From Stropharia rugosoannulata (Eukaryota > Basidiomycota > Agaricomycetes > Agaricales > Strophariaceae), in assembly GCA_028532985.1 (NCBI GenBank), contig JANCIK010000011.1, positions 1,922,001-1,986,000 of the forward strand: DNA of 64,000 nt, given 5' to 3'. The translations under genes were made by a program, and so were the position numbers. Below, piece by piece: positions 1-64,000 of the stretch; positions within the stretch are counted from its first letter, which is position 1; each line of letters starts with the position of its first letter. The notes beneath the pieces are model-generated. The model was given only the letters and a program-made list of their open reading frames with translations, was not told the DNA's origin and ran no database searches.

Positions 1-55
1 GTTGATAGTTGGCATTGCTCAGTTTGTCAAACTGAGGTGTTGTGAAGAAACTCAT
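1..55 (-). CDS. Copia gag start, unit 0 (cut by window edge)
   Basis: Only the first 18 codons are inside the window. They begin MSFFTTPQFDKLSNANYQL, the N-terminus of this family's short Gag (units 1-7 have MSFFATPQFDKLSTANYQL). The ATG is at 53-55 and overlaps, as ATGA, the stop codon of the open leader frame 52-273. The rest of this gag-pol lies to the left of the window, so I cannot say whether the copy is intact. Confidence 0.75.
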   Translation of the reverse strand, partial: MSFFTTPQFDKLSNANYQ

Positions 56-773
56 GGTTGCAGGTGAAGCGAAGTGGTGATATACGTGAAGTGGTATGAG
101 GTGATAGCCAGTAATAGCGCAAACGATGTGGCAAAGTTGCGAGACAAGCTGGGCTGAAATGCACGAGCAGTGGGCAGAACACTTGAGGTATCACAATTGG
201 GCTGAGTTGAGCACTTGCAGTAAAACATCGATTGCACGAGCAGCAGTGAACTGATTGACATGAGACTGTGCAAGAGGGTAGTTCAAAGGTGCGAAACGTG
301 TGTGAGTGAGTTGTGCAAACGACAGTGACGATGTGCTAGTGCAGTGAGCAAAACTGTTTGAGAGTGTCAATTGGACGGAGTTGAGCACTCTGGTGAAGAA
401 CAGTGTATTGCGAGTGAACGGCGAATCGTGATGACCTGTGAAGGGGCAAGTGACGAGAGGCACGTGTAACAATGAGGTCCTCGAAAGAACCATGTGTTTC
501 GACGATCAGGAGAGCCCGGGGAGCGAAGTCTCTGGTGAACACCAAGAGAGTGCTATTGACCTAAAACCAAAAGAAGCGGATTGCTTGATAACCGTGCAAG
601 CTGGTGGAACGCAGGTGGTACCAGAACGACGGTCGTGACGTGGGAGTCATGCTCACGAAAAAACGAGGCAAAATGAACGATGTTGAGTGTTAGGTTAAGT
701 ACCAAGCCACTCAGTGGAGAAAGGACAGTAGAGAAGTGATGAGTAGGATGCTCAGAGCGCAGGGCTCATAACC
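56..773 (-). other. Copia 5' leader in the ancestral, un-inverted arrangement
   Basis: This 718-bp leader joins the primer-binding site to gag without rearrangement. It contains the intact form of the self-integration target: GAAGG at 444-448 with normal flanks on both sides, which in the six array junctions is duplicated and split. The leader is free of stops in one frame directly upstream of gag (52-273, 73 codons from the nearest ATG), a property shared with the other copies. No domain is recognisable in that frame and its cysteines do not form a zinc knuckle. Confidence 0.7.
755..773 (-). promoter_or_regulatory. Primer-binding site for a half initiator tRNA-Met
   Basis: Directly inside the 5' LTR the minus strand reads GGTTATGAGCCCTGCGCTC. 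This is complementary to the 5'-half and anticodon region of eukaryotic initiator tRNA-Met (anticodon loop CUCAUAA), not to a tRNA 3' CCA end. Drosophila copia and yeast Ty5 use this half-tRNA priming. The same site recurs at 8553, 13532, 18503, 23471, 28447 and 33432 (plus strand, in inverted leaders), at 38516-38534 (minus) and at 43507 (plus, one base different). Confidence 0.8.
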
Positions 774-1019
774 TGTTGAAAGCAGATTGCTTACAGGCAC
801 AGAGAGCGAAACTAATGTTGAAAGCAGATTGCTTACAGGCGCAGAGAGCGAACCTAACTCACACAGAGATGATGGTGGTAAGAGATCAAGAGGCATCTAC
901 ACTAGTACATGCCTTATATACTACCATAAGCGAGATTAACTATATATGGAGCATACTAATTATAGTACGTGATATCTAATCTACTGCTGATGGTCAAGTC
1001 CAATCCATGTAATCTAGCA
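774..1019 (-). repeat. Copia LTR shared by units 0 and 1, with internal 42-bp duplication
   Basis: In minus orientation it starts TGCTAGATTAC (the family norm is TGTTAGATTAC) and ends TTTCAACA. The length is 246 bp rather than 204 because the terminal segment beginning TGTTGAAAGCAG (plus strand) is present twice, at 774 and about 816, in slightly diverged copies. It serves as 3' LTR of unit 1 (polypurine tract on one side) and 5' LTR of unit 0 (primer-binding site on the other), the normal result of LTR-LTR recombination or tandem insertion. Confidence 0.85.
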
Positions 1020-1026
1020 CTCCCCC
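1020..1026 (-). promoter_or_regulatory. Polypurine tract of copia unit 1
   Basis: On the minus strand GGGGGAG lies immediately upstream of the 3' LTR, preceded by GGTCAC. The same tract is at 9091, 14068, 19039, 24009, 28985 and 33969 (minus) and 41867-41873 (plus). It is mutated to a CAGGGGAT context next to the LTR fragment at 38826. Confidence 0.75.
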
Positions 1027-1061
1027 GTGACCAAGGCAGTCTCTATACTACAGTATATACA

Positions 1062-1599
1062 CTATGGTCGAACTCCCATGTGAGAGCGACAGTAATCTAC
1101 TTTAACTGCAGAGAGCGGTTTGGTGAGAATGTCAGCCACCTGTTGTGTTGTGGGTATAAACAAAGGTGTAATGACTCTGTTCTGTACAGTGTCCTGTAGC
1201 CTGTGGAAACAAAGGTCAAGGTGCTTCATGCGTCCGTGGTGCTCTGGGTTCTTCGATACACTGATAGCAGACTGATTGTCAATGTGCAGTGTGGAGGGAA
1301 CCAGAATCGTGTAGCCAAACTCGCGAAGTATGTTGTGCATCCACGAGATCTCCTAGCCAGCCTCAACCGCAGCCACAAACTCAGCTTCAGTGGTAGAGAG
1401 CGTCACAATGCTCTGCAATTTGCTAGACCAGCTAATTGCACCACTAGCCATGAGAACAATGTATCCACCTGTAGAGCGTCCAGTGTCCTTGCAATCGCTG
1501 TGTGCAGCATTACAGTAAGTTGTGAACAGATCTGTACCAAGCAAACCAGAGTAAACCAACTTGTACTCAAGTGTTCCTTTCAGATACTTGAACAAGTGC
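1062..1599 (-). pseudogene. Copia RNase H, unit 1 (C-terminal part of broken pol)
   Basis: This stretch encodes the Ty1/copia RNase H domain: HLFKYLKGTLEYKLVYSG, then GRSTGGY, the STTEAEFVAAVEAG block with the second catalytic acid, LHIDNQSAISVSKNPEHHGR, and TQQVADILTKPL. It is separated from the rest of pol by the 1050-bp insertion at 1600-2649. It also has an in-frame stop just after VEAG (about 1353). The first catalytic aspartate is changed (TYCNAAH instead of the CDAAH of the other copies), so the enzyme would be dead even without the insertion. The sequence is more diverged than the array units and belongs to the resident element rather than the amplified one. Confidence 0.85.
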
Positions 1600-2649
1600 A
1601 TCAGGAAAAAGACTTTTTTGAAAAAAGTCTTTTAATTTTTTAAAAAGACTTAAAAAGACTTAAAAAGACCCCAGGAGACCTGGGTCTCTAGGAGACTTTT
1701 AAAGCAAAGTCTCCAGGTATCAAACTTTTAGACTTTTTTATGTCTCTAGGAGTCTCTTTAATGTCTTTTTATGTGTTCATAATGTCTCTAGATGTCTCTA
1801 AATGTCTTTTAATGTTACATTTTTGCTTTATAAAAACATTAAAAACATGACCTCATCTTAGCCAAATCACTACTACATAGATTAGATTGTATTTGTAAGT
1901 ATATTTGTAAGTAGGTAATTAGGTATATTTAAATGTACTTAAGATTTGTCATGAAGTAACTATATTAGTCAGCACCTTACATAACCATACAATGGCAAAT
2001 AAACCATCACATTAACTTGGGTACAATGACAAGGAGAACTTATGTTGTGGAAATAATTTGCATTAGCCAGGAATTGAACCAACAGCTTCATGCATGACTT
2101 AAAACCAGCATACTTTCCCCTACACCATGTGCCTGTGTATATATCCTAACTGCAGGCCAAATATGATGGTAATGCTCTACACTACATTAACTTATTACAT
2201 CACAAGTCATTGAATTTAGTCATGTTCAGATGTATTTTATATAAGATTTATAATGTAGATTACAAGTAATAGTTGACAATAGCTATTCATAAGTCAATTT
2301 TTTCCCAGGTTTTAATGTCTTTAAATGTCTTTTTGAGTCTTTTTGTAGCTTTTTAATACACTTTATGAGACATTTTTAAAATCTTTTAGAGACATAAAAA
2401 GATTTATACAATTACATCAATACATTTAAATACTTAGAAAAATTGAAAGACTTTAAAAGACATAAAAAGACCTAAAAAGACATCCAAAGAATTACATATT
2501 TCCCTAAAGTCTCTAGGAGACCTTTAAAAGTATAAAAAAGACATAAAATTCACCAAAAGACATATTGATGTCTCAAAAAGACACTGAATTTCCCAAGAGA
2601 CACAAAGATGTCTCAAAAAGTCTCTTTTCAACAAAGTGGTTTTCCTGAT
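1600..2649. mobile_element. 1050-bp non-coding TIR (foldback/MITE-like) element, copy A
   Basis: The ends are inverted repeats: ATCAGGAAAA on the left and TTTTCCTGAT on the right, with similarity continuing through ACTTTNTTGAAAA. It interrupts the copia RNase H region and is flanked by GTGC at 1596-1599 and 2650-2653. This could also be read as a TG duplication with the termini one base longer. About 250 bp at each side are packed with GTCTTTTTA / TAAAAAGAC and GTCTCTAGGAG motifs in opposite orientations, so each flank can fold and the two flanks can pair. No ORF of note is present. A second copy is at 54113-55134. The superfamily cannot be assigned from the termini alone. Confidence 0.8.
2066..2127 (-). 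ncRNA. tRNA-like segment with Pol III A and B boxes inside TIR element A
   Basis: Read on the minus strand, the core of the element has TGGTGTAGGGG (fits the A-box consensus TRGYNNARNNG) at 2117-2127 and GGTTCAATTCC (fits the B-box GGTTCRANYCC) at about 2070-2080, with tRNA-like spacing. The flanking arms do not fold into a good cloverleaf, so this is a tRNA-derived relic or internal Pol III promoter, not a working tRNA. It is conserved in copy B (54551-54613). Confidence 0.45.
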
Positions 2650-2898
2650 GTGCTTGACTGCTGTCCAGTGCTGCTGTCCAGGATTGCTGTTGAAGCGTGC
2701 GAGATAGGACACAGTGTGTGCGATGTCAGGACGTGTCATTGTGGCGAGATACTGAAGGGAACCGATGGCGCTGAGGTAAGGAACGCTTTGCATGAACTCA
2801 ATCTCGTCAGAGCTGCTAGGTGCCATTGCACGAGTTAACACAGTGCCAGCTGACATAGGAGTGGTGACATGAATTGCATCTTGCATACTGTAACATTC
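2650..2898 (-). pseudogene. Copia RT-RNase H connection, unit 1 (fragment between two insertions)
   Basis: The fragment encodes YSMQDAIHVTTPMSAGTVLT, then EFMQSVPYLSAIGSLQY and MTRPDIAHTVSYLARF, the region linking reverse transcriptase to RNase H. It lies between the TIR element (right end at 2649) and the gag-only LTR element (left end 2899). At the EFM-VPYL position this copy has a sense codon (CAA), whereas the amplified units have TGA there. This is further evidence that the 3' half of unit 1 is resident sequence. Confidence 0.85.
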
Positions 2899-3167
2899 TG
2901 TTAGAAACAGCTCGTCACTGTTGCTGAGATAGGGGCCTGGAAAGGGGGTGTACAGCACACTGCTGGTGTTGCAGGTGCAAGGGGTCGTCCAAACAGATTG
3001 ACTAACCGGCCATCCTGGTGTGGGAATGGACACAAAGCGCCTGGGCTCGGGCGTGCGAGGGACAAATGTGTGTATTCTGGTCAAGGTCTAATTTAGGATA
3101 CATCATGATGGTAAGCTTTGTATGTATGTGTTAGCACCGGAAGTCCATGAACACGTGATATTCAACA
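2899..3167 (-). repeat. 3' LTR of the gag-only element
   Basis: It is bounded by TGTTAGAAACAG and ATATTCAACA on the plus strand, 269 bp, and matches the copy at 4484-4752. The ends resemble the copia LTR ends (TGTT...AACA), as expected if the same integrase processes both. Confidence 0.88.
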
Positions 3168-3176
3168 CTCCCACCT
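3168..3176 (-). promoter_or_regulatory. Polypurine tract of the gag-only element
   Basis: AGGTGGGAG on the minus strand abuts the 3' LTR. It differs from the copia tract (GGGGGAG) but is in the same position and purine-rich. Confidence 0.6.
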
Positions 3177-3326
3177 GTGGAAATGGACCATGAAGAGAAT
3201 GATAAAACAGGGAAAAGGAAAAGAAAGGGAGAGGATAACACATCAAGCAGACTAAAACAACACTAACTTGGACCAATGCTAGGGGCTGCCAAGCTCCCAC
3301 CGAATCTGGTAAGTCCTGCAAGAAGG

Positions 3327-4271
3327 CTAAATGGCAAGTAAAGGACGGCCTGATGATTGAGCATAATGCGCATGATGGTGAAACTTGTCATCGTCTGAGC
3401 TTGATTCTTGCTCCTGGGAATTGTTGTGGGCACGTCGGACTGCCTGCTTACGAGCACCTTGAAGAACAAGATCCTTGATGGCTGTAGACATGTCACGAAC
3501 ACAAAGACGGGAGATGTGACCATCACGTCCACAACGATGGCAGCTGTTACCATTGTCCTTGTTGCACCAGGTGAACTTGCCTTCCTGAAAACCGTCAGTT
3601 GCAGGTTCTTGACGCGGTTTGGAACCCTCGGCTCCAGATCCCCCACCAAATCTCCCACCAGATCGGGTAGCTAGTGCAACGTCGGTTGGTTCAGCTTTGA
3701 CATACTCCGAAACGCTGCTAGCTGAGCCAAGAAGGATGGTTTTGATGGTGTCAAGGGTAGGTTCATCCCTTTGAGAGAGAATGGAGGTGCGGACAGGGTG
3801 ATAGGAGGAGTGGAGATGACGAAGGATGTGGTCACCAATTGCAGTGTCGGAGACAGTCTTGCCAAGGTTCTTGAGGGAGTCGAAGGCAGCGGTGACAGCA
3901 TGGATGTAGAACTCCATGGGGCGGGTGATATCATGCTGAATGGCGTCAATGGCATCCCGGGCTGCAATGCGGCGGCCCATGGTAGATCGGGTAAAGTGCT
4001 TCTTGAGTGCAGACCAGGCCTCAGTAGCGGATTTGATCCCCTGGATGCAATAGCGTTGATCTGACTCCATAGCTCCATAGATGTAGGCCACCAGGACCTT
4101 GTCCTTCTGTTCCTGGTCCTTTCCAACTGCTGCCCCAGAGGTCACCCATGATGCATCAGCTCCCACAAAAAACATCTCCATATTGGAGGACCATTCAGTC
4201 CAGTTGGAGTCAGAGAGCTTCATCTCACTGAGGAGGGCAAGGAGGGCTGAGGGAATGCCTAGGGATGACAT
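3327..4271 (-). CDS. Gag of the non-autonomous TR-GAG element (capsid plus zinc knuckle)
   Basis: This is an intact 314-codon Gag, the only undamaged retroelement gene in the window. Residues about 9-150 resemble the Ty1/copia UBN2-type Gag: a SNWTEWSSNME segment near residue 22, then AWSALKKHFTRSTMGRRIAA near 85-105. Residues 190-240 are Gly/Arg-rich. A CX2CX4HX4C zinc knuckle follows (C244, C247, H252, C257: CHRCGRDGHISRLC), and the tail is Ser/Asp- and His-rich. The start MSSLGIPSALL (ATG at 4269-4271) is chosen because Gag homology begins there; an in-frame ATG at 4410-4412 would add 47 residues from the leader. The stop at 3327 lies 159 bp before the 3' LTR, and that gap has no pol. The product should form particles and package RNA; whether it packages copia RNA is inference. 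Confidence 0.85.
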   Translation of the reverse strand: MSSLGIPSALLALLSEMKLSDSNWTEWSSNMEMFFVGADASWVTSGAAVGKDQEQKDKVLVAYIYGAMESDQRYCIQGIKSATEAWSALKKHFTRSTMGRRIAARDAIDAIQHDITRPMEFYIHAVTAAFDSLKNLGKTVSDTAIGDHILRHLHSSYHPVRTSILSQRDEPTLDTIKTILLGSASSVSEYVKAEPTDVALATRSGGRFGGGSGAEGSKPRQEPATDGFQEGKFTWCNKDNGNSCHRCGRDGHISRLCVRDMSTAIKDLVLQGARKQAVRRAHNNSQEQESSSDDDKFHHHAHYAQSSGRPLLAI

Positions 4272-4470
4272 GGTGAGGCTTGGAATGAGTTTGTTGACAG
4301 TAATGAGTTGCCTGAGTGTTGTGGTGAAGTGGGGAGAGGAAAGGAGAGTGATGATGTGGCAAGAATTGGAGGTTACTGGGTGTGATGTGGCAAGATCCCA
4401 GGCTCCAAACATAGACTTGACATCATGAGAGAATGGCTAGAAAAAGAAAAGGAGGAAGCAGAGAAGGTCC

Positions 4471-4483
4471 AGGGCTCATAACC
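4471..4483 (-). promoter_or_regulatory. Half-tRNA primer-binding site of the gag-only element
   Basis: GGTTATGAGCCCT on the minus strand abuts the 5' LTR and matches the first 13 nt of the copia site, i.e. the initiator tRNA-Met anticodon region. Beyond that (GGACC instead of GCGCT) the match stops, so the primer duplex is shorter than in the copia family. Confidence 0.65.
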
Positions 4484-4752
4484 TGTTAGAAACAGCTCGT
4501 CACTGTTGCTGAGATAGGGGCCTGGAAAGGGGGTGTACAGCACACTGCTGGTGTTGCAGGTGCAAGGGGTCGTCCAAACAGATTGACTAACCGGCCATCC
4601 TGGTGTGGGAATGGACACAAAGCGCCTGGGCTCGGGCGTGCGAGGGACAAATGTGTGTATTCTGGTCAAGGTCTAATTTAGGATACATCATGATGGTAAG
4701 CTTTGTATGTATGTGTTAGCACCGGAAGTCCATGAACACGTGATATTCAACA
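4484..4752 (-). repeat. 5' LTR of the gag-only element
   Basis: 269 bp, indistinguishable by eye from 2899-3167. It is followed at 4753 by the second copy of the CATTC target duplication and then by resumed copia reverse transcriptase sequence. Confidence 0.88.
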
Positions 4753-7700
4753 CATTCAAGTATGTCCAGAATGAACTAGCACTGGTGAAGCGAAATCTTG
4801 CGTATGCTGCAATCCCTGGTAATGCCAACACCTAGTAGAAACTCTGTCGCACCAAGATCCCTGCATTTGAAGCATTCACTGAGTTGCTTCACAGCACGGT
4901 CAATGGATGAAGTCGATTTGGATGCAAATGTGATGTCATCAATGTAGATAGGCACGAAAATGTGAACTGTGCCATCTGAGTAGATGTACACTGACCTGTC
5001 TGCTTCCATACGCTTGAAACCCATATCAGTGAGAACAGAGTGTAACTTGGTGTTCCACTGCCTAGCTGATTGCTTGAGACCGTAAAGTGACTTGCGCAAC
5101 TTGCAGACCTTGTTTGGTGCACCTTCATGGAATCCCTCAGGCTGCAGCATGTAGATGTCCTCATCCAAGTCACCATTGGTGAATGCAGACGAAATGTCCA
5201 CAGAGCAGAGCTCAAGGTCCTCTGCAGCTGCAATAGCCAGTATCATGCGCAAGGTTGCTGGACGGAAGGTGGGAGCAAAGACTTCAGTGTAATCAACTCC
5301 AGGACGCTGACTGTAGCCCTTTGCAACAATACGAGCCTTATAGCGCTCCACAGTGCCATCTGCATGACGCTTGACCTTGAAGACCCAATCAGAACCAATA
5401 GCCTTTGCACCAGGTGGCAAGTCAACGATTTCCCAAGTGTTGTTCTGCAGCAGTGTGTTGTACTCTGCATTTGCTGCATCTCGCTACCTGTCTGCATTGT
5501 CGCCCTTGAGTGCCTGCTTGTAGTTCTTGGGATCTGACACAGTAGCAGCACCAGCAAACTGAACCTCTTCCAAGCCTTCATCAACAGTGTAACTGTCGAG
5601 TTCGTCATTATTGAGGTCATCAGTCTCAGAAGGCGGTGTAGACAGTGGGAGGGGCACAGCAGCAGGTTTGACTTTCCACCATTCACCAGGAGGTTGAGAT
5701 TCACGTGTAGTGCGTCTCAGAGGCTCAGCAACGACTTTGGGTTCCACAGGAATGGGAGGTGCAGCACTACGAGGCAGTTTGGGCACGTTTGCAGCAGAAT
5801 GCTGATCTCGTCGAGTTGAGCATGTTGGTGTTTTCGACGATTGCGGAATGTGATGCGATGACTCCAACTTGGGTGTGGTACTGTCAGACTCGTCTTTCGA
5901 CGCCCTATCCAATGGTACTTGACTCGACTTGCTGGGACCAGCGGTTGGACCGGAATGCACATACGATTTCCCAGAATGCGAATTGGGCAGAGTTGAGCAC
6001 TTTGGTAAACTCGACGATTTTGCACCAGTGGTTGGTGTCTGCCAGTTGGGAGTAGGTGCATCGTGTTCGTCGTCAGATGACGAGTCAGATGGTGCTGGTC
6101 CCACCAAAGGAGGTGCAGTTGGTGTGTCCGAGTCATCAGTGTCCAAGTCAGGCAAATAGGCAGCAGTTGAATCCCCCCCAGAATCTGGCACATCTGAGAA
6201 GTGTGAAGACGTGCCCTTTGGAAACAGGTTGATTGGTGAAGTCACCTTCAAACCAGGGAAACTGTGTTCGTCAAAGATAGCACGTTCTGAGATCACATAC
6301 TTCTTAGTGGACGGATTGTAGAACTGCCAGCCTTTGTAGCCTGTAGGATAACCGACAAAAATGCACTTCTCAACGTGTGGTTGAAGTGACTTGCGTTTGT
6401 CTCTCTGCACAAAGACGTACGCAGCACAACCAAAAACACGGAGATGGCTCATATCGGGTTTCTTGCCATGCCATGCAGTGTAGGGCACAGAGTCAGTCAG
6501 AGACGACCTGTTCCACACATGAATGTAAGCAAACACTGCAAGTCGCCAAAACGAGAGTGGGAGCTTTGCCTCTACCAGCATTGCAGTGACGTGCTCAGCA
6601 ATAGTGCGATTGGCACATTCAGCTACACCATTCTGCTGAGGCCGATTGCATGTGCTGTGGCGCCTGTGAATGCCGCATTGCTCCATAAACCGTATGAACT
6701 CGTTTGACATGTATTCACCAGCCTTGTCATCCTGCATTGCCTTGATTTTTGCATTCAGCTGGTTCTCTGCATATGCCTTGTACACCTTAAATGCATCAAA
6801 TGCATCCGACTTGCGCTTCAGGAACATGACAGCATGCAGGTGAGTGCAGTCATCAATGAATGTGATCCAGTAGCGATGTCCCTCAGGTGTAGGCACTGAG
6901 AGCGGACCATGCAAGTCAGAATGCACCAATTCCAGCGGTTTGGTTGATTTGCGAGTTGAGCTCGGAAATGTGCCAGACATCATCTTGCCAGCCAAGCATG
7001 GTTCGCAAATCGGATCTGGTTGCTCTTTCGATGTTACGAGCATGCCAGTGACCAGACCCTTGGAGAGCAGCTTGTTGATGTGTGCATGGCTGTGATGTCC
7101 GCAACGACGATGCCAGAGCTCTGCATTGAGGGTACAGTGGACGACGATGAAGCAGAGCATGCAGATTCGCAAATGGGACGAGTGAGACCATCCAGAATAG
7201 CAGAGTGCGATGCATTGATGGTTGCAGTGAAGATGGTCTTGCCAGAGTGGTTGAAGTACATCTTCTTTGCATCGATCTCAATCAAGATGCCAGAGCGCTT
7301 GGTGAGGTACAGGCATGCAAGCAGATTGTTGTGTAACTTGGGGACATGCAGAACATGTTTGATGACTACAGCGTCCGCTTTCTTGCCATTGATGACTGGA
7401 TGGAACACCACATTGCCAACACCCTCAGAGTAGACGATGGAATCATCTGCAAGACGAATTGGGACACAGTGGGGCTTGTACTCCACAATCCAGTCTTGAT
7501 GAGGCGTCATGTGGCTAGTTGCACCTGTATCTGCGAGCCAGTCGAAATCGTTGCCTTGTGCGTCACCCGTAGCAAGTGCAGATGCAAAACCTGCATACTC
7601 GACGATTTGCGACGTCTCCTCTGCTGGGGGCGAAGCAGAGTGTGCCATTTGACCAACAGCTGCCAGAGTCGACCACATGCTAACTGGGTCATGCAGAATG

Positions 7701-7957
7701 TGAGCCAAGTGTGATTTCAGCTTGTTCTGAACATGACTGTGGATGTAAACAGCAGCAGCAGTCGACTTGCTTGTCCATGCGTCCTGTGCCTCGATCTCAG
7801 CCATAGACGGCATAAGAGAGAGCAGAGGATGCTTGCATTCACCTGTAACCAGACGCCATAGCTCCTGAGAGCGTAACCATGCTTTGATGTTGCAAGACCA
7901 GAGTTGATAGTTGGCAGTGCTCAGTTTGTCAAACTGAGGTGTTGCGAAGAAACTCAT
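4753..7957 (-). pseudogene. Copia gag-pol of unit 1 (gag to RT), hybrid of resident and amplified sequence
   Basis: The reading starts at ATG 7957 with the short Gag. It continues through protease (DTGATSHM), the integrase HHCC finger and DDE core, and the Ser/Pro-rich linker into reverse transcriptase. Unlike units 2-7 it retains RT motif A (VDISSAF), so the 181-nt deletion is absent. It is broken by a one-base shortening of a G run near 7131, an in-frame TAG at 5484-5486 and the gag-only insertion at 4752. From about 5660 leftward the sequence diverges from units 2-7, while rightward it is almost identical to them. The crossover between resident and amplified DNA therefore lies near 5.66 kb. 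Confidence 0.88.
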
Positions 7958-8348
7958 GATTGCAGGTGAAGCGAAGTGGTGAACGACGTGAAGTGGTATG
8001 AGGTGGTAGCTGAGAATGGCGCAAACGATGTGGCAAAGTTGCGAGGCGAGCTGGGCTGAAATGCACGAGCAGTGGGCAGAACACTTGCAGTATCACAATT
8101 AGGCCGAGTTGAGCACTTGCAGTAAAAAATGTCGATTGCACGAGCAGCACTGAACCGATTGACACGAGACTGTGCAAGAGGGTGGTTCGAAGATGCGGAA
8201 CGTGTGTGATCGAGTTGTGCGAACGACAGTGACGATGTGCTAGTGCAGTGAGCAAAACTGTTTGAGAGTGTCAATTGGACGGAGTTGAGCACTCTGGTGA
8301 AGAACAGTGTATTGCGAGTGAACGGCGAATCGTGATGACCTGTGAAGG
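7954..8348 (-). other. Gag-proximal leader of unit 1 with open leader frame
   Basis: This is the 391 bp between gag and the first rearrangement breakpoint. A frame of 112 codons (7954-8292) is open and its TGA overlaps the gag ATG as ATGA. The same frame is open in unit 0, units 2 and 4-7 and the plus-strand copy at 43593-43802, but is shifted by a one-base deletion in unit 3. The product is Ser/Thr/Pro-rich with no recognisable domain. The leader is pyrimidine-rich on this strand, so lack of stops may be compositional. Confidence 0.5.
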
Positions 8349-8552
8349 TGTTAGATTACATAGGATTGGACTGACCATCAGCAGTAGATTAGATATCGTG
8401 TACTATATTTAGTACACTCCATATATAGTTAATCTCGCTTATGGTAGTATATAAGGCATGTACTAGTGTAGATGCCTCTCAATCTCTTACCACCACCATC
8501 TCTGTGTGAGTTAGGTTCGCTCTCTGCGCCTGTAAGCAGTCTGCTTTCAACA
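8349..8552 (+). repeat. Copia LTR, inverted copy (former 5' LTR)
   Basis: 204 bp, TGTTAGATTACATAGG...CTTTCAACA. It contains a TATA-like GTATATAAGG at about 8447-8456, a plausible promoter firing rightward into the inverted leader. It is distinguished from the minus-oriented LTR by GATATCGTG (against GATATTGCG) and CCTCTCAATC (against CCTCTTAATC). Confidence 0.9.
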
Positions 8553-8886
8553 GGTTATGAGCCCTGCGCTCTGAGCATCCTACTCATCACTTCTCTACTG
8601 TCCTTTCTCCACTGAGTGGCTTGGTACTTAACCTAACACTCAACATCGTTCATTTTGCCTCGTTTTTTCGTGAGCATGACTGCCACGTCACGACCGTCGT
8701 TCTGGTACCACCTGCATTCCACCAGCTTGCACGGTTATCGAGCAATCCGCTTCTTTTGGTTTTAGGTCAATAGCACTCTCTTGGTGTTCACCAGAGACTT
8801 TGCTCCCCGGGCTCTCCTGATCGTCGAAACACGTGGTTCTTTCGAGGACCTCATCGTTACACATGCCTCTCGTCACTTGCCCCTTC
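8553..8886 (+). other. Inverted 5' leader segment with primer-binding site
   Basis: It begins with the half-tRNA primer-binding site GGTTATGAGCCCTGCGCTC and continues through the first 334 nt of the leader in the orientation opposite to gag. It ends at the duplicated target CCTTC (8882-8886). Transcripts of the array units starting in the LTR at 8887-9090 would carry this segment as antisense. Confidence 0.85.
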
Positions 8887-9090
8887 TGTTGAAAGCAGAC
8901 TGCTTACAGGCGCAGAGAGCGAACCTAACTCACACAGAGATGGTGGTGGTAAGAGATTAAGAGGCATCTACACTAGTACATGCCTTATATACTACCATAA
9001 GCGAGATTAACTATATATGGAGTGTACTAAATATAGTACGCAATATCTAATCTACTGCTGATGGTCAGTCCAATCCTATGTAATCTAACA
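8887..9090 (-). repeat. Copia 3' LTR of unit 2
   Basis: 204 bp in the orientation of the array, adjoining the polypurine tract at 9091. Together with 8349-8552 it forms a near-perfect 204-bp inverted repeat separated by a 334-bp loop. Confidence 0.9.
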
Positions 9091-9132
9091 CTCCCCCGTG
9101 ACCAAGGCAGTCTCTATACTACAGTATATACA

Positions 9133-12100
9133 CTATGGTTGAACTCCCATGTGAGAGCGACAGTAATCTACTTTCGCTGCTGAGAGCGGTTTGGTAAGAA
9201 TGTCAGCCACCTGTTGTGTTGTGGGTATAAACGAAGGTGTAATGACTCTGTTCTGTACAGCGTCGTGTAGCCAGTAAAAGCGAAGGTCAAGGTGCTTCAT
9301 ACGTCCGTGGTGCTCTGGGTTCTTCGATACACTGATAGCAGACTGATTGTCAATGTGCAGTGTGGAGGGAACCGGAATCATGAAGCCAAACTCGCGCAGA
9401 ATGTTGCGCATCCAGGAGATCTCCTTGCCAGCCTCAACAGCAGCAACAAACTCAGCTTCAGTGGTGGAAAGCGTCACAATGCTCTGCAACTTGCTAGACC
9501 AGCTAATTGCACCACCAGCCATGAGAACGACGTATCCACCTGTAGAGCGTCCAGTGTCCTTGCAGTTGCCGTGTGCAGCATCACAGTAAGTTGAGAACAG
9601 ATCTGTACCAAGTGAACCAGAGTAAACCAACTTGTACTCAAGTGTTCCTTTCAGATACTTGAACAAGTGCTTGACTGCTGTCCAATGCTGTGGTCCAGGA
9701 TTGCTGTTAAAGCATGTGAGATAGGACACAGTGTGTGCAATGTCAGGACGTGTCATTGTGGCGAGATACTGAAGGGAACCAATGGCGCTGAGGTAGGGAA
9801 CATTTCACATGAACTCAATATCGTCAGAACTGCTTGGTGCCATTGCATGAGTGAGGACAGTGCCAGCTGACATGGGAGTGGTGACAGGAATTGCATCTTG
9901 CATACTGTAACGTTCAAGCATGTCCAGAATGAACTGGCGCTGGTGAAGCGAAATCTTGCATTTGCTGCAATCCCTGGTAATGCCAACACCTAGTAGAAAC
10001 TCTGTCGCACCGAGATCCCTCCATTTGAAGCGTGCACTGAGTTGCTTCACAGCACGGTCAATGGATGAAGTTGATTTGGATGCAAACGTGATGTCGTCAA
10101 TGTAGATGGGCACGAAAATGCGAACTGTGCCATCTGAGTAGATGTACACTGACCTGTCTGCTTCCACACGCTTGAAACCCATATCAGTGAGAACAGAGTG
10201 TAACTTGGTGTTCCACTGCCTAGCTGATTGCTTGAGACCGTAAAGTGACTTGCGCAGCTTGCAGACCTTGTTTGGTGCACCTTCAGACTGTAGCCCTTTG
10301 CGACGATACGAGCCTTATAGCGCTCCACAGTGCCATCTGCATGACGCTTGACCTTGAAGACCCAATCAGAACCAATAGCCTTTGCACCAGGTGGCAAGTC
10401 AACGATTTCCCAAGTGTTGTTCTGCAGCAGTGTGTTGTACTCTGCATTTGCTGCATCACGCCATCTGTCTGTGTTGTCGCCCTTGAGTGCCTGCTTGTAG
10501 TTCTTGGGATCCGACACAGTAGCAGCACCAGCAAACTGAACCTCTTCCAAGCCTTCATCAACAGTGTAACTGTCGAGTTCGTCATTATCGAGGTCATCTG
10601 TCTCAGAAGGTGGCGTGACGGCGGTAGGTAGAGGTACAGCAGCAGGTTTGACTTTCCACCATTCACCAGGAGGTTGAGATTCACGTGTAGTGCGTCTCAG
10701 AGGCTCAGCAACGACTTTGGGTTCCACAGGAATGGGAGGTGCAGCACTACGAGGCAGTTTGGGCACGTTTGCAGCAGAATGCTGATCTCGTCGAGTTGAG
10801 CATGTTGGTGTTTTCGACGATTGCGGAATGTGATGCGATGACTCCAACTTGGGTGTGGTACTGTCAGACTCGTCTTTCGACGCCCTATCCAATGGTACTT
10901 GACTCGACTTGCTGGGACCAGCGGTTGGACCGGAATGCACATACGATTTCCCAGAATGCGAATTGGGCAGAGTTGAGCACTTTGGTAAACTCGACGATTT
11001 TGCACCAGTGGTTGGTGTCTGCCAGTTGGGAGTAGGTGCATCGTGTTCGTCGTCAGATGACGAGTCAGATGGTGCTGGTCCCACCAAAGGAGGTGCAGTT
11101 GGTGTGTCCGAGTCATCAGTGTCCAAGTCAGGCAAATAGGCAGCAGTTGAATCCCCCCCAGAATCTGGCACATCTGAGAAGTGTGAAGACGTGCCCTTTG
11201 GAAACAGGTTGATTGGTGAAGTCACCTTCAAACCAGGGAAACTGTGTTCGTCAAAGATAGCACGTTCTGAGATCACATACTTCTTAGTGGACGGATTGTA
11301 GAACTGCCAGCCTTTGTAGCCTGTAGGATAACCGACAAAATGCACTTCTCAACGTGTGGTTGAAGTGACTTGCGTTTGTCTCTCTGCACAAAGACGTACG
11401 CAGCACAACCAAAAACACGGAGATGGCTCATATCGGGTTTCTTGCCATGCCATGCAGTGTAGGGCACAGAGTCAGTCAGAGACGACCTGTTCCACACATG
11501 AATGTAAGCAAACACTGCAAGTCGCCAAAACGAGAGTGGGAGCTTTGCCTCTACCAGCATTGCAGTGACGTGCTCAGCAATAGTGCGATTGGCACATTCA
11601 GCTACACCATTCTGCTGAGGCCGATTGCATGTGCTGTGGCGCCTGTGAATGCCGCATTGCTCCATAAACCGTATGAACTCGTTTGACATGTATTCACCAG
11701 CCTTGTCATCCTGCATTGCCTTGATTTTTGCATTCAGCTGGTTCTCTGCATATGCCTTGTACACCTTAAATGCATCAAATGCATCCGACTTGCGCTTCAG
11801 GAACATGACAGCATGCAGGTGAGTGCAGTCATCAATGAATGTGATCCAGTAGCGATGTCCCTCAGGTGTAGGCACTGAGAGCGGACCATGCAAGTCAGAA
11901 TGCACCAATTCCAGCGGTTTGGTTGATTTGCGAGTTGAGCTCGGAAATGTGCCAGACATCATCTTGCCAGCCAAGCATGGTTCGCAAATCGGATCTGGTT
12001 GCTCTTTCGATGTTACGAGCATGCCAGTGACCAGACCCTTGGAGAGCAGCTTGTTGATGTGTGCATGGCTGTGATGTCCGCAACGACGATGCCAGAGCTC

Positions 12101-12936
12101 TGCATTGAGGGTACAGTGGACGACGATGAAGCAGAGCATGCAGATTCGCAAATGGGACGAGTGAGACCATCCAGAATAGCAGAGTGCGATGCATTGATGG
12201 TTGCAGTGAAGATGGTCTTGCCAGAGTGGTTGAAGTACATCTTCTTTGCATCGATCTCAATCAAGATGCCAGAGCGCTTGGTGAGGTACAGGCATGCAAG
12301 CAGATTGTTGTGTAACTTGGGGACATGCAGAACATGTTTGATGACTACAGCGTCCGCTTTCTTGCCATTGATGACTGGATGGAACACCACATTGCCAACA
12401 CCCTCAGAGTAGACGATGGAATCATCTGCAAGACGAATTGGGACACAGTGGGGCTTGTACTCCACAATCCAGTCTTGATGAGGCGTCATGTGGCTAGTTG
12501 CACCTGTATCTGCGAGCCAGTCGAAATCGTTGCCTTGTGCGTCACCCGTAGCAAGTGCAGATGCAAAACCTGCATACTCGACGATTTGCGACGTCTCCTC
12601 TGCTGGGGGCGAAGCAGAGTGTGCCATTTGACCAACAGCTGCCAGAGTCGACCACATGCTAACTGGGTCATGCAGAATGTGAGCCAAGTGTGATTTCAGC
12701 TTGTTCTGAACATGACTGTGGATGTAAACAGCAGCAGCAGTCGACTTGCTTGTCCATGCGTCCTGTGCCTCGATCTCAGCCATAGACGGCATAAGAGAGA
12801 GCAGAGGATGCTTGCATTCACCTGTAACCAGACGCCATAGCTCCTGAGAGCGTAACCATGCTTTGATGTTGCAAGACCAGAGTTGATAGTTGGCAGTGCT
12901 CAGTTTGTCAAACTGAGGTGTTGCGAAGAAACTCAT
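9133..12936 (-). pseudogene. Copia gag-pol, unit 2
   Basis: Domain order is short Gag, protease, integrase, RT, RNase H. RT carries the 181-nt deletion common to all array units (junction at 10285/10286), which removes motif A with its catalytic aspartate and shifts the frame. A TGA sits at the EFM-VPYL site (about 9804). Private damage is a one-base loss in an A run near 11340, in integrase. The three-base-G form near 12110 is shared with units 1 and 3. RNase H (9133-9756) is open and keeps its acidic residues, ending DYCRSHMGVQP. Confidence 0.88.
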
Positions 12937-13322
12937 GATTGCAGGTGAAGCGAAGTGGTGAACGACGTGAAGTGGTATGAGGTGGTAGCTGAGAATGGCG
13001 CAAACGATGTGGCAAAGTTGCGAGGCGAGCTGGGCTGAAATGCACGAGCAGTGGGCAGAACACTTGCAGTATCACAATTAGGCCGAGTTGAGCACTTGCA
13101 GTAAAAAATGTCGATTGCACGAGCAGCACTGAACCGATTGACACGAGACTGTGCAAGAGGGTGGTTCGAAGATGCGGAACGTGTGTGATCGAGTTGTGCG
13201 AACGACAGTGACGATGTGCTAGTGCAGTGAGCAAAACTGTTTGAGAGTGTCAATTGGACGGAGTTGAGCACTCTGGTGAAGAACAGTGTATTGCGAGTGA
13301 ACGGCGAATCGTGATGACCTGT

Positions 13323-14067
13323 GAAGGTGTTAGATTACATAGGATTGGACTGACCATCAGCAGTAGATTAGATATCGTGTACTATATTTAGTACACTCCA
13401 TATATAGTTAATCTCGCTTATGGTAGTATATAAGGCATGTACTAGTGTAGATGCCTCTCAATCTCTTACCACCACCATCTCTGTGTGAGTTAGGTTCGCT
13501 CTCTGCGCCTGTAAGCAGTCTGCTTTCAACAGGTTATGAGCCCTGCGCTCTGAGCATCCTACTCATCACTTCTCTACTGTCCTTTCTCCACTGAGTGGCT
13601 TGGTACTTAACCTAACACTCAACATCGTTCATTTTGCCTCGTTTTTTCGTGAGCATGACTGCCACGTCACGACCGTCGTTCTGGTACCACCTGCATTCCA
13701 CCAGCTTGCACGGTTATCGAGCAATCCGCTTCTTTTGGTTTTAGGTCAATAGCACTCTCTTGGTGTTCACCAGAGACTTTGCTCCCGGCTCTCCTGATCG
13801 TCGAAACACGTGGTTCTTTCGAGGACCTCATCGTTACACATGCCTCTTGTCACTTGCCCCTTCTGTTGAAAGCAGACTGCTTACAGGCGCAGAGAGCGAA
13901 CCTAACTCACACAGAGATGGTGGTGGTAAGAGATTAAGAGGCATCTACACTAGTACATGCCTTATATACTACCATAAGCGAGATTAACTATATATGGAGT
14001 GTACTAAATATAGTACGCAATATCTAATCTACTGCTGATGGTCAGTCCAATCCTATGTAATCTAACA
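13323..14067. repeat. Self-integration junction 2
   Basis: GAAGG at 13323-13327, plus LTR 13328-13531, inverted leader 13532-13863 ending CCTTC, minus LTR 13864-14067. It matches junction 1 except for a two-base contraction in the CCCCGGG run near 13785 and a C-to-T next to the target (CTCTTGTCAC). Confidence 0.88.
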
Positions 14068-14109
14068 CTCCCCCGTGACCAAGGCAGTCTCTATACTACA
14101 GTATATACA

Positions 14110-17100
14110 CTATGGTTGAACTCCCATGTGAGAGCGACAGTAATCTACTTTCGCTGCTGAGAGCGGTTTGGTAAGAATGTCAGCCACCTGTTGTGTTGTG
14201 GGTATAAACGAAGGTGTAATGACTCTGTTCTGTACAGCGTCGTGTAGCCAGTAAAAGCGAAGGTCAAGGTGCTTCATACGTCCGTGGTGCTCTGGGTTCT
14301 TCGATACACTGATAGCAGACTGATTGTCAATGTGCAGTGTGGAGGAACCGGAATCATGAAGCCAAACTCGCGCAGAATGTTGCGCATCCAGGAGATCTCC
14401 TTGCCAGCCTCAACAGCAGCAACAAACTCAGCTTCAGTGGTGGAAAGCGTCACAATGCTCTGCAACTTGCTAGACCAGCTAATTGCACCACCAGCCATGA
14501 GAACGACGTATCCACCTGTAGAGCGTCCAGTGTCCTTGCAGTTGCCGTGTGCAGCATCACAGTAAGTTGAGAACAGATCTGTACCAAGTGAACCAGAGTA
14601 AACCAACTTGTACTCAAGTGTTCCTTTCAGATACTTGAACAAGTGCTTGACTGCTGTCCAATGCTGTGGTCCAGGATTGCTGTTAAAGCATGTGAGATAG
14701 GACACAGTGTGTGCAATGTCAGGACGTGTCATTGTGGCGAGATACTGAAGGGAACCAATGGCGCTGAGGTAGGGAACATTTCACATGAACTCAATATCGT
14801 CAGAACTGCTTGGTGCCATTGCATGAGTGAGGACAGTGCCAGCTGACATGGGAGTGGTGACAGGAATTGCATCTTGCATACTGTAACGTTCAAGCATGTC
14901 CAGAATGAACTGGCGCTGGTGAAGCGAAATCTTGCATTTGCTGCAATCCCTGGTAATGCCAACACCTAGTAGAAACTCTGTCGCACCGAGATCCCTCCAT
15001 TTGAAGCGTGCACTGAGTTGCTTCACAGCACGGTCAATGGATGAAGTTGATTTGGATGCAAACGTGATGTCGTCAATGTAGATGGGCACGAAAATGCGAA
15101 CTGTGCCATCTGAGTAGATGTACACTGACCTGTCTGCTTCCACACGCTTGAAACCCATATCAGTGAGAACAGAGTGTAACTTGGTGTTCCACTGCCTAGC
15201 TGATTGCTTGAGACCGTAAAGTGACTTGCGCAGCTTGCAGACCTTGTTTGGTGCACCTTCAGACTGTAGCCCTTTGCGACGATACGAGCCTTATAGCGCT
15301 CCACAGTGCCATCTGCATGACGCTTGACCTTGAAGACCCAATCAGAACCAATAGCCTTTGCACCAGGTGGCAAGTCAACGATTTCCCAAGTGTTGTTCTG
15401 CAGCAGTGTGTTGTACTCTGCATTTGCTGCATCACGCCATCTGTCTGTGTTGTCGCCCTTGAGTGCCTGCTTGTAGTTCTTGGGATCCGACACAGTAGCA
15501 GCACCAGCAAACTGAACCTCTTCCAAGCCTTCATCAACAGTGTAACTGTCGAGTTCGTCATTATCGAGGTCATCTGTCTCAGAAGGTGGCGTAGACGGCG
15601 GTAGAGGTACAGCAGCAGGTTTGACTTTCCACCATTCACCAGGAGGTTGAGATTCACGTGTAGTGCGTCTCAGAGGCTCAGCAACGACTTTGGGTTCCAC
15701 AGGAATGGGAGGTGCAGCACTACGAGGCAGTTTGGGCACGTTTGCAGCAGAATGCTGATCTCGTCGAGTTGAGCATGTTGGTGTTTTCGACGATTGCGGA
15801 ATGTGATGCGATGACTCCAACTTGGGTGTGGTACTGTCAGACTCGTCTTTCGACGCCCTATCCAATGGTACTTGACTCGACTTGCTGGGACCAGCGGTTG
15901 GACCGGAATGCACATACGATTTCCCAGAATGCGAATTGGGCAGAGTTGAGCACTTTGGTAAACTCGACGATTTTGCACCAGTGGTTGGTGTCTGCCAGTT
16001 GGGAGTAGGTGCATCGTGTTCGTCGTCAGATGACGAGTCAGATGGTGCTGGTCCCACCAAAGGAGGTGCAGTTGGTGTGTCCGAGTCATCAGTGTCCAAG
16101 TCAGGCAAATAGGCAGCAGTTGAATCCCCCCCAGAATCTGGCACATCTGAGAAGTGTGAAGACGTGCCCTTTGAAACAGGTTGATTGGTGAAGTCACCTT
16201 CAAACCAGGGAAACTGTGTTCGTCAAAGATAGCACGTTCTGAGATCACATACTTCTTAGTGGACGGATTGTAGAACTGCCAGCCTTTGTAGCCTGTAGGA
16301 TAACCGACGAAAATGCACTTCTCAACGTGTGGTTGAAGTGACTTGCGTTTGTCTCTCTGCACAAAGACGTACGCAGCACAACCAAAAACACGGAGATGGC
16401 TCATATCGGGTTTCTTGCCATGCCATGCAGTGTAGGGCACAGAGTCAGTCAGAGACGACCTGTTCCACACATGAATGTAAGCAAACACTGCAAGTCGCCA
16501 AAACGAGAGTGGGAGCTTTGCCTCTACCAGCATTGCAGTGACGTGCTCAGCAATAGTGCGATTGGCACATTCAGCTACACCATTCTGCTGAGGCCGATTG
16601 CATGTGCTGTGGCGCCTGTGAATGCCGCATTGCTCCATAAACCGTATGAACTCGTTTGACATGTATTCACCAGCCTTGTCATCCTGCATTGCCTTGATTT
16701 TTGCATTCAGCTGGTTCTCTGCATATGCCTTGTACACCTTAAATGCATCAAATGCATCCGACTTGCGCTTCAGGAACATGACAGCATGCAGGTGAGTGCA
16801 GTCATCAATGAATGTGATCCAGTAGCGATGTCCCTCAGGTGTAGGCACTGAGAGCGGACCATGCAAGTCAGAATGCACCAATTCCAGCGGTTTGGTTGAT
16901 TTGCGAGTTGAGCTCGGAAATGTGCCAGACATCATCTTGCCAGCCAAGCATGGTTCGCAAATCGGATCTGGTTGCTCTTTCGATGTTACGAGCATGCCAG
17001 TGACCAGACCCTTGAGAGCAGCTTGTTGATGTGTGCATGGCTGTGATGTCCGCAACGACGATGCCAGAGCTCTGCATTGAGGGTACAGTGGACGACGATG

Positions 17101-17908
17101 AAGCAGAGCATGCAGATTCGCAAATGGGACGAGTGAGACCATCCAGAATAGCAGAGTGCGATGCATTGATGGTTGCAGTGAAGATGGTCTTGCCAGAGTG
17201 GTTGAAGTACATCTTCTTTGCATCGATCTCAATCAAGATGCCAGAGCGCTTGGTGAGGTACAGGCATGCAAGCAGATTGTTGTGTAACTTGGGGACATGC
17301 AGAACATGTTTGATGACTACAGCGTCCGCTTTCTTGCCATTGATGACTGGATGGAACACCACATTGCCAACACCCTCAGAGTAGACGATGGAATCATCTG
17401 CAAGACGAATTGGGACACAGTGGGGCTTGTACTCCACAATCCAGTCTTGATGAGGCGTCATGTGGCTAGTTGCACCTGTATCTGCGAGCCAGTCGAAATC
17501 GTTGCCTTGTGCGTCACCCGTAGCAAGTGCAGATGCAAAACCTGCATACTCGACGATTTGCGACGTCTCCTCTGCTGGGGGCGAAGCAGAGTGTGCCATT
17601 TGACCAACAGCTGCCAGAGTCGACCACATGCTAACTGGGTCATGCAGAATGTGAGCCAAGTGTGATTTCAGCTTGTTCTGAACATGACTGTGGATGTAAA
17701 CAGCAGCAGCAGTCGACTTGCTTGTCCATGCGTCCTGTGCCTCGATCTCAGCCATAGACGGCATAAGAGAGAGCAGAGGATGCTTGCATTCACCTGTAAC
17801 CAGACGCCATAGCTCCTGAGAGCGTAACCATGCTTTGATGTTGCAAGACCAGAGTTGATAGTTGGCAGTGCTCAGTTTGTCAAACTGAGGTGTTGCGAAG
17901 AAACTCAT
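14110..17908 (-). pseudogene. Copia gag-pol, unit 3
   Basis: Same organisation and same RT deletion (junction 15261/15262) as unit 2. Private frameshifts are one G lost near 14344 in RNase H, one G lost near 16172 in the linker, and one G lost near 17010 in the integrase finger region. All are single-base losses in short homopolymers, so they may be sequencing errors rather than mutations. Coding potential is gone in either case because of the shared deletion and TGA. Confidence 0.87.
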
Positions 17909-18293
17909 GATTGCAGGTGAAGCGAAGTGGTGAACGACGTGAAGTGGTATGAGGTGGTAGCTGAGAATGGCGCAAACGATGTGGCAAAGTTGCGAGGCGA
18001 GCTGGGCTGAAATGCACGAGCAGTGGGCAGAACACTTGCAGTATCACAATTAGGCCGAGTTGAGCACTTGCAGTAAAAAATGTCGATTGCACGAGCAGCA
18101 CTGAACCGATTGACACGAGACTGTGCAAGAGGGTGGTTCAAGATGCGGAACGTGTGTGATCGAGTTGTGCGAACGACAGTGACGATGTGCTAGTGCAGTG
18201 AGCAAAACTGTTTGAGAGTGTCAATTGGACGGAGTTGAGCACTCTGGTGAAGAACAGTGTATTGCGAGTGAACGGCGAATCGTGATGACCTGT

Positions 18294-19038
18294 GAAGGTG
18301 TTAGATTACATAGGATTGGACTGACCATCAGCAGTAGATTAGATATCGTGTACTATATTTAGTACACTCCATATATAGTTAATCTCGCTTATGGTAGTAT
18401 ATAAGGCATGTACTAGTGTAGATGCCTCTCAATCTCTTACCACCACCATCTCTGTGTGAGTTAGGTTCGCTCTCTGCGCCTGTAAGCAGTCTGCTTTCAA
18501 CAGGTTATGAGCCCTGCGCTCTGAGCATCCTACTCATCACTTCTCTACTGTCCTTTCTCCACTGAGTGGCTTGGTACTTAACCTAACACTCAACATCGTT
18601 CATTTTGCCTCGTTTTTTCGTGAGCATGACTGCCACGTCACGACCGTCGTTCTGGTACCACCTGCATTCCACCAGCTTGCACGGTTATCGAGCAATCCGC
18701 TTCTTTTGGTTTTAGGTCAATAGCACTCTCTTGGTGTTCACCAGAGACTTTGCTCCCGGCTCTCCTGATCGTCGAAACACGTGGTTCTTTCGAGGACCTC
18801 ATCGTTACACATGCCTCTTGTCACTTGCCCCTTCTGTTGAAAGCAGACTGCTTACAGGCGCAGAGAGCGAACCTAACTCACACAGAGATGGTGGTGGTAA
18901 GAGATTAAGAGGCATCTACACTAGTACATGCCTTATATACTACCATAAGCGAGATTAACTATATATGGAGTGTACTAAATATAGTACGCAATATCTAATC
19001 TACTGCTGATGGTCAGTCCAATCCTATGTAATCTAACA
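18294..19038. repeat. Self-integration junction 3
   Basis: GAAGG 18294-18298, plus LTR 18299-18502, inverted leader 18503-18834, minus LTR 18835-19038. It shares the two-base contraction of junction 2, so units 2/3 and 3/4 are sister junctions. Confidence 0.88.
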
Positions 19039-19080
19039 CTCCCCCGTGACCAAGGCAGTCTCTATACTACAGTATATACA

Positions 19081-22000
19081 CTATGGTTGAACTCCCATGT
19101 GAGAGCGACAGTAATCTACTTTCGCTGCTGAGAGCGGTTTGGTAAGAATGTCAGCCACCTGTTGTGTTGTGGGTATAAACGAAGGTGTAATGACTCTGTT
19201 CTGTACAGCGTGTAGCCAGTAAAAGCGAAGGTCAAGGTGCTTCATACGTCCGTGGTGCTCTGGGTTCTTCGATACACTGATAGCAGACTGATTGTCAATG
19301 TGCAGTGTGGAGGGAACCGGAATCATGAAGCCAAACTCGCGCAGAATGTTGCGCATCCAGGAGATCTCCTTGCCAGCCTCAACAGCAGCAACAAACTCAG
19401 CTTCAGTGGTGGAAAGCGTCACAATGCTCTGCAACTTGCTAGACCAGCTAATTGCACCACCAGCCATGAGAACGACGTATCCACCTGTAGAGCGTCCAGT
19501 GTCCTTGCAGTTGCCGTGTGCAGCATCACAGTAAGTTGAGAACAGATCTGTACCAAGTGAACCAGAGTAAACCAACTTGTACTCAAGTGTTCCTTTCAGA
19601 TACTTGAACAAGTGCTTGACTGCTGTCCAATGCTGTGGTCCAGGATTGCTGTTAAAGCATGTGAGATAGGACACAGTGTGTGCAATGTCAGGACGTGTCA
19701 TTGTGGCGAGATACTGAAGGGAACCAATGGCGCTGAGGTAGGGAACATTTCACATGAACTCAATATCGTCAGAACTGCTTGGTGCCATTGCATGAGTGAG
19801 GACAGTGCCAGCTGACATGGGAGTGGTGACAGGAATTGCATCTTGCATACTGTAACGTTCAAGCATGTCCAGAATGAACTGGCGCTGGTGAAGCGAAATC
19901 TTGCATTTGCTGCAATCCCTGGTAATGCCAACACCTAGTAGAAACTCTGTCGCACCGAGATCCCTCCATTTGAAGCGTGCACTGAGTTGCTTCACAGCAC
20001 GGTCAATGGATGAAGTTGATTTGGATGCAAACGTGATGTCGTCAATGTAGATGGGCACGAAAATGCGAACTGTGCCATCTGAGTAGATGTACACTGACCT
20101 GTCTGCTTCCACACGCTTGAAACCCATATCAGTGAGAACAGAGTGTAACTTGGTGTTCCACTGCCTAGCTGATTGCTTGAGACCGTAAAGTGACTTGCGC
20201 AGCTTGCAGACCTTGTTTGGTGCACCTTCAGACTGTAGCCCTTTGCGACGATACGAGCCTTATAGCGTCCACAGTGCCATCTGCATGACGCTTGACCTTG
20301 AAGACCCAATCAGAACCAATAGCCTTTGCACCAGGTGGCAAGTCAACGATTTCCCAAGTGTTGTTCTGCAGCAGTGTGTTGTACTCTGCATTTGCTGCAT
20401 CACGCCATCTGTCTGTGTTGTCGCCCTTGAGTGCCTGCTTGTAGTTCTTGGGATCCGACACAGTAGCAGCACCAGCAAACTGAACCTCTTCCAAGCCTTC
20501 ATCAACAGTGTAACTGTCGAGTTCGTCATTATCGAGGTCATCTGTCTCAGAAGGTGGCGTAGACGGCGGTAGAGGTACAGCAGCAGGTTTGACTTTCCAC
20601 CATTCACCAGGAGGTTGAGATTCACGTGTAGTGCGTCTCAGAGGCTCAGCAACGACTTTGGGTTCCACAGGAATGGGAGGTGCAGCACTACGAGGCAGTT
20701 TGGGCACGTTTGCAGCAGAATGCTGATCTCGTCGAGTTGAGCATGTTGGTGTTTTCGACGATTGCGGAATGTGATGCGATGACTCCAACTTGGGTGTGGT
20801 ACTGTCAGACTCGTCTTTCGACGCCCTATCCAATGGTACTTGACTCGACTTGCTGGGACCAGCGGTTGGACCGAATGCACATACGATTTCCCAGAATGCG
20901 AATTGGGCAGAGTTGAGCACTTTGGTAAACTCGACGATTTTGCACCAGTGGTTGGTGTCTGCCAGTTGGGAGTAGGTGCATCGTGTTCGTCGTCAGATGA
21001 CGAGTCAGATGGTGCTGGTCCCACCAAAGGAGGTGCAGTTGGTGTGTCCGAGTCATCAGTGTCCAAGTCAGGCAAATAGGCAGCAGTTGAATCCCCCCCA
21101 GAATCTGGCACATCTGAGAAGTGTGAAGACGTGCCCTTTGGAAACAGGTTGATTGGTGAAGTCACCTTCAAACCAGGGAAACTGTGTTCGTCAAAGATAG
21201 CACGTTCTGAGATCACATACTTCTTAGTGGACGGATTGTAGAACTGCCAGCCTTTGTAGCCTGTAGGATAACCGACGAAAATGCACTTCTCAACGTGTGG
21301 TTGAAGTGACTTGCGTTTGTCTCTCTGCACAAAGACGTACGCAGCACAACCAAAACACGGAGATGGCTCATATCGGGTTTCTTGCCATGCCATGCAGTGT
21401 AGGGCACAGAGTCAGTCAGAGACGACCTGTTCCACACATGAATGTAAGCAAACACTGCAAGTCGCCAAAACGAGAGTGGAGCTTTGCCTCTACCAGCATT
21501 GCAGTGACGTGCTCAGCAATAGTGCGATTGGCACATTCAGCTACACCATTCTGCTGAGGCCGATTGCATGTGCTGTGGCGCCTGTGAATGCCGCATTGCT
21601 CCATAAACCGTATGAACTCGTTTGACATGTATTCACCAGCCTTGTCATCCTGCATTGCCTTGATTTTTGCATTCAGCTGGTTCTCTGCATATGCCTTGTA
21701 CACCTTAAATGCATCAAATGCATCCGACTTGCGCTTCAGGAACATGACAGCATGCAGGTGAGTGCAGTCATCAATGAATGTGATCCAGTAGCGATGTCCC
21801 TCAGGTGTAGGCACTGAGAGCGGACCATGCAAGTCAGAATGCACCAATTCCAGCGGTTTGGTTGATTTGCGAGTTGAGCTCGAAATGTGCCAGACATCAT
21901 CTTGCCAGCCAAGCATGGTTCGCAAATCGGATCTGGTTGCTCTTTCGATGTTACGAGCATGCCAGTGACCAGACCCTTGGAGAGCAGCTTGTTGATGTGT

Positions 22001-22875
22001 GCATGGCTGTGATGTCCGCAACGACGATGCCAGAGCTCTGCATTGAGGGGTACAGTGGACGACGATGAAGCAGAGCATGCAGATTCGCAAATGGGACGAG
22101 TGAGACCATCCAGAATAGCAGAGTGCGATGCATTGATGGTTGCAGTGAAGATGGTCTTGCCAGAGTGGTTGAAGTACATCTTCTTTGCATCGATCTCAAT
22201 CAAGATGCCAGAGCGCTTGGTGAGGTACAGGCATGCAAGCAGATTGTTGTGTAACTTGGGGACATGCAGAACATGTTTGATGACTACAGCGTCCGCTTTC
22301 TTGCCATTGATGACTGGATGGAACACCACATTGCCAACACCCTCAGAGTAGACGATGGAATCATCTGCAAGACGAATTGGGACACAGTGGGGCTTGTACT
22401 CCACAATCCAGTCTTGATGAGGCGTCATGTGGCTAGTTGCACCTGTATCTGCGAGCCAGTCGAAATCGTTGCCTTGTGCGTCACCCGTAGCAAGTGCAGA
22501 TGCAAAACCTGCATACTCGACGATTTGCGACGTCTCCTCTGCTGGGGGCGAAGCAGAGTGTGCCATTTGACCAACAGCTGCCAGAGTCGACCACATGCTA
22601 ACTGGGTCATGCAGAATGTGAGCCAAGTGTGATTTCAGCTTGTTCTGAACATGACTGTGGATGTAAACAGCAGCAGCAGTCGACTTGCTTGTCCATGCGT
22701 CCTGTGCCTCGATCTCAGCCATAGACGGCATAAGAGAGAGCAGAGGATGCTTGCATTCACCTGTAACCAGACGCCATAGCTCCTGAGAGCGTAACCATGC
22801 TTTGATGTTGCAAGACCAGAGTTGATAGTTGGCAGTGCTCAGTTTGTCAAACTGAGGTGTTGCGAAGAAACTCAT
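19081..22875 (-). pseudogene. Copia gag-pol, unit 4 (most single-base deletions)
   Basis: RT deletion junction at 20230/20231. At least five private one-base losses are visible against the neighbours: near 20267, 20871, 21354, 21478 and 21881, plus a three-base loss near 19207. The gag-protease-integrase finger frame (21736-22875) is open, and unlike units 1-3 it has four Gs near 22047. The concentration of small deletions in this one unit is out of line with the few substitutions and suggests low local read support. Confidence 0.86.
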
Positions 22876-23261
22876 GATTGCAGGTGAAGCGAAGTGGTGA
22901 ACGACGTGAAGTGGTATGAGGTGGTAGCTGAGAATGGCGCAAACGATGTGGCAAAGTTGCGAGGCGAGCTGGGCTGAAATGCACGAGCAGTGGGCAGAAC
23001 ACTTGCAGTATCACAATTAGGCCGAGTTGAGCACTTGCAGTAAAAAATGTCGATTGCACGAGCAGCACTGAACCGATTGACACGAGACTGTGCAAGAGGG
23101 TGGTTCGAAGATGCGGAACGTGTGTGATCGAGTTGTGCGAACGACAGTGACGATGTGCTAGTGCAGTGAGCAAAACTGTTTGAGAGTGTCAATTGGACGG
23201 AGTTGAGCACTCTGGTGAAGAACAGTGTATTGCGAGTGAACGGCGAATCGTGATGACCTGT

Positions 23262-24008
23262 GAAGGTGTTAGATTACATAGGATTGGACTGACCATCAGC
23301 AGTAGATTAGATATCGTGTACTATATTTAGTACACTCCATATATAGTTAATCTCGCTTATGGTAGTATATAAGGCATGTACTAGTGTAGATGCCTCTCAA
23401 TCTCTTACCACCACCATCTCTGTGTGAGTTAGGTTCGCTCTCTGCGCCTGTAAGCAGTCTGCTTTCAACAGGTTATGAGCCCTGCGCTCTGAGCATCCTA
23501 CTCATCACTTCTCTACTGTCCTTTCTCCACTGAGTGGCTTGGTACTTAACCTAACACTCAACATCGTTCATTTTGCCTCGTTTTTTCGTGAGCATGACTG
23601 CCACGTCACGACCGTCGTTCTGGTACCACCTGCATTCCACCAGCTTGCACGGTTATCGAGCAATCCGCTTCTTTTGGTTTTAGGTCAATAGCACTCTCTT
23701 GGTGTTCACCAGAGACTTTGCTCCCCGGGCTCTCCTGATCGTCGAAACACGTGGTTCTTTCGAGGACCTCATCGTTACACATGCCTCTTGTCACTTGCCC
23801 CTTCTGTTGAAAGCAGACTGCTTACAGGCGCAGAGAGCGAACCTAACTCACACAGAGATGGTGGTGGTAAGAGATTAAGAGGCATCTACACTAGTACATG
23901 CCTTATATACTACCATAAGCGAGATTAACTATATATGGAGTGTACTAAATATAGTACGCAATATCTAATCTACTGCTGATGGTCAGTCCAATCCTATGTA
24001 ATCTAACA
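23262..24008. repeat. Self-integration junction 4
   Basis: GAAGG 23262-23266, plus LTR 23267-23470, inverted leader 23471-23804, minus LTR 23805-24008. It retains the full CCCCGGG run of junction 1. Confidence 0.88.
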
Positions 24009-24050
24009 CTCCCCCGTGACCAAGGCAGTCTCTATACTACAGTATATACA

Positions 24051-27000
24051 CTATGGTTGAACTCCCATGTGAGAGCGACAGTAATCTACTTTCGCTGCTG
24101 AGAGCGGTTTGGTAAGAATGTCAGCCACCTGTTGTGTTGTGGGTATAAACGAAGGTGTAATGACTCTGTTCTGTACAGCGTCGTAGCCAGTAAAAGCGAA
24201 GGTCAAGGTGCTTCATACGTCCGTGGTGCTCTGGGTTCTTCGATACACTGATAGCAGACTGATTGTCAATGTGCAGTGTGGAGGGAACCGGAATCATGAA
24301 GCCAAACTCGCGCAGAATGTTGCGCATCCAGGAGATCTCCTTGCCAGCCTCAACAGCAGCAACAAACTCAGCTTCAGTGGTGGAAAGCGTCACAATGCTC
24401 TGCAACTTGCTAGACCAGCTAATTGCACCACCAGCCATGAGAACGACGTATCCACCTGTAGAGCGTCCAGTGTCCTTGCAGTTGCCGTGTGCAGCATCAC
24501 AGTAAGTTGAGAACAGATCTGTACCAAGTGAACCAGAGTAAACCAACTTGTACTCAAGTGTTCCTTTCAGATACTTGAACAAGTGCTTGACTGCTGTCCA
24601 ATGCTGTGGTCCAGGATTGCTGTTAAAGCATGTGAGATAGGACACAGTGTGTGCAATGTCAGGACGTGTCATTGTGGCGAGATACTGAAGGGAACCAATG
24701 GCGCTGAGGTAGGGAACATTTCACATGAACTCAATATCGTCAGAACTGCTTGGTGCCATTGCATGAGTGAGGACAGTGCCAGCTGACATGGGAGTGGTGA
24801 CAGGAATTGCATCTTGCATACTGTAACGTTCAAGCATGTCCAGAATGAACTGGCGCTGGTGAAGCGAAATCTTGCATTTGCTGCAATCCCTGGTAATGCC
24901 AACACCTAGTAGAAACTCTGTCGCACCGAGATCCCTCCATTTGAAGCGTGCACTGAGTTGCTTCACAGCACGGTCAATGGATGAAGTTGATTTGGATGCA
25001 AACGTGATGTCGTCAATGTAGATGGGCACGAAAATGCGAACTGTGCCATCTGAGTAGATGTACACTGACCTGTCTGCTTCCACACGCTTGAAACCCATAT
25101 CAGTGAGAACAGAGTGTAACTTGGTGTTCCACTGCCTAGCTGATTGCTTGAGACCGTAAAGTGACTTGCGCAGCTTGCAGACCTTGTTTGGTGCACCTTC
25201 AGACTGTAGCCCTTTGCGACGATACGAGCCTTATAGCGCTCCACAGTGCCATCTGCATGACGCTTGACCTTGAAGACCCAATCAGAACCAATAGCCTTTG
25301 CACCAGGTGGCAAGTCAACGATTTCCCAAGTGTTGTTCTGCAGCAGTGTGTTGTACTCTGCATTTGCTGCATCACGCCATCTGTCTGTGTTGTCGCCCTT
25401 GAGTGCCTGCTTGTAGTTCTTGGGATCCGACACAGTAGCAGCACCAGCAAACTGAACCTCTTCCAAGCCTTCATCAACAGTGTAACTGTCGAGTTCGTCA
25501 TTATCGAGGTCATCTGTCTCAGAAGGTGGCGTAGACGGCGGTAGAGGTACAGCAGCAGGTTTGACTTTCCACCATTCACCAGGAGGTTGAGATTCACGTG
25601 TAGTGCGTCTCAGAGGCTCAGCAACGACTTTGGGTTCCACAGGAATGGGAGGTGCAGCACTACGAGGCAGTTTGGGCACGTTTGCAGCAGAATGCTGATC
25701 TCGTCGAGTTGAGCATGTTGGTGTTTTCGACGATTGCGGAATGTGATGCGATGACTCCAACTTGGGTGTGGTACTGTCAGACTCGTCTTTCGACGCCCTA
25801 TCCAATGGTACTTGACTCGACTTGCTGGGACCAGCGGTTGGACCGGAATGCACATACGATTTCCCAGAATGCGAATTGGGCAGAGTTGAGCACTTTGGTA
25901 AACTCGACGATTTTGCACCAGTGGTTGGTGTCTGCCAGTTGGGAGTAGGTGCATCGTGTTCGTCGTCAGATGACGAGTCAGATGGTGCTGGTCCCACCAA
26001 AGGAGGTGCAGTTGGTGTGTCCGAGTCATCAGTGTCCAAGTCAGGCAAATAGGCAGCAGTTGAATCCCCCCCAGAATCTGGCACATCTGAGAAGTGTGAA
26101 GACGTGCCCTTTGGAAACAGGTTGATTGGTGAAGTCACCTTCAAACCAGGGAAACTGTGTTCGTCAAAGATAGCACGTTCTGAGATCACATACTTCTTAG
26201 TGGACGGATTGTAGAACTGCCAGCCTTTGTAGCCTGTAGGATAACCGACGAAAATGCACTTCTCAACGTGTGGTTGAAGTGACTTGCGTTTGTCTCTCTG
26301 CACAAAGACGTACGCAGCACAACCAAAAACACGGAGATGGCTCATATCGGGTTTCTTGCCATGCCATGCAGTGTAGGGCACAGAGTCAGTCAGAGACGAC
26401 CTGTTCCACACATGAATGTAAGCAAACACTGCAAGTCGCCAAAACGAGAGTGGGAGCTTTGCCTCTACCAGCATTGCAGTGACGTGCTCAGCAATAGTGC
26501 GATTGGCACATTCAGCTACACCATTCTGCTGAGGCCGATTGCATGTGCTGTGGCGCCTGTGAATGCCGCATTGCTCCATAAACCGTATGAACTCGTTTGA
26601 CATGTATTCACCAGCCTTGTCATCCTGCATTGCCTTGATTTTTGCATTCAGCTGGTTCTCTGCATATGCCTTGTACACCTTAAATGCATCAAATGCATCC
26701 GACTTGCGCTTCAGGAACATGACAGCATGCAGGTGAGTGCAGTCATCAATGAATGTGATCCAGTAGCGATGTCCCTCAGGTGTAGGCACTGAGAGCGGAC
26801 CATGCAAGTCAGAATGCACCAATTCCAGCGGTTTGGTTGATTTGCGAGTTGAGCTCGGAAATGTGCCAGACATCATCTTGCCAGCCAAGCATGGTTCGCA
26901 AATCGGATCTGGTTGCTCTTTCGATGTTACGAGCATGCCAGTGACCAGACCCTTGGAGAGCAGCTTGTTGATGTGTGCATGGCTGTGATGTCCGCAACGA

Positions 27001-27851
27001 CGATGCCAGAGCTCTGCATTGAGGGGTACAGTGGACGACGATGAAGCAGAGCATGCAGATTCGCAAATGGGACGAGTGAGACCATCCAGAATAGCAGAGT
27101 GCGATGCATTGATGGTTGCAGTGAAGATGGTCTTGCCAGAGTGGTTGAAGTACATCTTCTTTGCATCGATCTCAATCAAGATGCCAGAGCGCTTGGTGAG
27201 GTACAGGCATGCAAGCAGATTGTTGTGTAACTTGGGGACATGCAGAACATGTTTGATGACTACAGCGTCCGCTTTCTTGCCATTGATGACTGGATGGAAC
27301 ACCACATTGCCAACACCCTCAGAGTAGACGATGGAATCATCTGCAAGACGAATTGGGACACAGTGGGGCTTGTACTCCACAATCCAGTCTTGATGAGGCG
27401 TCATGTGGCTAGTTGCACCTGTATCTGCGAGCCAGTCGAAATCGTTGCCTTGTGCGTCACCCGTAGCAAGTGCAGATGCAAAACCTGCATACTCGACGAT
27501 TTGCGACGTCTCCTCTGCTGGGGGCGAAGCAGAGTGTGCCATTTGACCAACAGCTGCCAGAGTCGACCACATGCTAACTGGGTCATGCAGAATGTGAGCC
27601 AAGTGTGATTTCAGCTTGTTCTGAACATGACTGTGGATGTAAACAGCAGCAGCAGTCGACTTGCTTGTCCATGCGTCCTGTGCCTCGATCTCAGCCATAG
27701 ACGGCATAAGAGAGAGCAGAGGATGCTTGCATTCACCTGTAACCAGACGCCATAGCTCCTGAGAGCATAACCATGCTTTGATGTTGCAAGACCAGAGTTG
27801 ATAGTTGGCAGTGCTCAGTTTGTCAAACTGAGGTGTTGCAAAGAAACTCAT
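24051..27851 (-). pseudogene. Copia gag-pol, unit 5 (longest array frame, 962 codons)
   Basis: This is the reference copy for the array. Gag occupies about residues 1-130 with no zinc knuckle. Protease follows with DTG at 143-145. The integrase zinc finger is WHRRCGHHSHAH...CEPC at about 282-321, and the integrase core triad is D348, D411, E447 with the expected 35-residue spacing. A Ser/Pro/Asp-rich linker follows, then the N-terminal RT (WEIVDLPPGAKAIGSDW). At 25201/25202 the 181-nt deletion removes motif A and shifts the frame; the last 80 or so residues of the open frame (24963-27851) are out-of-frame translation. RT resumes in another frame (24721-25098) with YIDD, then TGA, then RNase H. 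A two-base loss near 24183 breaks RNase H before its end. Integrase looks intact, RT cannot be. Confidence 0.9.
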
Positions 27852-28237
27852 GATTGCAGGTGAAGCGAAGTGGTGAACGACGTGAAGTGGTATGAGGTGG
27901 TAGCTGAGAATGGCGCAAACGATGTGGCAAAGTTGCGAGGCGAGCTGGGCTGAAATGCACGAGCAGTGGGCAGAACACTTGCAGTATCACAATTAGGCCG
28001 AGTTGAGCACTTGCAGTAAAAAACGTCGATTGCACGAGCAGCACTGAACCGATTGACACGAGACTGTGCAAGAGGGTGGTTCGAAGATGCGGAACGTGTG
28101 TGATCGAGTTGTGCGAACGACAGTGACAATGTGCTAGTGCAGTGAGCAAAACTGTTTGAGAGTGTCAATTGGACGGAGTTGAGCACTCTGGTGAAGAACA
28201 GTGTATTGCGAGTGAACGGCGAATCGTGATGACCTGT

Positions 28238-28984
28238 GAAGGTGTTAGATTACATAGGATTGGACTGACCATCAGCAGTAGATTAGATATCGTGTACTAT
28301 ATTTAGTACACTCCATATATAGTTAATCTCGCTTATGGTAGTATATAAGGCATGTACTAGTGTAGATGCCTCTCAATCTCTTACCACCACCATCTCTGTG
28401 TGAGTTAGGTTCGCTCTCTGCGCCTGTAAGCAGTCTGCTTTCAACAGGTTATGAGCCCTGCGCTCTGAGCATCCTACTCATCACTTCTCTACTGTCCTTT
28501 CTCCACTGAGTGGCTTGGTACTTAACCTAACACTCAACATCGGTCATTTTGCCTCGTTTTTTCGTGAGCATGACTGCCACGTCACGACCGTCGTTCTGGT
28601 ACCACCTGCATTCCACCAGCTTGCACGGTTATCGAGCAATCCGCTTCTTTTGGTTTTAGGTCAATAGCACTCTCTTGGTGTTCACCAGAGACTTTGCTCC
28701 CCGGGCTCTCCTGATCGTCGAAACACGTGGTTCTTTCGAGGACCTCATCGTTACACATGCCTCTCGTCACTTGCCCCTTCTGTTGAAAGCAGACTGCTTA
28801 CAGGCGCAGAGAGCGAACCTAACTCACACAGAGATGGTGGTGGTAAGAGATTAAGAGGCATCTACACTAGTACATGCCTTATATACTACCATAAGCGAGA
28901 TTAACTATATATGGAGTGTACTAAATATAGTACGCAATATCTAATCTACTGCTGATGGTCAGTCCAATCCTATGTAATCTAACA
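28238..28984. repeat. Self-integration junction 5
   Basis: GAAGG 28238-28242, plus LTR 28243-28446, inverted leader 28447-28780, minus LTR 28781-28984. It has a private T-to-G (CATCGGTCATT near 28543). Sequences on its left (unit 5 leader) carry the variants shared by units 5-7. Confidence 0.88.
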
Positions 28985-29026
28985 CTCCCCCGTGACCAAG
29001 GCAGTCTCTATACTACAGTATATACA

Positions 29027-32000
29027 CTATGGTTGAACTCCCATGTGAGAGCGACAGTAATCTACTTTCGCTGCTGAGAGCGGTTTGGTAAGAATGTCAG
29101 CCACCTGTTGTGTTGTGGGTATAAACGAAGGTGTAATGACTCTGTTCTGTACAGCGTCGTGTAGCCAGTAAAAGCGAAGGTCAAGGTGCTTCATACGTCC
29201 GTGGTGCTCTGGGTTCTTCGATACACTGATAGCAGACTGATTGTCAATGTGCAGTGTGGAGGGAACCGGAATCATGAAGCCAAACTCGCGCAGAATGTTG
29301 CGCATCCAGGAGATCTCCTTGCCAGCCTCAACAGCAGCAACAAACTCAGCTTCAGTGGTGGAAAGCGTCACAATGCTCTGCAACTTGCTAGACCAGCTAA
29401 TTGCACCACCAGCCATGAGAACGACGTATCCACCTGTAGAGCGTCCAGTGTCCTTGCAGTTGCCGTGTGCAGCATCACAGTAAGTTGAGAACAGATCTGT
29501 ACCAAGTGAACCAGAGTAAACCAACTTGTACTCAAGTGTTCCTTTCAGATACTTGAACAAGTGCTTGACTGCTGTCCAATGCTGTGGTCCAGGATTGCTG
29601 TTAAAGCATGTGAGATAGGACACAGTGTGTGCAATGTCAGGACGTGTCATTGTGGCGAGATACTGAAGGGAACCAATGGCGCTGAGGTAGGGAACATTTC
29701 ACATGAACTCAATATCGTCAGAACTGCTTGGTGCCATTGCATGAGTGAGGACAGTGCCAGCTGACATGGGAGTGGTGACAGGAATTGCATCTTGCATACT
29801 GTAACGTTCAAGCATGTCCAGAATGAACTGGCGCTGGTGAAGCGAAATCTTGCATTTGCTGCAATCCCTGGTAATGCCAACACCTAGTAGAAACTCTGTC
29901 GCACCGAGATCCCTCCATTTGAAGCGTGCACTGAGTTGCTTCACAGCACGGTCAATGGATGAAGTTGATTTGGATGCAAACGTGATGTCGTCAATGTAGA
30001 TGGGCACGAAAATGCGAACTGTGCCATCTGAGTAGATGTACACTGACCTGTCTGCTTCCACACGCTTGAAACCCATATCAGTGAGAACAGAGTGTAACTT
30101 GGTGTTCCACTGCCTAGCTGATTGCTTGAGACCGTAAAGTGACTTGCGCAGCTTGCAGACCTTGTTTGGTGCACCTTCAGACTGTAGCCCTTTGCGACGA
30201 TACGAGCCTTATAGCGCTCCACAGTGCCATCTGCATGACGCTTGACCTTGAAGACCCAATCAGAACCAATAGCCTTTGCACCAGGTGGCAAGTCAACGAT
30301 TTCCCAAGTGTTGTTCTGCAGCAGTGTGTTGTACTCTGCATTTGCTGCATCACGCCATCTGTCTGTGTTGTCGCCCTTGAGTGCCTGCTTGTAGTTCTTG
30401 GGATCCGACACAGTAGCAGCACCAGCAAACTGAACCTCTTCCAAGCCTTCATCAACAGTGTAACTGTCGAGTTCGTCATTATCGAGGTCATCTGTCTCAG
30501 AAGGTGGCGTAGACGGCGGTAGAGGTACAGCAGCAGGTTTGACTTTCCACCATTCACCAGGAGGTTGAGATTCACGTGTAGTGCGTCTCAGAGGCTCAGC
30601 AACGACTTTGGGTTCCACAGGAATGGGAGGTGCAGCACTACGAGGCAGTTTGGGCACGTTTGCAGCAGAATGCTGATCTCGTCGAGTTGAGCATGTTGGT
30701 GTTTTCGACGATTGCGGAATGTGATGCGATGACTCCAACTTGGGTGTGGTACTGTCAGACTCGTCTTTCGACGCCCTATCCAATGGTACTTGACTCGACT
30801 TGCTGGGACCAGCGGTTGGACCGAATGCACATACGATTTCCCAGAATGCGAATTGGGCAGAGTTGAGCACTTTGGTAAACTCGACGATTTTGCACCAGTG
30901 GTTGGTGTCTGCCAGTTGGGAGTAGGTGCATCGTGTTCGTCGTCAGATGACGAGTCAGATGGTGCTGGTCCCACCAAAGGAGGTGCAGTTGGTGTGTCCG
31001 AGTCATCAGTGTCCAAGTCAGGCAAATAGGCAGCAGTTGAATCCCCCCCAGAATCTGGCACATCTGAGAAGTGTGAAGACGTGCCCTTTGGAAACAGGTT
31101 GATTGGTGAAGTCACCTTCAAACCAGGGAAACTGTGTTCGTCAAAGATAGCACGTTCTGAGATCACATACTTCTTAGTGGACGGATTGTAGAACTGCCAG
31201 CCTTTGTAGCCTGTAGGATAACCGACGAAAATGCACTTCTCAACGTGTGGTTGAAGTGACTTGCGTTTGTCTCTCTGCACAAAGACGTACGCAGCACAAC
31301 CAAAAACACGGAGATGGCTCATATCGGGTTTCTTGCCATGCCATGCAGTGTAGGGCACAGAGTCAGTCAGAGACGACATAGGTAGCCTGTTCCACACATG
31401 AATGTAAGCAAACACTGCAAGTCGCCAAAACGAGAGTGGGAGCTTTGCCTCTACCAGCATTGCAGTGACGTGCTCAGCAATAGTGCGATTGGCACATTCA
31501 GCTACACCATTCTGCTGAGGCCGATTGCATGTGCTGTGGCGCCTGTGAATGCCGCATTGCTCCATAAACCGTATGAACTCGTTTGACATGTATTCACCAG
31601 CCTTGTCATCCTGCATTGCCTTGATTTTTGCATTCAGCTGGTTCTCTGCATATGCCTTGTACACCTTAAATGCATCAAATGCATCCGACTTGCGCTTCAG
31701 GAACATGACAGCATGCAGGTGAGTGCAGTCATCAATGAATGTGATCCAGTAGCGATGTCCCTCAGGTGTAGGCACTGAGAGCGGACCATGCAAGTCAGAA
31801 TGCACCAATTCCAGCGGTTTGGTTGATTTGCGAGTTGAGCTCGGAAATGTGCCAGACATCATCTTGCCAGCCAAGCATGGTTCGCAAATCGGATCTGGTT
31901 GCTCTTTCGATGTTACGAGCATGCCAGTGACCAGACCCTTGGAGAGCAGCTTGTTGATGTGTGCATGGCTGTGATGTCCGCAACGACGATGCCAGAGCTC

Positions 32001-32837
32001 TGCATTGAGGGGTACAGTGGACGACGATGAAGCAGAGCATGCAGATTCGCAAATGGGACGAGTGAGACCATCCAGAATAGCAGAGTGCGATGCATTGATG
32101 GTTGCAGTGAAGATGGTCTTGCCAGAGTGGTTGAAGTACATCTTCTTTGCATCGATCTCAATCAAGATGCCAGAGCGCTTGGTGAGGTACAGGCATGCAA
32201 GCAGATTGTTGTGTAACTTGGGGACATGCAGAACATGTTTGATGACTACAGCGTCCGCTTTCTTGCCATTGATGACTGGATGGAACACCACATTGCCAAC
32301 ACCCTCAGAGTAGACGATGGAATCATCTGCAAGACGAATTGGGACACAGTGGGGCTTGTACTCCACAATCCAGTCTTGATGAGGCGTCATGTGGCTAGTT
32401 GCACCTGTATCTGCGAGCCAGTCGAAATCGTTGCCTTGTGCGTCACCCGTAGCAAGTGCAGATGCAAAACCTGCATACTCGACGATTTGCGACGTCTCCT
32501 CTGCTGGGGGCGAAGCAGAGTGTGCCATTTGACCAACAGCTGCCAGAGTCGACCACATGCTAACTGGGTCATGCAGAATGTGAGCCAAGTGTGATTTCAG
32601 CTCGTTCTGAACATGACTGTGGATGTAAACAGCAGCAGCAGTCGACTTGCTTGTCCATGCGTCCTGTGCCTCGATCTCAGCCATAGACGGCATAAGAGAG
32701 AGCAGAGGACGCTTGCATTCACCTGTAACCAGACGCCATAGCTCCTGAGAGCATAACCATGCTTTGATGTTGCAAGACCAGAGTTGATAGTTGGCAGTGC
32801 TCAGTTTGTCAAACTGAGGTGTTGCAAAGAAACTCAT
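29027..32837 (-). pseudogene. Copia gag-pol, unit 6
   Basis: It is open from Gag through integrase into the linker (30588-32837, 749 codons, the last part out of frame after a G loss near 30823). It has the RT deletion at 30179/30180, the TGA and an open RNase H (29027-29650). It keeps three extra codons, LPM, before SSLTDSVPY in integrase that units 1-5 lack and the plus-strand copy at 52.1 kb has, so the LPM form is ancestral. It shares with unit 7 ECKRPLL and QNELKSH in Gag. Confidence 0.88.
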
Positions 32838-33222
32838 GATTGCAGGTGAAGCGAAGTGGTGAACGACGTGAAGTGGTATGAGGTGGTAGCTGAGAATGGC
32901 GCAAACGATGTGGCAAAGTTGCGAGGCGAGCTGGGCTGAAATGCACGAGCAGTGGGCAGAACACTTGCAGTATCACAATTAGGCCGAGTTGAGCACTTGC
33001 AGTAAAAAACGTCGATTGCACGAGCAGCACTGAACCGATTGACACGAGACTGTGCAAGAGGGTGGTTCGAAGATGCGGAACGTGTGTGATCGAGTTGTGC
33101 GAACGACAGTGACAATGTGCTAGTGCAGTGAGCAAAACTGTTTGAGAGTGTCAATTGGACGGAGTTGAGCACTCTGGTGAAGAACAGTGTATTGCGAGTG
33201 AACGCGAATCGTGATGACCTGT

Positions 33223-33968
33223 GAAGGTGTTAGATTACATAGGATTGGACTGACCATCAGCAGTAGATTAGATATCGTGTACTATATTTAGTACACTCCA
33301 TATATAGTTAATCTCGCTTATGGTAGTATATAAGGCATGTACTAGTGTAGATGCCTCTCAATCTCTTACCACCACCATCTCTGTGTGAGTTAGGTTCGCT
33401 CTCTGCGCCTGTAAGCAGTCTGCTTTCAACAGGTTATGAGCCCTGCGCTCTGAGCATCCTACTCATCACTTCTCTACTGTCCTTTCTCCACTGAGTGGCT
33501 TGGTACTTAACCTAACACTCAACATCGTTCATTTTGCCTCGTTTTTTCGTGAGCATGACTGCCACGTCACGACCGTCGTTCTGGTACCACCTGCATTCCA
33601 CCAGCTTGCACGGTTATCGAGCAATCCGCTTCTTTTGGTTTTAGGTCAATAGCACTCTCTTGGTGTTCACCAGAGACTTTGCTCCCGGGCTCTCCTGATC
33701 GTCGAAACACGTGGTTCTTTCGAGGACCTCATCGTTACACATGCCTCTCGTCACTTGCCCCTTCTGTTGAAAGCAGACTGCTTACAGGCGCAGAGAGCGA
33801 ACCTAACTCACACAGAGATGGTGGTGGTAAGAGATTAAGAGGCATCTACACTAGTACATGCCTTATATACTACCATAAGCGAGATTAACTATATATGGAG
33901 TGTACTAAATATAGTACGCAATATCTAATCTACTGCTGATGGTCAGTCCAATCCTATGTAATCTAACA
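33223..33968. repeat. Self-integration junction 6 (rightmost)
   Basis: GAAGG 33223-33227, plus LTR 33228-33431, inverted leader 33432-33764, minus LTR 33765-33968. A one-base contraction near 33685 distinguishes it. To its right unit 7 has an ordinary 5' end, so this is the last rearranged junction. Confidence 0.88.
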
Positions 33969-34010
33969 CTCCCCCGTGACCAAGGCAGTCTCTATACTAC
34001 AGTATATACA

Positions 34011-37000
34011 CTATGGTTGAACTCCCATGTGAGAGCGACAGTAATCTACTTTCGCTGAGAGCGGTTTGGTAAGAATGTCAGCCACCTGTTGTGTTGTGGG
34101 TATAAACGAAGGTGTAATGACTCTGTTCTGTACAGCGTCGTAGCCAGTAAAAGCGAAGGTCAAGGTGCTTCATACGTCCGTGGTGCTCTGGGTTCTTCGA
34201 TACACTGATAGCAGACTGATTGTCAATGTGCAGTGTGGAGGGAACCGGAATCATGAAGCCAAACTCGCGCAGAATGTTGCGCATCCAGGAGATCTCCTTG
34301 CCAGCCTCAACAGCAGCAACAAACTCAGCTTCAGTGGTGGAAAGCGTCACAATGCTCTGCAACTTGCTAGACCAGCTAATTGCACCACCAGCCATGAGAA
34401 CGACGTATCCACCTGTAGAGCGTCCAGTGTCCTTGCAGTTGCCGTGTGCAGCATCACAGTAAGTTGAGAACAGATCTGTACCAAGTGAACCAGAGTAAAC
34501 CAACTTGTACTCAAGTGTTCCTTTCAGATACTTGAACAAGTGCTTGACTGCTGTCCAATGCTGTGGTCCAGGATTGCTGTTAAAGCATGTGAGATAGGAC
34601 ACAGTGTGTGCAATGTCAGGACGTGTCATTGTGGCGAGATACTGAAGGGAACCAATGGCGCTGAGGTAGGGAACATTTCACATGAACTCAATATCGTCAG
34701 AACTGCTTGGTGCCATTGCATGAGTGAGGACAGTGCCAGCTGACATGGGAGTGGTGACAGGAATTGCATCTTGCATACTGTAACGTTCAAGCATGTCCAG
34801 AATGAACTGGCGCTGGTGAAGCGAAATCTTGCATTTGCTGCAATCCCTGGTAATGCCAACACCTAGTAGAAACTCTGTCGCACCGAGATCCCTCCATTTG
34901 AAGCGTGCACTGAGTTGCTTCACAGCACGGTCAATGGATGAAGTTGATTTGGATGCAAACGTGATGTCGTCAATGTAGATGGGCACGAAAATGCGAACTG
35001 TGCCATCTGAGTAGATGTACACTGACCTGTCTGCTTCCACACGCTTGAAACCCATATCAGTGAGAACAGAGTGTAACTTGGTGTTCCACTGCCTAGCTGA
35101 TTGCTTGAGACCGTAAAGTGACTTGCGCAGCTTGCAGACCTTGTTTGGTGCACCTTCAGACTGTAGCCCTTTGCGACGATACGAGCCTTATAGCGCTCCA
35201 CAGTGCCATCTGCATGACGCTTGACCTTGAAGACCCAATCAGAACCAATAGCCTTTGCACCAGGTGGCAAGTCAACGATTTCCCAAGTGTTGTTCTGCAG
35301 CAGTGTGTTGTACTCTGCATTTGCTGCATCACGCCATCTGTCTGTGTTGTCGCCCTTGAGTGCCTGCTTGTAGTTCTTGGGATCCGACACAGTAGCAGCA
35401 CCAGCAAACTGAACCTCTTCCAAGCCTTCATCAACAGTGTAACTGTCGAGTTCGTCATTATCGAGGTCATCTGTCTCAGAAGGTGGCGAGACGGCGGTAG
35501 AGGTACAGCAGCAGGTTTGACTTTCCACCATTCACCAGGAGGTTGAGATTCACGTGTAGTGCGTCTCAGAGGCTCAGCAACGACTTTGGGTTCCACAGGA
35601 ATGGGAGGTGCAGCACTACGAGGCAGTTTGGGCACGTTTGCAGCAGAATGCTGATCTCGTCGAGTTGAGCATGTTGGTGTTTTCGACGATTGCGGAATGT
35701 GATGCGATGACTCCAACTTGGGTGTGGTACTGTCAGACTCGTCTTTCGACGCCCTATCCAATGGTACTTGACTCGACTTGCTGGGACCAGCGGTTGGACC
35801 GAATGCACATACGATTTCCCAGAATGCGAATTGGGCAGAGTTGAGCACTTTGGTAAACTCGACGATTTTGCACCAGTGGTTGGTGTCTGCCAGTTGGGAG
35901 TAGGTGCATCGTGTTCGTCGTCAGATGACGAGTCAGATGGTGCTGGTCCCACCAAAGGAGGTGCAGTTGGTGTGTCCGAGTCATCAGTGTCCAAGTCAGG
36001 CAAATAGGCAGCAGTTGAATCCCCCCCAGAATCTGGCACATCTGAGAAGTGTGAAGACGTGCCCTTTGGAAACAGGTTGATTGGTGAAGTCACCTTCAAA
36101 CCAGGGAAACTGTGTTCGTCAAAGATAGCACGTTCTGAGATCACATACTTCTTAGTGGACGGATTGTAGAACTGCCAGCCTTTGTAGCCTGTAGGATAAC
36201 CGACGAAAATGCACTTCTCAACGTGTGGTTGAAGTGACTTGCGTTTGTCTCTCTGCACAAAGACGTACGCAGCACAACCAAAAACACGGAGATGGCTCAT
36301 ATCGGGTTTCTTGCCATGCCATGCAGTGTAGGGCACAGAGTCAGTCAGAGACGACATAGGTAGCCTGTTCCACACATGAATGTAAGCAAACACTGCAAGT
36401 CGCCAAAACGAGAGTGGGAGCTTTGCCTCTACCAGCATTGCAGTGACGTGCTCAGCAATAGTGCGATTGGCACATTCAGCTACACCATTCTGCTGAGGCC
36501 GATTGCATGTGCTGTGGCGCCTGTGAATGCCGCATTGCTCCATAAACCGTATGAACTCGTTTGACATGTATTCACCAGCCTTGTCATCCTGCATTGCCTT
36601 GATTTTTGCATTCAGCTGGTTCTCTGCATATGCCTTGTACACCTTAAATGCATCAAATGCATCCGACTTGCGCTTCAGGAACATGACAGCATGCAGGTGA
36701 GTGCAGTCATCAATGAATGTGATCCAGTAGCGATGTCCCTCAGGTGTAGGCACTGAGAGCGGACCATGCAAGTCAGAATGCACCAATTCCAGCGGTTTGG
36801 TTGATTTGCGAGTTGAGCTCGGAAATGTGCCAGACATCATCTTGCCAGCCAAGCATGGTTCGCAAATCGGATCTGGTTGCTCTTTCGATGTTACGAGCAT
36901 GCCAGTGACCAGACCCTTGAGAGCAGCTTGTTGATGTGTGCATGGCTGTGATGTCCGCAACGACGATGCCAGAGCTCTGCATTGAGGGGTACAGTGGACG

Positions 37001-37814
37001 ACGATGAAGCAGAGCATGCAGATTCGCAAATGGGACGAGTGAGACCATCCAGAATAGCAGAGTGCGATGCATTGATGGTTGCAGTGAAGATGGTCTTGCC
37101 AGAGTGGTTGAAGTACATCTTCTTTGCATCGATCTCAATCAAGATGCCAGAGCGCTTGGTGAGGTACAGGCATGCAAGCAGATTGTTGTGTAACTTGGGG
37201 ACATGCAGAACATGTTTGATGACTACAGCGTCCGCTTTCTTGCCATTGATGACTGGATGGAACACCACATTGCCAACACCCTCAGAGTAGACGATGGAAT
37301 CATCTGCAAGACGAATTGGGACACAGTGGGGCTTGTACTCCACAATCCAGTCTTGATGAGGCGTCATGTGGCTAGTTGCACCTGTATCTGCGAGCCAGTC
37401 GAAATCGTTGCCTTGTGCGTCACCCGTAGCAAGTGCAGATGCAAAACCTGCATACTCGACGATTTGCGACGCCTCCTCTGCTGGGGGCGAAGCAGAGTGT
37501 GCCATTTGACCAACAGCTGCCAGAGTCGACCACATGCTAACTGGGTCATGCAGAATGTGAGCCAAGTGTGATTTCAGCTCGTTCTGAACATGACTGTGGA
37601 TGTAAACAGCAGCAGCAGTCGACTTGCTTGTCCATGCGTCCTGTGCCTCGATCTCAGCCATAGACGGCATAAGAGAGAGCAGAGGACGCTTGCATTCACC
37701 TGTAACCAGACGCCATAGCTCCTGAGAGCATAACCATGCTTTGATGTTGCAAGACCAGAGTTGATAGTTGGCAGTGCTCAGTTTGTCAAACTGAGGTGTT
37801 GCAAAGAAACTCAT
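34011..37814 (-). pseudogene. Copia gag-pol, unit 7
   Basis: Same domains and the same RT deletion (35158/35159). Private changes are a three-base loss near 34058, a two-base loss in RNase H near 34140 (shared in form with unit 5), G losses near 35810 and 36918, and a Gag substitution (EEASQ for EETSQ). It keeps the LPM codons. Its gag is continuous with a normal, un-inverted leader, primer-binding site and LTR on the right, so the 5' end of unit 7 is the 5' end of the resident element into which the amplified circle recombined. Confidence 0.88.
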
Positions 37815-38534
37815 GATTGCAGGTGAAGCGAAGTGGTGAACGACGTGAAGTGGTATGAGGTGGTAGCTGAGAATGGCGCAAACGATGTGGCAAAGTTGCG
37901 AGGCGAGCTGGGCTGAAATGCACGAGCAGTGGGCAGAACACTTGCAGTATCACAATTAGGCCGAGTTGAGCACTTGCAGTAAAAAACGTCGATTGCACGA
38001 GCAGCACTGAACCGATTGACACGAGACTGTGCAAGAGGGTGGTTCGAAGATGCGGAACGTGTGTGATCGAGTTGTGCGAACGACAGTGACAATGTGCTAG
38101 TGCAGTGAGCAAAACTGTTTGAGAGTGTCAATTGGACGGAGTTGAGCACTCTGGTAAAGAACAGTGTATTGCGAGTGAACGGCTGATCACGATGACCTGT
38201 GAGTGGGCAAGTGACGAGAGACACGTGTAACGATGAGGTCCTAGAAAGAACCACGTGTTTCGACGATCAGGAGAGCCCAGGGAGCGAAGTCTCTGGTGAA
38301 CACCAAGAGAGTGCTATTGACCTAAAACCAAAAGAAGCGGATTGCTCGATAACCGTGCAAGCTGGTGGAATGCAGGTGGTACCAGAACGACGGTCGTGAC
38401 GTGGCAGTCGTGCTCACGAAAAAACGAGGCAAAACGAACGACGATGAGTGTTAGGTTAAGTACCAAGCCACTCAGTGGAGAAAGGACAGTAGAGAAGTGA
38501 TGAGTAGGATGCTCAGAGCGCAGGGCTCATAACC
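37811..38534 (-). other. Un-inverted 5' leader of the resident copia element with 147-codon open frame
   Basis: The leader runs from primer-binding site to gag in normal order. An open frame, 37811-38254 (147 codons), ends in a TGA that overlaps the gag ATG as ATGA. It is Ser/Thr-rich, with no domain I recognise. At the place corresponding to the self-integration target this copy has GTGAGTGGGC instead of GTGAAGGGGC, so it is not the direct parent of the circle. Divergence from the array leaders begins at about 38.15 kb. Confidence 0.65.
38516..38534 (-). promoter_or_regulatory. Half-tRNA primer-binding site of the resident element
   Basis: GGTTATGAGCCCTGCGCTC abuts the LTR, identical to the site at 755-773. 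Confidence 0.8.
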
Positions 38535-38738
38535 TGTTGAAAGCAGACTGCTTACAGGCGCAGAGAGCGAACCTAACTCACACAGAGATGGTGGTGGTAA
38601 GAGATTAAGAGGCATCTACACTAGTACATGCCTTATATACTACCATAAGCGAGATTAACTATATATGGAGCGTACTAATTATAGTACACGATATCTAATC
38701 TACTGCTGATGGTCAAGTCCAATCCATGTAATCTAACA
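38535..38738 (-). repeat. 5' LTR of the resident copia element
   Basis: 204 bp, TGTTAGATTACATGG...TTTCAACA on the minus strand. It carries the GATATCGTG variant otherwise seen in the inverted LTR of the junctions. Its outer end is joined directly to the middle of another LTR (38739), so the element inserted into an older LTR. Confidence 0.88.
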
Positions 38739-38825
38739 AGATTAACTATATATGGAGCATACTAATGATAGTATGCAATATCTAATCTACTGCTGATGGT
38801 CAAGTCCAATCCATGTAATCTAACA
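38739..38825 (-). repeat. Partial copia LTR, 87 bp (target of the insertion at 38738)
   Basis: It matches the first 87 nt of the LTR (minus strand TGTTAGATTACATGG to GTTAATCT), followed on the right by a mutated polypurine tract and copia RNase H. It is the remaining half of the 3' LTR of the next minus-strand element. AGATT directly after 38738 would be the target duplication; its partner is not in the window. Confidence 0.8.
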
Positions 38826-38867
38826 ATCCCCTGTGACCAAGGCAGTCTCTATACTACAGTATATACA

Positions 38868-39319
38868 CTATGGTCGAACTCCCATGTGAAAGCGACAGTA
38901 ATCTACTTTCGCTGCTGAGAGCAGTTTGGTAAGAATGTCAGCCACCTGTTGTGTTGTGGGTATAAACGAAGGTGTAATGACTCTGTTCTGTACAGCATTG
39001 CGTAGCCAGTAAAAACAAAGGTCGAGGTGCTTCCTACGTCCGTGGTGCTCTGGGTTCTTCGATACACTGATAGCAGACTGATTGTCAATGTGCAGTGTGG
39101 AGGGAACCGGAATTGTGAAGCCAAACTCGCGAAGTATGTTGCGCATCCAGGAGATCTCCTTGCCAGCCTCAACAGCAGCAACGAACTCAGCTTCAGTGGT
39201 AGAGAGCGTCACAATGCTCTGCAACTTGCTAGACCAGCTAATTGCACCACCAGCCATGAGAACGACATATCCACCTGTAGAGCGTCCAGTGTCCTTGTAG
39301 TCGCCGTGTGCAGCATCAC
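38868..39319 (-). pseudogene. Copia RNase H fragment (minus), truncated at 39319
   Basis: It encodes AAHGDYKDTGRSTGGYVVL, the STTEAEFVAAVEAG block and PTTQQVADILTK, ending like other copies near RFHMGVRP. Upstream sequence is lost: at 39317-39319 it is fused head-to-head to a plus-strand copia fragment through the shared trinucleotide CAC. Confidence 0.85.
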
Positions 39320-41831
39320 TTGCTACAGGTGACGCACAAGGCAATGATTTCGACTGGCTCGCAGATACAGGTGCAACTAGCCATATGATGCCTCATCGAG
39401 ACTGGATTGTGGAGTACAAGCCCCACTGTGTCCCAATTCGTCTTGCAGATGATTCCATCGTCTACTCTGAGGGTGTTGGCAATGTGGTGTTCCATCCAGT
39501 CATCAATGGCAAGAAAGCGGACGCTGTAGTCATCAAACATGTTCTGCATGTCCCCAAGTTACACAACAATCTGCTTGCATGCCTGTACCTCACCAAGCGC
39601 TCTGGCATCTTGATTGAGATCGATGCAAAGAAGATGTACTTCAACCGCTCTGGCAAGACCATCTTCACTGCAACCATCAATGCATCGCACTCTGCCATTC
39701 TGGATGGTCTCACTCGTCCCATTTGCGAATCTGCATGCTCTGCTTTGTCGTCGTCCACTCTACCCCTCAATGCAGAGCTCTGGCATCGTCGTTGCGGACA
39801 TCACAGCCATGCACACATCAACAAGCTGCTTTCGAAGGATCTGGTCACTGGCATGCTCGTAACGTCGAAAGAGCAACCAGATCCGATTTGCGAACCATGC
39901 TTAGCTGGCAAGATGACGTCTGGTACATTTCCGAGCTCAACTCGCAAATCGACGAAACCGCTTGAATTGGTGCATTCTGACTTGCATGGCACAACTCAGC
40001 CCAATTCGCATTCTGGGAAATTGCATGTGCATTCCGGTCCAACTGCTGGTCCCAGCAAGTCGAGTCAAATACCATCGAATAGGGCGTCGAAAGACGAGTC
40101 TGACAGTACCACACCCAAGTTGGAGTCATCGCATCACATTCCGCAATCGTCGAAAACACCAACATGCTCAACTCGACGAGATCAGCATTCTGCTGCAAAC
40201 GTGCCCAAACTGCCTCGTAGTGCTGCACCTCCCATTCCTGTGGAACCCAAAGTCGTTGCTGAGCCTCTGAGACGCACTACACGTGAATCTCAACCTCCTG
40301 GTGAATGGTGGAAAGTCAAACCTGCTGCTGTACCTCTACCGCCGTCTACGCCACCTTCTGAGACAGATGACCTCGATAATGACGAACTCGACAGTTACAC
40401 TGTTGATGAAGGCTTGGAAGAGGTTCAGTTTGCTGGTGCTGCTACTGTGTCGGATCCCAAGAACTACAAGCAGGCACTCAAGGGCGACAACACAGACAGA
40501 TGGCGTGATGCAGCAAATGCAGAGTACAACACACTGCTGCAGAACAACACTTGGGAAATCGTTGACTTGCCACCTGGTGCAAAGGCTATTGGTTCTGATT
40601 GGGTCTTCAAGGTCAAGCGTCATGCAGATGGCACTGTGGAGCGCTATAAGGCTCGTATCGTCGCAAAGGGCTACAGTCTGAAGGTGCACCAAACAAGGTC
40701 TGCAAGCTGCGCAAGTCACTTTACGGTCTCAAGCAATCAGCTAGGCAGTGGAACACCAAGTTACACTCTGTTCTCACTGATATGGGTTTCAAGCGTGTGG
40801 AAGCAGACAGGTCAGTGTACATCTACTCAGATGGCACAGTTCGCATTTTCGTGCCCATCTACATTGACGACATCACGTTTGCATCCAAATCAACTTCATC
40901 CATTGACCGTGCTGTGAAGCAACTCAGTGCACGCTTCAAATGGAGGGATCTCGGTGCGACAGAGTTTCTACTAGGTGTTGGCATAACCAGGGATCGCAGC
41001 AAACACAAGATTTCGCTTCACCAGCGCCAGTTCATTCTCGACATGCTTGAACGTTACAGTATGCAAGATGCGATTCCTGTCACCACTCCCATGTCAGCTG
41101 GCACTGTGTTAACTCGTGCAATGGCACCTAGCAGCTCTGACGAGATTGAGTTCATGTGAAGCGTTCCTTACCTCAGCGCCATCGGTTCCCTTCAGTATCT
41201 CGCCACAATGACACGTCCTGACATTGCACACACTGTGTCCTATCTCGCACGCTTTAACAGCAATCCTGGACCGCAGCATTGGACAGCAGTCAAGCACTTG
41301 TTCAAGTACCTAAAAGGAACACTTGAGTACAAGTTGGTTTACTCTGGTTCACTTGGTACAGATCTGTTCACAACTTACTGTGATGCTGCACACGGCAACT
41401 GCAAGGACACTGGGCGCTCTACAGGTGGATACATCGTTCTCATGGCTGGTGGTGCAATTAGCTGGTCTAGCAAGTTGCAGAGCATCGTGACACTCTCAAC
41501 CACTGAAGCTGAGTTTGTGGCTGCAGTTGAGGCTGGCAAGGAGATCTCCTGGATGCGCAACATACTTCGCGAGTTTGGCTTCACAATTCCGGTTCCCTCC
41601 ACACTGCACATTGACAATCAGTCTGCTATCAGTGTATCGAAGAACCCAGAGCACCACGGACGCATGAAGCACCTTGACCTTCACTTTTACTGGCTACACG
41701 ACGCTGTACAGAACAGAGTCATTACACCTTCGTTTATACCCACAACACAACAGGTGGCTGACATTCTTACCAAACCGCTCTCAGCAGCGAAAGTAGATTA
41801 CTGTCGCTCTCATATGGGAGTTCGTCCATAG
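39317..41831 (+). pseudogene. Copia protease-to-RNase H fragment, plus strand, integrase core deleted
   Basis: The first sequence is ATGDAQGNDFDWLADTG, so Gag and the 5' end are missing. Protease (DTGATSHM) and the integrase HHCC finger are present. Then, at about 39990, LVHSDLHG jumps in frame to NSHSGK in the linker, removing the integrase catalytic core. RT has the same 181-nt deletion as the array (40678/40679) and the TGA at the EFM site (41157-41159). RNase H (41208-41831) is open with intact motifs. Sharing the RT deletion places this copy in the same defective lineage as the array. Confidence 0.88.
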
Positions 41832-41873
41832 TGTATATACTGTAGTTTAGAGACTGCTTCGGTCTCGGGGGAG

Positions 41874-42076
41874 TGTTAGATTACATAGGCAATCATCACC
41901 ATCAGCAGTTAAGATTAGATAGTGCGGACTATAATTAGTTCGCTCCACATTTAGCTTAGTTCGCTTCTGGTAGTATATATAGCATGTACTAGTGTAGATG
42001 CCTTTTAATCCATTACCACTACCATCCCACCTGTGTTAGGGGCGCTCTCTGTGCCTATAAGCGTCCGCTTTTAACA
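41874..42076 (+). repeat. Diverged copia 3' LTR, plus strand
   Basis: 203 bp beginning TGTTAGATTACATAGG after the polypurine tract GGGGGAG (41867-41873) and ending TTTTAACA. It is clearly more diverged from the others than they are from each other, including a GCAATCATCACC change and TATATATAGC at the TATA region, so the element is older or comes from another subfamily. Confidence 0.8.
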
Positions 42077-42166
42077 GCGAGATTAACTATATATGGAGTG
42101 TACTAATTATAGTACGCAATATCTAATCTACTGCTGATGGTCAGTCCAATCCTATGTAATCTAACA
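42077..42166 (-). repeat. Partial copia LTR, 90 bp, minus strand
   Basis: The first 90 nt of the LTR remain, next to the polypurine tract of the minus-strand copy to the right. The break is within a few bases of the break in the partial LTR at 38739, so two insertions hit almost the same site in the LTR. Confidence 0.8.
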
Positions 42167-42208
42167 CTCCCCCGTGACCAAGGCAGTCTCTATACTACAG
42201 TATATACA

Positions 42209-43302
42209 CTATGGTCGAACTCCCATGTGAGAGCGACAGTAATCTACTTTCGCTGTAGAGAGCGGTTTGGTAAGAATGTCAGCCACCTGTTGTGTTGTGG
42301 GTATAAACGAAGGTGTAATGACTCTGTTCTGTACAGCGTCGTGTAGCCAGTAAAAGCGAAGGTCAAGGTGCTTCATACGTCCGTGGTGCTCTGGGTTCTT
42401 CGATACACTGATAGCAGACTGATTGTCAATGTGCAGTGTGGAGGGAACCGGAATTGTGAAGCCAAACTCGCGAAGTATGTTGCGCATCCAGGAGATCTCC
42501 TTGCCAGCCTCAACTGCAGCCACAAACTCAGCTTCAGTGGTTGAGAGTGTCACGATGCTCTGCAACTTGCTAGACCAGCTAATTGCACCACCAGCCATGA
42601 GAACGATGTATCCACCTGTAGAGCGCCCAGTGTCCTTGCAGTTGCCGTGTGCAGCATCACAGTAAGTTGTGAACAGATCTGTACCAAGTGAACCAGAGTA
42701 AACCAACTTGTACTCAAGTGTTCCTTTTAGGTACTTGAACAAGTGCTTGACTGCTGTCCAATGCTGCGGTCCAGGATTGCTGTTAAAGCGTGCGAGATAG
42801 GACACAGTGTGTGCAATGTCAGGACGTGTCATTGTGGCGAGATACTGAAGGGAACCGATGGCGCTGAGGTAAGGAACGCTTCACATGAACTCAATCTCGT
42901 CAGAGCTGCTAGGTGCCATTGCACGAGTTAACACAGTGCCAGCTGACATGGGAGTGGTGACAGGAATCGCATCTTGCATACTGTAACGTTCAAGCATGTC
43001 GAGAATGAACTGGCGCTGGTGAAGCGAAATCTTGTGTTTGCTGCGATCCCTGGTTATGCCAACACCTAGTAGGAACTCTGTCGCACCGAGATCCCTGCAT
43101 TTGAAGCGTGCACTGAGTTGCTTCACAGCACGGTCAATGGATGAAGTCGATTTGGATGCAAATGTGATGTCATCAATGTAGATAGGCACAAAAATGCGAA
43201 CTGTGCCATCTGAGTAAATGTACACTGACCTGTCTGCTTCCACACGCTTGAAACCCATATCAGTGAGAACAGAGTGTAACTGAGCCTTATAACGCTCCAC
43301 AG
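42209..43302 (-). pseudogene. Copia RT-RNase H fragment, minus strand
   Basis: RNase H (42209-42832) is open, with its acidic motifs intact and the same MGVRP end as the other copies. A TGA stop follows at the EFM site, then the C-terminal half of RT with YIDD (42881-43280). At 43280/43281 it jumps to a 22-bp remnant of more upstream RT (GAGCCTTATAACGCTCCACAG). This ends at the 5' LTR of the plus-strand element, whose target would be CACAG (43298-43302). Confidence 0.85.
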
Positions 43303-43506
43303 TGTTAGATTACATGGATTGGACTTGACCATCAGCAGTAGATTAGATATCGCGTACTATAATTAGTACGCTCCATATATAGTTAATCTCGCTTATGGTA
43401 GTATATAAGGCATGTACTAGTGTAGATGCCTCTTAATCTCTTACCATCATCATCTCTGTGTGAGTTAGGTTCGCTCTCTGCACCTGTAAGCAGTCTGCTT
43501 TCAACA
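43303..43506 (+). repeat. 5' LTR of the plus-strand copia element split by the LINE
   Basis: 204 bp, TGTTAGATTACATGG...TTTCAACA, inserted in the RT remnant of the minus-strand copy. A TATA-like GTATATAAGG lies at about 43400. Confidence 0.88.
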
Positions 43507-43798
43507 GGTTATGAGCCCTGCGCTTTGAGCATCCTACTCATCACTTCTCTACTGTCCTTTCTCCACTGTGAACTATACCTTCATTCAATCTTGTGTCAAT
43601 TGGTTCAGTGCTGCTCATGCAATTGACGTTTTACTGCAAGTGCTCAACTTGGCCTAATTGTGATACTGCAAGTGTTCAGCCCACTGCTTGTGCATTTCAG
43701 CCCAGCTCATCTCCCAACTTTGTCACATCGTTTGCGCCATTCTCAGCTACCACCTCATACCACATCACGCCGTTCACCACTTCACTTCACCTGCAACT
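43507..43798 (+). other. Shortened leader and primer-binding site of the plus-strand copia
   Basis: GGTTATGAGCCCTGCGCTT at 43507-43525 is the half-tRNA site with its last base changed. The leader is only 292 bp, about 430 bp shorter than in the resident copy: sequence from CTTTCTCCACTG jumps to the gag-proximal part. The region that contains the self-integration target is therefore absent. The leader frame 43593-43802 is open and again ends in an ATGA overlap with gag. Confidence 0.7.
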
Positions 43799-43956
43799 AT
43801 GAGTTTCTTTGCAACTCCTCAGTTTGACAAACTGAGCACTGCCAACTACCAACTCTGGTCTTGCAACATGAAAGCATGGTTATGCTCTCAGGAGCTATGG
43901 CATCTGGTCACAGGTGAATGCAAGTGTCCTGTGCTCTCTCTCACGCCGTCTATGGC
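43799..43956 (+). pseudogene. Copia gag 5' part, interrupted by the LINE
   Basis: The frame starts MSFFATPQFDKLSTANYQL and reads 53 codons to SLTPSMA. There it runs into the poly-T end of the inserted LINE. It resumes in the same frame at about 50825 (MAEIEAHNIW) after the 9-bp duplicated GTCTATGGC. Confidence 0.88.
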
Positions 43957-44406
43957 TTTTTTTTTTTTTTTTTTTTTTTTTGAAATCATGGCGTTAGCCA
44001 ATTTATTACGCGATGTCCGAACACAGTCTGCGCTGCAATTTACATCACAGAATACTACCTACAGTAGATAGGGAAACATACTCCCTGGGTGAGACGCGAT
44101 GCATGGAATGAGCAAAGCACATAATGCATCAGACATGGCCGAGACACGCAAAAAAGCGTGTCATGACAGAAAAGCTAGAGGAGGCTCCTTACTCTGTGAT
44201 GGCTGAAGTGCCCAGTATGGTTCACCATGTACTGCACCTAAAGGCTTTGTCCGAACCCCTTCTGGTGATGAGACCTGGAAAGCCTCAACAGTCACTCATC
44301 ATGCACCATTTAAGGACGGGGGACAGGCTGGTGGCATACACGCCATTAATGCCGGAGCTGACCAAGACTGGCAATCATCACAATCACTGCAAGGCCTCCA
44401 AAGCTG

Positions 44407-47400
44407 TTATCCGACCCCAGCAGGGGGAGAGTTAGCAAAGACAGTAGGGTTGTCCCGCAAGAACTTGAGAAGTGTAGAGAGGTAAGTCGGAACGCCATCG
44501 TGTGAGTGTTTGAGTAAAGGACATTCAAACAGATGTTGCCTGGTCTGAAGGAGAACCCCACAGTTACAGGAGTATTGTTCGTCTATATTGAAGCACTTAA
44601 AGTAAGCGCCGATGGGCGCATGCCCTAGTAGGCACCGGGTCATGCGCGATGTGAGAGAAATAGAGTCCCCACAAGATGAAAGCCACGATCCGCCCTTGGC
44701 ATACGATGGCTTGATACGATGTTCTCCGTCGATAGAGTTGAGCTGGAGGAAGTTATGTCCTGCGTGATCTGTGTCTCGAAAGAACAGTTGACGCCAGGCC
44801 TGTAATTGTTGGTCAGCTACTGCTTTGCGGCAGCTGTCCAAAGAAGAGTCCTGGTACCTACCAAGTACCCGGGGTTGAGCCTTTAATAAAAGGTGAGCTT
44901 CGTGATGAATGCCCCATTCAGATTTGGATGGGACATTGACGAAAGTAATGGAGTGCGACGGGTCCTGAGAGAACCAATTGCCTAGGGCACGACAGACAGC
45001 CAAGGAGTGTCCTTGACCGGAGTGAATAGAAGGGTCCAAGGCTCTCTTAGCGGCTGTAAGAGAGTCTGTGAAAAGGTGAATGTTTGTGCAATTGTCACGT
45101 TGCAAAGCACGGACAATAGCATAACAGATGGCTGCGAGCTCGGCATCAGGAGCAAGGACCTTTCCGGCGATGTATTTGACATCATCAATATGCACGCCAT
45201 TTTGGTAAAGCACCACGCCAGCAAGGGCTTGGTGCAGCTTGCTGGCAGGGACAGAAGCGTCCGTGCCAATCAAGATTGCGTTGTGTTTCTCCTCCGCACT
45301 GGAGCGAATGGAGTTGTAATGTTTATGGCGCGCATTTTCAATGTGGAGGCGGATCCACTCGTGGTACGCAACAAGGTCACCGTCAAAGTCGGAGACGTCC
45401 TTGTGCTCGACAGGGACATACTCGGACCTGCTACGGAAATGTATGCAGTTAGGAAATAAATCCAAGAGCCGCTTTCCTGGCTGAGCCTTGTCTGCGCACA
45501 GATCGAAGGTCTCAGTCATAAAAGGAAGGTCGATTTGGATATCAGGGATGCTGCCTCTGAGCTTGTCGCGGACATGCTCTGGGATGCGAAATAAGGCATG
45601 ATAATGAGGAGCACTATTCTTGGCATAAGGGTCTGACAAAAGGGACCTTGTAGGATGTGAGTCCGACAATGTAGCCACTCGGTAAACGGACCGGAGTCGC
45701 AGTTTTCGGAGGTGGAGGTGAATGGGCATAAGGCCAGCTATGGCCTGAACGCCGCCCATCGGAGAGGTGCAGAAGGCACCAGTGATCCATACAGCAGCCC
45801 TACGCTGCATGCTAGTAAGGTTTCTCAAGATGCCCTCCATGGGGGCAGACTTGTAATACCAAAGTTTATAGCCGTACGTCGCAATAGGTAGGATGCATGA
45901 CCGATAGAGGAGGCATCTTTGTTTAGGAGACAAGCCTCTGGCAGAATTTCCAAGCATGCCCATGGCTTTCACCGTGGTCAATGCCTTGGTGGCATAAAAA
46001 CGAACGTGTTCGTGAAACCTAAGCTCACAATCGAAGAAGAACCCAAGATAGCGCCAGATGGGCTTAGGGGTGAGAGGGGTATTTCCAGTGAACGGGGCGA
46101 ACCCAGTGTCCAGGGGAGGATTGAAGCCATCCCTCGAGCGAGAGAAGTGAAAGAGCTCGGACTTGTTATGTTCCATACGGAGTCCAGCAGCAGTGAAGAG
46201 GTCGACAAGGTAGGCGTAGCCAGCCTTGAGAATGACGTTGTTGGTGCCAAGGTTACCCGATTGGGTTACCAATGTGCCATCATCAACGAAGGAGAGGAGG
46301 GTAGTGTCAACATTGACAGCCCAAAGGTCATATATCTTCATGATAGGCGATATATAGATGGAGGATAGAACAGGAGAGAGGGCGGAGCCTTGGCTGCACC
46401 CAACATCAGCCTGCTTTGGTCCAGAAGAATAATTGTTCCAGAGGTACGAAGTAACTCTGTTGACAAGATATGAGGCGAAGAATCTTGTCACGATGTGAGG
46501 AAATCCCAGCCTAGCAAGAGTCGCCAACAGAAAGTCATGGTTGAGCGATGGGAAAAACTGCGTGATGTCGAATGCCACCATGCTAGTTTTGAGCCCTCTG
46601 GCCCACCCTGCGCGAACAAGGTGAGTGAGATAGACTCCGGCATCTTCAGTAGAACGTTGGCGGATACCGCCAAACTGGTTCGGATGAACAAGGTCAAGTT
46701 TGATCATGTCAAACTGGAAGCGATTAGCGAGTAGCTTTCCGAGGAGCTTGCCAAGAGTGTTCAGGAGCACGATGGGCCTGAAATCTTTTGGTGTCGTATA
46801 GGAGGGTTTGTTGGGTTTGGGGATAACCACAGAAACCGATTCCTTGAAATGTTTTGGTCAGTGGGATGCACGAATGCAGCCATTAGCCAAGGAGAGGAAG
46901 ACGCTGCGACATGAGTCGTTGCGTATAATCCTTTTGAGATGCCGCCATGTAACATGGTCGGGCCCAGGAGACGAATTGTTGGAACACGAAGCTAATGCTT
47001 CAGTGAGTTCCAATTGGGAGAAGTCGGTCCAGTCCCTAACCGGGACCTGGTCCATTTCCTCTAGAATAGAAACATCACAAACGCGGTCAGAGGCCGCATT
47101 GTATGTGTTGTGGAGGGCATCCCATAAGTCAGGGAGGTCATGACACGGCGAACCATTATGGAGAATGGACTCGCATAGAGGGTTTTTGCGCTGTTGGATC
47201 CAGTTCATGAGATCCCATCAGCACTTTTTTGATTCAGAGATTTCTTTGATACGGTCGTCAAAGAAAGCCCGCTTGGCGCGCCTGGTATTGGCGCGGAACT
47301 TTCTCCAATTTGTAGCCGAATGATCAGACTTATACAAATCGAGAGCGTCTTGGCATCCCCAATCCCACCAGGGTTTGGAGTGAGGAACAATGCAGGCCTC

Positions 47401-48318
47401 CACAGCATGCTTGTCCCATGCGGTGGAGAAGGCATCTGCGATGGCCGAAGCACACGCGTCTACCTGAGCCGGGGTGTCAATAGCGATAGAGAGTATGCTG
47501 ATTGAGCCGATAATGTCTAGGATAAAAGCCTCTTCAGCTTCAGACCCAGGTTTGATAGACTTTCTGAGGGGTTCAGAGATGACGAGATGTAGGGGCAGGG
47601 TCACAGCGAGAGGGCAGTGATCCGAGGCCAGTTTAAGGTCCTCGACTCTCTCAACAAGACATGTGAGAGAGTCGACGGAGGGGATGAACACCAAGTCAAT
47701 GACTGATGGGGTAAGTCTAGCGTTGCGCGAGACAAAAGTAGGGCCAGGGTTGCAAAAGCTGCCCAGACTCAGAGAGAAAGTGGCAGCCATGTCCAGCAGC
47801 CGATCAGCAGCACTTCTGTGGTGAGGGACGTTAGGGTCCCACTCCCTAGAGTGACAGTTAAAGTTGCCGCCCATGTAACATAGGTCGGTGGGTAAGTTGA
47901 GGTCGTTGAGTAGGCGGACTGCTGTATGGCGCTTATCGTTATAAACATTGAGCAGATTGAAGGTAGAGCCCTGATGAAACAGGGATACGAGAAGTAAGTC
48001 ACGATGATTGACTAAGTCAGATCTCATCGTGGGATGCAGTGTGGACAATCGACTAGCGATGTAGGCCATGACCCGAGGGGGGCCGTCACTGTCAGGGGGG
48101 CGCACCATGGGCATCCAATTAGGATTCCTGGGCGCGCCGGTAACATCATCGCCGTCTGGGTTAGACGTCGACAGAGCGGATCTTACAGTCTGCCAGGCAG
48201 GTTCTTGTATAAATATTAAATCATACTTGTTATGGCATAGATTTAGGAGTACATCAATAAGCAAATAATTCTTCGCTACATTGAAAGATAAAACTCTAAG
48301 ACTCTCCGGTCCTCTCAT
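44407..48318 (-). pseudogene. LINE ORF2: AP endonuclease, reverse transcriptase, RNase H
   Basis: It starts MRGPESLRVLSFNV at 48318, its ATG overlapping the ORF1 stop as ATGA. The endonuclease domain (48318 to about 47550) has QEPAW, GGNFNCHSREWD and ASDHCPL; the usual GDFN motif reads GNFN, changing a metal-binding aspartate. In-frame TGA codons stand at 47218-47220 and near 46856, each where a tryptophan is expected. RT follows: DFRPIVLLNTLGKL, AFDITQFFPSLNHDFL, QGSALSPVLSSIY, SFVDDG. RNase H follows with IGTDAS, AELAAICYAI and HLFTDSLTAAK. A C-terminal Cys/His segment CNCGVLLQTRQHLFEC comes near the end (44407). The RT-RNase H half is open for 807 codons. Confidence 0.9.
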
Positions 48319-50683
48319 TGAGCTGAACGGGGGGTGTTAGAATGGTTGCGTGAGCGCGCATCGGGGGTGCGTACCTGGGCATATTTAGCTGTGATCCATT
48401 CCTGGTCATAGCAGTGATGCCAGAAGGGACAATGCCTTCTGTCGGTAGCGCTGTGGTCGCCCTTACAGTTGGGGCACCGTGGCGCATGTGGGCATGCCTC
48501 GCCCCTAGGAGTGGGCGCGACGGGAGGATCGGCTTTCGGGTTCCCTTTGCAGGGGCCACAAAGCAGGCGGTGCGAGTCCGCATCGTGCGGACCGCTGCAG
48601 TGAGGGCAGTGCACGTGGAATGCATGGCAGGCCGAGGTAGGGTGGCCCCACCTATAGCACCGAGTGCAAAGTGAGACCCCGACACGGGCCCTGGCTGCCA
48701 TGATGCGGCAGGCCCGGCCCTTGAACATAATTGTGCGCCCGATGAGGCGCTTGGCACGGGTACCCTGTTGGGAATCCCAGACTTCAAAGTACGCAGTCGA
48801 GTTGGAACTGGCCTTGGAGACTCTATCAAGCCGGACTGAAGACTGGAGCTTGAAATCAGGAGCGAGGGGGGACAGCTTCATAGCGGCCTCCACTTCGTCG
48901 GGGATGACCTTGACCATAGTGAATGGCGAGGCGAAAGTGGGGATGTCAACGATCTTGAGATAAGACCACGACTGGGGAAGGTCAACCACATATTTCTTGC
49001 CGGCCCAAGGGGACGTGCGGAACATGGGTTCGAAACTCCAATACAAGGCGTCCAGCGCATGAGCGTTGGGCACTTCGTTTGTGGCAAGGGCCCAGCCTTC
49101 ATAAGCTACGGAGGCGGAGAGGACCCGGAATTTGGACTTCTCAGCGATGAAGACCGTATTAGCCTCGGCGACAAGCTTGTCGAGGCTGAGATTACTGTAC
49201 GTAATCGGGAACTCGGTCAGGTAAAACTATTTTCTCTATATCTGTGTAAGCACTTGTTTACATGCTTTGAAACTTTGTCAGGAGGTTGCAATACAAATTC
49301 AATAATAGATAAAAGCTTTATTGAATCTGTAATATGCTTGAGGGAACCAAGAAAATTGAAAAGTGTAAAAGCGGCGAAATTGGCTCATTATCGCGTACTC
49401 GGTCAGTCCAATTTTGGCTTACTTATGTGAAAAAAATCATCACATGTTACCGCAAGTTGACTTCACTTCTAATTATAGTTAGCCGGATTAAGGAAATAGC
49501 CGAATTCCAGGAATCTCACATTTTTTAAGACTTTTTACACATGAAAAAGAGAGTAAGTAGCCTGATTCTTTCAACACATAAAACTGAAGAAAGCTTAGCT
49601 AGAGTACTTTGGGAAAAAAATAGGCATTCCAGCTTGAGAAACTCTCTGAATCATGTACTGACCGAGTACATGGTGTGACCGAGTACCTGATTACATACAG
49701 TATGCGGTTGCGGGCCCTCAGAGGGTATGGCAAACGTGAGAAAGGCCTGCTTCCGGGTGGGGCTGGAGGCAGTAAAGGAAGGTATCCCTCGCTTGCACTT
49801 GGGTTGGGAGCCAGAGGCTTGCTGCTGGATCTCGATGATCTGGCGAGCAGGAATGTTGGGAAGGGCCTGCGCGAGCTGAACTAGCCCGGCAGTACCCTTG
49901 CCAATGTTGGGGGGGAGGGGTCTGGACTTGGCCGCAGCCGAGTAGGACTTACGCGGTTTGGTCGAGAGGTTGATGGCTGGCAGTTTGGGAGGCTGCTGGT
50001 AAGCAGAGACCAGCTTGGAGGGCCGGGGGTTGGAATGTGCGGCAGCCCGTGTCCGTTTAGGGACAGGGGCCTCGGCAGTCTCGGCGTCCTCGGCCTCCGC
50101 TGCCGAGGCAGCAGGGGCAGGGGGTGGCGGAGGAACGGCAGAGGCTGGAGGGGCGGAGGATGCAGGTGGGGCCGCCGTGCTATCGGGCGTGGTGTCCATT
50201 GCAGCCTGAGGTTGTGCCCATGGAATGATGGAAGCCTTGTTGACCAAGCCCAGTAACGCCATGCGAAGGTTGTTGGGATAAGTAGCCTCCTGCTCGTAAT
50301 TGTCCCAGTCGGAATTGATGTCGAGCCAGTGGGTGGTCTCGTTCAAGGCATGCACGATAGCTTCGAGATCCAGATTGGCATCCTCGTCGGTACTGGCAAG
50401 GCTAAGGAAGTAAGGCAGGGGCAGATGAGAGCCGGACCCCCCCCCCCCCCCCGGAGGAGGAGGCAGGCAGGGAAGAGGACCGGTTGTCACCACGTTCTGT
50501 CCTGGTATCGTCGTCGTCTGTGGTATTGCCACCTTGATCATCAGGGCGGTTAGATGTCAATCTCGAGCTGGACCTCGAAGGATTGGTGTGGTTGGGAAGG
50601 GAGCTCGAACGCGAGGCAGGAGAAGCTGTAGCCGACGAATCCTTGGATCCGCGGCCGCAGCCAACTCCTCCTTTGGGAGGCAT
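48315..50683 (-). pseudogene. LINE ORF1: Gag-like zinc-knuckle protein, split by a MITE
   Basis: It starts MPPKGGVGCGRGSKDSS at 50683. A C/G homopolymer (about 50439-50452) shifts the frame, after which an Ala/Pro-rich segment continues to 49703. There the 506-bp MITE intervenes. Reading resumes at 49192 (NLSLDKLVAEANTVF) and continues to 48315. The C-terminal half has three CCHC-type knuckles: CTRCYRWGHPTSAC, CPHCSGPHDADSHRLLC and CPNCKGDHSATDRRHC. These bind the LINE RNA in related elements. Removing the MITE and one copy of its TA would rejoin the flanks in frame. The homopolymer shift could be a sequencing error. Confidence 0.85.
49195..49700. mobile_element. 506-bp TA-flanked MITE inside LINE ORF1
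   Basis: The termini are inverted repeats, CTGTACGTAATCGGGAACTC at the left and, read inward from the right, CTGTATGTAATCAGGTACTC, followed by GGTCA on both sides. They are flanked by TA at 49193-49194 and 49701-49702. The motif ACTCGGTCA/TGACCGAGT is repeated near the right end and internally. The interior is AT-rich and non-coding. TA duplication and size fit a Tc1/mariner-type MITE. It is younger than the LINE it interrupts. Confidence 0.85.
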
Positions 50684-50830
50684 AAGATTAAAGTGAGTAA
50701 GAACTCAAATGTGTACTGCGATCAGAGATCGGGTCTGGTGGTGAAGAGTGTTGGTCGATATGAAGAGTGGTGAGCTTGACTGCACAGCCACCAGATGGGA
50801 GTACCGGAAAGGAGCAACGCTGTCTATGGC

Positions 50831-53800
50831 TGAGATCGAGGCACACAACATATGGACAAGCATATTGACTGCTGCTGCCGGCTACATCCACAGTCATGTT
50901 CAGAACAAGCTCAAATCACACTTGGCTCACATTCTGCATGACCCAGTCAGTATCTGGTTGACTCTGGCAGCTGTTGGTCAAACGGCACACTCTGCTTCGC
51001 CCCCAGCAGAGGAGACGTCGCAAATCATGGAGTATGCAGGTTTTGCTTCTGCACTTGCTACAGGTGACGCACAAGGCAACGATTTTGACTGGCTCGCAGA
51101 TACGGGTGCAACTAGCCATATGACGCCTCATCGAGACTGGATTGTGGAGTACAAACCTCACTGTGTCCCAATTCGTCTTGCAGATGATTCTATCGTCTAC
51201 TCTGAGGGTGTTGGCAATGTGGTGTTCCATCCAGTCATCAATGGCAAGAAAGCGGACGCTGTAGTCATCAAACACGTTCTGCATGTCCCCAAGTTACACA
51301 ACAATCTGCTTGCATGCCTGTACCTCACCAAGCGCTCTGGCATCTTGATTGAGATCGATGCAAAGAAGATGTACTTCAACCGCTCTGGCAAGACCATCTT
51401 CACTGCAACCATCAATGCATCGCACTCTGCCATTCTGGATGGTCTCACTCGTCCCATTTGCGAATCTGCATGCTCTGCTTTGTCGTCGTCCACTCTACCC
51501 CTCAATGCAGAGCTCTGGCATCGTCGTTGCGGACATCACAGCCATGCACACATCAACAAGCTGCTTTCCAAGGGTCTGGTCACTGGCATGCTCGTAACAT
51601 TGAAAGAGCAGCCAGATCCGATTTGCGAAGCATGCTTAGCTGGCAAGATGATGTCTGGCACATTTCCGAGCTCCACTCGCAAATCGATGCAACCACTTGA
51701 ATTGGTGCATTCTGACTTGCATGGTCCGCTCTCAGTGCCCACACCTGAGGGACATCGCTACTGGATCACATTCATCGACAACTGCACTCACCTGCATGCT
51801 GTCATGTTCCTAAAGCGCAAGTCAGACACATTTGATGCATTCAAGGTGTACAAGGCATATGCGGAGAATCAGCTGAATGCAAAAATCAAGGCAATGCAGG
51901 ATGACAAGGCTGGTGAATACATGTCAAACGAGTTCATACGGTTTATGGAGCAATGCGGCATTCACAGGCGCCACAGCACATGCAATCGGCCTCAGCAGAA
52001 TGGTGTAGCTGAATGTGCCAATCGCACTATTGCTGAGCACGTCACTGCAATGCTGGTAGAGGCAAAGCTCCCACTCTCGTTTTGGCGACTTGCAGTGTTT
52101 GCTTACATTCATGTGTGGAACAGGCTACCTATGTCGTCTCTGACTGACTCTGTGCCCTACACTGCATGGCATGGCAAGAAACCCGATATGAGCCATCTCC
52201 GTGTTTTTGGTTGTGCTGCGTACGTCTTTGTGCAGAGAGACAAACGCAAGTCACTACAACCACACGTTGAGAAGTGCATCTTTGTTGGTTACCCTACAGG
52301 CTACAAAGGCTGGCAGTTCTACAATCTGTCCACTAAGAAGTATGTGATCTCGGAACGTGCTATCTTTGATGAATGCAGTTTTCCTGGTTTGAAGGTGACT
52401 TCACCAATTAACCTGTTTCCAAAGGGCACGCCTTCACACTTCTCAGATGTGCCAGATTCTGGGGGGGATTCAACTGCTGCCTATTTGCCTGACTTGGATA
52501 CTGATGACTCGGACGCACCAACTGCACCTCCTTTGGCTGGACCAGCACCATCTGACTTGTCGTCTGACGACGAACACGATGCACCTACTCCCAACTCGCA
52601 GACACCGATCACTGGCCCGAAATCATCGAGTTTACCAAAGTGCTCAACTCTGCCTAATTCGCATTCTGGGAAATCGCATGTGCATTCCGGTCCAACTGCT
52701 GGTCCTAGCAAGTCGAGTCAAGTACCATCGGATAGGGCATCGAAAGACGAGTCTGGTAGTACCACACCCAAGTTGGAGTCATCGCATCGCATTCTGCAAT
52801 CGTCGAAAACACCAACATGCTCAACTCGACGAGATCAGCATTCTGCTCCAAATGTGCCCCAACTGCCTCGTACTGTTGCACCTCCCATTCCTGTGGAACC
52901 CAAAGTCATTGCTGAGCCTCTGAAACGCACTACACGTGAATCTCGTCCTCCTGGTGAATGGTGGAAAGTCAAACCTGCTGCTGTGCCCCTCCCGCCTTCT
53001 ACACCGCCTTCTGAGACAGACGACCTTGATAACAACGAACTCGACAGTTACACTGTTGACGAAGGTCTGGAAGAGGTTCAGTTTGCTGGTGCTGCTACTG
53101 TGTCAGATCCCAAGAACTACAAGCAAGCACTCAAGGGTGACAATGCAGACAGATGGCGAGATGCAGCAAATGCAGAGTACAACACACTCCTGCAGAACAA
53201 CACATGGGAAATTGTTGACTTGCCACCTGGTGCAAAGGCTATTGGTTCTGGTTGGGTCTTCAAGGTCAAGCATCATGCAGATGGCACTGTAGAGCGCTAC
53301 AAGGCTCGTATCGTCGCAAAGGGCTATAGTCAACGTCCTGGAGTCGACTACACCAAAGTCTTTGCTCCCACCTTCTGTCCAGCAACCTTGCGCATGATAC
53401 TGGCAATTGCAGCTGCAGAAGACCTTGAGCTACGCTCTGTGGACATCTCGTCTGCATTCACCAATGGTGACTTGGATGAGGACATCTACATGCTGCAGCC
53501 TGAGGGATTCCATGAAGGCGCACCAAACAAGGTCTGCAAGCTGCGCAAATCACTTTATGGTCTCAAGCAATCAGCTAGGCAGTGGAACACCAAGTTACAC
53601 TCTGTTCTCACTGATATGGGTTTCAAGCGTGTGGAAGCAGACAGGTCAGTGTACATCTATTCAGATGGCACAGTTCGCATTTTTGTGCCTATCTACATTG
53701 ATGACATCACATTTGCATCCAAATCGACTTCATCCATTGACCGTGCTGTGAAGCAACTCAGTGCACGCTTCAAATGCAGGGATCTCGGTGCTACGGAGTT

Positions 53801-54112
53801 TCTACTAGGTGTTGGCATTACCAGGGATCGCAGCAAACACAAGATTTCGCTTCACCAGTGCCAGTTCATTCTGGACATGCTTGAATGTTACAGTATGCAA
53901 GATGCGATTCATGTTACCACTCCTATGTCAGCTAGCACTGTCCTCACTTGTGCAATGGCACCTAACAGTTCTGACAACATCGAGTTCATGCGAAATGTTC
54001 CCTACCTCAGCGCCATTGGTTCCCTTCAGTATCTCGCCACAATGACACGTCCTGACATTGCACACACTGTGTCTTACCTTGCTCGCTTTAACAGCAATCC
54101 TGGACTGCAGCA
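50831..54112 (+). pseudogene. Plus-strand copia gag-pol (best RT in the window), cut in RNase H
   Basis: After the LINE the frame is open without a stop to the TIR junction at 54112. Gag remainder, protease (DTGATSHM), integrase finger and DDE core, Ser/Pro linker and full RT are present. RT includes VDISSAFTNGDLDEDIYM (motif A) and PIYIDDITFAS (motif C). At the EFM-VPYL site it has CGA, not TGA. It ends at SYLARFNSNPGLQQ, before RNase H, where the TIR element begins. As in every copy, fewer than 50 residues separate the Gag N-terminal domain (TLAAVGQ) from protease, with no zinc knuckle. The upstream ATG at 50748 lies in the LINE 5' leader and is not the start. Confidence 0.9.
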
Positions 54113-55134
54113 AGACTTTTTTGAAAAAAGTCTTTCAATTTTTTAGAAAGACTTAAAAAGACCCCAGGAGACCTGGGTCTCTAGGAGACTTTTAAAGCAA
54201 AGTCTCCAGGTATCAAACTTTTAAAGTCTTTTTTATGTCTCTAGGAGTCTCTTGAATGTCTTTTTATGTGTCCATAATGGCTCTAAATGTCTGTTAATGT
54301 TACATTTTTGCTTGATAAAAACATTAAAAACATGACCACATCATAGCCAAATCACTACTACATAGATTAGATTGTATTTGTAAGTGTATTTGTAAGTAGG
54401 TAATTAGGTATATTTAAATGTACTTAAGATTTATCATGAAGTAACTATATTAGTCAGCACCTTACATAAACATACAATGGCAAATAAACCATCACATTAA
54501 CTTGGGTACAATGAGAAGGGGAACTTATGTTGTGGAAATAATTTGCATTTGCCAGGAATTGAACCAACAGCTTCATGCCTGACTTAAAACCCAGCATACT
54601 TTCCCCTACACCATGTGCCGTGTATATAATCTAACTGCAGGTCAAATATGATGGTAATGCTCTACACTACATTAATTTATTACATCACAAGTCATTGAAT
54701 TTAGTCATGTTCAGATGTATTTTATATAAGATTTACAATGTAGATTACAAGTATTAGTTGACAATAGCTATTCATAAGTCAATTTTTTCCCAGGTTTTAA
54801 TGTCTTTAAATGTCTTTTTGAGTCTTTTTGTAGCTTTTTAATACACTTTATGAGACAGTTTTAATATCTTTTAGAGACATAAAAAGATTTATACAATTAC
54901 ATCAATACATTTAAATACTTAAAAAAATTGAAAGACTTTAAAAGGCATAAAAAGACCTAAAAAGACATTGGAAGAATTACATATTTCCCTAAAGTCTCTA
55001 GGAGACCTTTAAAAGTATAAAAAAGACATAAAATTCACCAAAAGACATATTAATGTCTCAAAAAGACACTAAATTTCCCAAGAGACACATAGATGTCTCA
55101 AAAAGTCTCTTTTCAAAAAAGTGGTTTTCCTGAT
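54113..55134. mobile_element. TIR (foldback/MITE-like) element, copy B
   Basis: Closely related to 1600-2649 throughout, including the AAAAAGAC/GTCTTTTT subterminal arrays and the tRNA-like A and B boxes (54603-54613 and about 54555-54565). The left terminus has lost ATCAGGAAAA and begins within AAGACTTTTTTG directly after copia; the right terminus TTTTCCTGAT is complete. The copia sequence does not resume on the right, so there is no target duplication. The copy marks a deletion or recombination boundary. Confidence 0.78.
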
Positions 55135-57600
55135 GTAGTTGGAGTATTCATATGTATTTGTATTCTAGGGCTTTGGCAAAGGGATCAAGGCAATGTTTGA
55201 AGACATACAGGATAGGAAATCATGATCGGAAATTGTTTAGATTGGTGACAGGCCTGTGTTTACACCAAGGCTGTAAGTGGCCACAGTGGGCAGTTTGGGC
55301 TGAAGTGCAGGGATACAGCAGAGTGGTGACTAGCCTGGTCAGCTATCTCAATGCTCAGCACATGCATCACAAAATTATCACACATGTGTTCAGTGGGTGG
55401 TTGTGTGGGGGTTCAGCGGACTGTACGGTCCATAAGTACACTGTTGGAGTACCTGGGAAAGCTGTCAGCAGAGTACATAACGATTACTATCTTCTCAGTG
55501 GAAGACAGGAGTACAGCTGAGCGGAAATATCAAAGGCAATAAGCAGGACTGTGTGTAGACAATGCCTCAAGGGGCTCAGCGGAACACATCATAAAGGTGA
55601 AATTTGCCTAAGTCCACTCGTCAGGTGACTGTGGCGCATGCGCTGGAGCGTGTGATGCCCAAGGGAAATAAACAATGCACACAGCACGGCCTCTGCTGGG
55701 GAACTTTGGCAGCAGTAGCCAGGCCTCGATGACCAAGAAGGAACCACCTAGCAGAGTGTAACAGCATCTCTTGGCAGAGGCGGGCACTACAACAGGCACA
55801 GGTTGCACTTGGCAGAGTGGTCCTCAAAACACCCAGCGGAGGCACATGTGCTCAGCAGACCTTTGGTCTGGCATTGCTAGTATTTACTCTCCATCTAAAT
55901 TAGTACACAGCACTTGTCTATATAAACTTGTAATTGTAACTATGGAAATCAAGCAATTGTCTACCCACTAGATCTGTGTGTTGGGCTCTGTCCCAGGCTG
56001 TCAGCGGGCTGTGTTTAGCTTTTGTTAGGGTTTTAACTGTGAAGTGTCCTGTGAATTATAGAAGTTTTGGATAGCTTTAGGCCACTGGGTCATTTGGAGA
56101 GCTCAGCAGGGAGACAGTGCAACTGTGTATGAAAACTCATGCTGTAGTGTTTGTGATTTGAGACTGCACCACCAGGTGAACGAGGTTCTGGATAGCCTCA
56201 GCAGAATAGGACTTTGGACAGTCCCAGCGGAATGACTTTGGATAGTCAGTGGAGCAAGGCACAATTGGGAATACCAGCTTGTGTGAGCATCTGCATTGGT
56301 CACCAGACCTCAAACCCACTCAGCGGAATAAGCCCCACAGAGCCACCATCAAAACTATACATTACTATCGATACTCTGTGCTCAGTGGAGGTCACCCAGA
56401 CATTAATCTGAGACTTCTAGAATTAAACCTCTCCTTAAAAACAAACTTGCAGGCACTGTACAGCAGACATCTGGACTGAATTTACAAGACCCTCGAACAT
56501 AACAGCCCACTTAGCAGAGAAGTACCAGGAGAGCGTAGACATCTATAACCCATTTAGCTGAAGAGTGTTGCTCGATCTAGGGGGATAGGATCTGGCTCCG
56601 CTGGGGTTGTGTGTGTTGTGTTTCTTGTGATTTGAGTCTAGCCCCACAGCAGACCTCTCAGCGGGAGCCTGATAGACCCTGAAAAGTGGGTACAGTCAGA
56701 GGCAAGGTGATTCACCAGTGGGGTAACTCTGTCCCAGCTTACATTCCAAAAAGCCAAGGTGTAGTAAAACTGACTGTACTCAGGGGGCAGGCAGGTGCCC
56801 AGGCACCAAAAGACAGTTTAACTGTTCTAAAAATAGGCTTGTACCTGACAAGCCTCCCAAATCTATCCTTTTTAGTTATTTCAAATTCTTACTCCACTCA
56901 TCTAGAATGTCTAAAATGTAATTAAATGGGCAGAACCATATGGACCTACAAACCAATCAGGTGCGAGGTTTTAGTAGAGAACGTCTCTGGGTGCCTACAA
57001 AAACTTGTCTCCCAGAAACGCATAAATACCCCAGCATGTAACATAGAATAGGAGGTTCCCCCGAGTAGATTTACCCAGAGTGAATATAATTGGTTTAAAG
57101 TCCTCACTGTGAGTTTAGAGAGAGTTCAAAGCTTTTGACGGATTACTTGACCAAGTCATGAGTCTGGAAGCAGTTTTGCAGGCAACATTTAACGTATACC
57201 TGGAGCAGTTTAATTTTGCAGGTAGTGTTGTTGCACACATACCTAGAGTGGTCATTTTGCAGGCAACACTACATGTATACCTGGAGCGGTTAAACAGTTC
57301 TCAGTTCTCTTTCTGATCATCATGTCAGACTAAGTCTCATTTGAGCACCTTGTGTTATATGCACACAAACTACACTTATCACACTATACCACCACGCCCC
57401 TTGGGCTGAGTCTTTGTGTTAAGAAAATGTTTACCCAGCTTATATTATAAAAGACATCTGTGTCTTTCTTTTGTACATAGACCCCTGACTTCACATTAAA
57501 GAAGCATTTGTTTGAGATTGGTTCTGTGTTTTTGTTGTGGTTGTTGGTTGTGTTGTGTTAGATCATTTCTAGCAGGACATACAAATGGGCTATCACTCAG
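55135..57600. other. Non-coding stretch with recurrent CAGCGGA-like motif
   Basis: No convincing gene; the longest open frame (55152-55520) has no recognisable domain. From about 55410 to 56790 the motif (T)CAGC(G/A)GA recurs some 17 times at irregular spacing, for example at 55414, 55577, 55833, 55852, 56198, 56225, 56320 and 56660. The part 57030-57560 has promoter- and LTR-like features (CATAAATACC, TATATTATAAAAG, CACATTAAAG), but no terminal repeat partner is visible in the window. It may be a degraded gypsy LTR next to the gag relic. Confidence 0.4.
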
Positions 57601-57627
57601 CGCTTGACCAGACCCAAACAAGGTCCT

Positions 57628-58402
57628 TCACCGCTTTGGGTCTTCAGCCATTAATTGGGTAAAAACCTTTACCCTGAATTCTTTTGGAAGAAGACCTAGA
57701 ACATAGTTTCTGTTGATGTTGTCTCTTGAAGATAATTGCTCCTTCTCCAGATAGGTAGCTATAATCATGAATTCACAATGATATTCTGCCAGAAGTTTTT
57801 GATTATCCATGGGTTTGCTCGAAAACTTCTGTATTAGTTTATGCAGATTGTTGACTAAGCATTTGTAGAGCAAATCCAACCCAGGGAAATACTCTAATAA
57901 GATATGTTTGTTTTCCTTCCAAGATTTGCTTTCATCTAGAATATTCTTCCATGTTTTGTGGTATTGGTAATCCACATACCACAAGGTTTTTGTAATCTGT
58001 GTGATATCTGATGTGTCTCCCCTGTCTTTGCATAATTCTTCAATGTCCTCTAGGTATCAATGTAAAGGAGTAGTTGGTCCTGTAAATGATGGGGCATCTT
58101 TTGAGTTGCAATTTGGGTAAGGTTTGACTTTTGGGGCTACAGTTTGTACTTCAAAAGGGTTTGATTTGATTCCGTGATCCATTTCCGATATATGGCTGAG
58201 TACTGAAGATATTTGGCTTCCTGATGGTGTTGGTCTTTTCCTTCTCCTCTTGATGGGTGCTTCAGGAGGTTGTAGGGGTATAGCAAATTCTGCAGCAAGT
58301 TGATGAGTTATCCAACAGTCTGGAACAGACAGATCTATTGTGAACTGTAGACCCTTGCGGTGGGCTCCACATTGTGAGGTGCAAAGTTGGGTTGGACTAG
58401 TC
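57628..58402 (-). pseudogene. Ty3/gypsy-type gag relic
   Basis: A frame of about 258 codons, broken by one TGA at 58057-58059 (likely from an arginine CGA), encodes a retrotransposon Gag. It has a basic stretch IKRRRKRPTPSG, then KDAPSFTGPTTPL, EELCKDRGDTSDITQITKTL, YQYHKTWKNILDE, LLEYFPGLDLLYKC and EFMIIATYLEKEQL. The APSF...LEDIEEL arrangement and tryptophan spacing are those of fungal Ty3/gypsy Gag N-terminal domains, by family resemblance rather than a search. There is no initiator methionine at its upstream end and no zinc knuckle or pol, so it is a fragment. Confidence 0.7.
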
Positions 58403-59290
58403 TAAAAAGCCTGTCTCTAAAGTTCACAATGTGCAAGAGCAACGTGTGTACAATGATAGCACGTTGGAGAGGTTTTACTTGTTTTGCAACAAGGAGCTTC
58501 CTGTGTAAGAGGTTTTTTACAATCGTTTCCAATGCAAGCAGGTATGATGAGTATAGGTAGAAGTTAACCCTAAGGGAAGCTGGGGAAATACAGAGATATT
58601 CTACTCTTTAAATACCGACCTGGTTGCCATGCCCAGATCATACCATATATATCCATGAAGATCCAACCGCCCATGCTGACTTTATCTTGTCAGAAACCAC
58701 ACTGCACTGCAGCATGCTTCATATCTTGGCCACAAATTTCCTTATCTTTGGAAACCAAGCCCAAGCACAAGAAATCCTCTCCTGTGGCCAGATCATATCC
58801 ATGTTCGCTCCTAAACATACATCTCCTCCGTCCCTCTTTCCACACCTATGTCCCTTGTGTTTGTGTCGAGATTCCTCTGCTTTCTGTTACCACAAGCCTG
58901 CATATCGTCGGAAATCTTCACCATATTTGTCCTAAGTCGTATGGATGAGTATTTCCTTGTGATTGACTCCCTTGTGGATCCATAGTTACTTCAGATTGTT
59001 AATATTGATCTGATGCTGTTATCTTTCTTGATCAGTCATTGAGTTTGTGATAATGTCTTGAGTCTTCCTTGTGCTTGTCTTCTTGTTTCATCATGTACAT
59101 ATTTCCTATCTTTGAATAAACTTGCATCTTCATATCTTAGTCTTTATATTTTGTGCTTCATCTTGTTCTTTTGGTTTCTGGTAGTAGTTTCCAATTGTTA
59201 TGGTGAATATGTCACTTCTTGTGCATCTATGTTCTGAACCTTATGGTTTTCTCGTTTTCACAAGGGACCAGCCCCAGCCCCTCACAGTGG
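58403..59290. other. AT-rich stretch with nothing recognised
   Basis: Short open frames at 58624-58935 and 58655-58948 overlap one another and resemble no family. I see no repeat, RNA gene or terminus here. Confidence 0.4.
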
Positions 59291-60079
59291 CTCTTGGATT
59301 TATTTCCTAACTACATTCACTTCTGTAGCAGATCAGAGTATGTCCCTGTTAAACACAAGGATGTGTCTGATTTTGATGGCAACCTTGTTGTGTACCACAA
59401 GTGGATTCATCTCCACATCAAAAATGCACACCATAGACATTATAACTCCATCTGCAAGAAGGCGGAAGAGACACAGGATGCTATCTTGATTGGCACAGAT
59501 GCTTCAGTACTGGCCAGCAAGTTGCACCAAGCCCTCATGGGTGTGGTGCTATATCAAAATGGTCTACGAATTGATGATGTCAAATATGTAGCCAGTAAGG
59601 TCCTTGCCCTTGATGCAGAGCTTGCAGCCATTTGCTATGCCATTGTTTGTGCTTTGCAGTGCAACAACTGCACTAACATTCATCTATTCACAGACTCTCT
59701 TACTGCTGCTAAGACAGCCTTGGACCCCTCCATTCACTCCGACCAAGGTCATTCCTTGGCCATCTGTCATGTCTTGAGCAAGTGGTTTGCTAAAGACCCC
59801 TCACACTTGATTACTTTTGTTGATGTCCCCTCCAAATCTGAATGGGGCATTCATCATGAAGCACACCTTTTGGTGAAAGCTCAACCCGGGGTACTTGGTC
59901 GGTACCAGGACTCTTCTTTGGACAGCTGCTGTAAAGTGATAGCAGACCAACAACTACAGGCCTGGCATCAACTGTTCTTTCAAGACACAGATCACGCAGG
60001 ACATAACTTCCTCCAACTCAACTCTATCGATGGAGAGCATTGTATCAAGCCATCATATGCCAAGGGTGGATTGTGGCTC
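59291..60079 (+). pseudogene. Fragment of a related LINE: RNase H region of ORF2
   Basis: 263 codons, open throughout, match the LINE at 43957-50821 from LLDLFPN (just after RT) through the RNase H domain (LIGTDAS, AELAAICYAIV, HLFTDSLTAAK) to SYAKGG. Both ends are abrupt and no RT, tail or target duplication is visible. Most differences visible at the protein level are Arg to Cys/His/Gln, Glu to Lys, Asp to Asn and Ala to Val, i.e. C-to-T or G-to-A changes, mostly at CpG. The open frame is probably residual. Confidence 0.85.
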
Positions 60080-61439
60080 ATCACGAAAAAGACTTTTGAT
60101 CTGAGGGAACTTTAGGAAAGTGCAATCAGATCATCAATTGATGGGGCCTTTAACTACTTTAGGATGTCATGAGATGCCTTGGCATGCCCTGGCATGCTTT
60201 GAATTTTCATGCAACATAGGGAAATAAAGCCAGCTTGAACAACTTTTCACACCTTCATTGTTGATTTTCAAACAATAAAATTATACACATTCTGTGGGTG
60301 ACATGCCCATTCAAGTACTTCAAATAGTGCGATAATTTGATTATGTAAGCCTATCTGATATTGCACTAAGTTGACTAAGTCCTCTAAGTTCACTTGCACT
60401 TCACTCTTATGTTCCCCAACCCCCTCCCTCAGCTTTACTTGTATGCTCAGGCTCCACTCTACTCAGGCATTACTTGGTGGATGCTACCTTGTTAGATCCT
60501 GACCTGGGCTTGGATTTATGTCAGAAGGGCAGACAAGGATGGAATAGGCCTGCTCCAATAGAGATTGCTTTATATCGTCGGAACAGTTTACTGCATTATA
60601 AAGCGGTTTTTTGGTACGTCTTTAGCTCATTTATACGTTTCTAACGCACCCAAGAACACTCCAAACAAACCAGTATTTGACGTTCAAACTTCTTATCATC
60701 TTGGGACCCCTATTGGAACATATCACCATTTTCTTTCTTTTCTGTTTCCTCTGAGCCCTCGGTCACCCCAGCTTCATAATGTGGGCAATTATGCAATTTT
60801 AATGAGCCCAAGACCAAAAATTTTGGATGTCTGGAAGGCCAGAAGCAGCTATGTCTCTCTTCTTCCCCAATTTTCCGATGTTTTATCAAATTTAAAGGTA
60901 TGTATCTGCTATATTGTGTCATTCTTTTCATATATGAGCTCCTGGGTATTAGGGGATTCTATCAAGTCTATGAACATTGATGAGCACTGCGCCGTGCTGT
61001 GCTCGGAAACAGCTGTTTTGGCATGTTGCAGATTAAGCACCCGTTAAGCGCCTGCCTCGAGGAAAACGCATGCTGCGCAGAGCCATAGTGTTCCGTGCCA
61101 CACTTTTACAGGAACAATAAGTATAGAAACGTTTAGGAACTACTACAGTCAAATCACAGGGTACATACAGTATTTAAAGAGTGTAATAAGTAGAGGACAA
61201 AAAGAAAATATATCCCCCACATTCGTTTACCTTCAGTTTAGTGTCCCCGTTGTGTCTTCGCAGCGTCAAGCATCTGAGAGTGGTTTGAAGCTGTCATAGC
61301 AGCTTACACTCTCGCGTTTTTGTCCCGCTTTTAGCTTGTTCCAGCTCGCATTTGTGAGTTGTTTTGGGGTTTGGCTAGAAGCCGTGTGAAGCACCATCAC
61401 ATTCTGTGTATTGAGTGTGTGTGTGTGGTGTGGTTTCCG
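60080..61439. other. AT-rich intergenic stretch, no supported feature
   Basis: The 160-codon frame at 60565-61047 has no recognisable domain, no codon bias I can see and no repeat partner. A short GT microsatellite lies at 61416-61427. Otherwise nothing is recognised. Confidence 0.4.
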
Positions 61440-61441
61440 TA

Positions 61442-62019
61442 TGGTGAGTTATTTGCACATTTATTCCCACGTCCCCCCCCCTCCTGATCGGAGTGCGCCC
61501 CCTCGCTCTCAAAAGACTTCAATCTCTAATTTAACTTATAATGCCCTGTAATTAGTAGTGATATACAGGAATTTTACTCTATGTAGTATAAACTGTATAT
61601 TATATCCATCTCATGTACCAATGACGCAATCATTATATTGCTACTTTACAAAATCAACCTACTATGTTATTCTGAAGGTCTTGTTAATAGTAAAATACTC
61701 GTAAATAGCATATTCACCACTTGAAAGTAATATTTCTTTGGCTAATTTAGTGATCTGAGGTTTGACATCTTGAGTGGGAGGGGGGAACACTCGAGTGAGG
61801 GGGGGGAACAATCGTGGGAAATTGAAATGATGGCACTGAATTCAAGGAAATGTGATCGTTTCTGGTCCATTTCTATGAGTATCACAGTTTGGGTATATCA
61901 GAAAGATGTATAATATTATGTTTAAATACTGTACATAAGTTATAATCATAATAAAATAAAATTTCATGTCGTTGTGAGAGGGGGGGGGATGTGGGAATAA
62001 ATGTGCAAATAACTCACCA
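61442..62019. mobile_element. 578-bp TA-flanked MITE with 40-bp inverted repeats
   Basis: TGGTGAGTTATTTGCACATT begins the left end and continues TATTCCCACGTCCCCCCCC. The right end is the reverse complement with one difference in about 40 bp. Flanking TA occurs at 61440-61441 and 62020-62021. The interior is AT-rich with G-run clusters and no ORF. The size, TIRs and TA fit a Tc1/mariner-type MITE. Its TIRs do not match those of the MITE at 49195-49700, so it is a separate family. Confidence 0.8.
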
Positions 62020-62021
62020 TA

Positions 62022-63125
62022 GTTTCCGTGCCCATAGCACACACGAGCATATCAATGTTTGATTCTGACACCTGCAAGCCGTCCAACTGTGATGTGCTCC
62101 TCCTGCCCCTGGACTGCATCTGCTTGAAAGTACCATAACTCCAGATCCTGTTTATCTTTACTCTCAATTCCTTTTGCACCTTCAAGAGCATTTGAGTCCT
62201 CTACAAACCGTCTGCAAGATCATGGCAATCCATCCTGTATTTGTCAAGTACCATCTTATAGATATCAAGTGCCCCCAGGACACATTTTCCCTCATATATC
62301 TGTCAATACCTGGCCAAACAGTATGATTTTTGCATTTCCTGATTTGTCTCATTGATACCTATCCAGCAGTACCATTCACTGCACAATCTGGTGAGTTTAT
62401 GAGCGACCTCAATCTGGGTGTCCTCCTTCCCCTAGATGGGACAAATTAATTCATAGGTGCGCTTCTAGATATTCTGAGTGCTCAAACTTTGGTAAAACTT
62501 ACTCGACTACATTAGGTACCTACCCCTGCGATGGCTCTATTTTTGGGGCAACGAAGCATCCTCCATCTCAAGTTGTTGGTTAACTTTGGAGTTTTGATGT
62601 ATTTCATTGATTCTGATATAGGTTCGTCTCACATCTCTTTAATTCTTGGCATGCTGAATTCATCTTGATTGTAGCTTTCCAACGAGCCCTCAAACACTTT
62701 ATATTGTTGCTTGGAACCCAAAAAGCCACCATGTGGTCCTCCTCCCCCTCCCCCCTCTTGGTAAAGTACTTCATATCTTGTGTTTCTGTTCATATTTTTG
62801 CCTAATTCTTTTTGGTGTCTTTTACTATAGATATGTATCAACTAATCGACCAGTTTATGGCGTCCGATACGCCCTCAATATCCGATGTCCCTAATGACCA
62901 TATGACTACTATTGCAGACTTGAATATCATCTCCCTCCTTCAATTTTCAACAAAGGCTTTCGCAACTTGGCATGTTTATTCACCATTTATGTGGGGTATG
63001 AACGTGTTCCTTACACAGATTTTGAGACTGCTGGATGTCTGTGAGTAGCCATGTCCTCCTCCATCTCCCTGTCTTGGACTAATTTTGCTTTAAGTCAAGA
63101 ACAACTTCTTCAATTAAGCACTCAC
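62022..63125. other. Non-coding stretch, no supported feature
   Basis: Only short open frames are present (62629-62841 minus, 62812-63048 plus), with no recognisable product. There is no tRNA, repeat array or terminus that I can support. Confidence 0.35.
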
Positions 63126-63129
63126 CTGG

Positions 63130-64000
63130 TTCCGAAAACTTACTATTGGTAATGTCTGGCAGCCTGAGGCAGCAGACAGGTGCACTACAAGTCATGTATT
63201 GAGGTTGGGGACCTGATAATTAATTAAACAATCTTTATTCTTTGTAAATCCATGTTTCAATCTTTTCTACTTGTAAAAATCAATTTTTGTGCTCAAAAGC
63301 CGCCGGAAATTTGTTGGCCATACAAGACAGCAGCCAGGTGCACTACAAGACGTGTAAAAAATCCGCTGGACCTCACAATCAATTAAACAATCTTTACTTA
63401 ATTTAAATCTGAGTTTTAATCTTTTCCAACTATAAAAACAATTCCTTATGCCCAAAAGCCGCTGGAAACCTGTTGGCCATATAATACGGCGGCTAGGTGC
63501 ACTACAAGACGTCTAGAAGAGCTGCTGTACCTCATGATTAATTAAACAATTGTTATCCTTCTTAAATCCAGCCTTCAACCTTCTTTAATTGTAAAATTCT
63601 TTTTATACTCATAGGCTGCCAGAAATCTGTTGACCATACAAGTACGCAACCAAGTAGTACCCAAATGCACTATAATGTGTGTAAAAAAGCGGCAAGCCAT
63701 CACAGATAAGTAAACAATATTTATCTTTCATAAATCCAGATTTCAATCTTTTCTACTTGTAAAAATCATTTTTTGAGCCCAGAAGCCGCCGGAAACTTGT
63801 TGTATTTATAGGTTGGCAACTAGGTATTGAGCAGGTGCACTATAAGGCATGTAAAAAAGCCGCCGGACCTCAGAGTTAATTAAACAATATTCATTCTTCA
63901 TAAATCCGGGTTTCAATCATTTCTGATTGTAAAAATCATTTGTTGTGTCCAGAGGCTCTTGAGGACTTGTTGGGAATAAAATCCGGCGGCCAGGTGCACT
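63130..64000. repeat. Satellite-like tandem repeat, period 159-170 bp, about five copies
   Basis: The landmark TTAATTAAACAAT recurs with its C at 63229, 63388, 63547, 63715 and 63885 (spacings 159, 159, 168, 170). Each unit has the same order: TTAATTAAACAAT, AAATCC..TTTCAATC, TTGTAAAAATCA, GCCGCCGGAAA, CAGGTGCACTA, GTGTAAAAAA. The copies are diverged (roughly three quarters alike by eye), so the array is old. It continues beyond the window. Confidence 0.85.

Follow-up and report, generated by a model that had tools for sequence, protein, structure and literature searches.

The stretch of DNA analysed here (the window) comprises 64,000 nucleotides of the Stropharia rugosoannulata genome (C11:1922001-1986000; C1-C20 denote the contigs of the genome) and carries a satellite of copia joined to copia, that is, a retrotransposon-derived tandem repeat. 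Using one LTR and one unit as BLAST queries, we located six head-to-tail units between positions 8349 and 38202, each 4,968-4,985 bp long, with distances of 4979, 4971, 4968, 4976 and 4985 bp between the starts of consecutive plus-oriented LTRs. The length of a unit corresponds to one whole element plus 5 bp, and the other five units are 99.3-99.7% identical to unit 1. Scans of the window for Rfam families (gathering threshold) and for tRNAs returned no matches. The features of the array and its surroundings are as follows.

440-444, plus strand: GAAGG in the undisturbed leader of the left neighbour, within GTGAAGGGGCAAG starting at 438
816-1019, minus strand: LTR of the left resident chain
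4752-5655, minus strand: left resident copia, 4-6% different from the units, with 182 bp of reverse transcriptase kept at 5128-5308
5656-8348, minus strand: left partial unit, with one difference from unit 1 to the right of about 5655, over some 2,690 bases
8344-8348, plus strand: GAAGG, the 5-bp target copy at the left end of the plus LTR (6/6 units)
8349-8552, plus strand: complete LTR, its 5' end adjoining GAAGG, followed by the PBS-like sequence GGTTATGAGCCC
8553-8886, plus strand: leader segment, from the PBS to CCTTC
8882-8886, plus strand: CCTTC, the other target copy, at the right end of the minus LTR (6/6 units)
8887-9090, minus strand: complete LTR, with the polypurine tract side at 9091
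9091-13322, minus strand: remainder of the element (polypurine tract, RNase H, reverse transcriptase with a 182-bp deletion, integrase, gag, and leader up to GAAGG)
8349-13327, minus strand: array unit 1 (the strand is the gag-pol coding direction)
13328-18298, minus strand: array unit 2, 99.7% identical to unit 1
18299-23266, minus strand: array unit 3, 99.6% identical to unit 1
23267-28242, minus strand: array unit 4, 99.7% identical to unit 1
28243-33227, minus strand: array unit 5, 99.5% identical to unit 1
33228-38202, minus strand: array unit 6, 99.3% identical to unit 1, passing without a join into the right-hand resident copia
Starts at 13323, 18294, 23262, 28238 and 33223: further GAAGG copies beside plus LTRs
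38201-38738, minus strand: right resident copia, with the unoccupied target GAGTG (38201-38205), leader and LTR; 97.4% identical to the unit over 38205-38738

Element content of the units

A single frame of the element matched rve (339-439), SH3_retrovirus (497-568) and RVT_2 (839-884), with the integrase upstream of the reverse transcriptase; the rve match scored 31.8 bits, slightly below its cut-off of 32.6. Further copia hallmarks are the LTR ends TGTT..AACA, the PBS-like GGTTATGAGCCC and the polypurine tract GGGGGAG, and 5-bp duplications (CATAC, CTAAG and CATCT) were found in non-copia DNA. Judged by these features, the element is of the Ty1/copia type. Among the 120 matches listed for its RNase H piece, there was a relative in Candolleomyces eurysporus (63%). 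The 182 bp of reverse transcriptase absent from the units are kept in the left resident copia (5128-5308) and in the copy at 50819-54112.

The units differ from each other by a few SNPs and at 19 indel sites, 12 of which are one base long (of these, 10 are a G and 9 occur in a single unit). The one-base indels look like residual assembly errors, and the copy number and small variants are therefore provisional.

A single 5-bp target at both LTR ends

The order of elements along the plus strand is the same in all six units: the leader runs in reverse up to GAAGG and is followed by the plus LTR, the PBS-like sequence and leader up to CCTTC, the minus LTR, the reverse polypurine tract and then pol, gag and leader, again in reverse. 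All six junctions read CCTGTGAAGG/TGTTAG..CAACA/GGTTATGAGCCC ... GCCCCTTC/TGTTGAAAGC..TCTAACA/CTCCCCC, where a slash marks a join. The plus-oriented LTR is complete, 204 bp long, and starts immediately after GAAGG (6/6); the PBS-like sequence and the leader ending in CCTTC together measure 332-334 bp (6/6); and the minus-oriented LTR, also complete and 204 bp long, precedes the reverse complement of the polypurine tract (6/6). GAAGG and CCTTC are two faces of one 5-bp site; read in the orientation of the element, GAAGG adjoins its right end and CCTTC its left.

The first-pass annotation had described this arrangement, with a plus LTR after GAAGG, the inverted leader up to CCTTC and then a minus LTR, and had claimed a 5-bp duplication of the integrase type. 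Alignment of the junctions bore out both claims, with precise LTR ends and the same 5-bp target in 6/6 cases, and the positions given for the junctions were correct. The undisturbed GAAGG reported in the leader also exists, but lies at 440-444 rather than at 444-448. In our judgement, exact LTR ends combined with a shared exact target are far beyond chance, and the evidence supports integrase-type joins, made by a copia integrase in a copia target with a 5-bp duplication. All six junctions display the join that characterizes an inverted autointegration circle, namely, both LTR ends attached, as mirror images, to a single internal site of which 5 bp are duplicated. Among the 40 of 238 candidates that were scored, the joined LTR-leader-LTR was found at full length and at least 99% identity only at the six C11 places.

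A transcript through 8349-9090 was predicted to form a hairpin with a folding energy of -461 kcal/mol, compared with a mean of -191 kcal/mol for 20 shuffles. In the predicted fold, the stem would have the length of the LTR, with the plus LTR facing the minus LTR, as for any inverted repeat. If transcribed, such a hairpin might feed RNA silencing.

Array edges, divergence and age

Resident copia lies at both edges of the array, in the orientation opposite to that of the inserted element, and both nested insertion and circle capture need resident copia there. At the right edge, the leader is uninterrupted, as an inversion would require, and the LTR is located at 38535-38738; on the left, the border of the unit-like sequence falls near unit position 2288. 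Among units 1-3, the only differences are a single SNP, at unit position 523, and small indels. Units 4-6 have in common graded alternative bases at unit positions 4246-4977, most of them in unit 6, and a 9-bp insertion is common to units 5 and 6. By their sequence, the left border and the graded variants of units 4-6 look like the outcome of exchange with neighbours.

The plus and minus LTRs are 98.5% identical in all six units (3/204 differences when aligned for unit 1). Because the LTR pair differs alike in every unit, while units 1-3 are nearly identical, amplification would have taken place long after integration. Thus, the LTR pair probably remained single-copy for a long time, which would make the insertion old and the amplification recent.

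The copies diverge in a star-like manner, and most of the other copies are about 92-97% identical to the unit. A tract of ~800 bp including the reverse transcriptase deletion is common to the array and the neighbouring copy at 39989-42077, an apparent case of gene conversion. The array is homogenised nearly to its edges, so that the mosaic that would separate the models of its origin is erased; because of this homogenisation and the star-like divergence of the copies, the original pairing of target and LTR leaves no trace. Mosaic profiles per 100 bp, in which the left resident, the copy at 39989-42077 and others were compared with the unit, did not discriminate between attack in cis and in trans.

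Copia arrays on other contigs

The genome covered here comprises 47,968,167 bases in 20 contigs. Among the 120 relatives listed for an RPB2 exon fragment, the first with organism names are agarics (Marasmius sp., 94%; Mycena chlorophos, 94%; Agrocybe pediades, 95% over 92% of the query), and one further relative reaches 97%; by these matches, the host is probably a mushroom-forming fungus. The LTR-start pattern matched 116 sites with at most 2 mismatches (control, 0), and, among the 100 of the 116 matches listed, each of 12 contigs (C1-C5 and C7-C13) had a single cluster. Sites were also found on the small contigs C19 and C20. This one-cluster-per-contig pattern suggests that the copia cluster is a possible centromere. 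Copia arrays, recognized by constant site spacing and involving two related copia families (a and b), are present on eight contigs and have eight unit lengths:

C1: 7,803 bp
C5: about 5,488 bp
C8: about 5,508 bp
C9: about 3,412 bp
C10: about 2,754 bp
C11: about 4,977 bp
C12: about 3,540 bp
C13: about 5,549 bp

The C12 unit (LTR-leader-gag-pol..GTATC/LTR) has the form of a 5'-arm circle and the C9 unit (LTR/CACTC..pol-LTR) that of a 3'-arm circle. The C10 unit (LTR-A/LTRb-A_b/) is built from two copia families, and the C13 unit includes 103 bp without a match to the copia references used, as well as antisense pol, with CTAAG on both sides of a lone LTR at the edge of the array. Neither can be an autointegration circle, since two families are combined in the C10 unit and non-copia DNA is present in that of C13. 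The C1 unit carries three LTRs, including a mirror pair with flanks overlapping by 75 bp, and a family-b element is located at the right edge of that array. In the 701 bases covered of each, the C5 and C8 units have the usual family-b succession of polypurine tract, LTR and leader.

When up to one mismatch was allowed, the pattern for the C12 reciprocal (LTR end/GTATC) gave 0 matches. For the reciprocal of the C9 join (CACTC/LTR start), there were 2 matches, an exact one at C3:1880030, where family-a copia is joined at the same site to a family-b LTR, and one with a single mismatch at C7:1716425, seen as a pattern match. The exact match on C3 shows that, in at least one other place, a left LTR end was joined to the C9 site.

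Survey of LTR junctions

A survey of 327,782 bases, the window included, yielded 31 rows of LTR 5' ends without a preceding polypurine tract, of which 24 had copia flanks, and 18 rows of LTR 3' ends without a following PBS, of which 14 had copia flanks (both by our count; a few rows repeat a junction in a form altered by one base, and local LTR duplications were counted as well). Programmed matching of left and right 5-mers over 329,035 bases (32 and 21 rows) recovered three pairs in copia targets, GAAGG (C11), CCGAG (C9) and CACAG (C12, family b), all of them inverted, and three pairs in non-copia targets, CATAC (C5), CATCT (C4) and CTAAG (C13, the lone LTR), all of them plain. On C9, a GATGC pair in non-copia DNA belongs to LTRs 53 kb apart that flank the cluster. 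CAGTT occurs both in a left flank on C9 and in a right flank on C10; as these are different contigs, the match was taken as chance. A further inverted case, on C1, has 75 bp in place of 5. At C7 and C5, which were examined for plain nesting, the right flanks did not match the left.

For nine junctions of a family-a LTR, the family of the target was readable from leader or gag. This number is small; five targets were self (C11, C9 CCGAG, C7 1678748, C10 2541854 and C1 2253416) and four belonged to family b (the C10 array, C10 2542814, C1 2228930 and C9 2846226). Family a accounts for 0.79 of such target sequence (44,903 of 56,955 bases). Not among the nine are two boundary cases (C9 CACTC and C10 LTRb), the family-b row on C3, a C12 match of 22 bases and an LTR that is duplicated locally in the window.

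Origin of the array

We commit ourselves narrowly, with our confidence evenly balanced, to the reading that a nested copia insertion, followed by inversion and then unequal exchange, built the array. Copia integrase would have cut the leader of a resident copia at GAAGG, with insertion of the new element in the opposite orientation. Exchange between the inverted repeats formed by the shared 5' arm (538 bp of LTR plus leader) would then have turned the inserted body to the orientation of the resident, leaving the plus LTR, leader and minus LTR between two gag-pol bodies and creating 4.4-kb direct repeats. After a long single-copy residence, the two bodies would have mispaired, and unequal crossing-over between the 4.4-kb repeats would have given rise to an array that was subsequently homogenised and could expand or contract. 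We infer the order of these events, the inversion through the 538-bp arm, the amplification by unequal crossing-over and the centromere-like character of the site. Only the outcome through the 538-bp arm leaves long direct repeats to amplify.

The sister arrays speak for nested insertion: the C10 unit is composed of truncated elements of two families, each with its LTR start lying within the other, the C13 unit has the 103 bp without a copia match beside the lone LTR, and C1 shows a mirror arrangement with the 75-bp overlap and the family-b element at its right edge. Nested insertion is also an ordinary mechanism, and the probable long single-copy phase makes a freshly amplified circle less attractive. 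Furthermore, with 5/9 self-targets and 4/9 targets in the other family, compared with the 0.79 share of family a, there is no excess of self-targets. Several observations point the other way. No plain (uninverted) copia-in-copia pair with a matching target was found in 329,035 bases, where most copia clusters were read in part, and this would count against nesting because nested insertion predicts some such pairs. At C11, the inversion would need to have used the 538-bp arm and not the 4.4-kb arm. Moreover, both 5-bp pairs with a readable target family (C11 and C9) are self, and a search allowing one mismatch recovered no reciprocal of the C12 join.

Inverted autointegration circles of Ty1 and retroviruses were reportedly described by Garfinkel in 2006 and by Shoemaker in 1980. 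A captured circle of this kind is a serious contender, which we nevertheless hold to be rather less than probable: the ends of a copia cDNA would have attacked its own leader at CCTTC, and the resulting full-length circle with an inverted 5' arm would have recombined into a resident copia, to be amplified later. This account fits a unit that exceeds the whole element by 5 bp and has a single 5-bp target present as two mirror copies, as well as the membership of 3/3 5-bp pairs in copia targets in the inverted class. The C12 and C9 units are shaped like the two one-LTR truncated circles, the missing reciprocal at C12 (up to one mismatch) is in line with such an origin, and at C11 the 4.4-kb body is the likelier place of recombination. 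Inverted and truncated circles are, as far as the accessible text of the reports goes, described products (PMC4751563, PMC2644782, PMC9694575).

However, nested insertion with inversion is expected to give the same product, and LTR differences that recur in every unit speak against a circle having been amplified while fresh. The C10 and C13 units cannot be autointegration circles, the 75-bp overlap at C1 is not a concerted 5-bp event, self-targets are not in excess (5/9, against a share of 0.79), and the CACTC/LTR join of the C9 site does occur, on C3, with a family-b LTR. In the available part of a study of yeast eccDNA, one of six mosaic Ty reads fits autointegration and none fits the inverted two-LTR circle (PMC4751563). 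A broader form of the circle account, to which we assign a still lower, tentative probability, holds that resident copies took up, by homologous recombination, self-integration circles of inverted (C11), 5'-arm (C12) and 3'-arm (C9) form, which then became satellites and supplied putative centromeres with repeats.

The two routes can be compared by denoting the LTR plus the leader up to the site as A and the rest of the element as B. An autointegration circle of the inverted class would read [LTR+ A, LTR- B-reversed], and its recombination with a minus-oriented resident via B would produce B-reversed, GAAGG, LTR+ A CCTTC, LTR- B-reversed, GAAGG, A-reversed, LTR-. With a plus-oriented element inserted into the resident at GAAGG, the string would read B-reversed, GAAGG, LTR+ A B LTR+, GAAGG, A-reversed, LTR-, and exchange between the inverted A arms of this nested pair would convert it into a string identical to that obtained by circle capture. 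Because both routes yield the same string, cis and trans are, by this reasoning, indistinguishable from sequence alone. The mirror cases at C9 2898222-2900997 (CTCGG and CCGAG) and C12 1487968-1490931 (CTGTG and CACAG, family b) would, by the same reasoning, be reached through the other arm. A family-b pair at the right edge of the C12 array (LTRs with 0/203 differences, CTGTG and CACAG) was considered as a fresh case and set aside: its A side is 99.8% identical to the array and its B side is not.

Thus, from the first-pass reading of the locus as an array of autointegration circles, the type of join and the inverted two-LTR circle form, opened up and repeated, hold. Attack in cis rather than in trans, and the entry and amplification of a circle, do not follow: nesting with inversion leads to the same string, the LTRs differ in all units, and the C10 and C13 units are not circles. 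Even when it is exact, a chromosomal signature of autointegration does not prove that autointegration took place, since nested insertion with inversion gives the same letters, and assembly surveys that count LTR-internal joins should allow for this.

The small remainder of our confidence goes to two further readings or to something else. We regard as very improbable that two independent insertions, one per orientation, hit the same target by chance and were joined by later recombination; copia flanks are frequent here (24/31 left rows and 14/18 right rows, by our count) and at one copia site, CACTC, an LTR of one family is attached on C9 and an LTR of another on C3, but the same 5 bp would have to be struck twice, whereas a single event accounts for both ends. 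Least credible of all is an assembly artefact in which fold-back or mis-joined long reads made the inverted joins: the one-base indels among units suggest imperfect polishing, and the small contig C20 repeats the C10 unit, but the six joins combine base-exact LTR ends on either side with a duplication of 5 bp, other loci follow the same logic with different targets, and a fold-back is not expected to stop at LTR termini.

Implications and comparison with known systems

The origin of satellites and of centromere repeats is still an open question, and here several likely origins are found side by side in one genome: one-LTR tandems, LTR-to-internal joins, a two-family unit and an inverted unit. 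If our reading of the origin is true, the locus would show a chromosome gaining a satellite from transposon wreckage. If instead the circle reading is true, autointegration, regarded as a dead end or retroelement suicide, has an inherited product.

In the literature on autointegration, centromeric copia, retrotransposon tandem repeats, nesting and circle reintegration, searched in accessible text and mostly as available without subscription, we came across no account in which inverted autointegration circles form a tandem array in a chromosome. The plant tandem LTR retrotransposons are head-to-tail with a shared LTR, and the C5 and C8 junctions look like theirs; the part of that account available to us mentions no inverted arm with an internal target (PMC11899658). 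The 2-LTR inverted circle of Ty1 and retroviruses has, like the unit described here, both ends on an internal target in mirror orientation. However, in the text available, those circles are extrachromosomal (PMC4751563, PMC2644782), whereas the locus described here is a chromosomal array, the LTRs of which diverged before amplification.

The CoLT clusters of oomycete centromeres consist of copia and usually occur once per contig, as here, and have been proposed as a criterion to predict centromeres; their hosts are oomycetes, not fungi, the word 'tandem' is absent from the text as accessible (PMC7082073), and the centromere is here putative. In maize, CRM1TR and CRM4TR are tandem repeats derived from centromeric retrotransposons, for which the authors, in the part of the paper available, suggest an origin by nested insertions and amplification by gene conversion, while keeping unequal exchange or rolling-circle products possible (PMC3648361). 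The array resembles these repeats in being cut from a retrotransposon enriched at centromeres, which in the present case are putative. It differs in that the maize repeats derive from Ty3/gypsy elements and lie around the LTR-UTR junction (PMC3648361, same part), whereas the unit here is copia, has the length of a full element and carries two LTRs inverted on one 5-bp target. On either account of its origin, the array is a satellite that derives from a retrotransposon and lies within a copia cluster, as in the accessible account of maize CRM (PMC3648361), and, within the literature searched, is new in its inverted form.

Related copia junctions elsewhere in the genome

On contig C9, which carries a sister copia array, the same 5-mer, GATGC, adjoins a left and a right LTR end in non-copia DNA (L022 and L033; C9:2902248 and 2849478), and these two ends lie 53 kb apart in the same orientation. 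The entire C9 cluster may have grown inside one insertion; alternatively, the GATGC match may have arisen by chance. On C3, family-a copia, the family to which the array units belong, is joined to an LTR of the related family b at a CACTC site (L028, C3:1880030-1880047), the very site that carries the family-a LTR end all along the C9 array. Either this site was reused, or the C3 locus represents the missing half of a hybrid element.

On C12, the sister array is bordered on its right by a family-b copia pair with identical LTRs (0/203 differences), which stands in mirror orientation on CTGTG/CACAG (L018/L031, C12:1487968-1490931); this pair is a recent inverted event. Another mirror pair, accompanied by a lone LTR with the flanks CACAG|LTR|CCACC, was found on C1 (L019-L021, C1:2233472-2249980), with a target overlap of 75 bp, not 5.

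Neighbours of the array

On either side of the array, the resident copia forms a one-LTR chain, in which a single LTR joins leader to pol. Short partial LTR duplications adjoin the resident LTRs at window 781-815 (~35 bp) and 38739-38825 (~87 bp). Features in the remainder of the window are as follows.

Features to the right of the array (window positions)
39989-42077, +, neighbouring copia with family-b LTR, oriented opposite to the array
44407-46830, -, RVT_1 reverse transcriptase ORF, non-LTR retrotransposon
47218-48318, -, endonuclease-type ORF, same element
48315-49073, -, cysteine-rich ORF, same element
50748-54146, +, copia ORF, 1132 aa, retaining the RT segment deleted from the array units
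63209-63938, imperfect tandem repeat, period 159, 4.5 copies

The copia at 39989-42077 has apparently undergone gene conversion with the array units, because both share a 182-bp RT deletion within a nearly identical ~800-bp tract. No LTR was found adjoining the 1132-aa ORF. The non-LTR retrotransposon occupies 44407-49073 on the minus strand; its cysteine-rich ORF had no Pfam match.

LTR junctions of the array

The facing LTRs at window 8349-9090 are predicted to yield a long hairpin RNA. The PBS-like sequence GGTTATGAGCCCTGCGCTCTGAGCATCC (window 8553-8580) presumably approximates the complement of the anticodon arm of an elongator tRNA-Met, which would fit priming by a half-tRNA.
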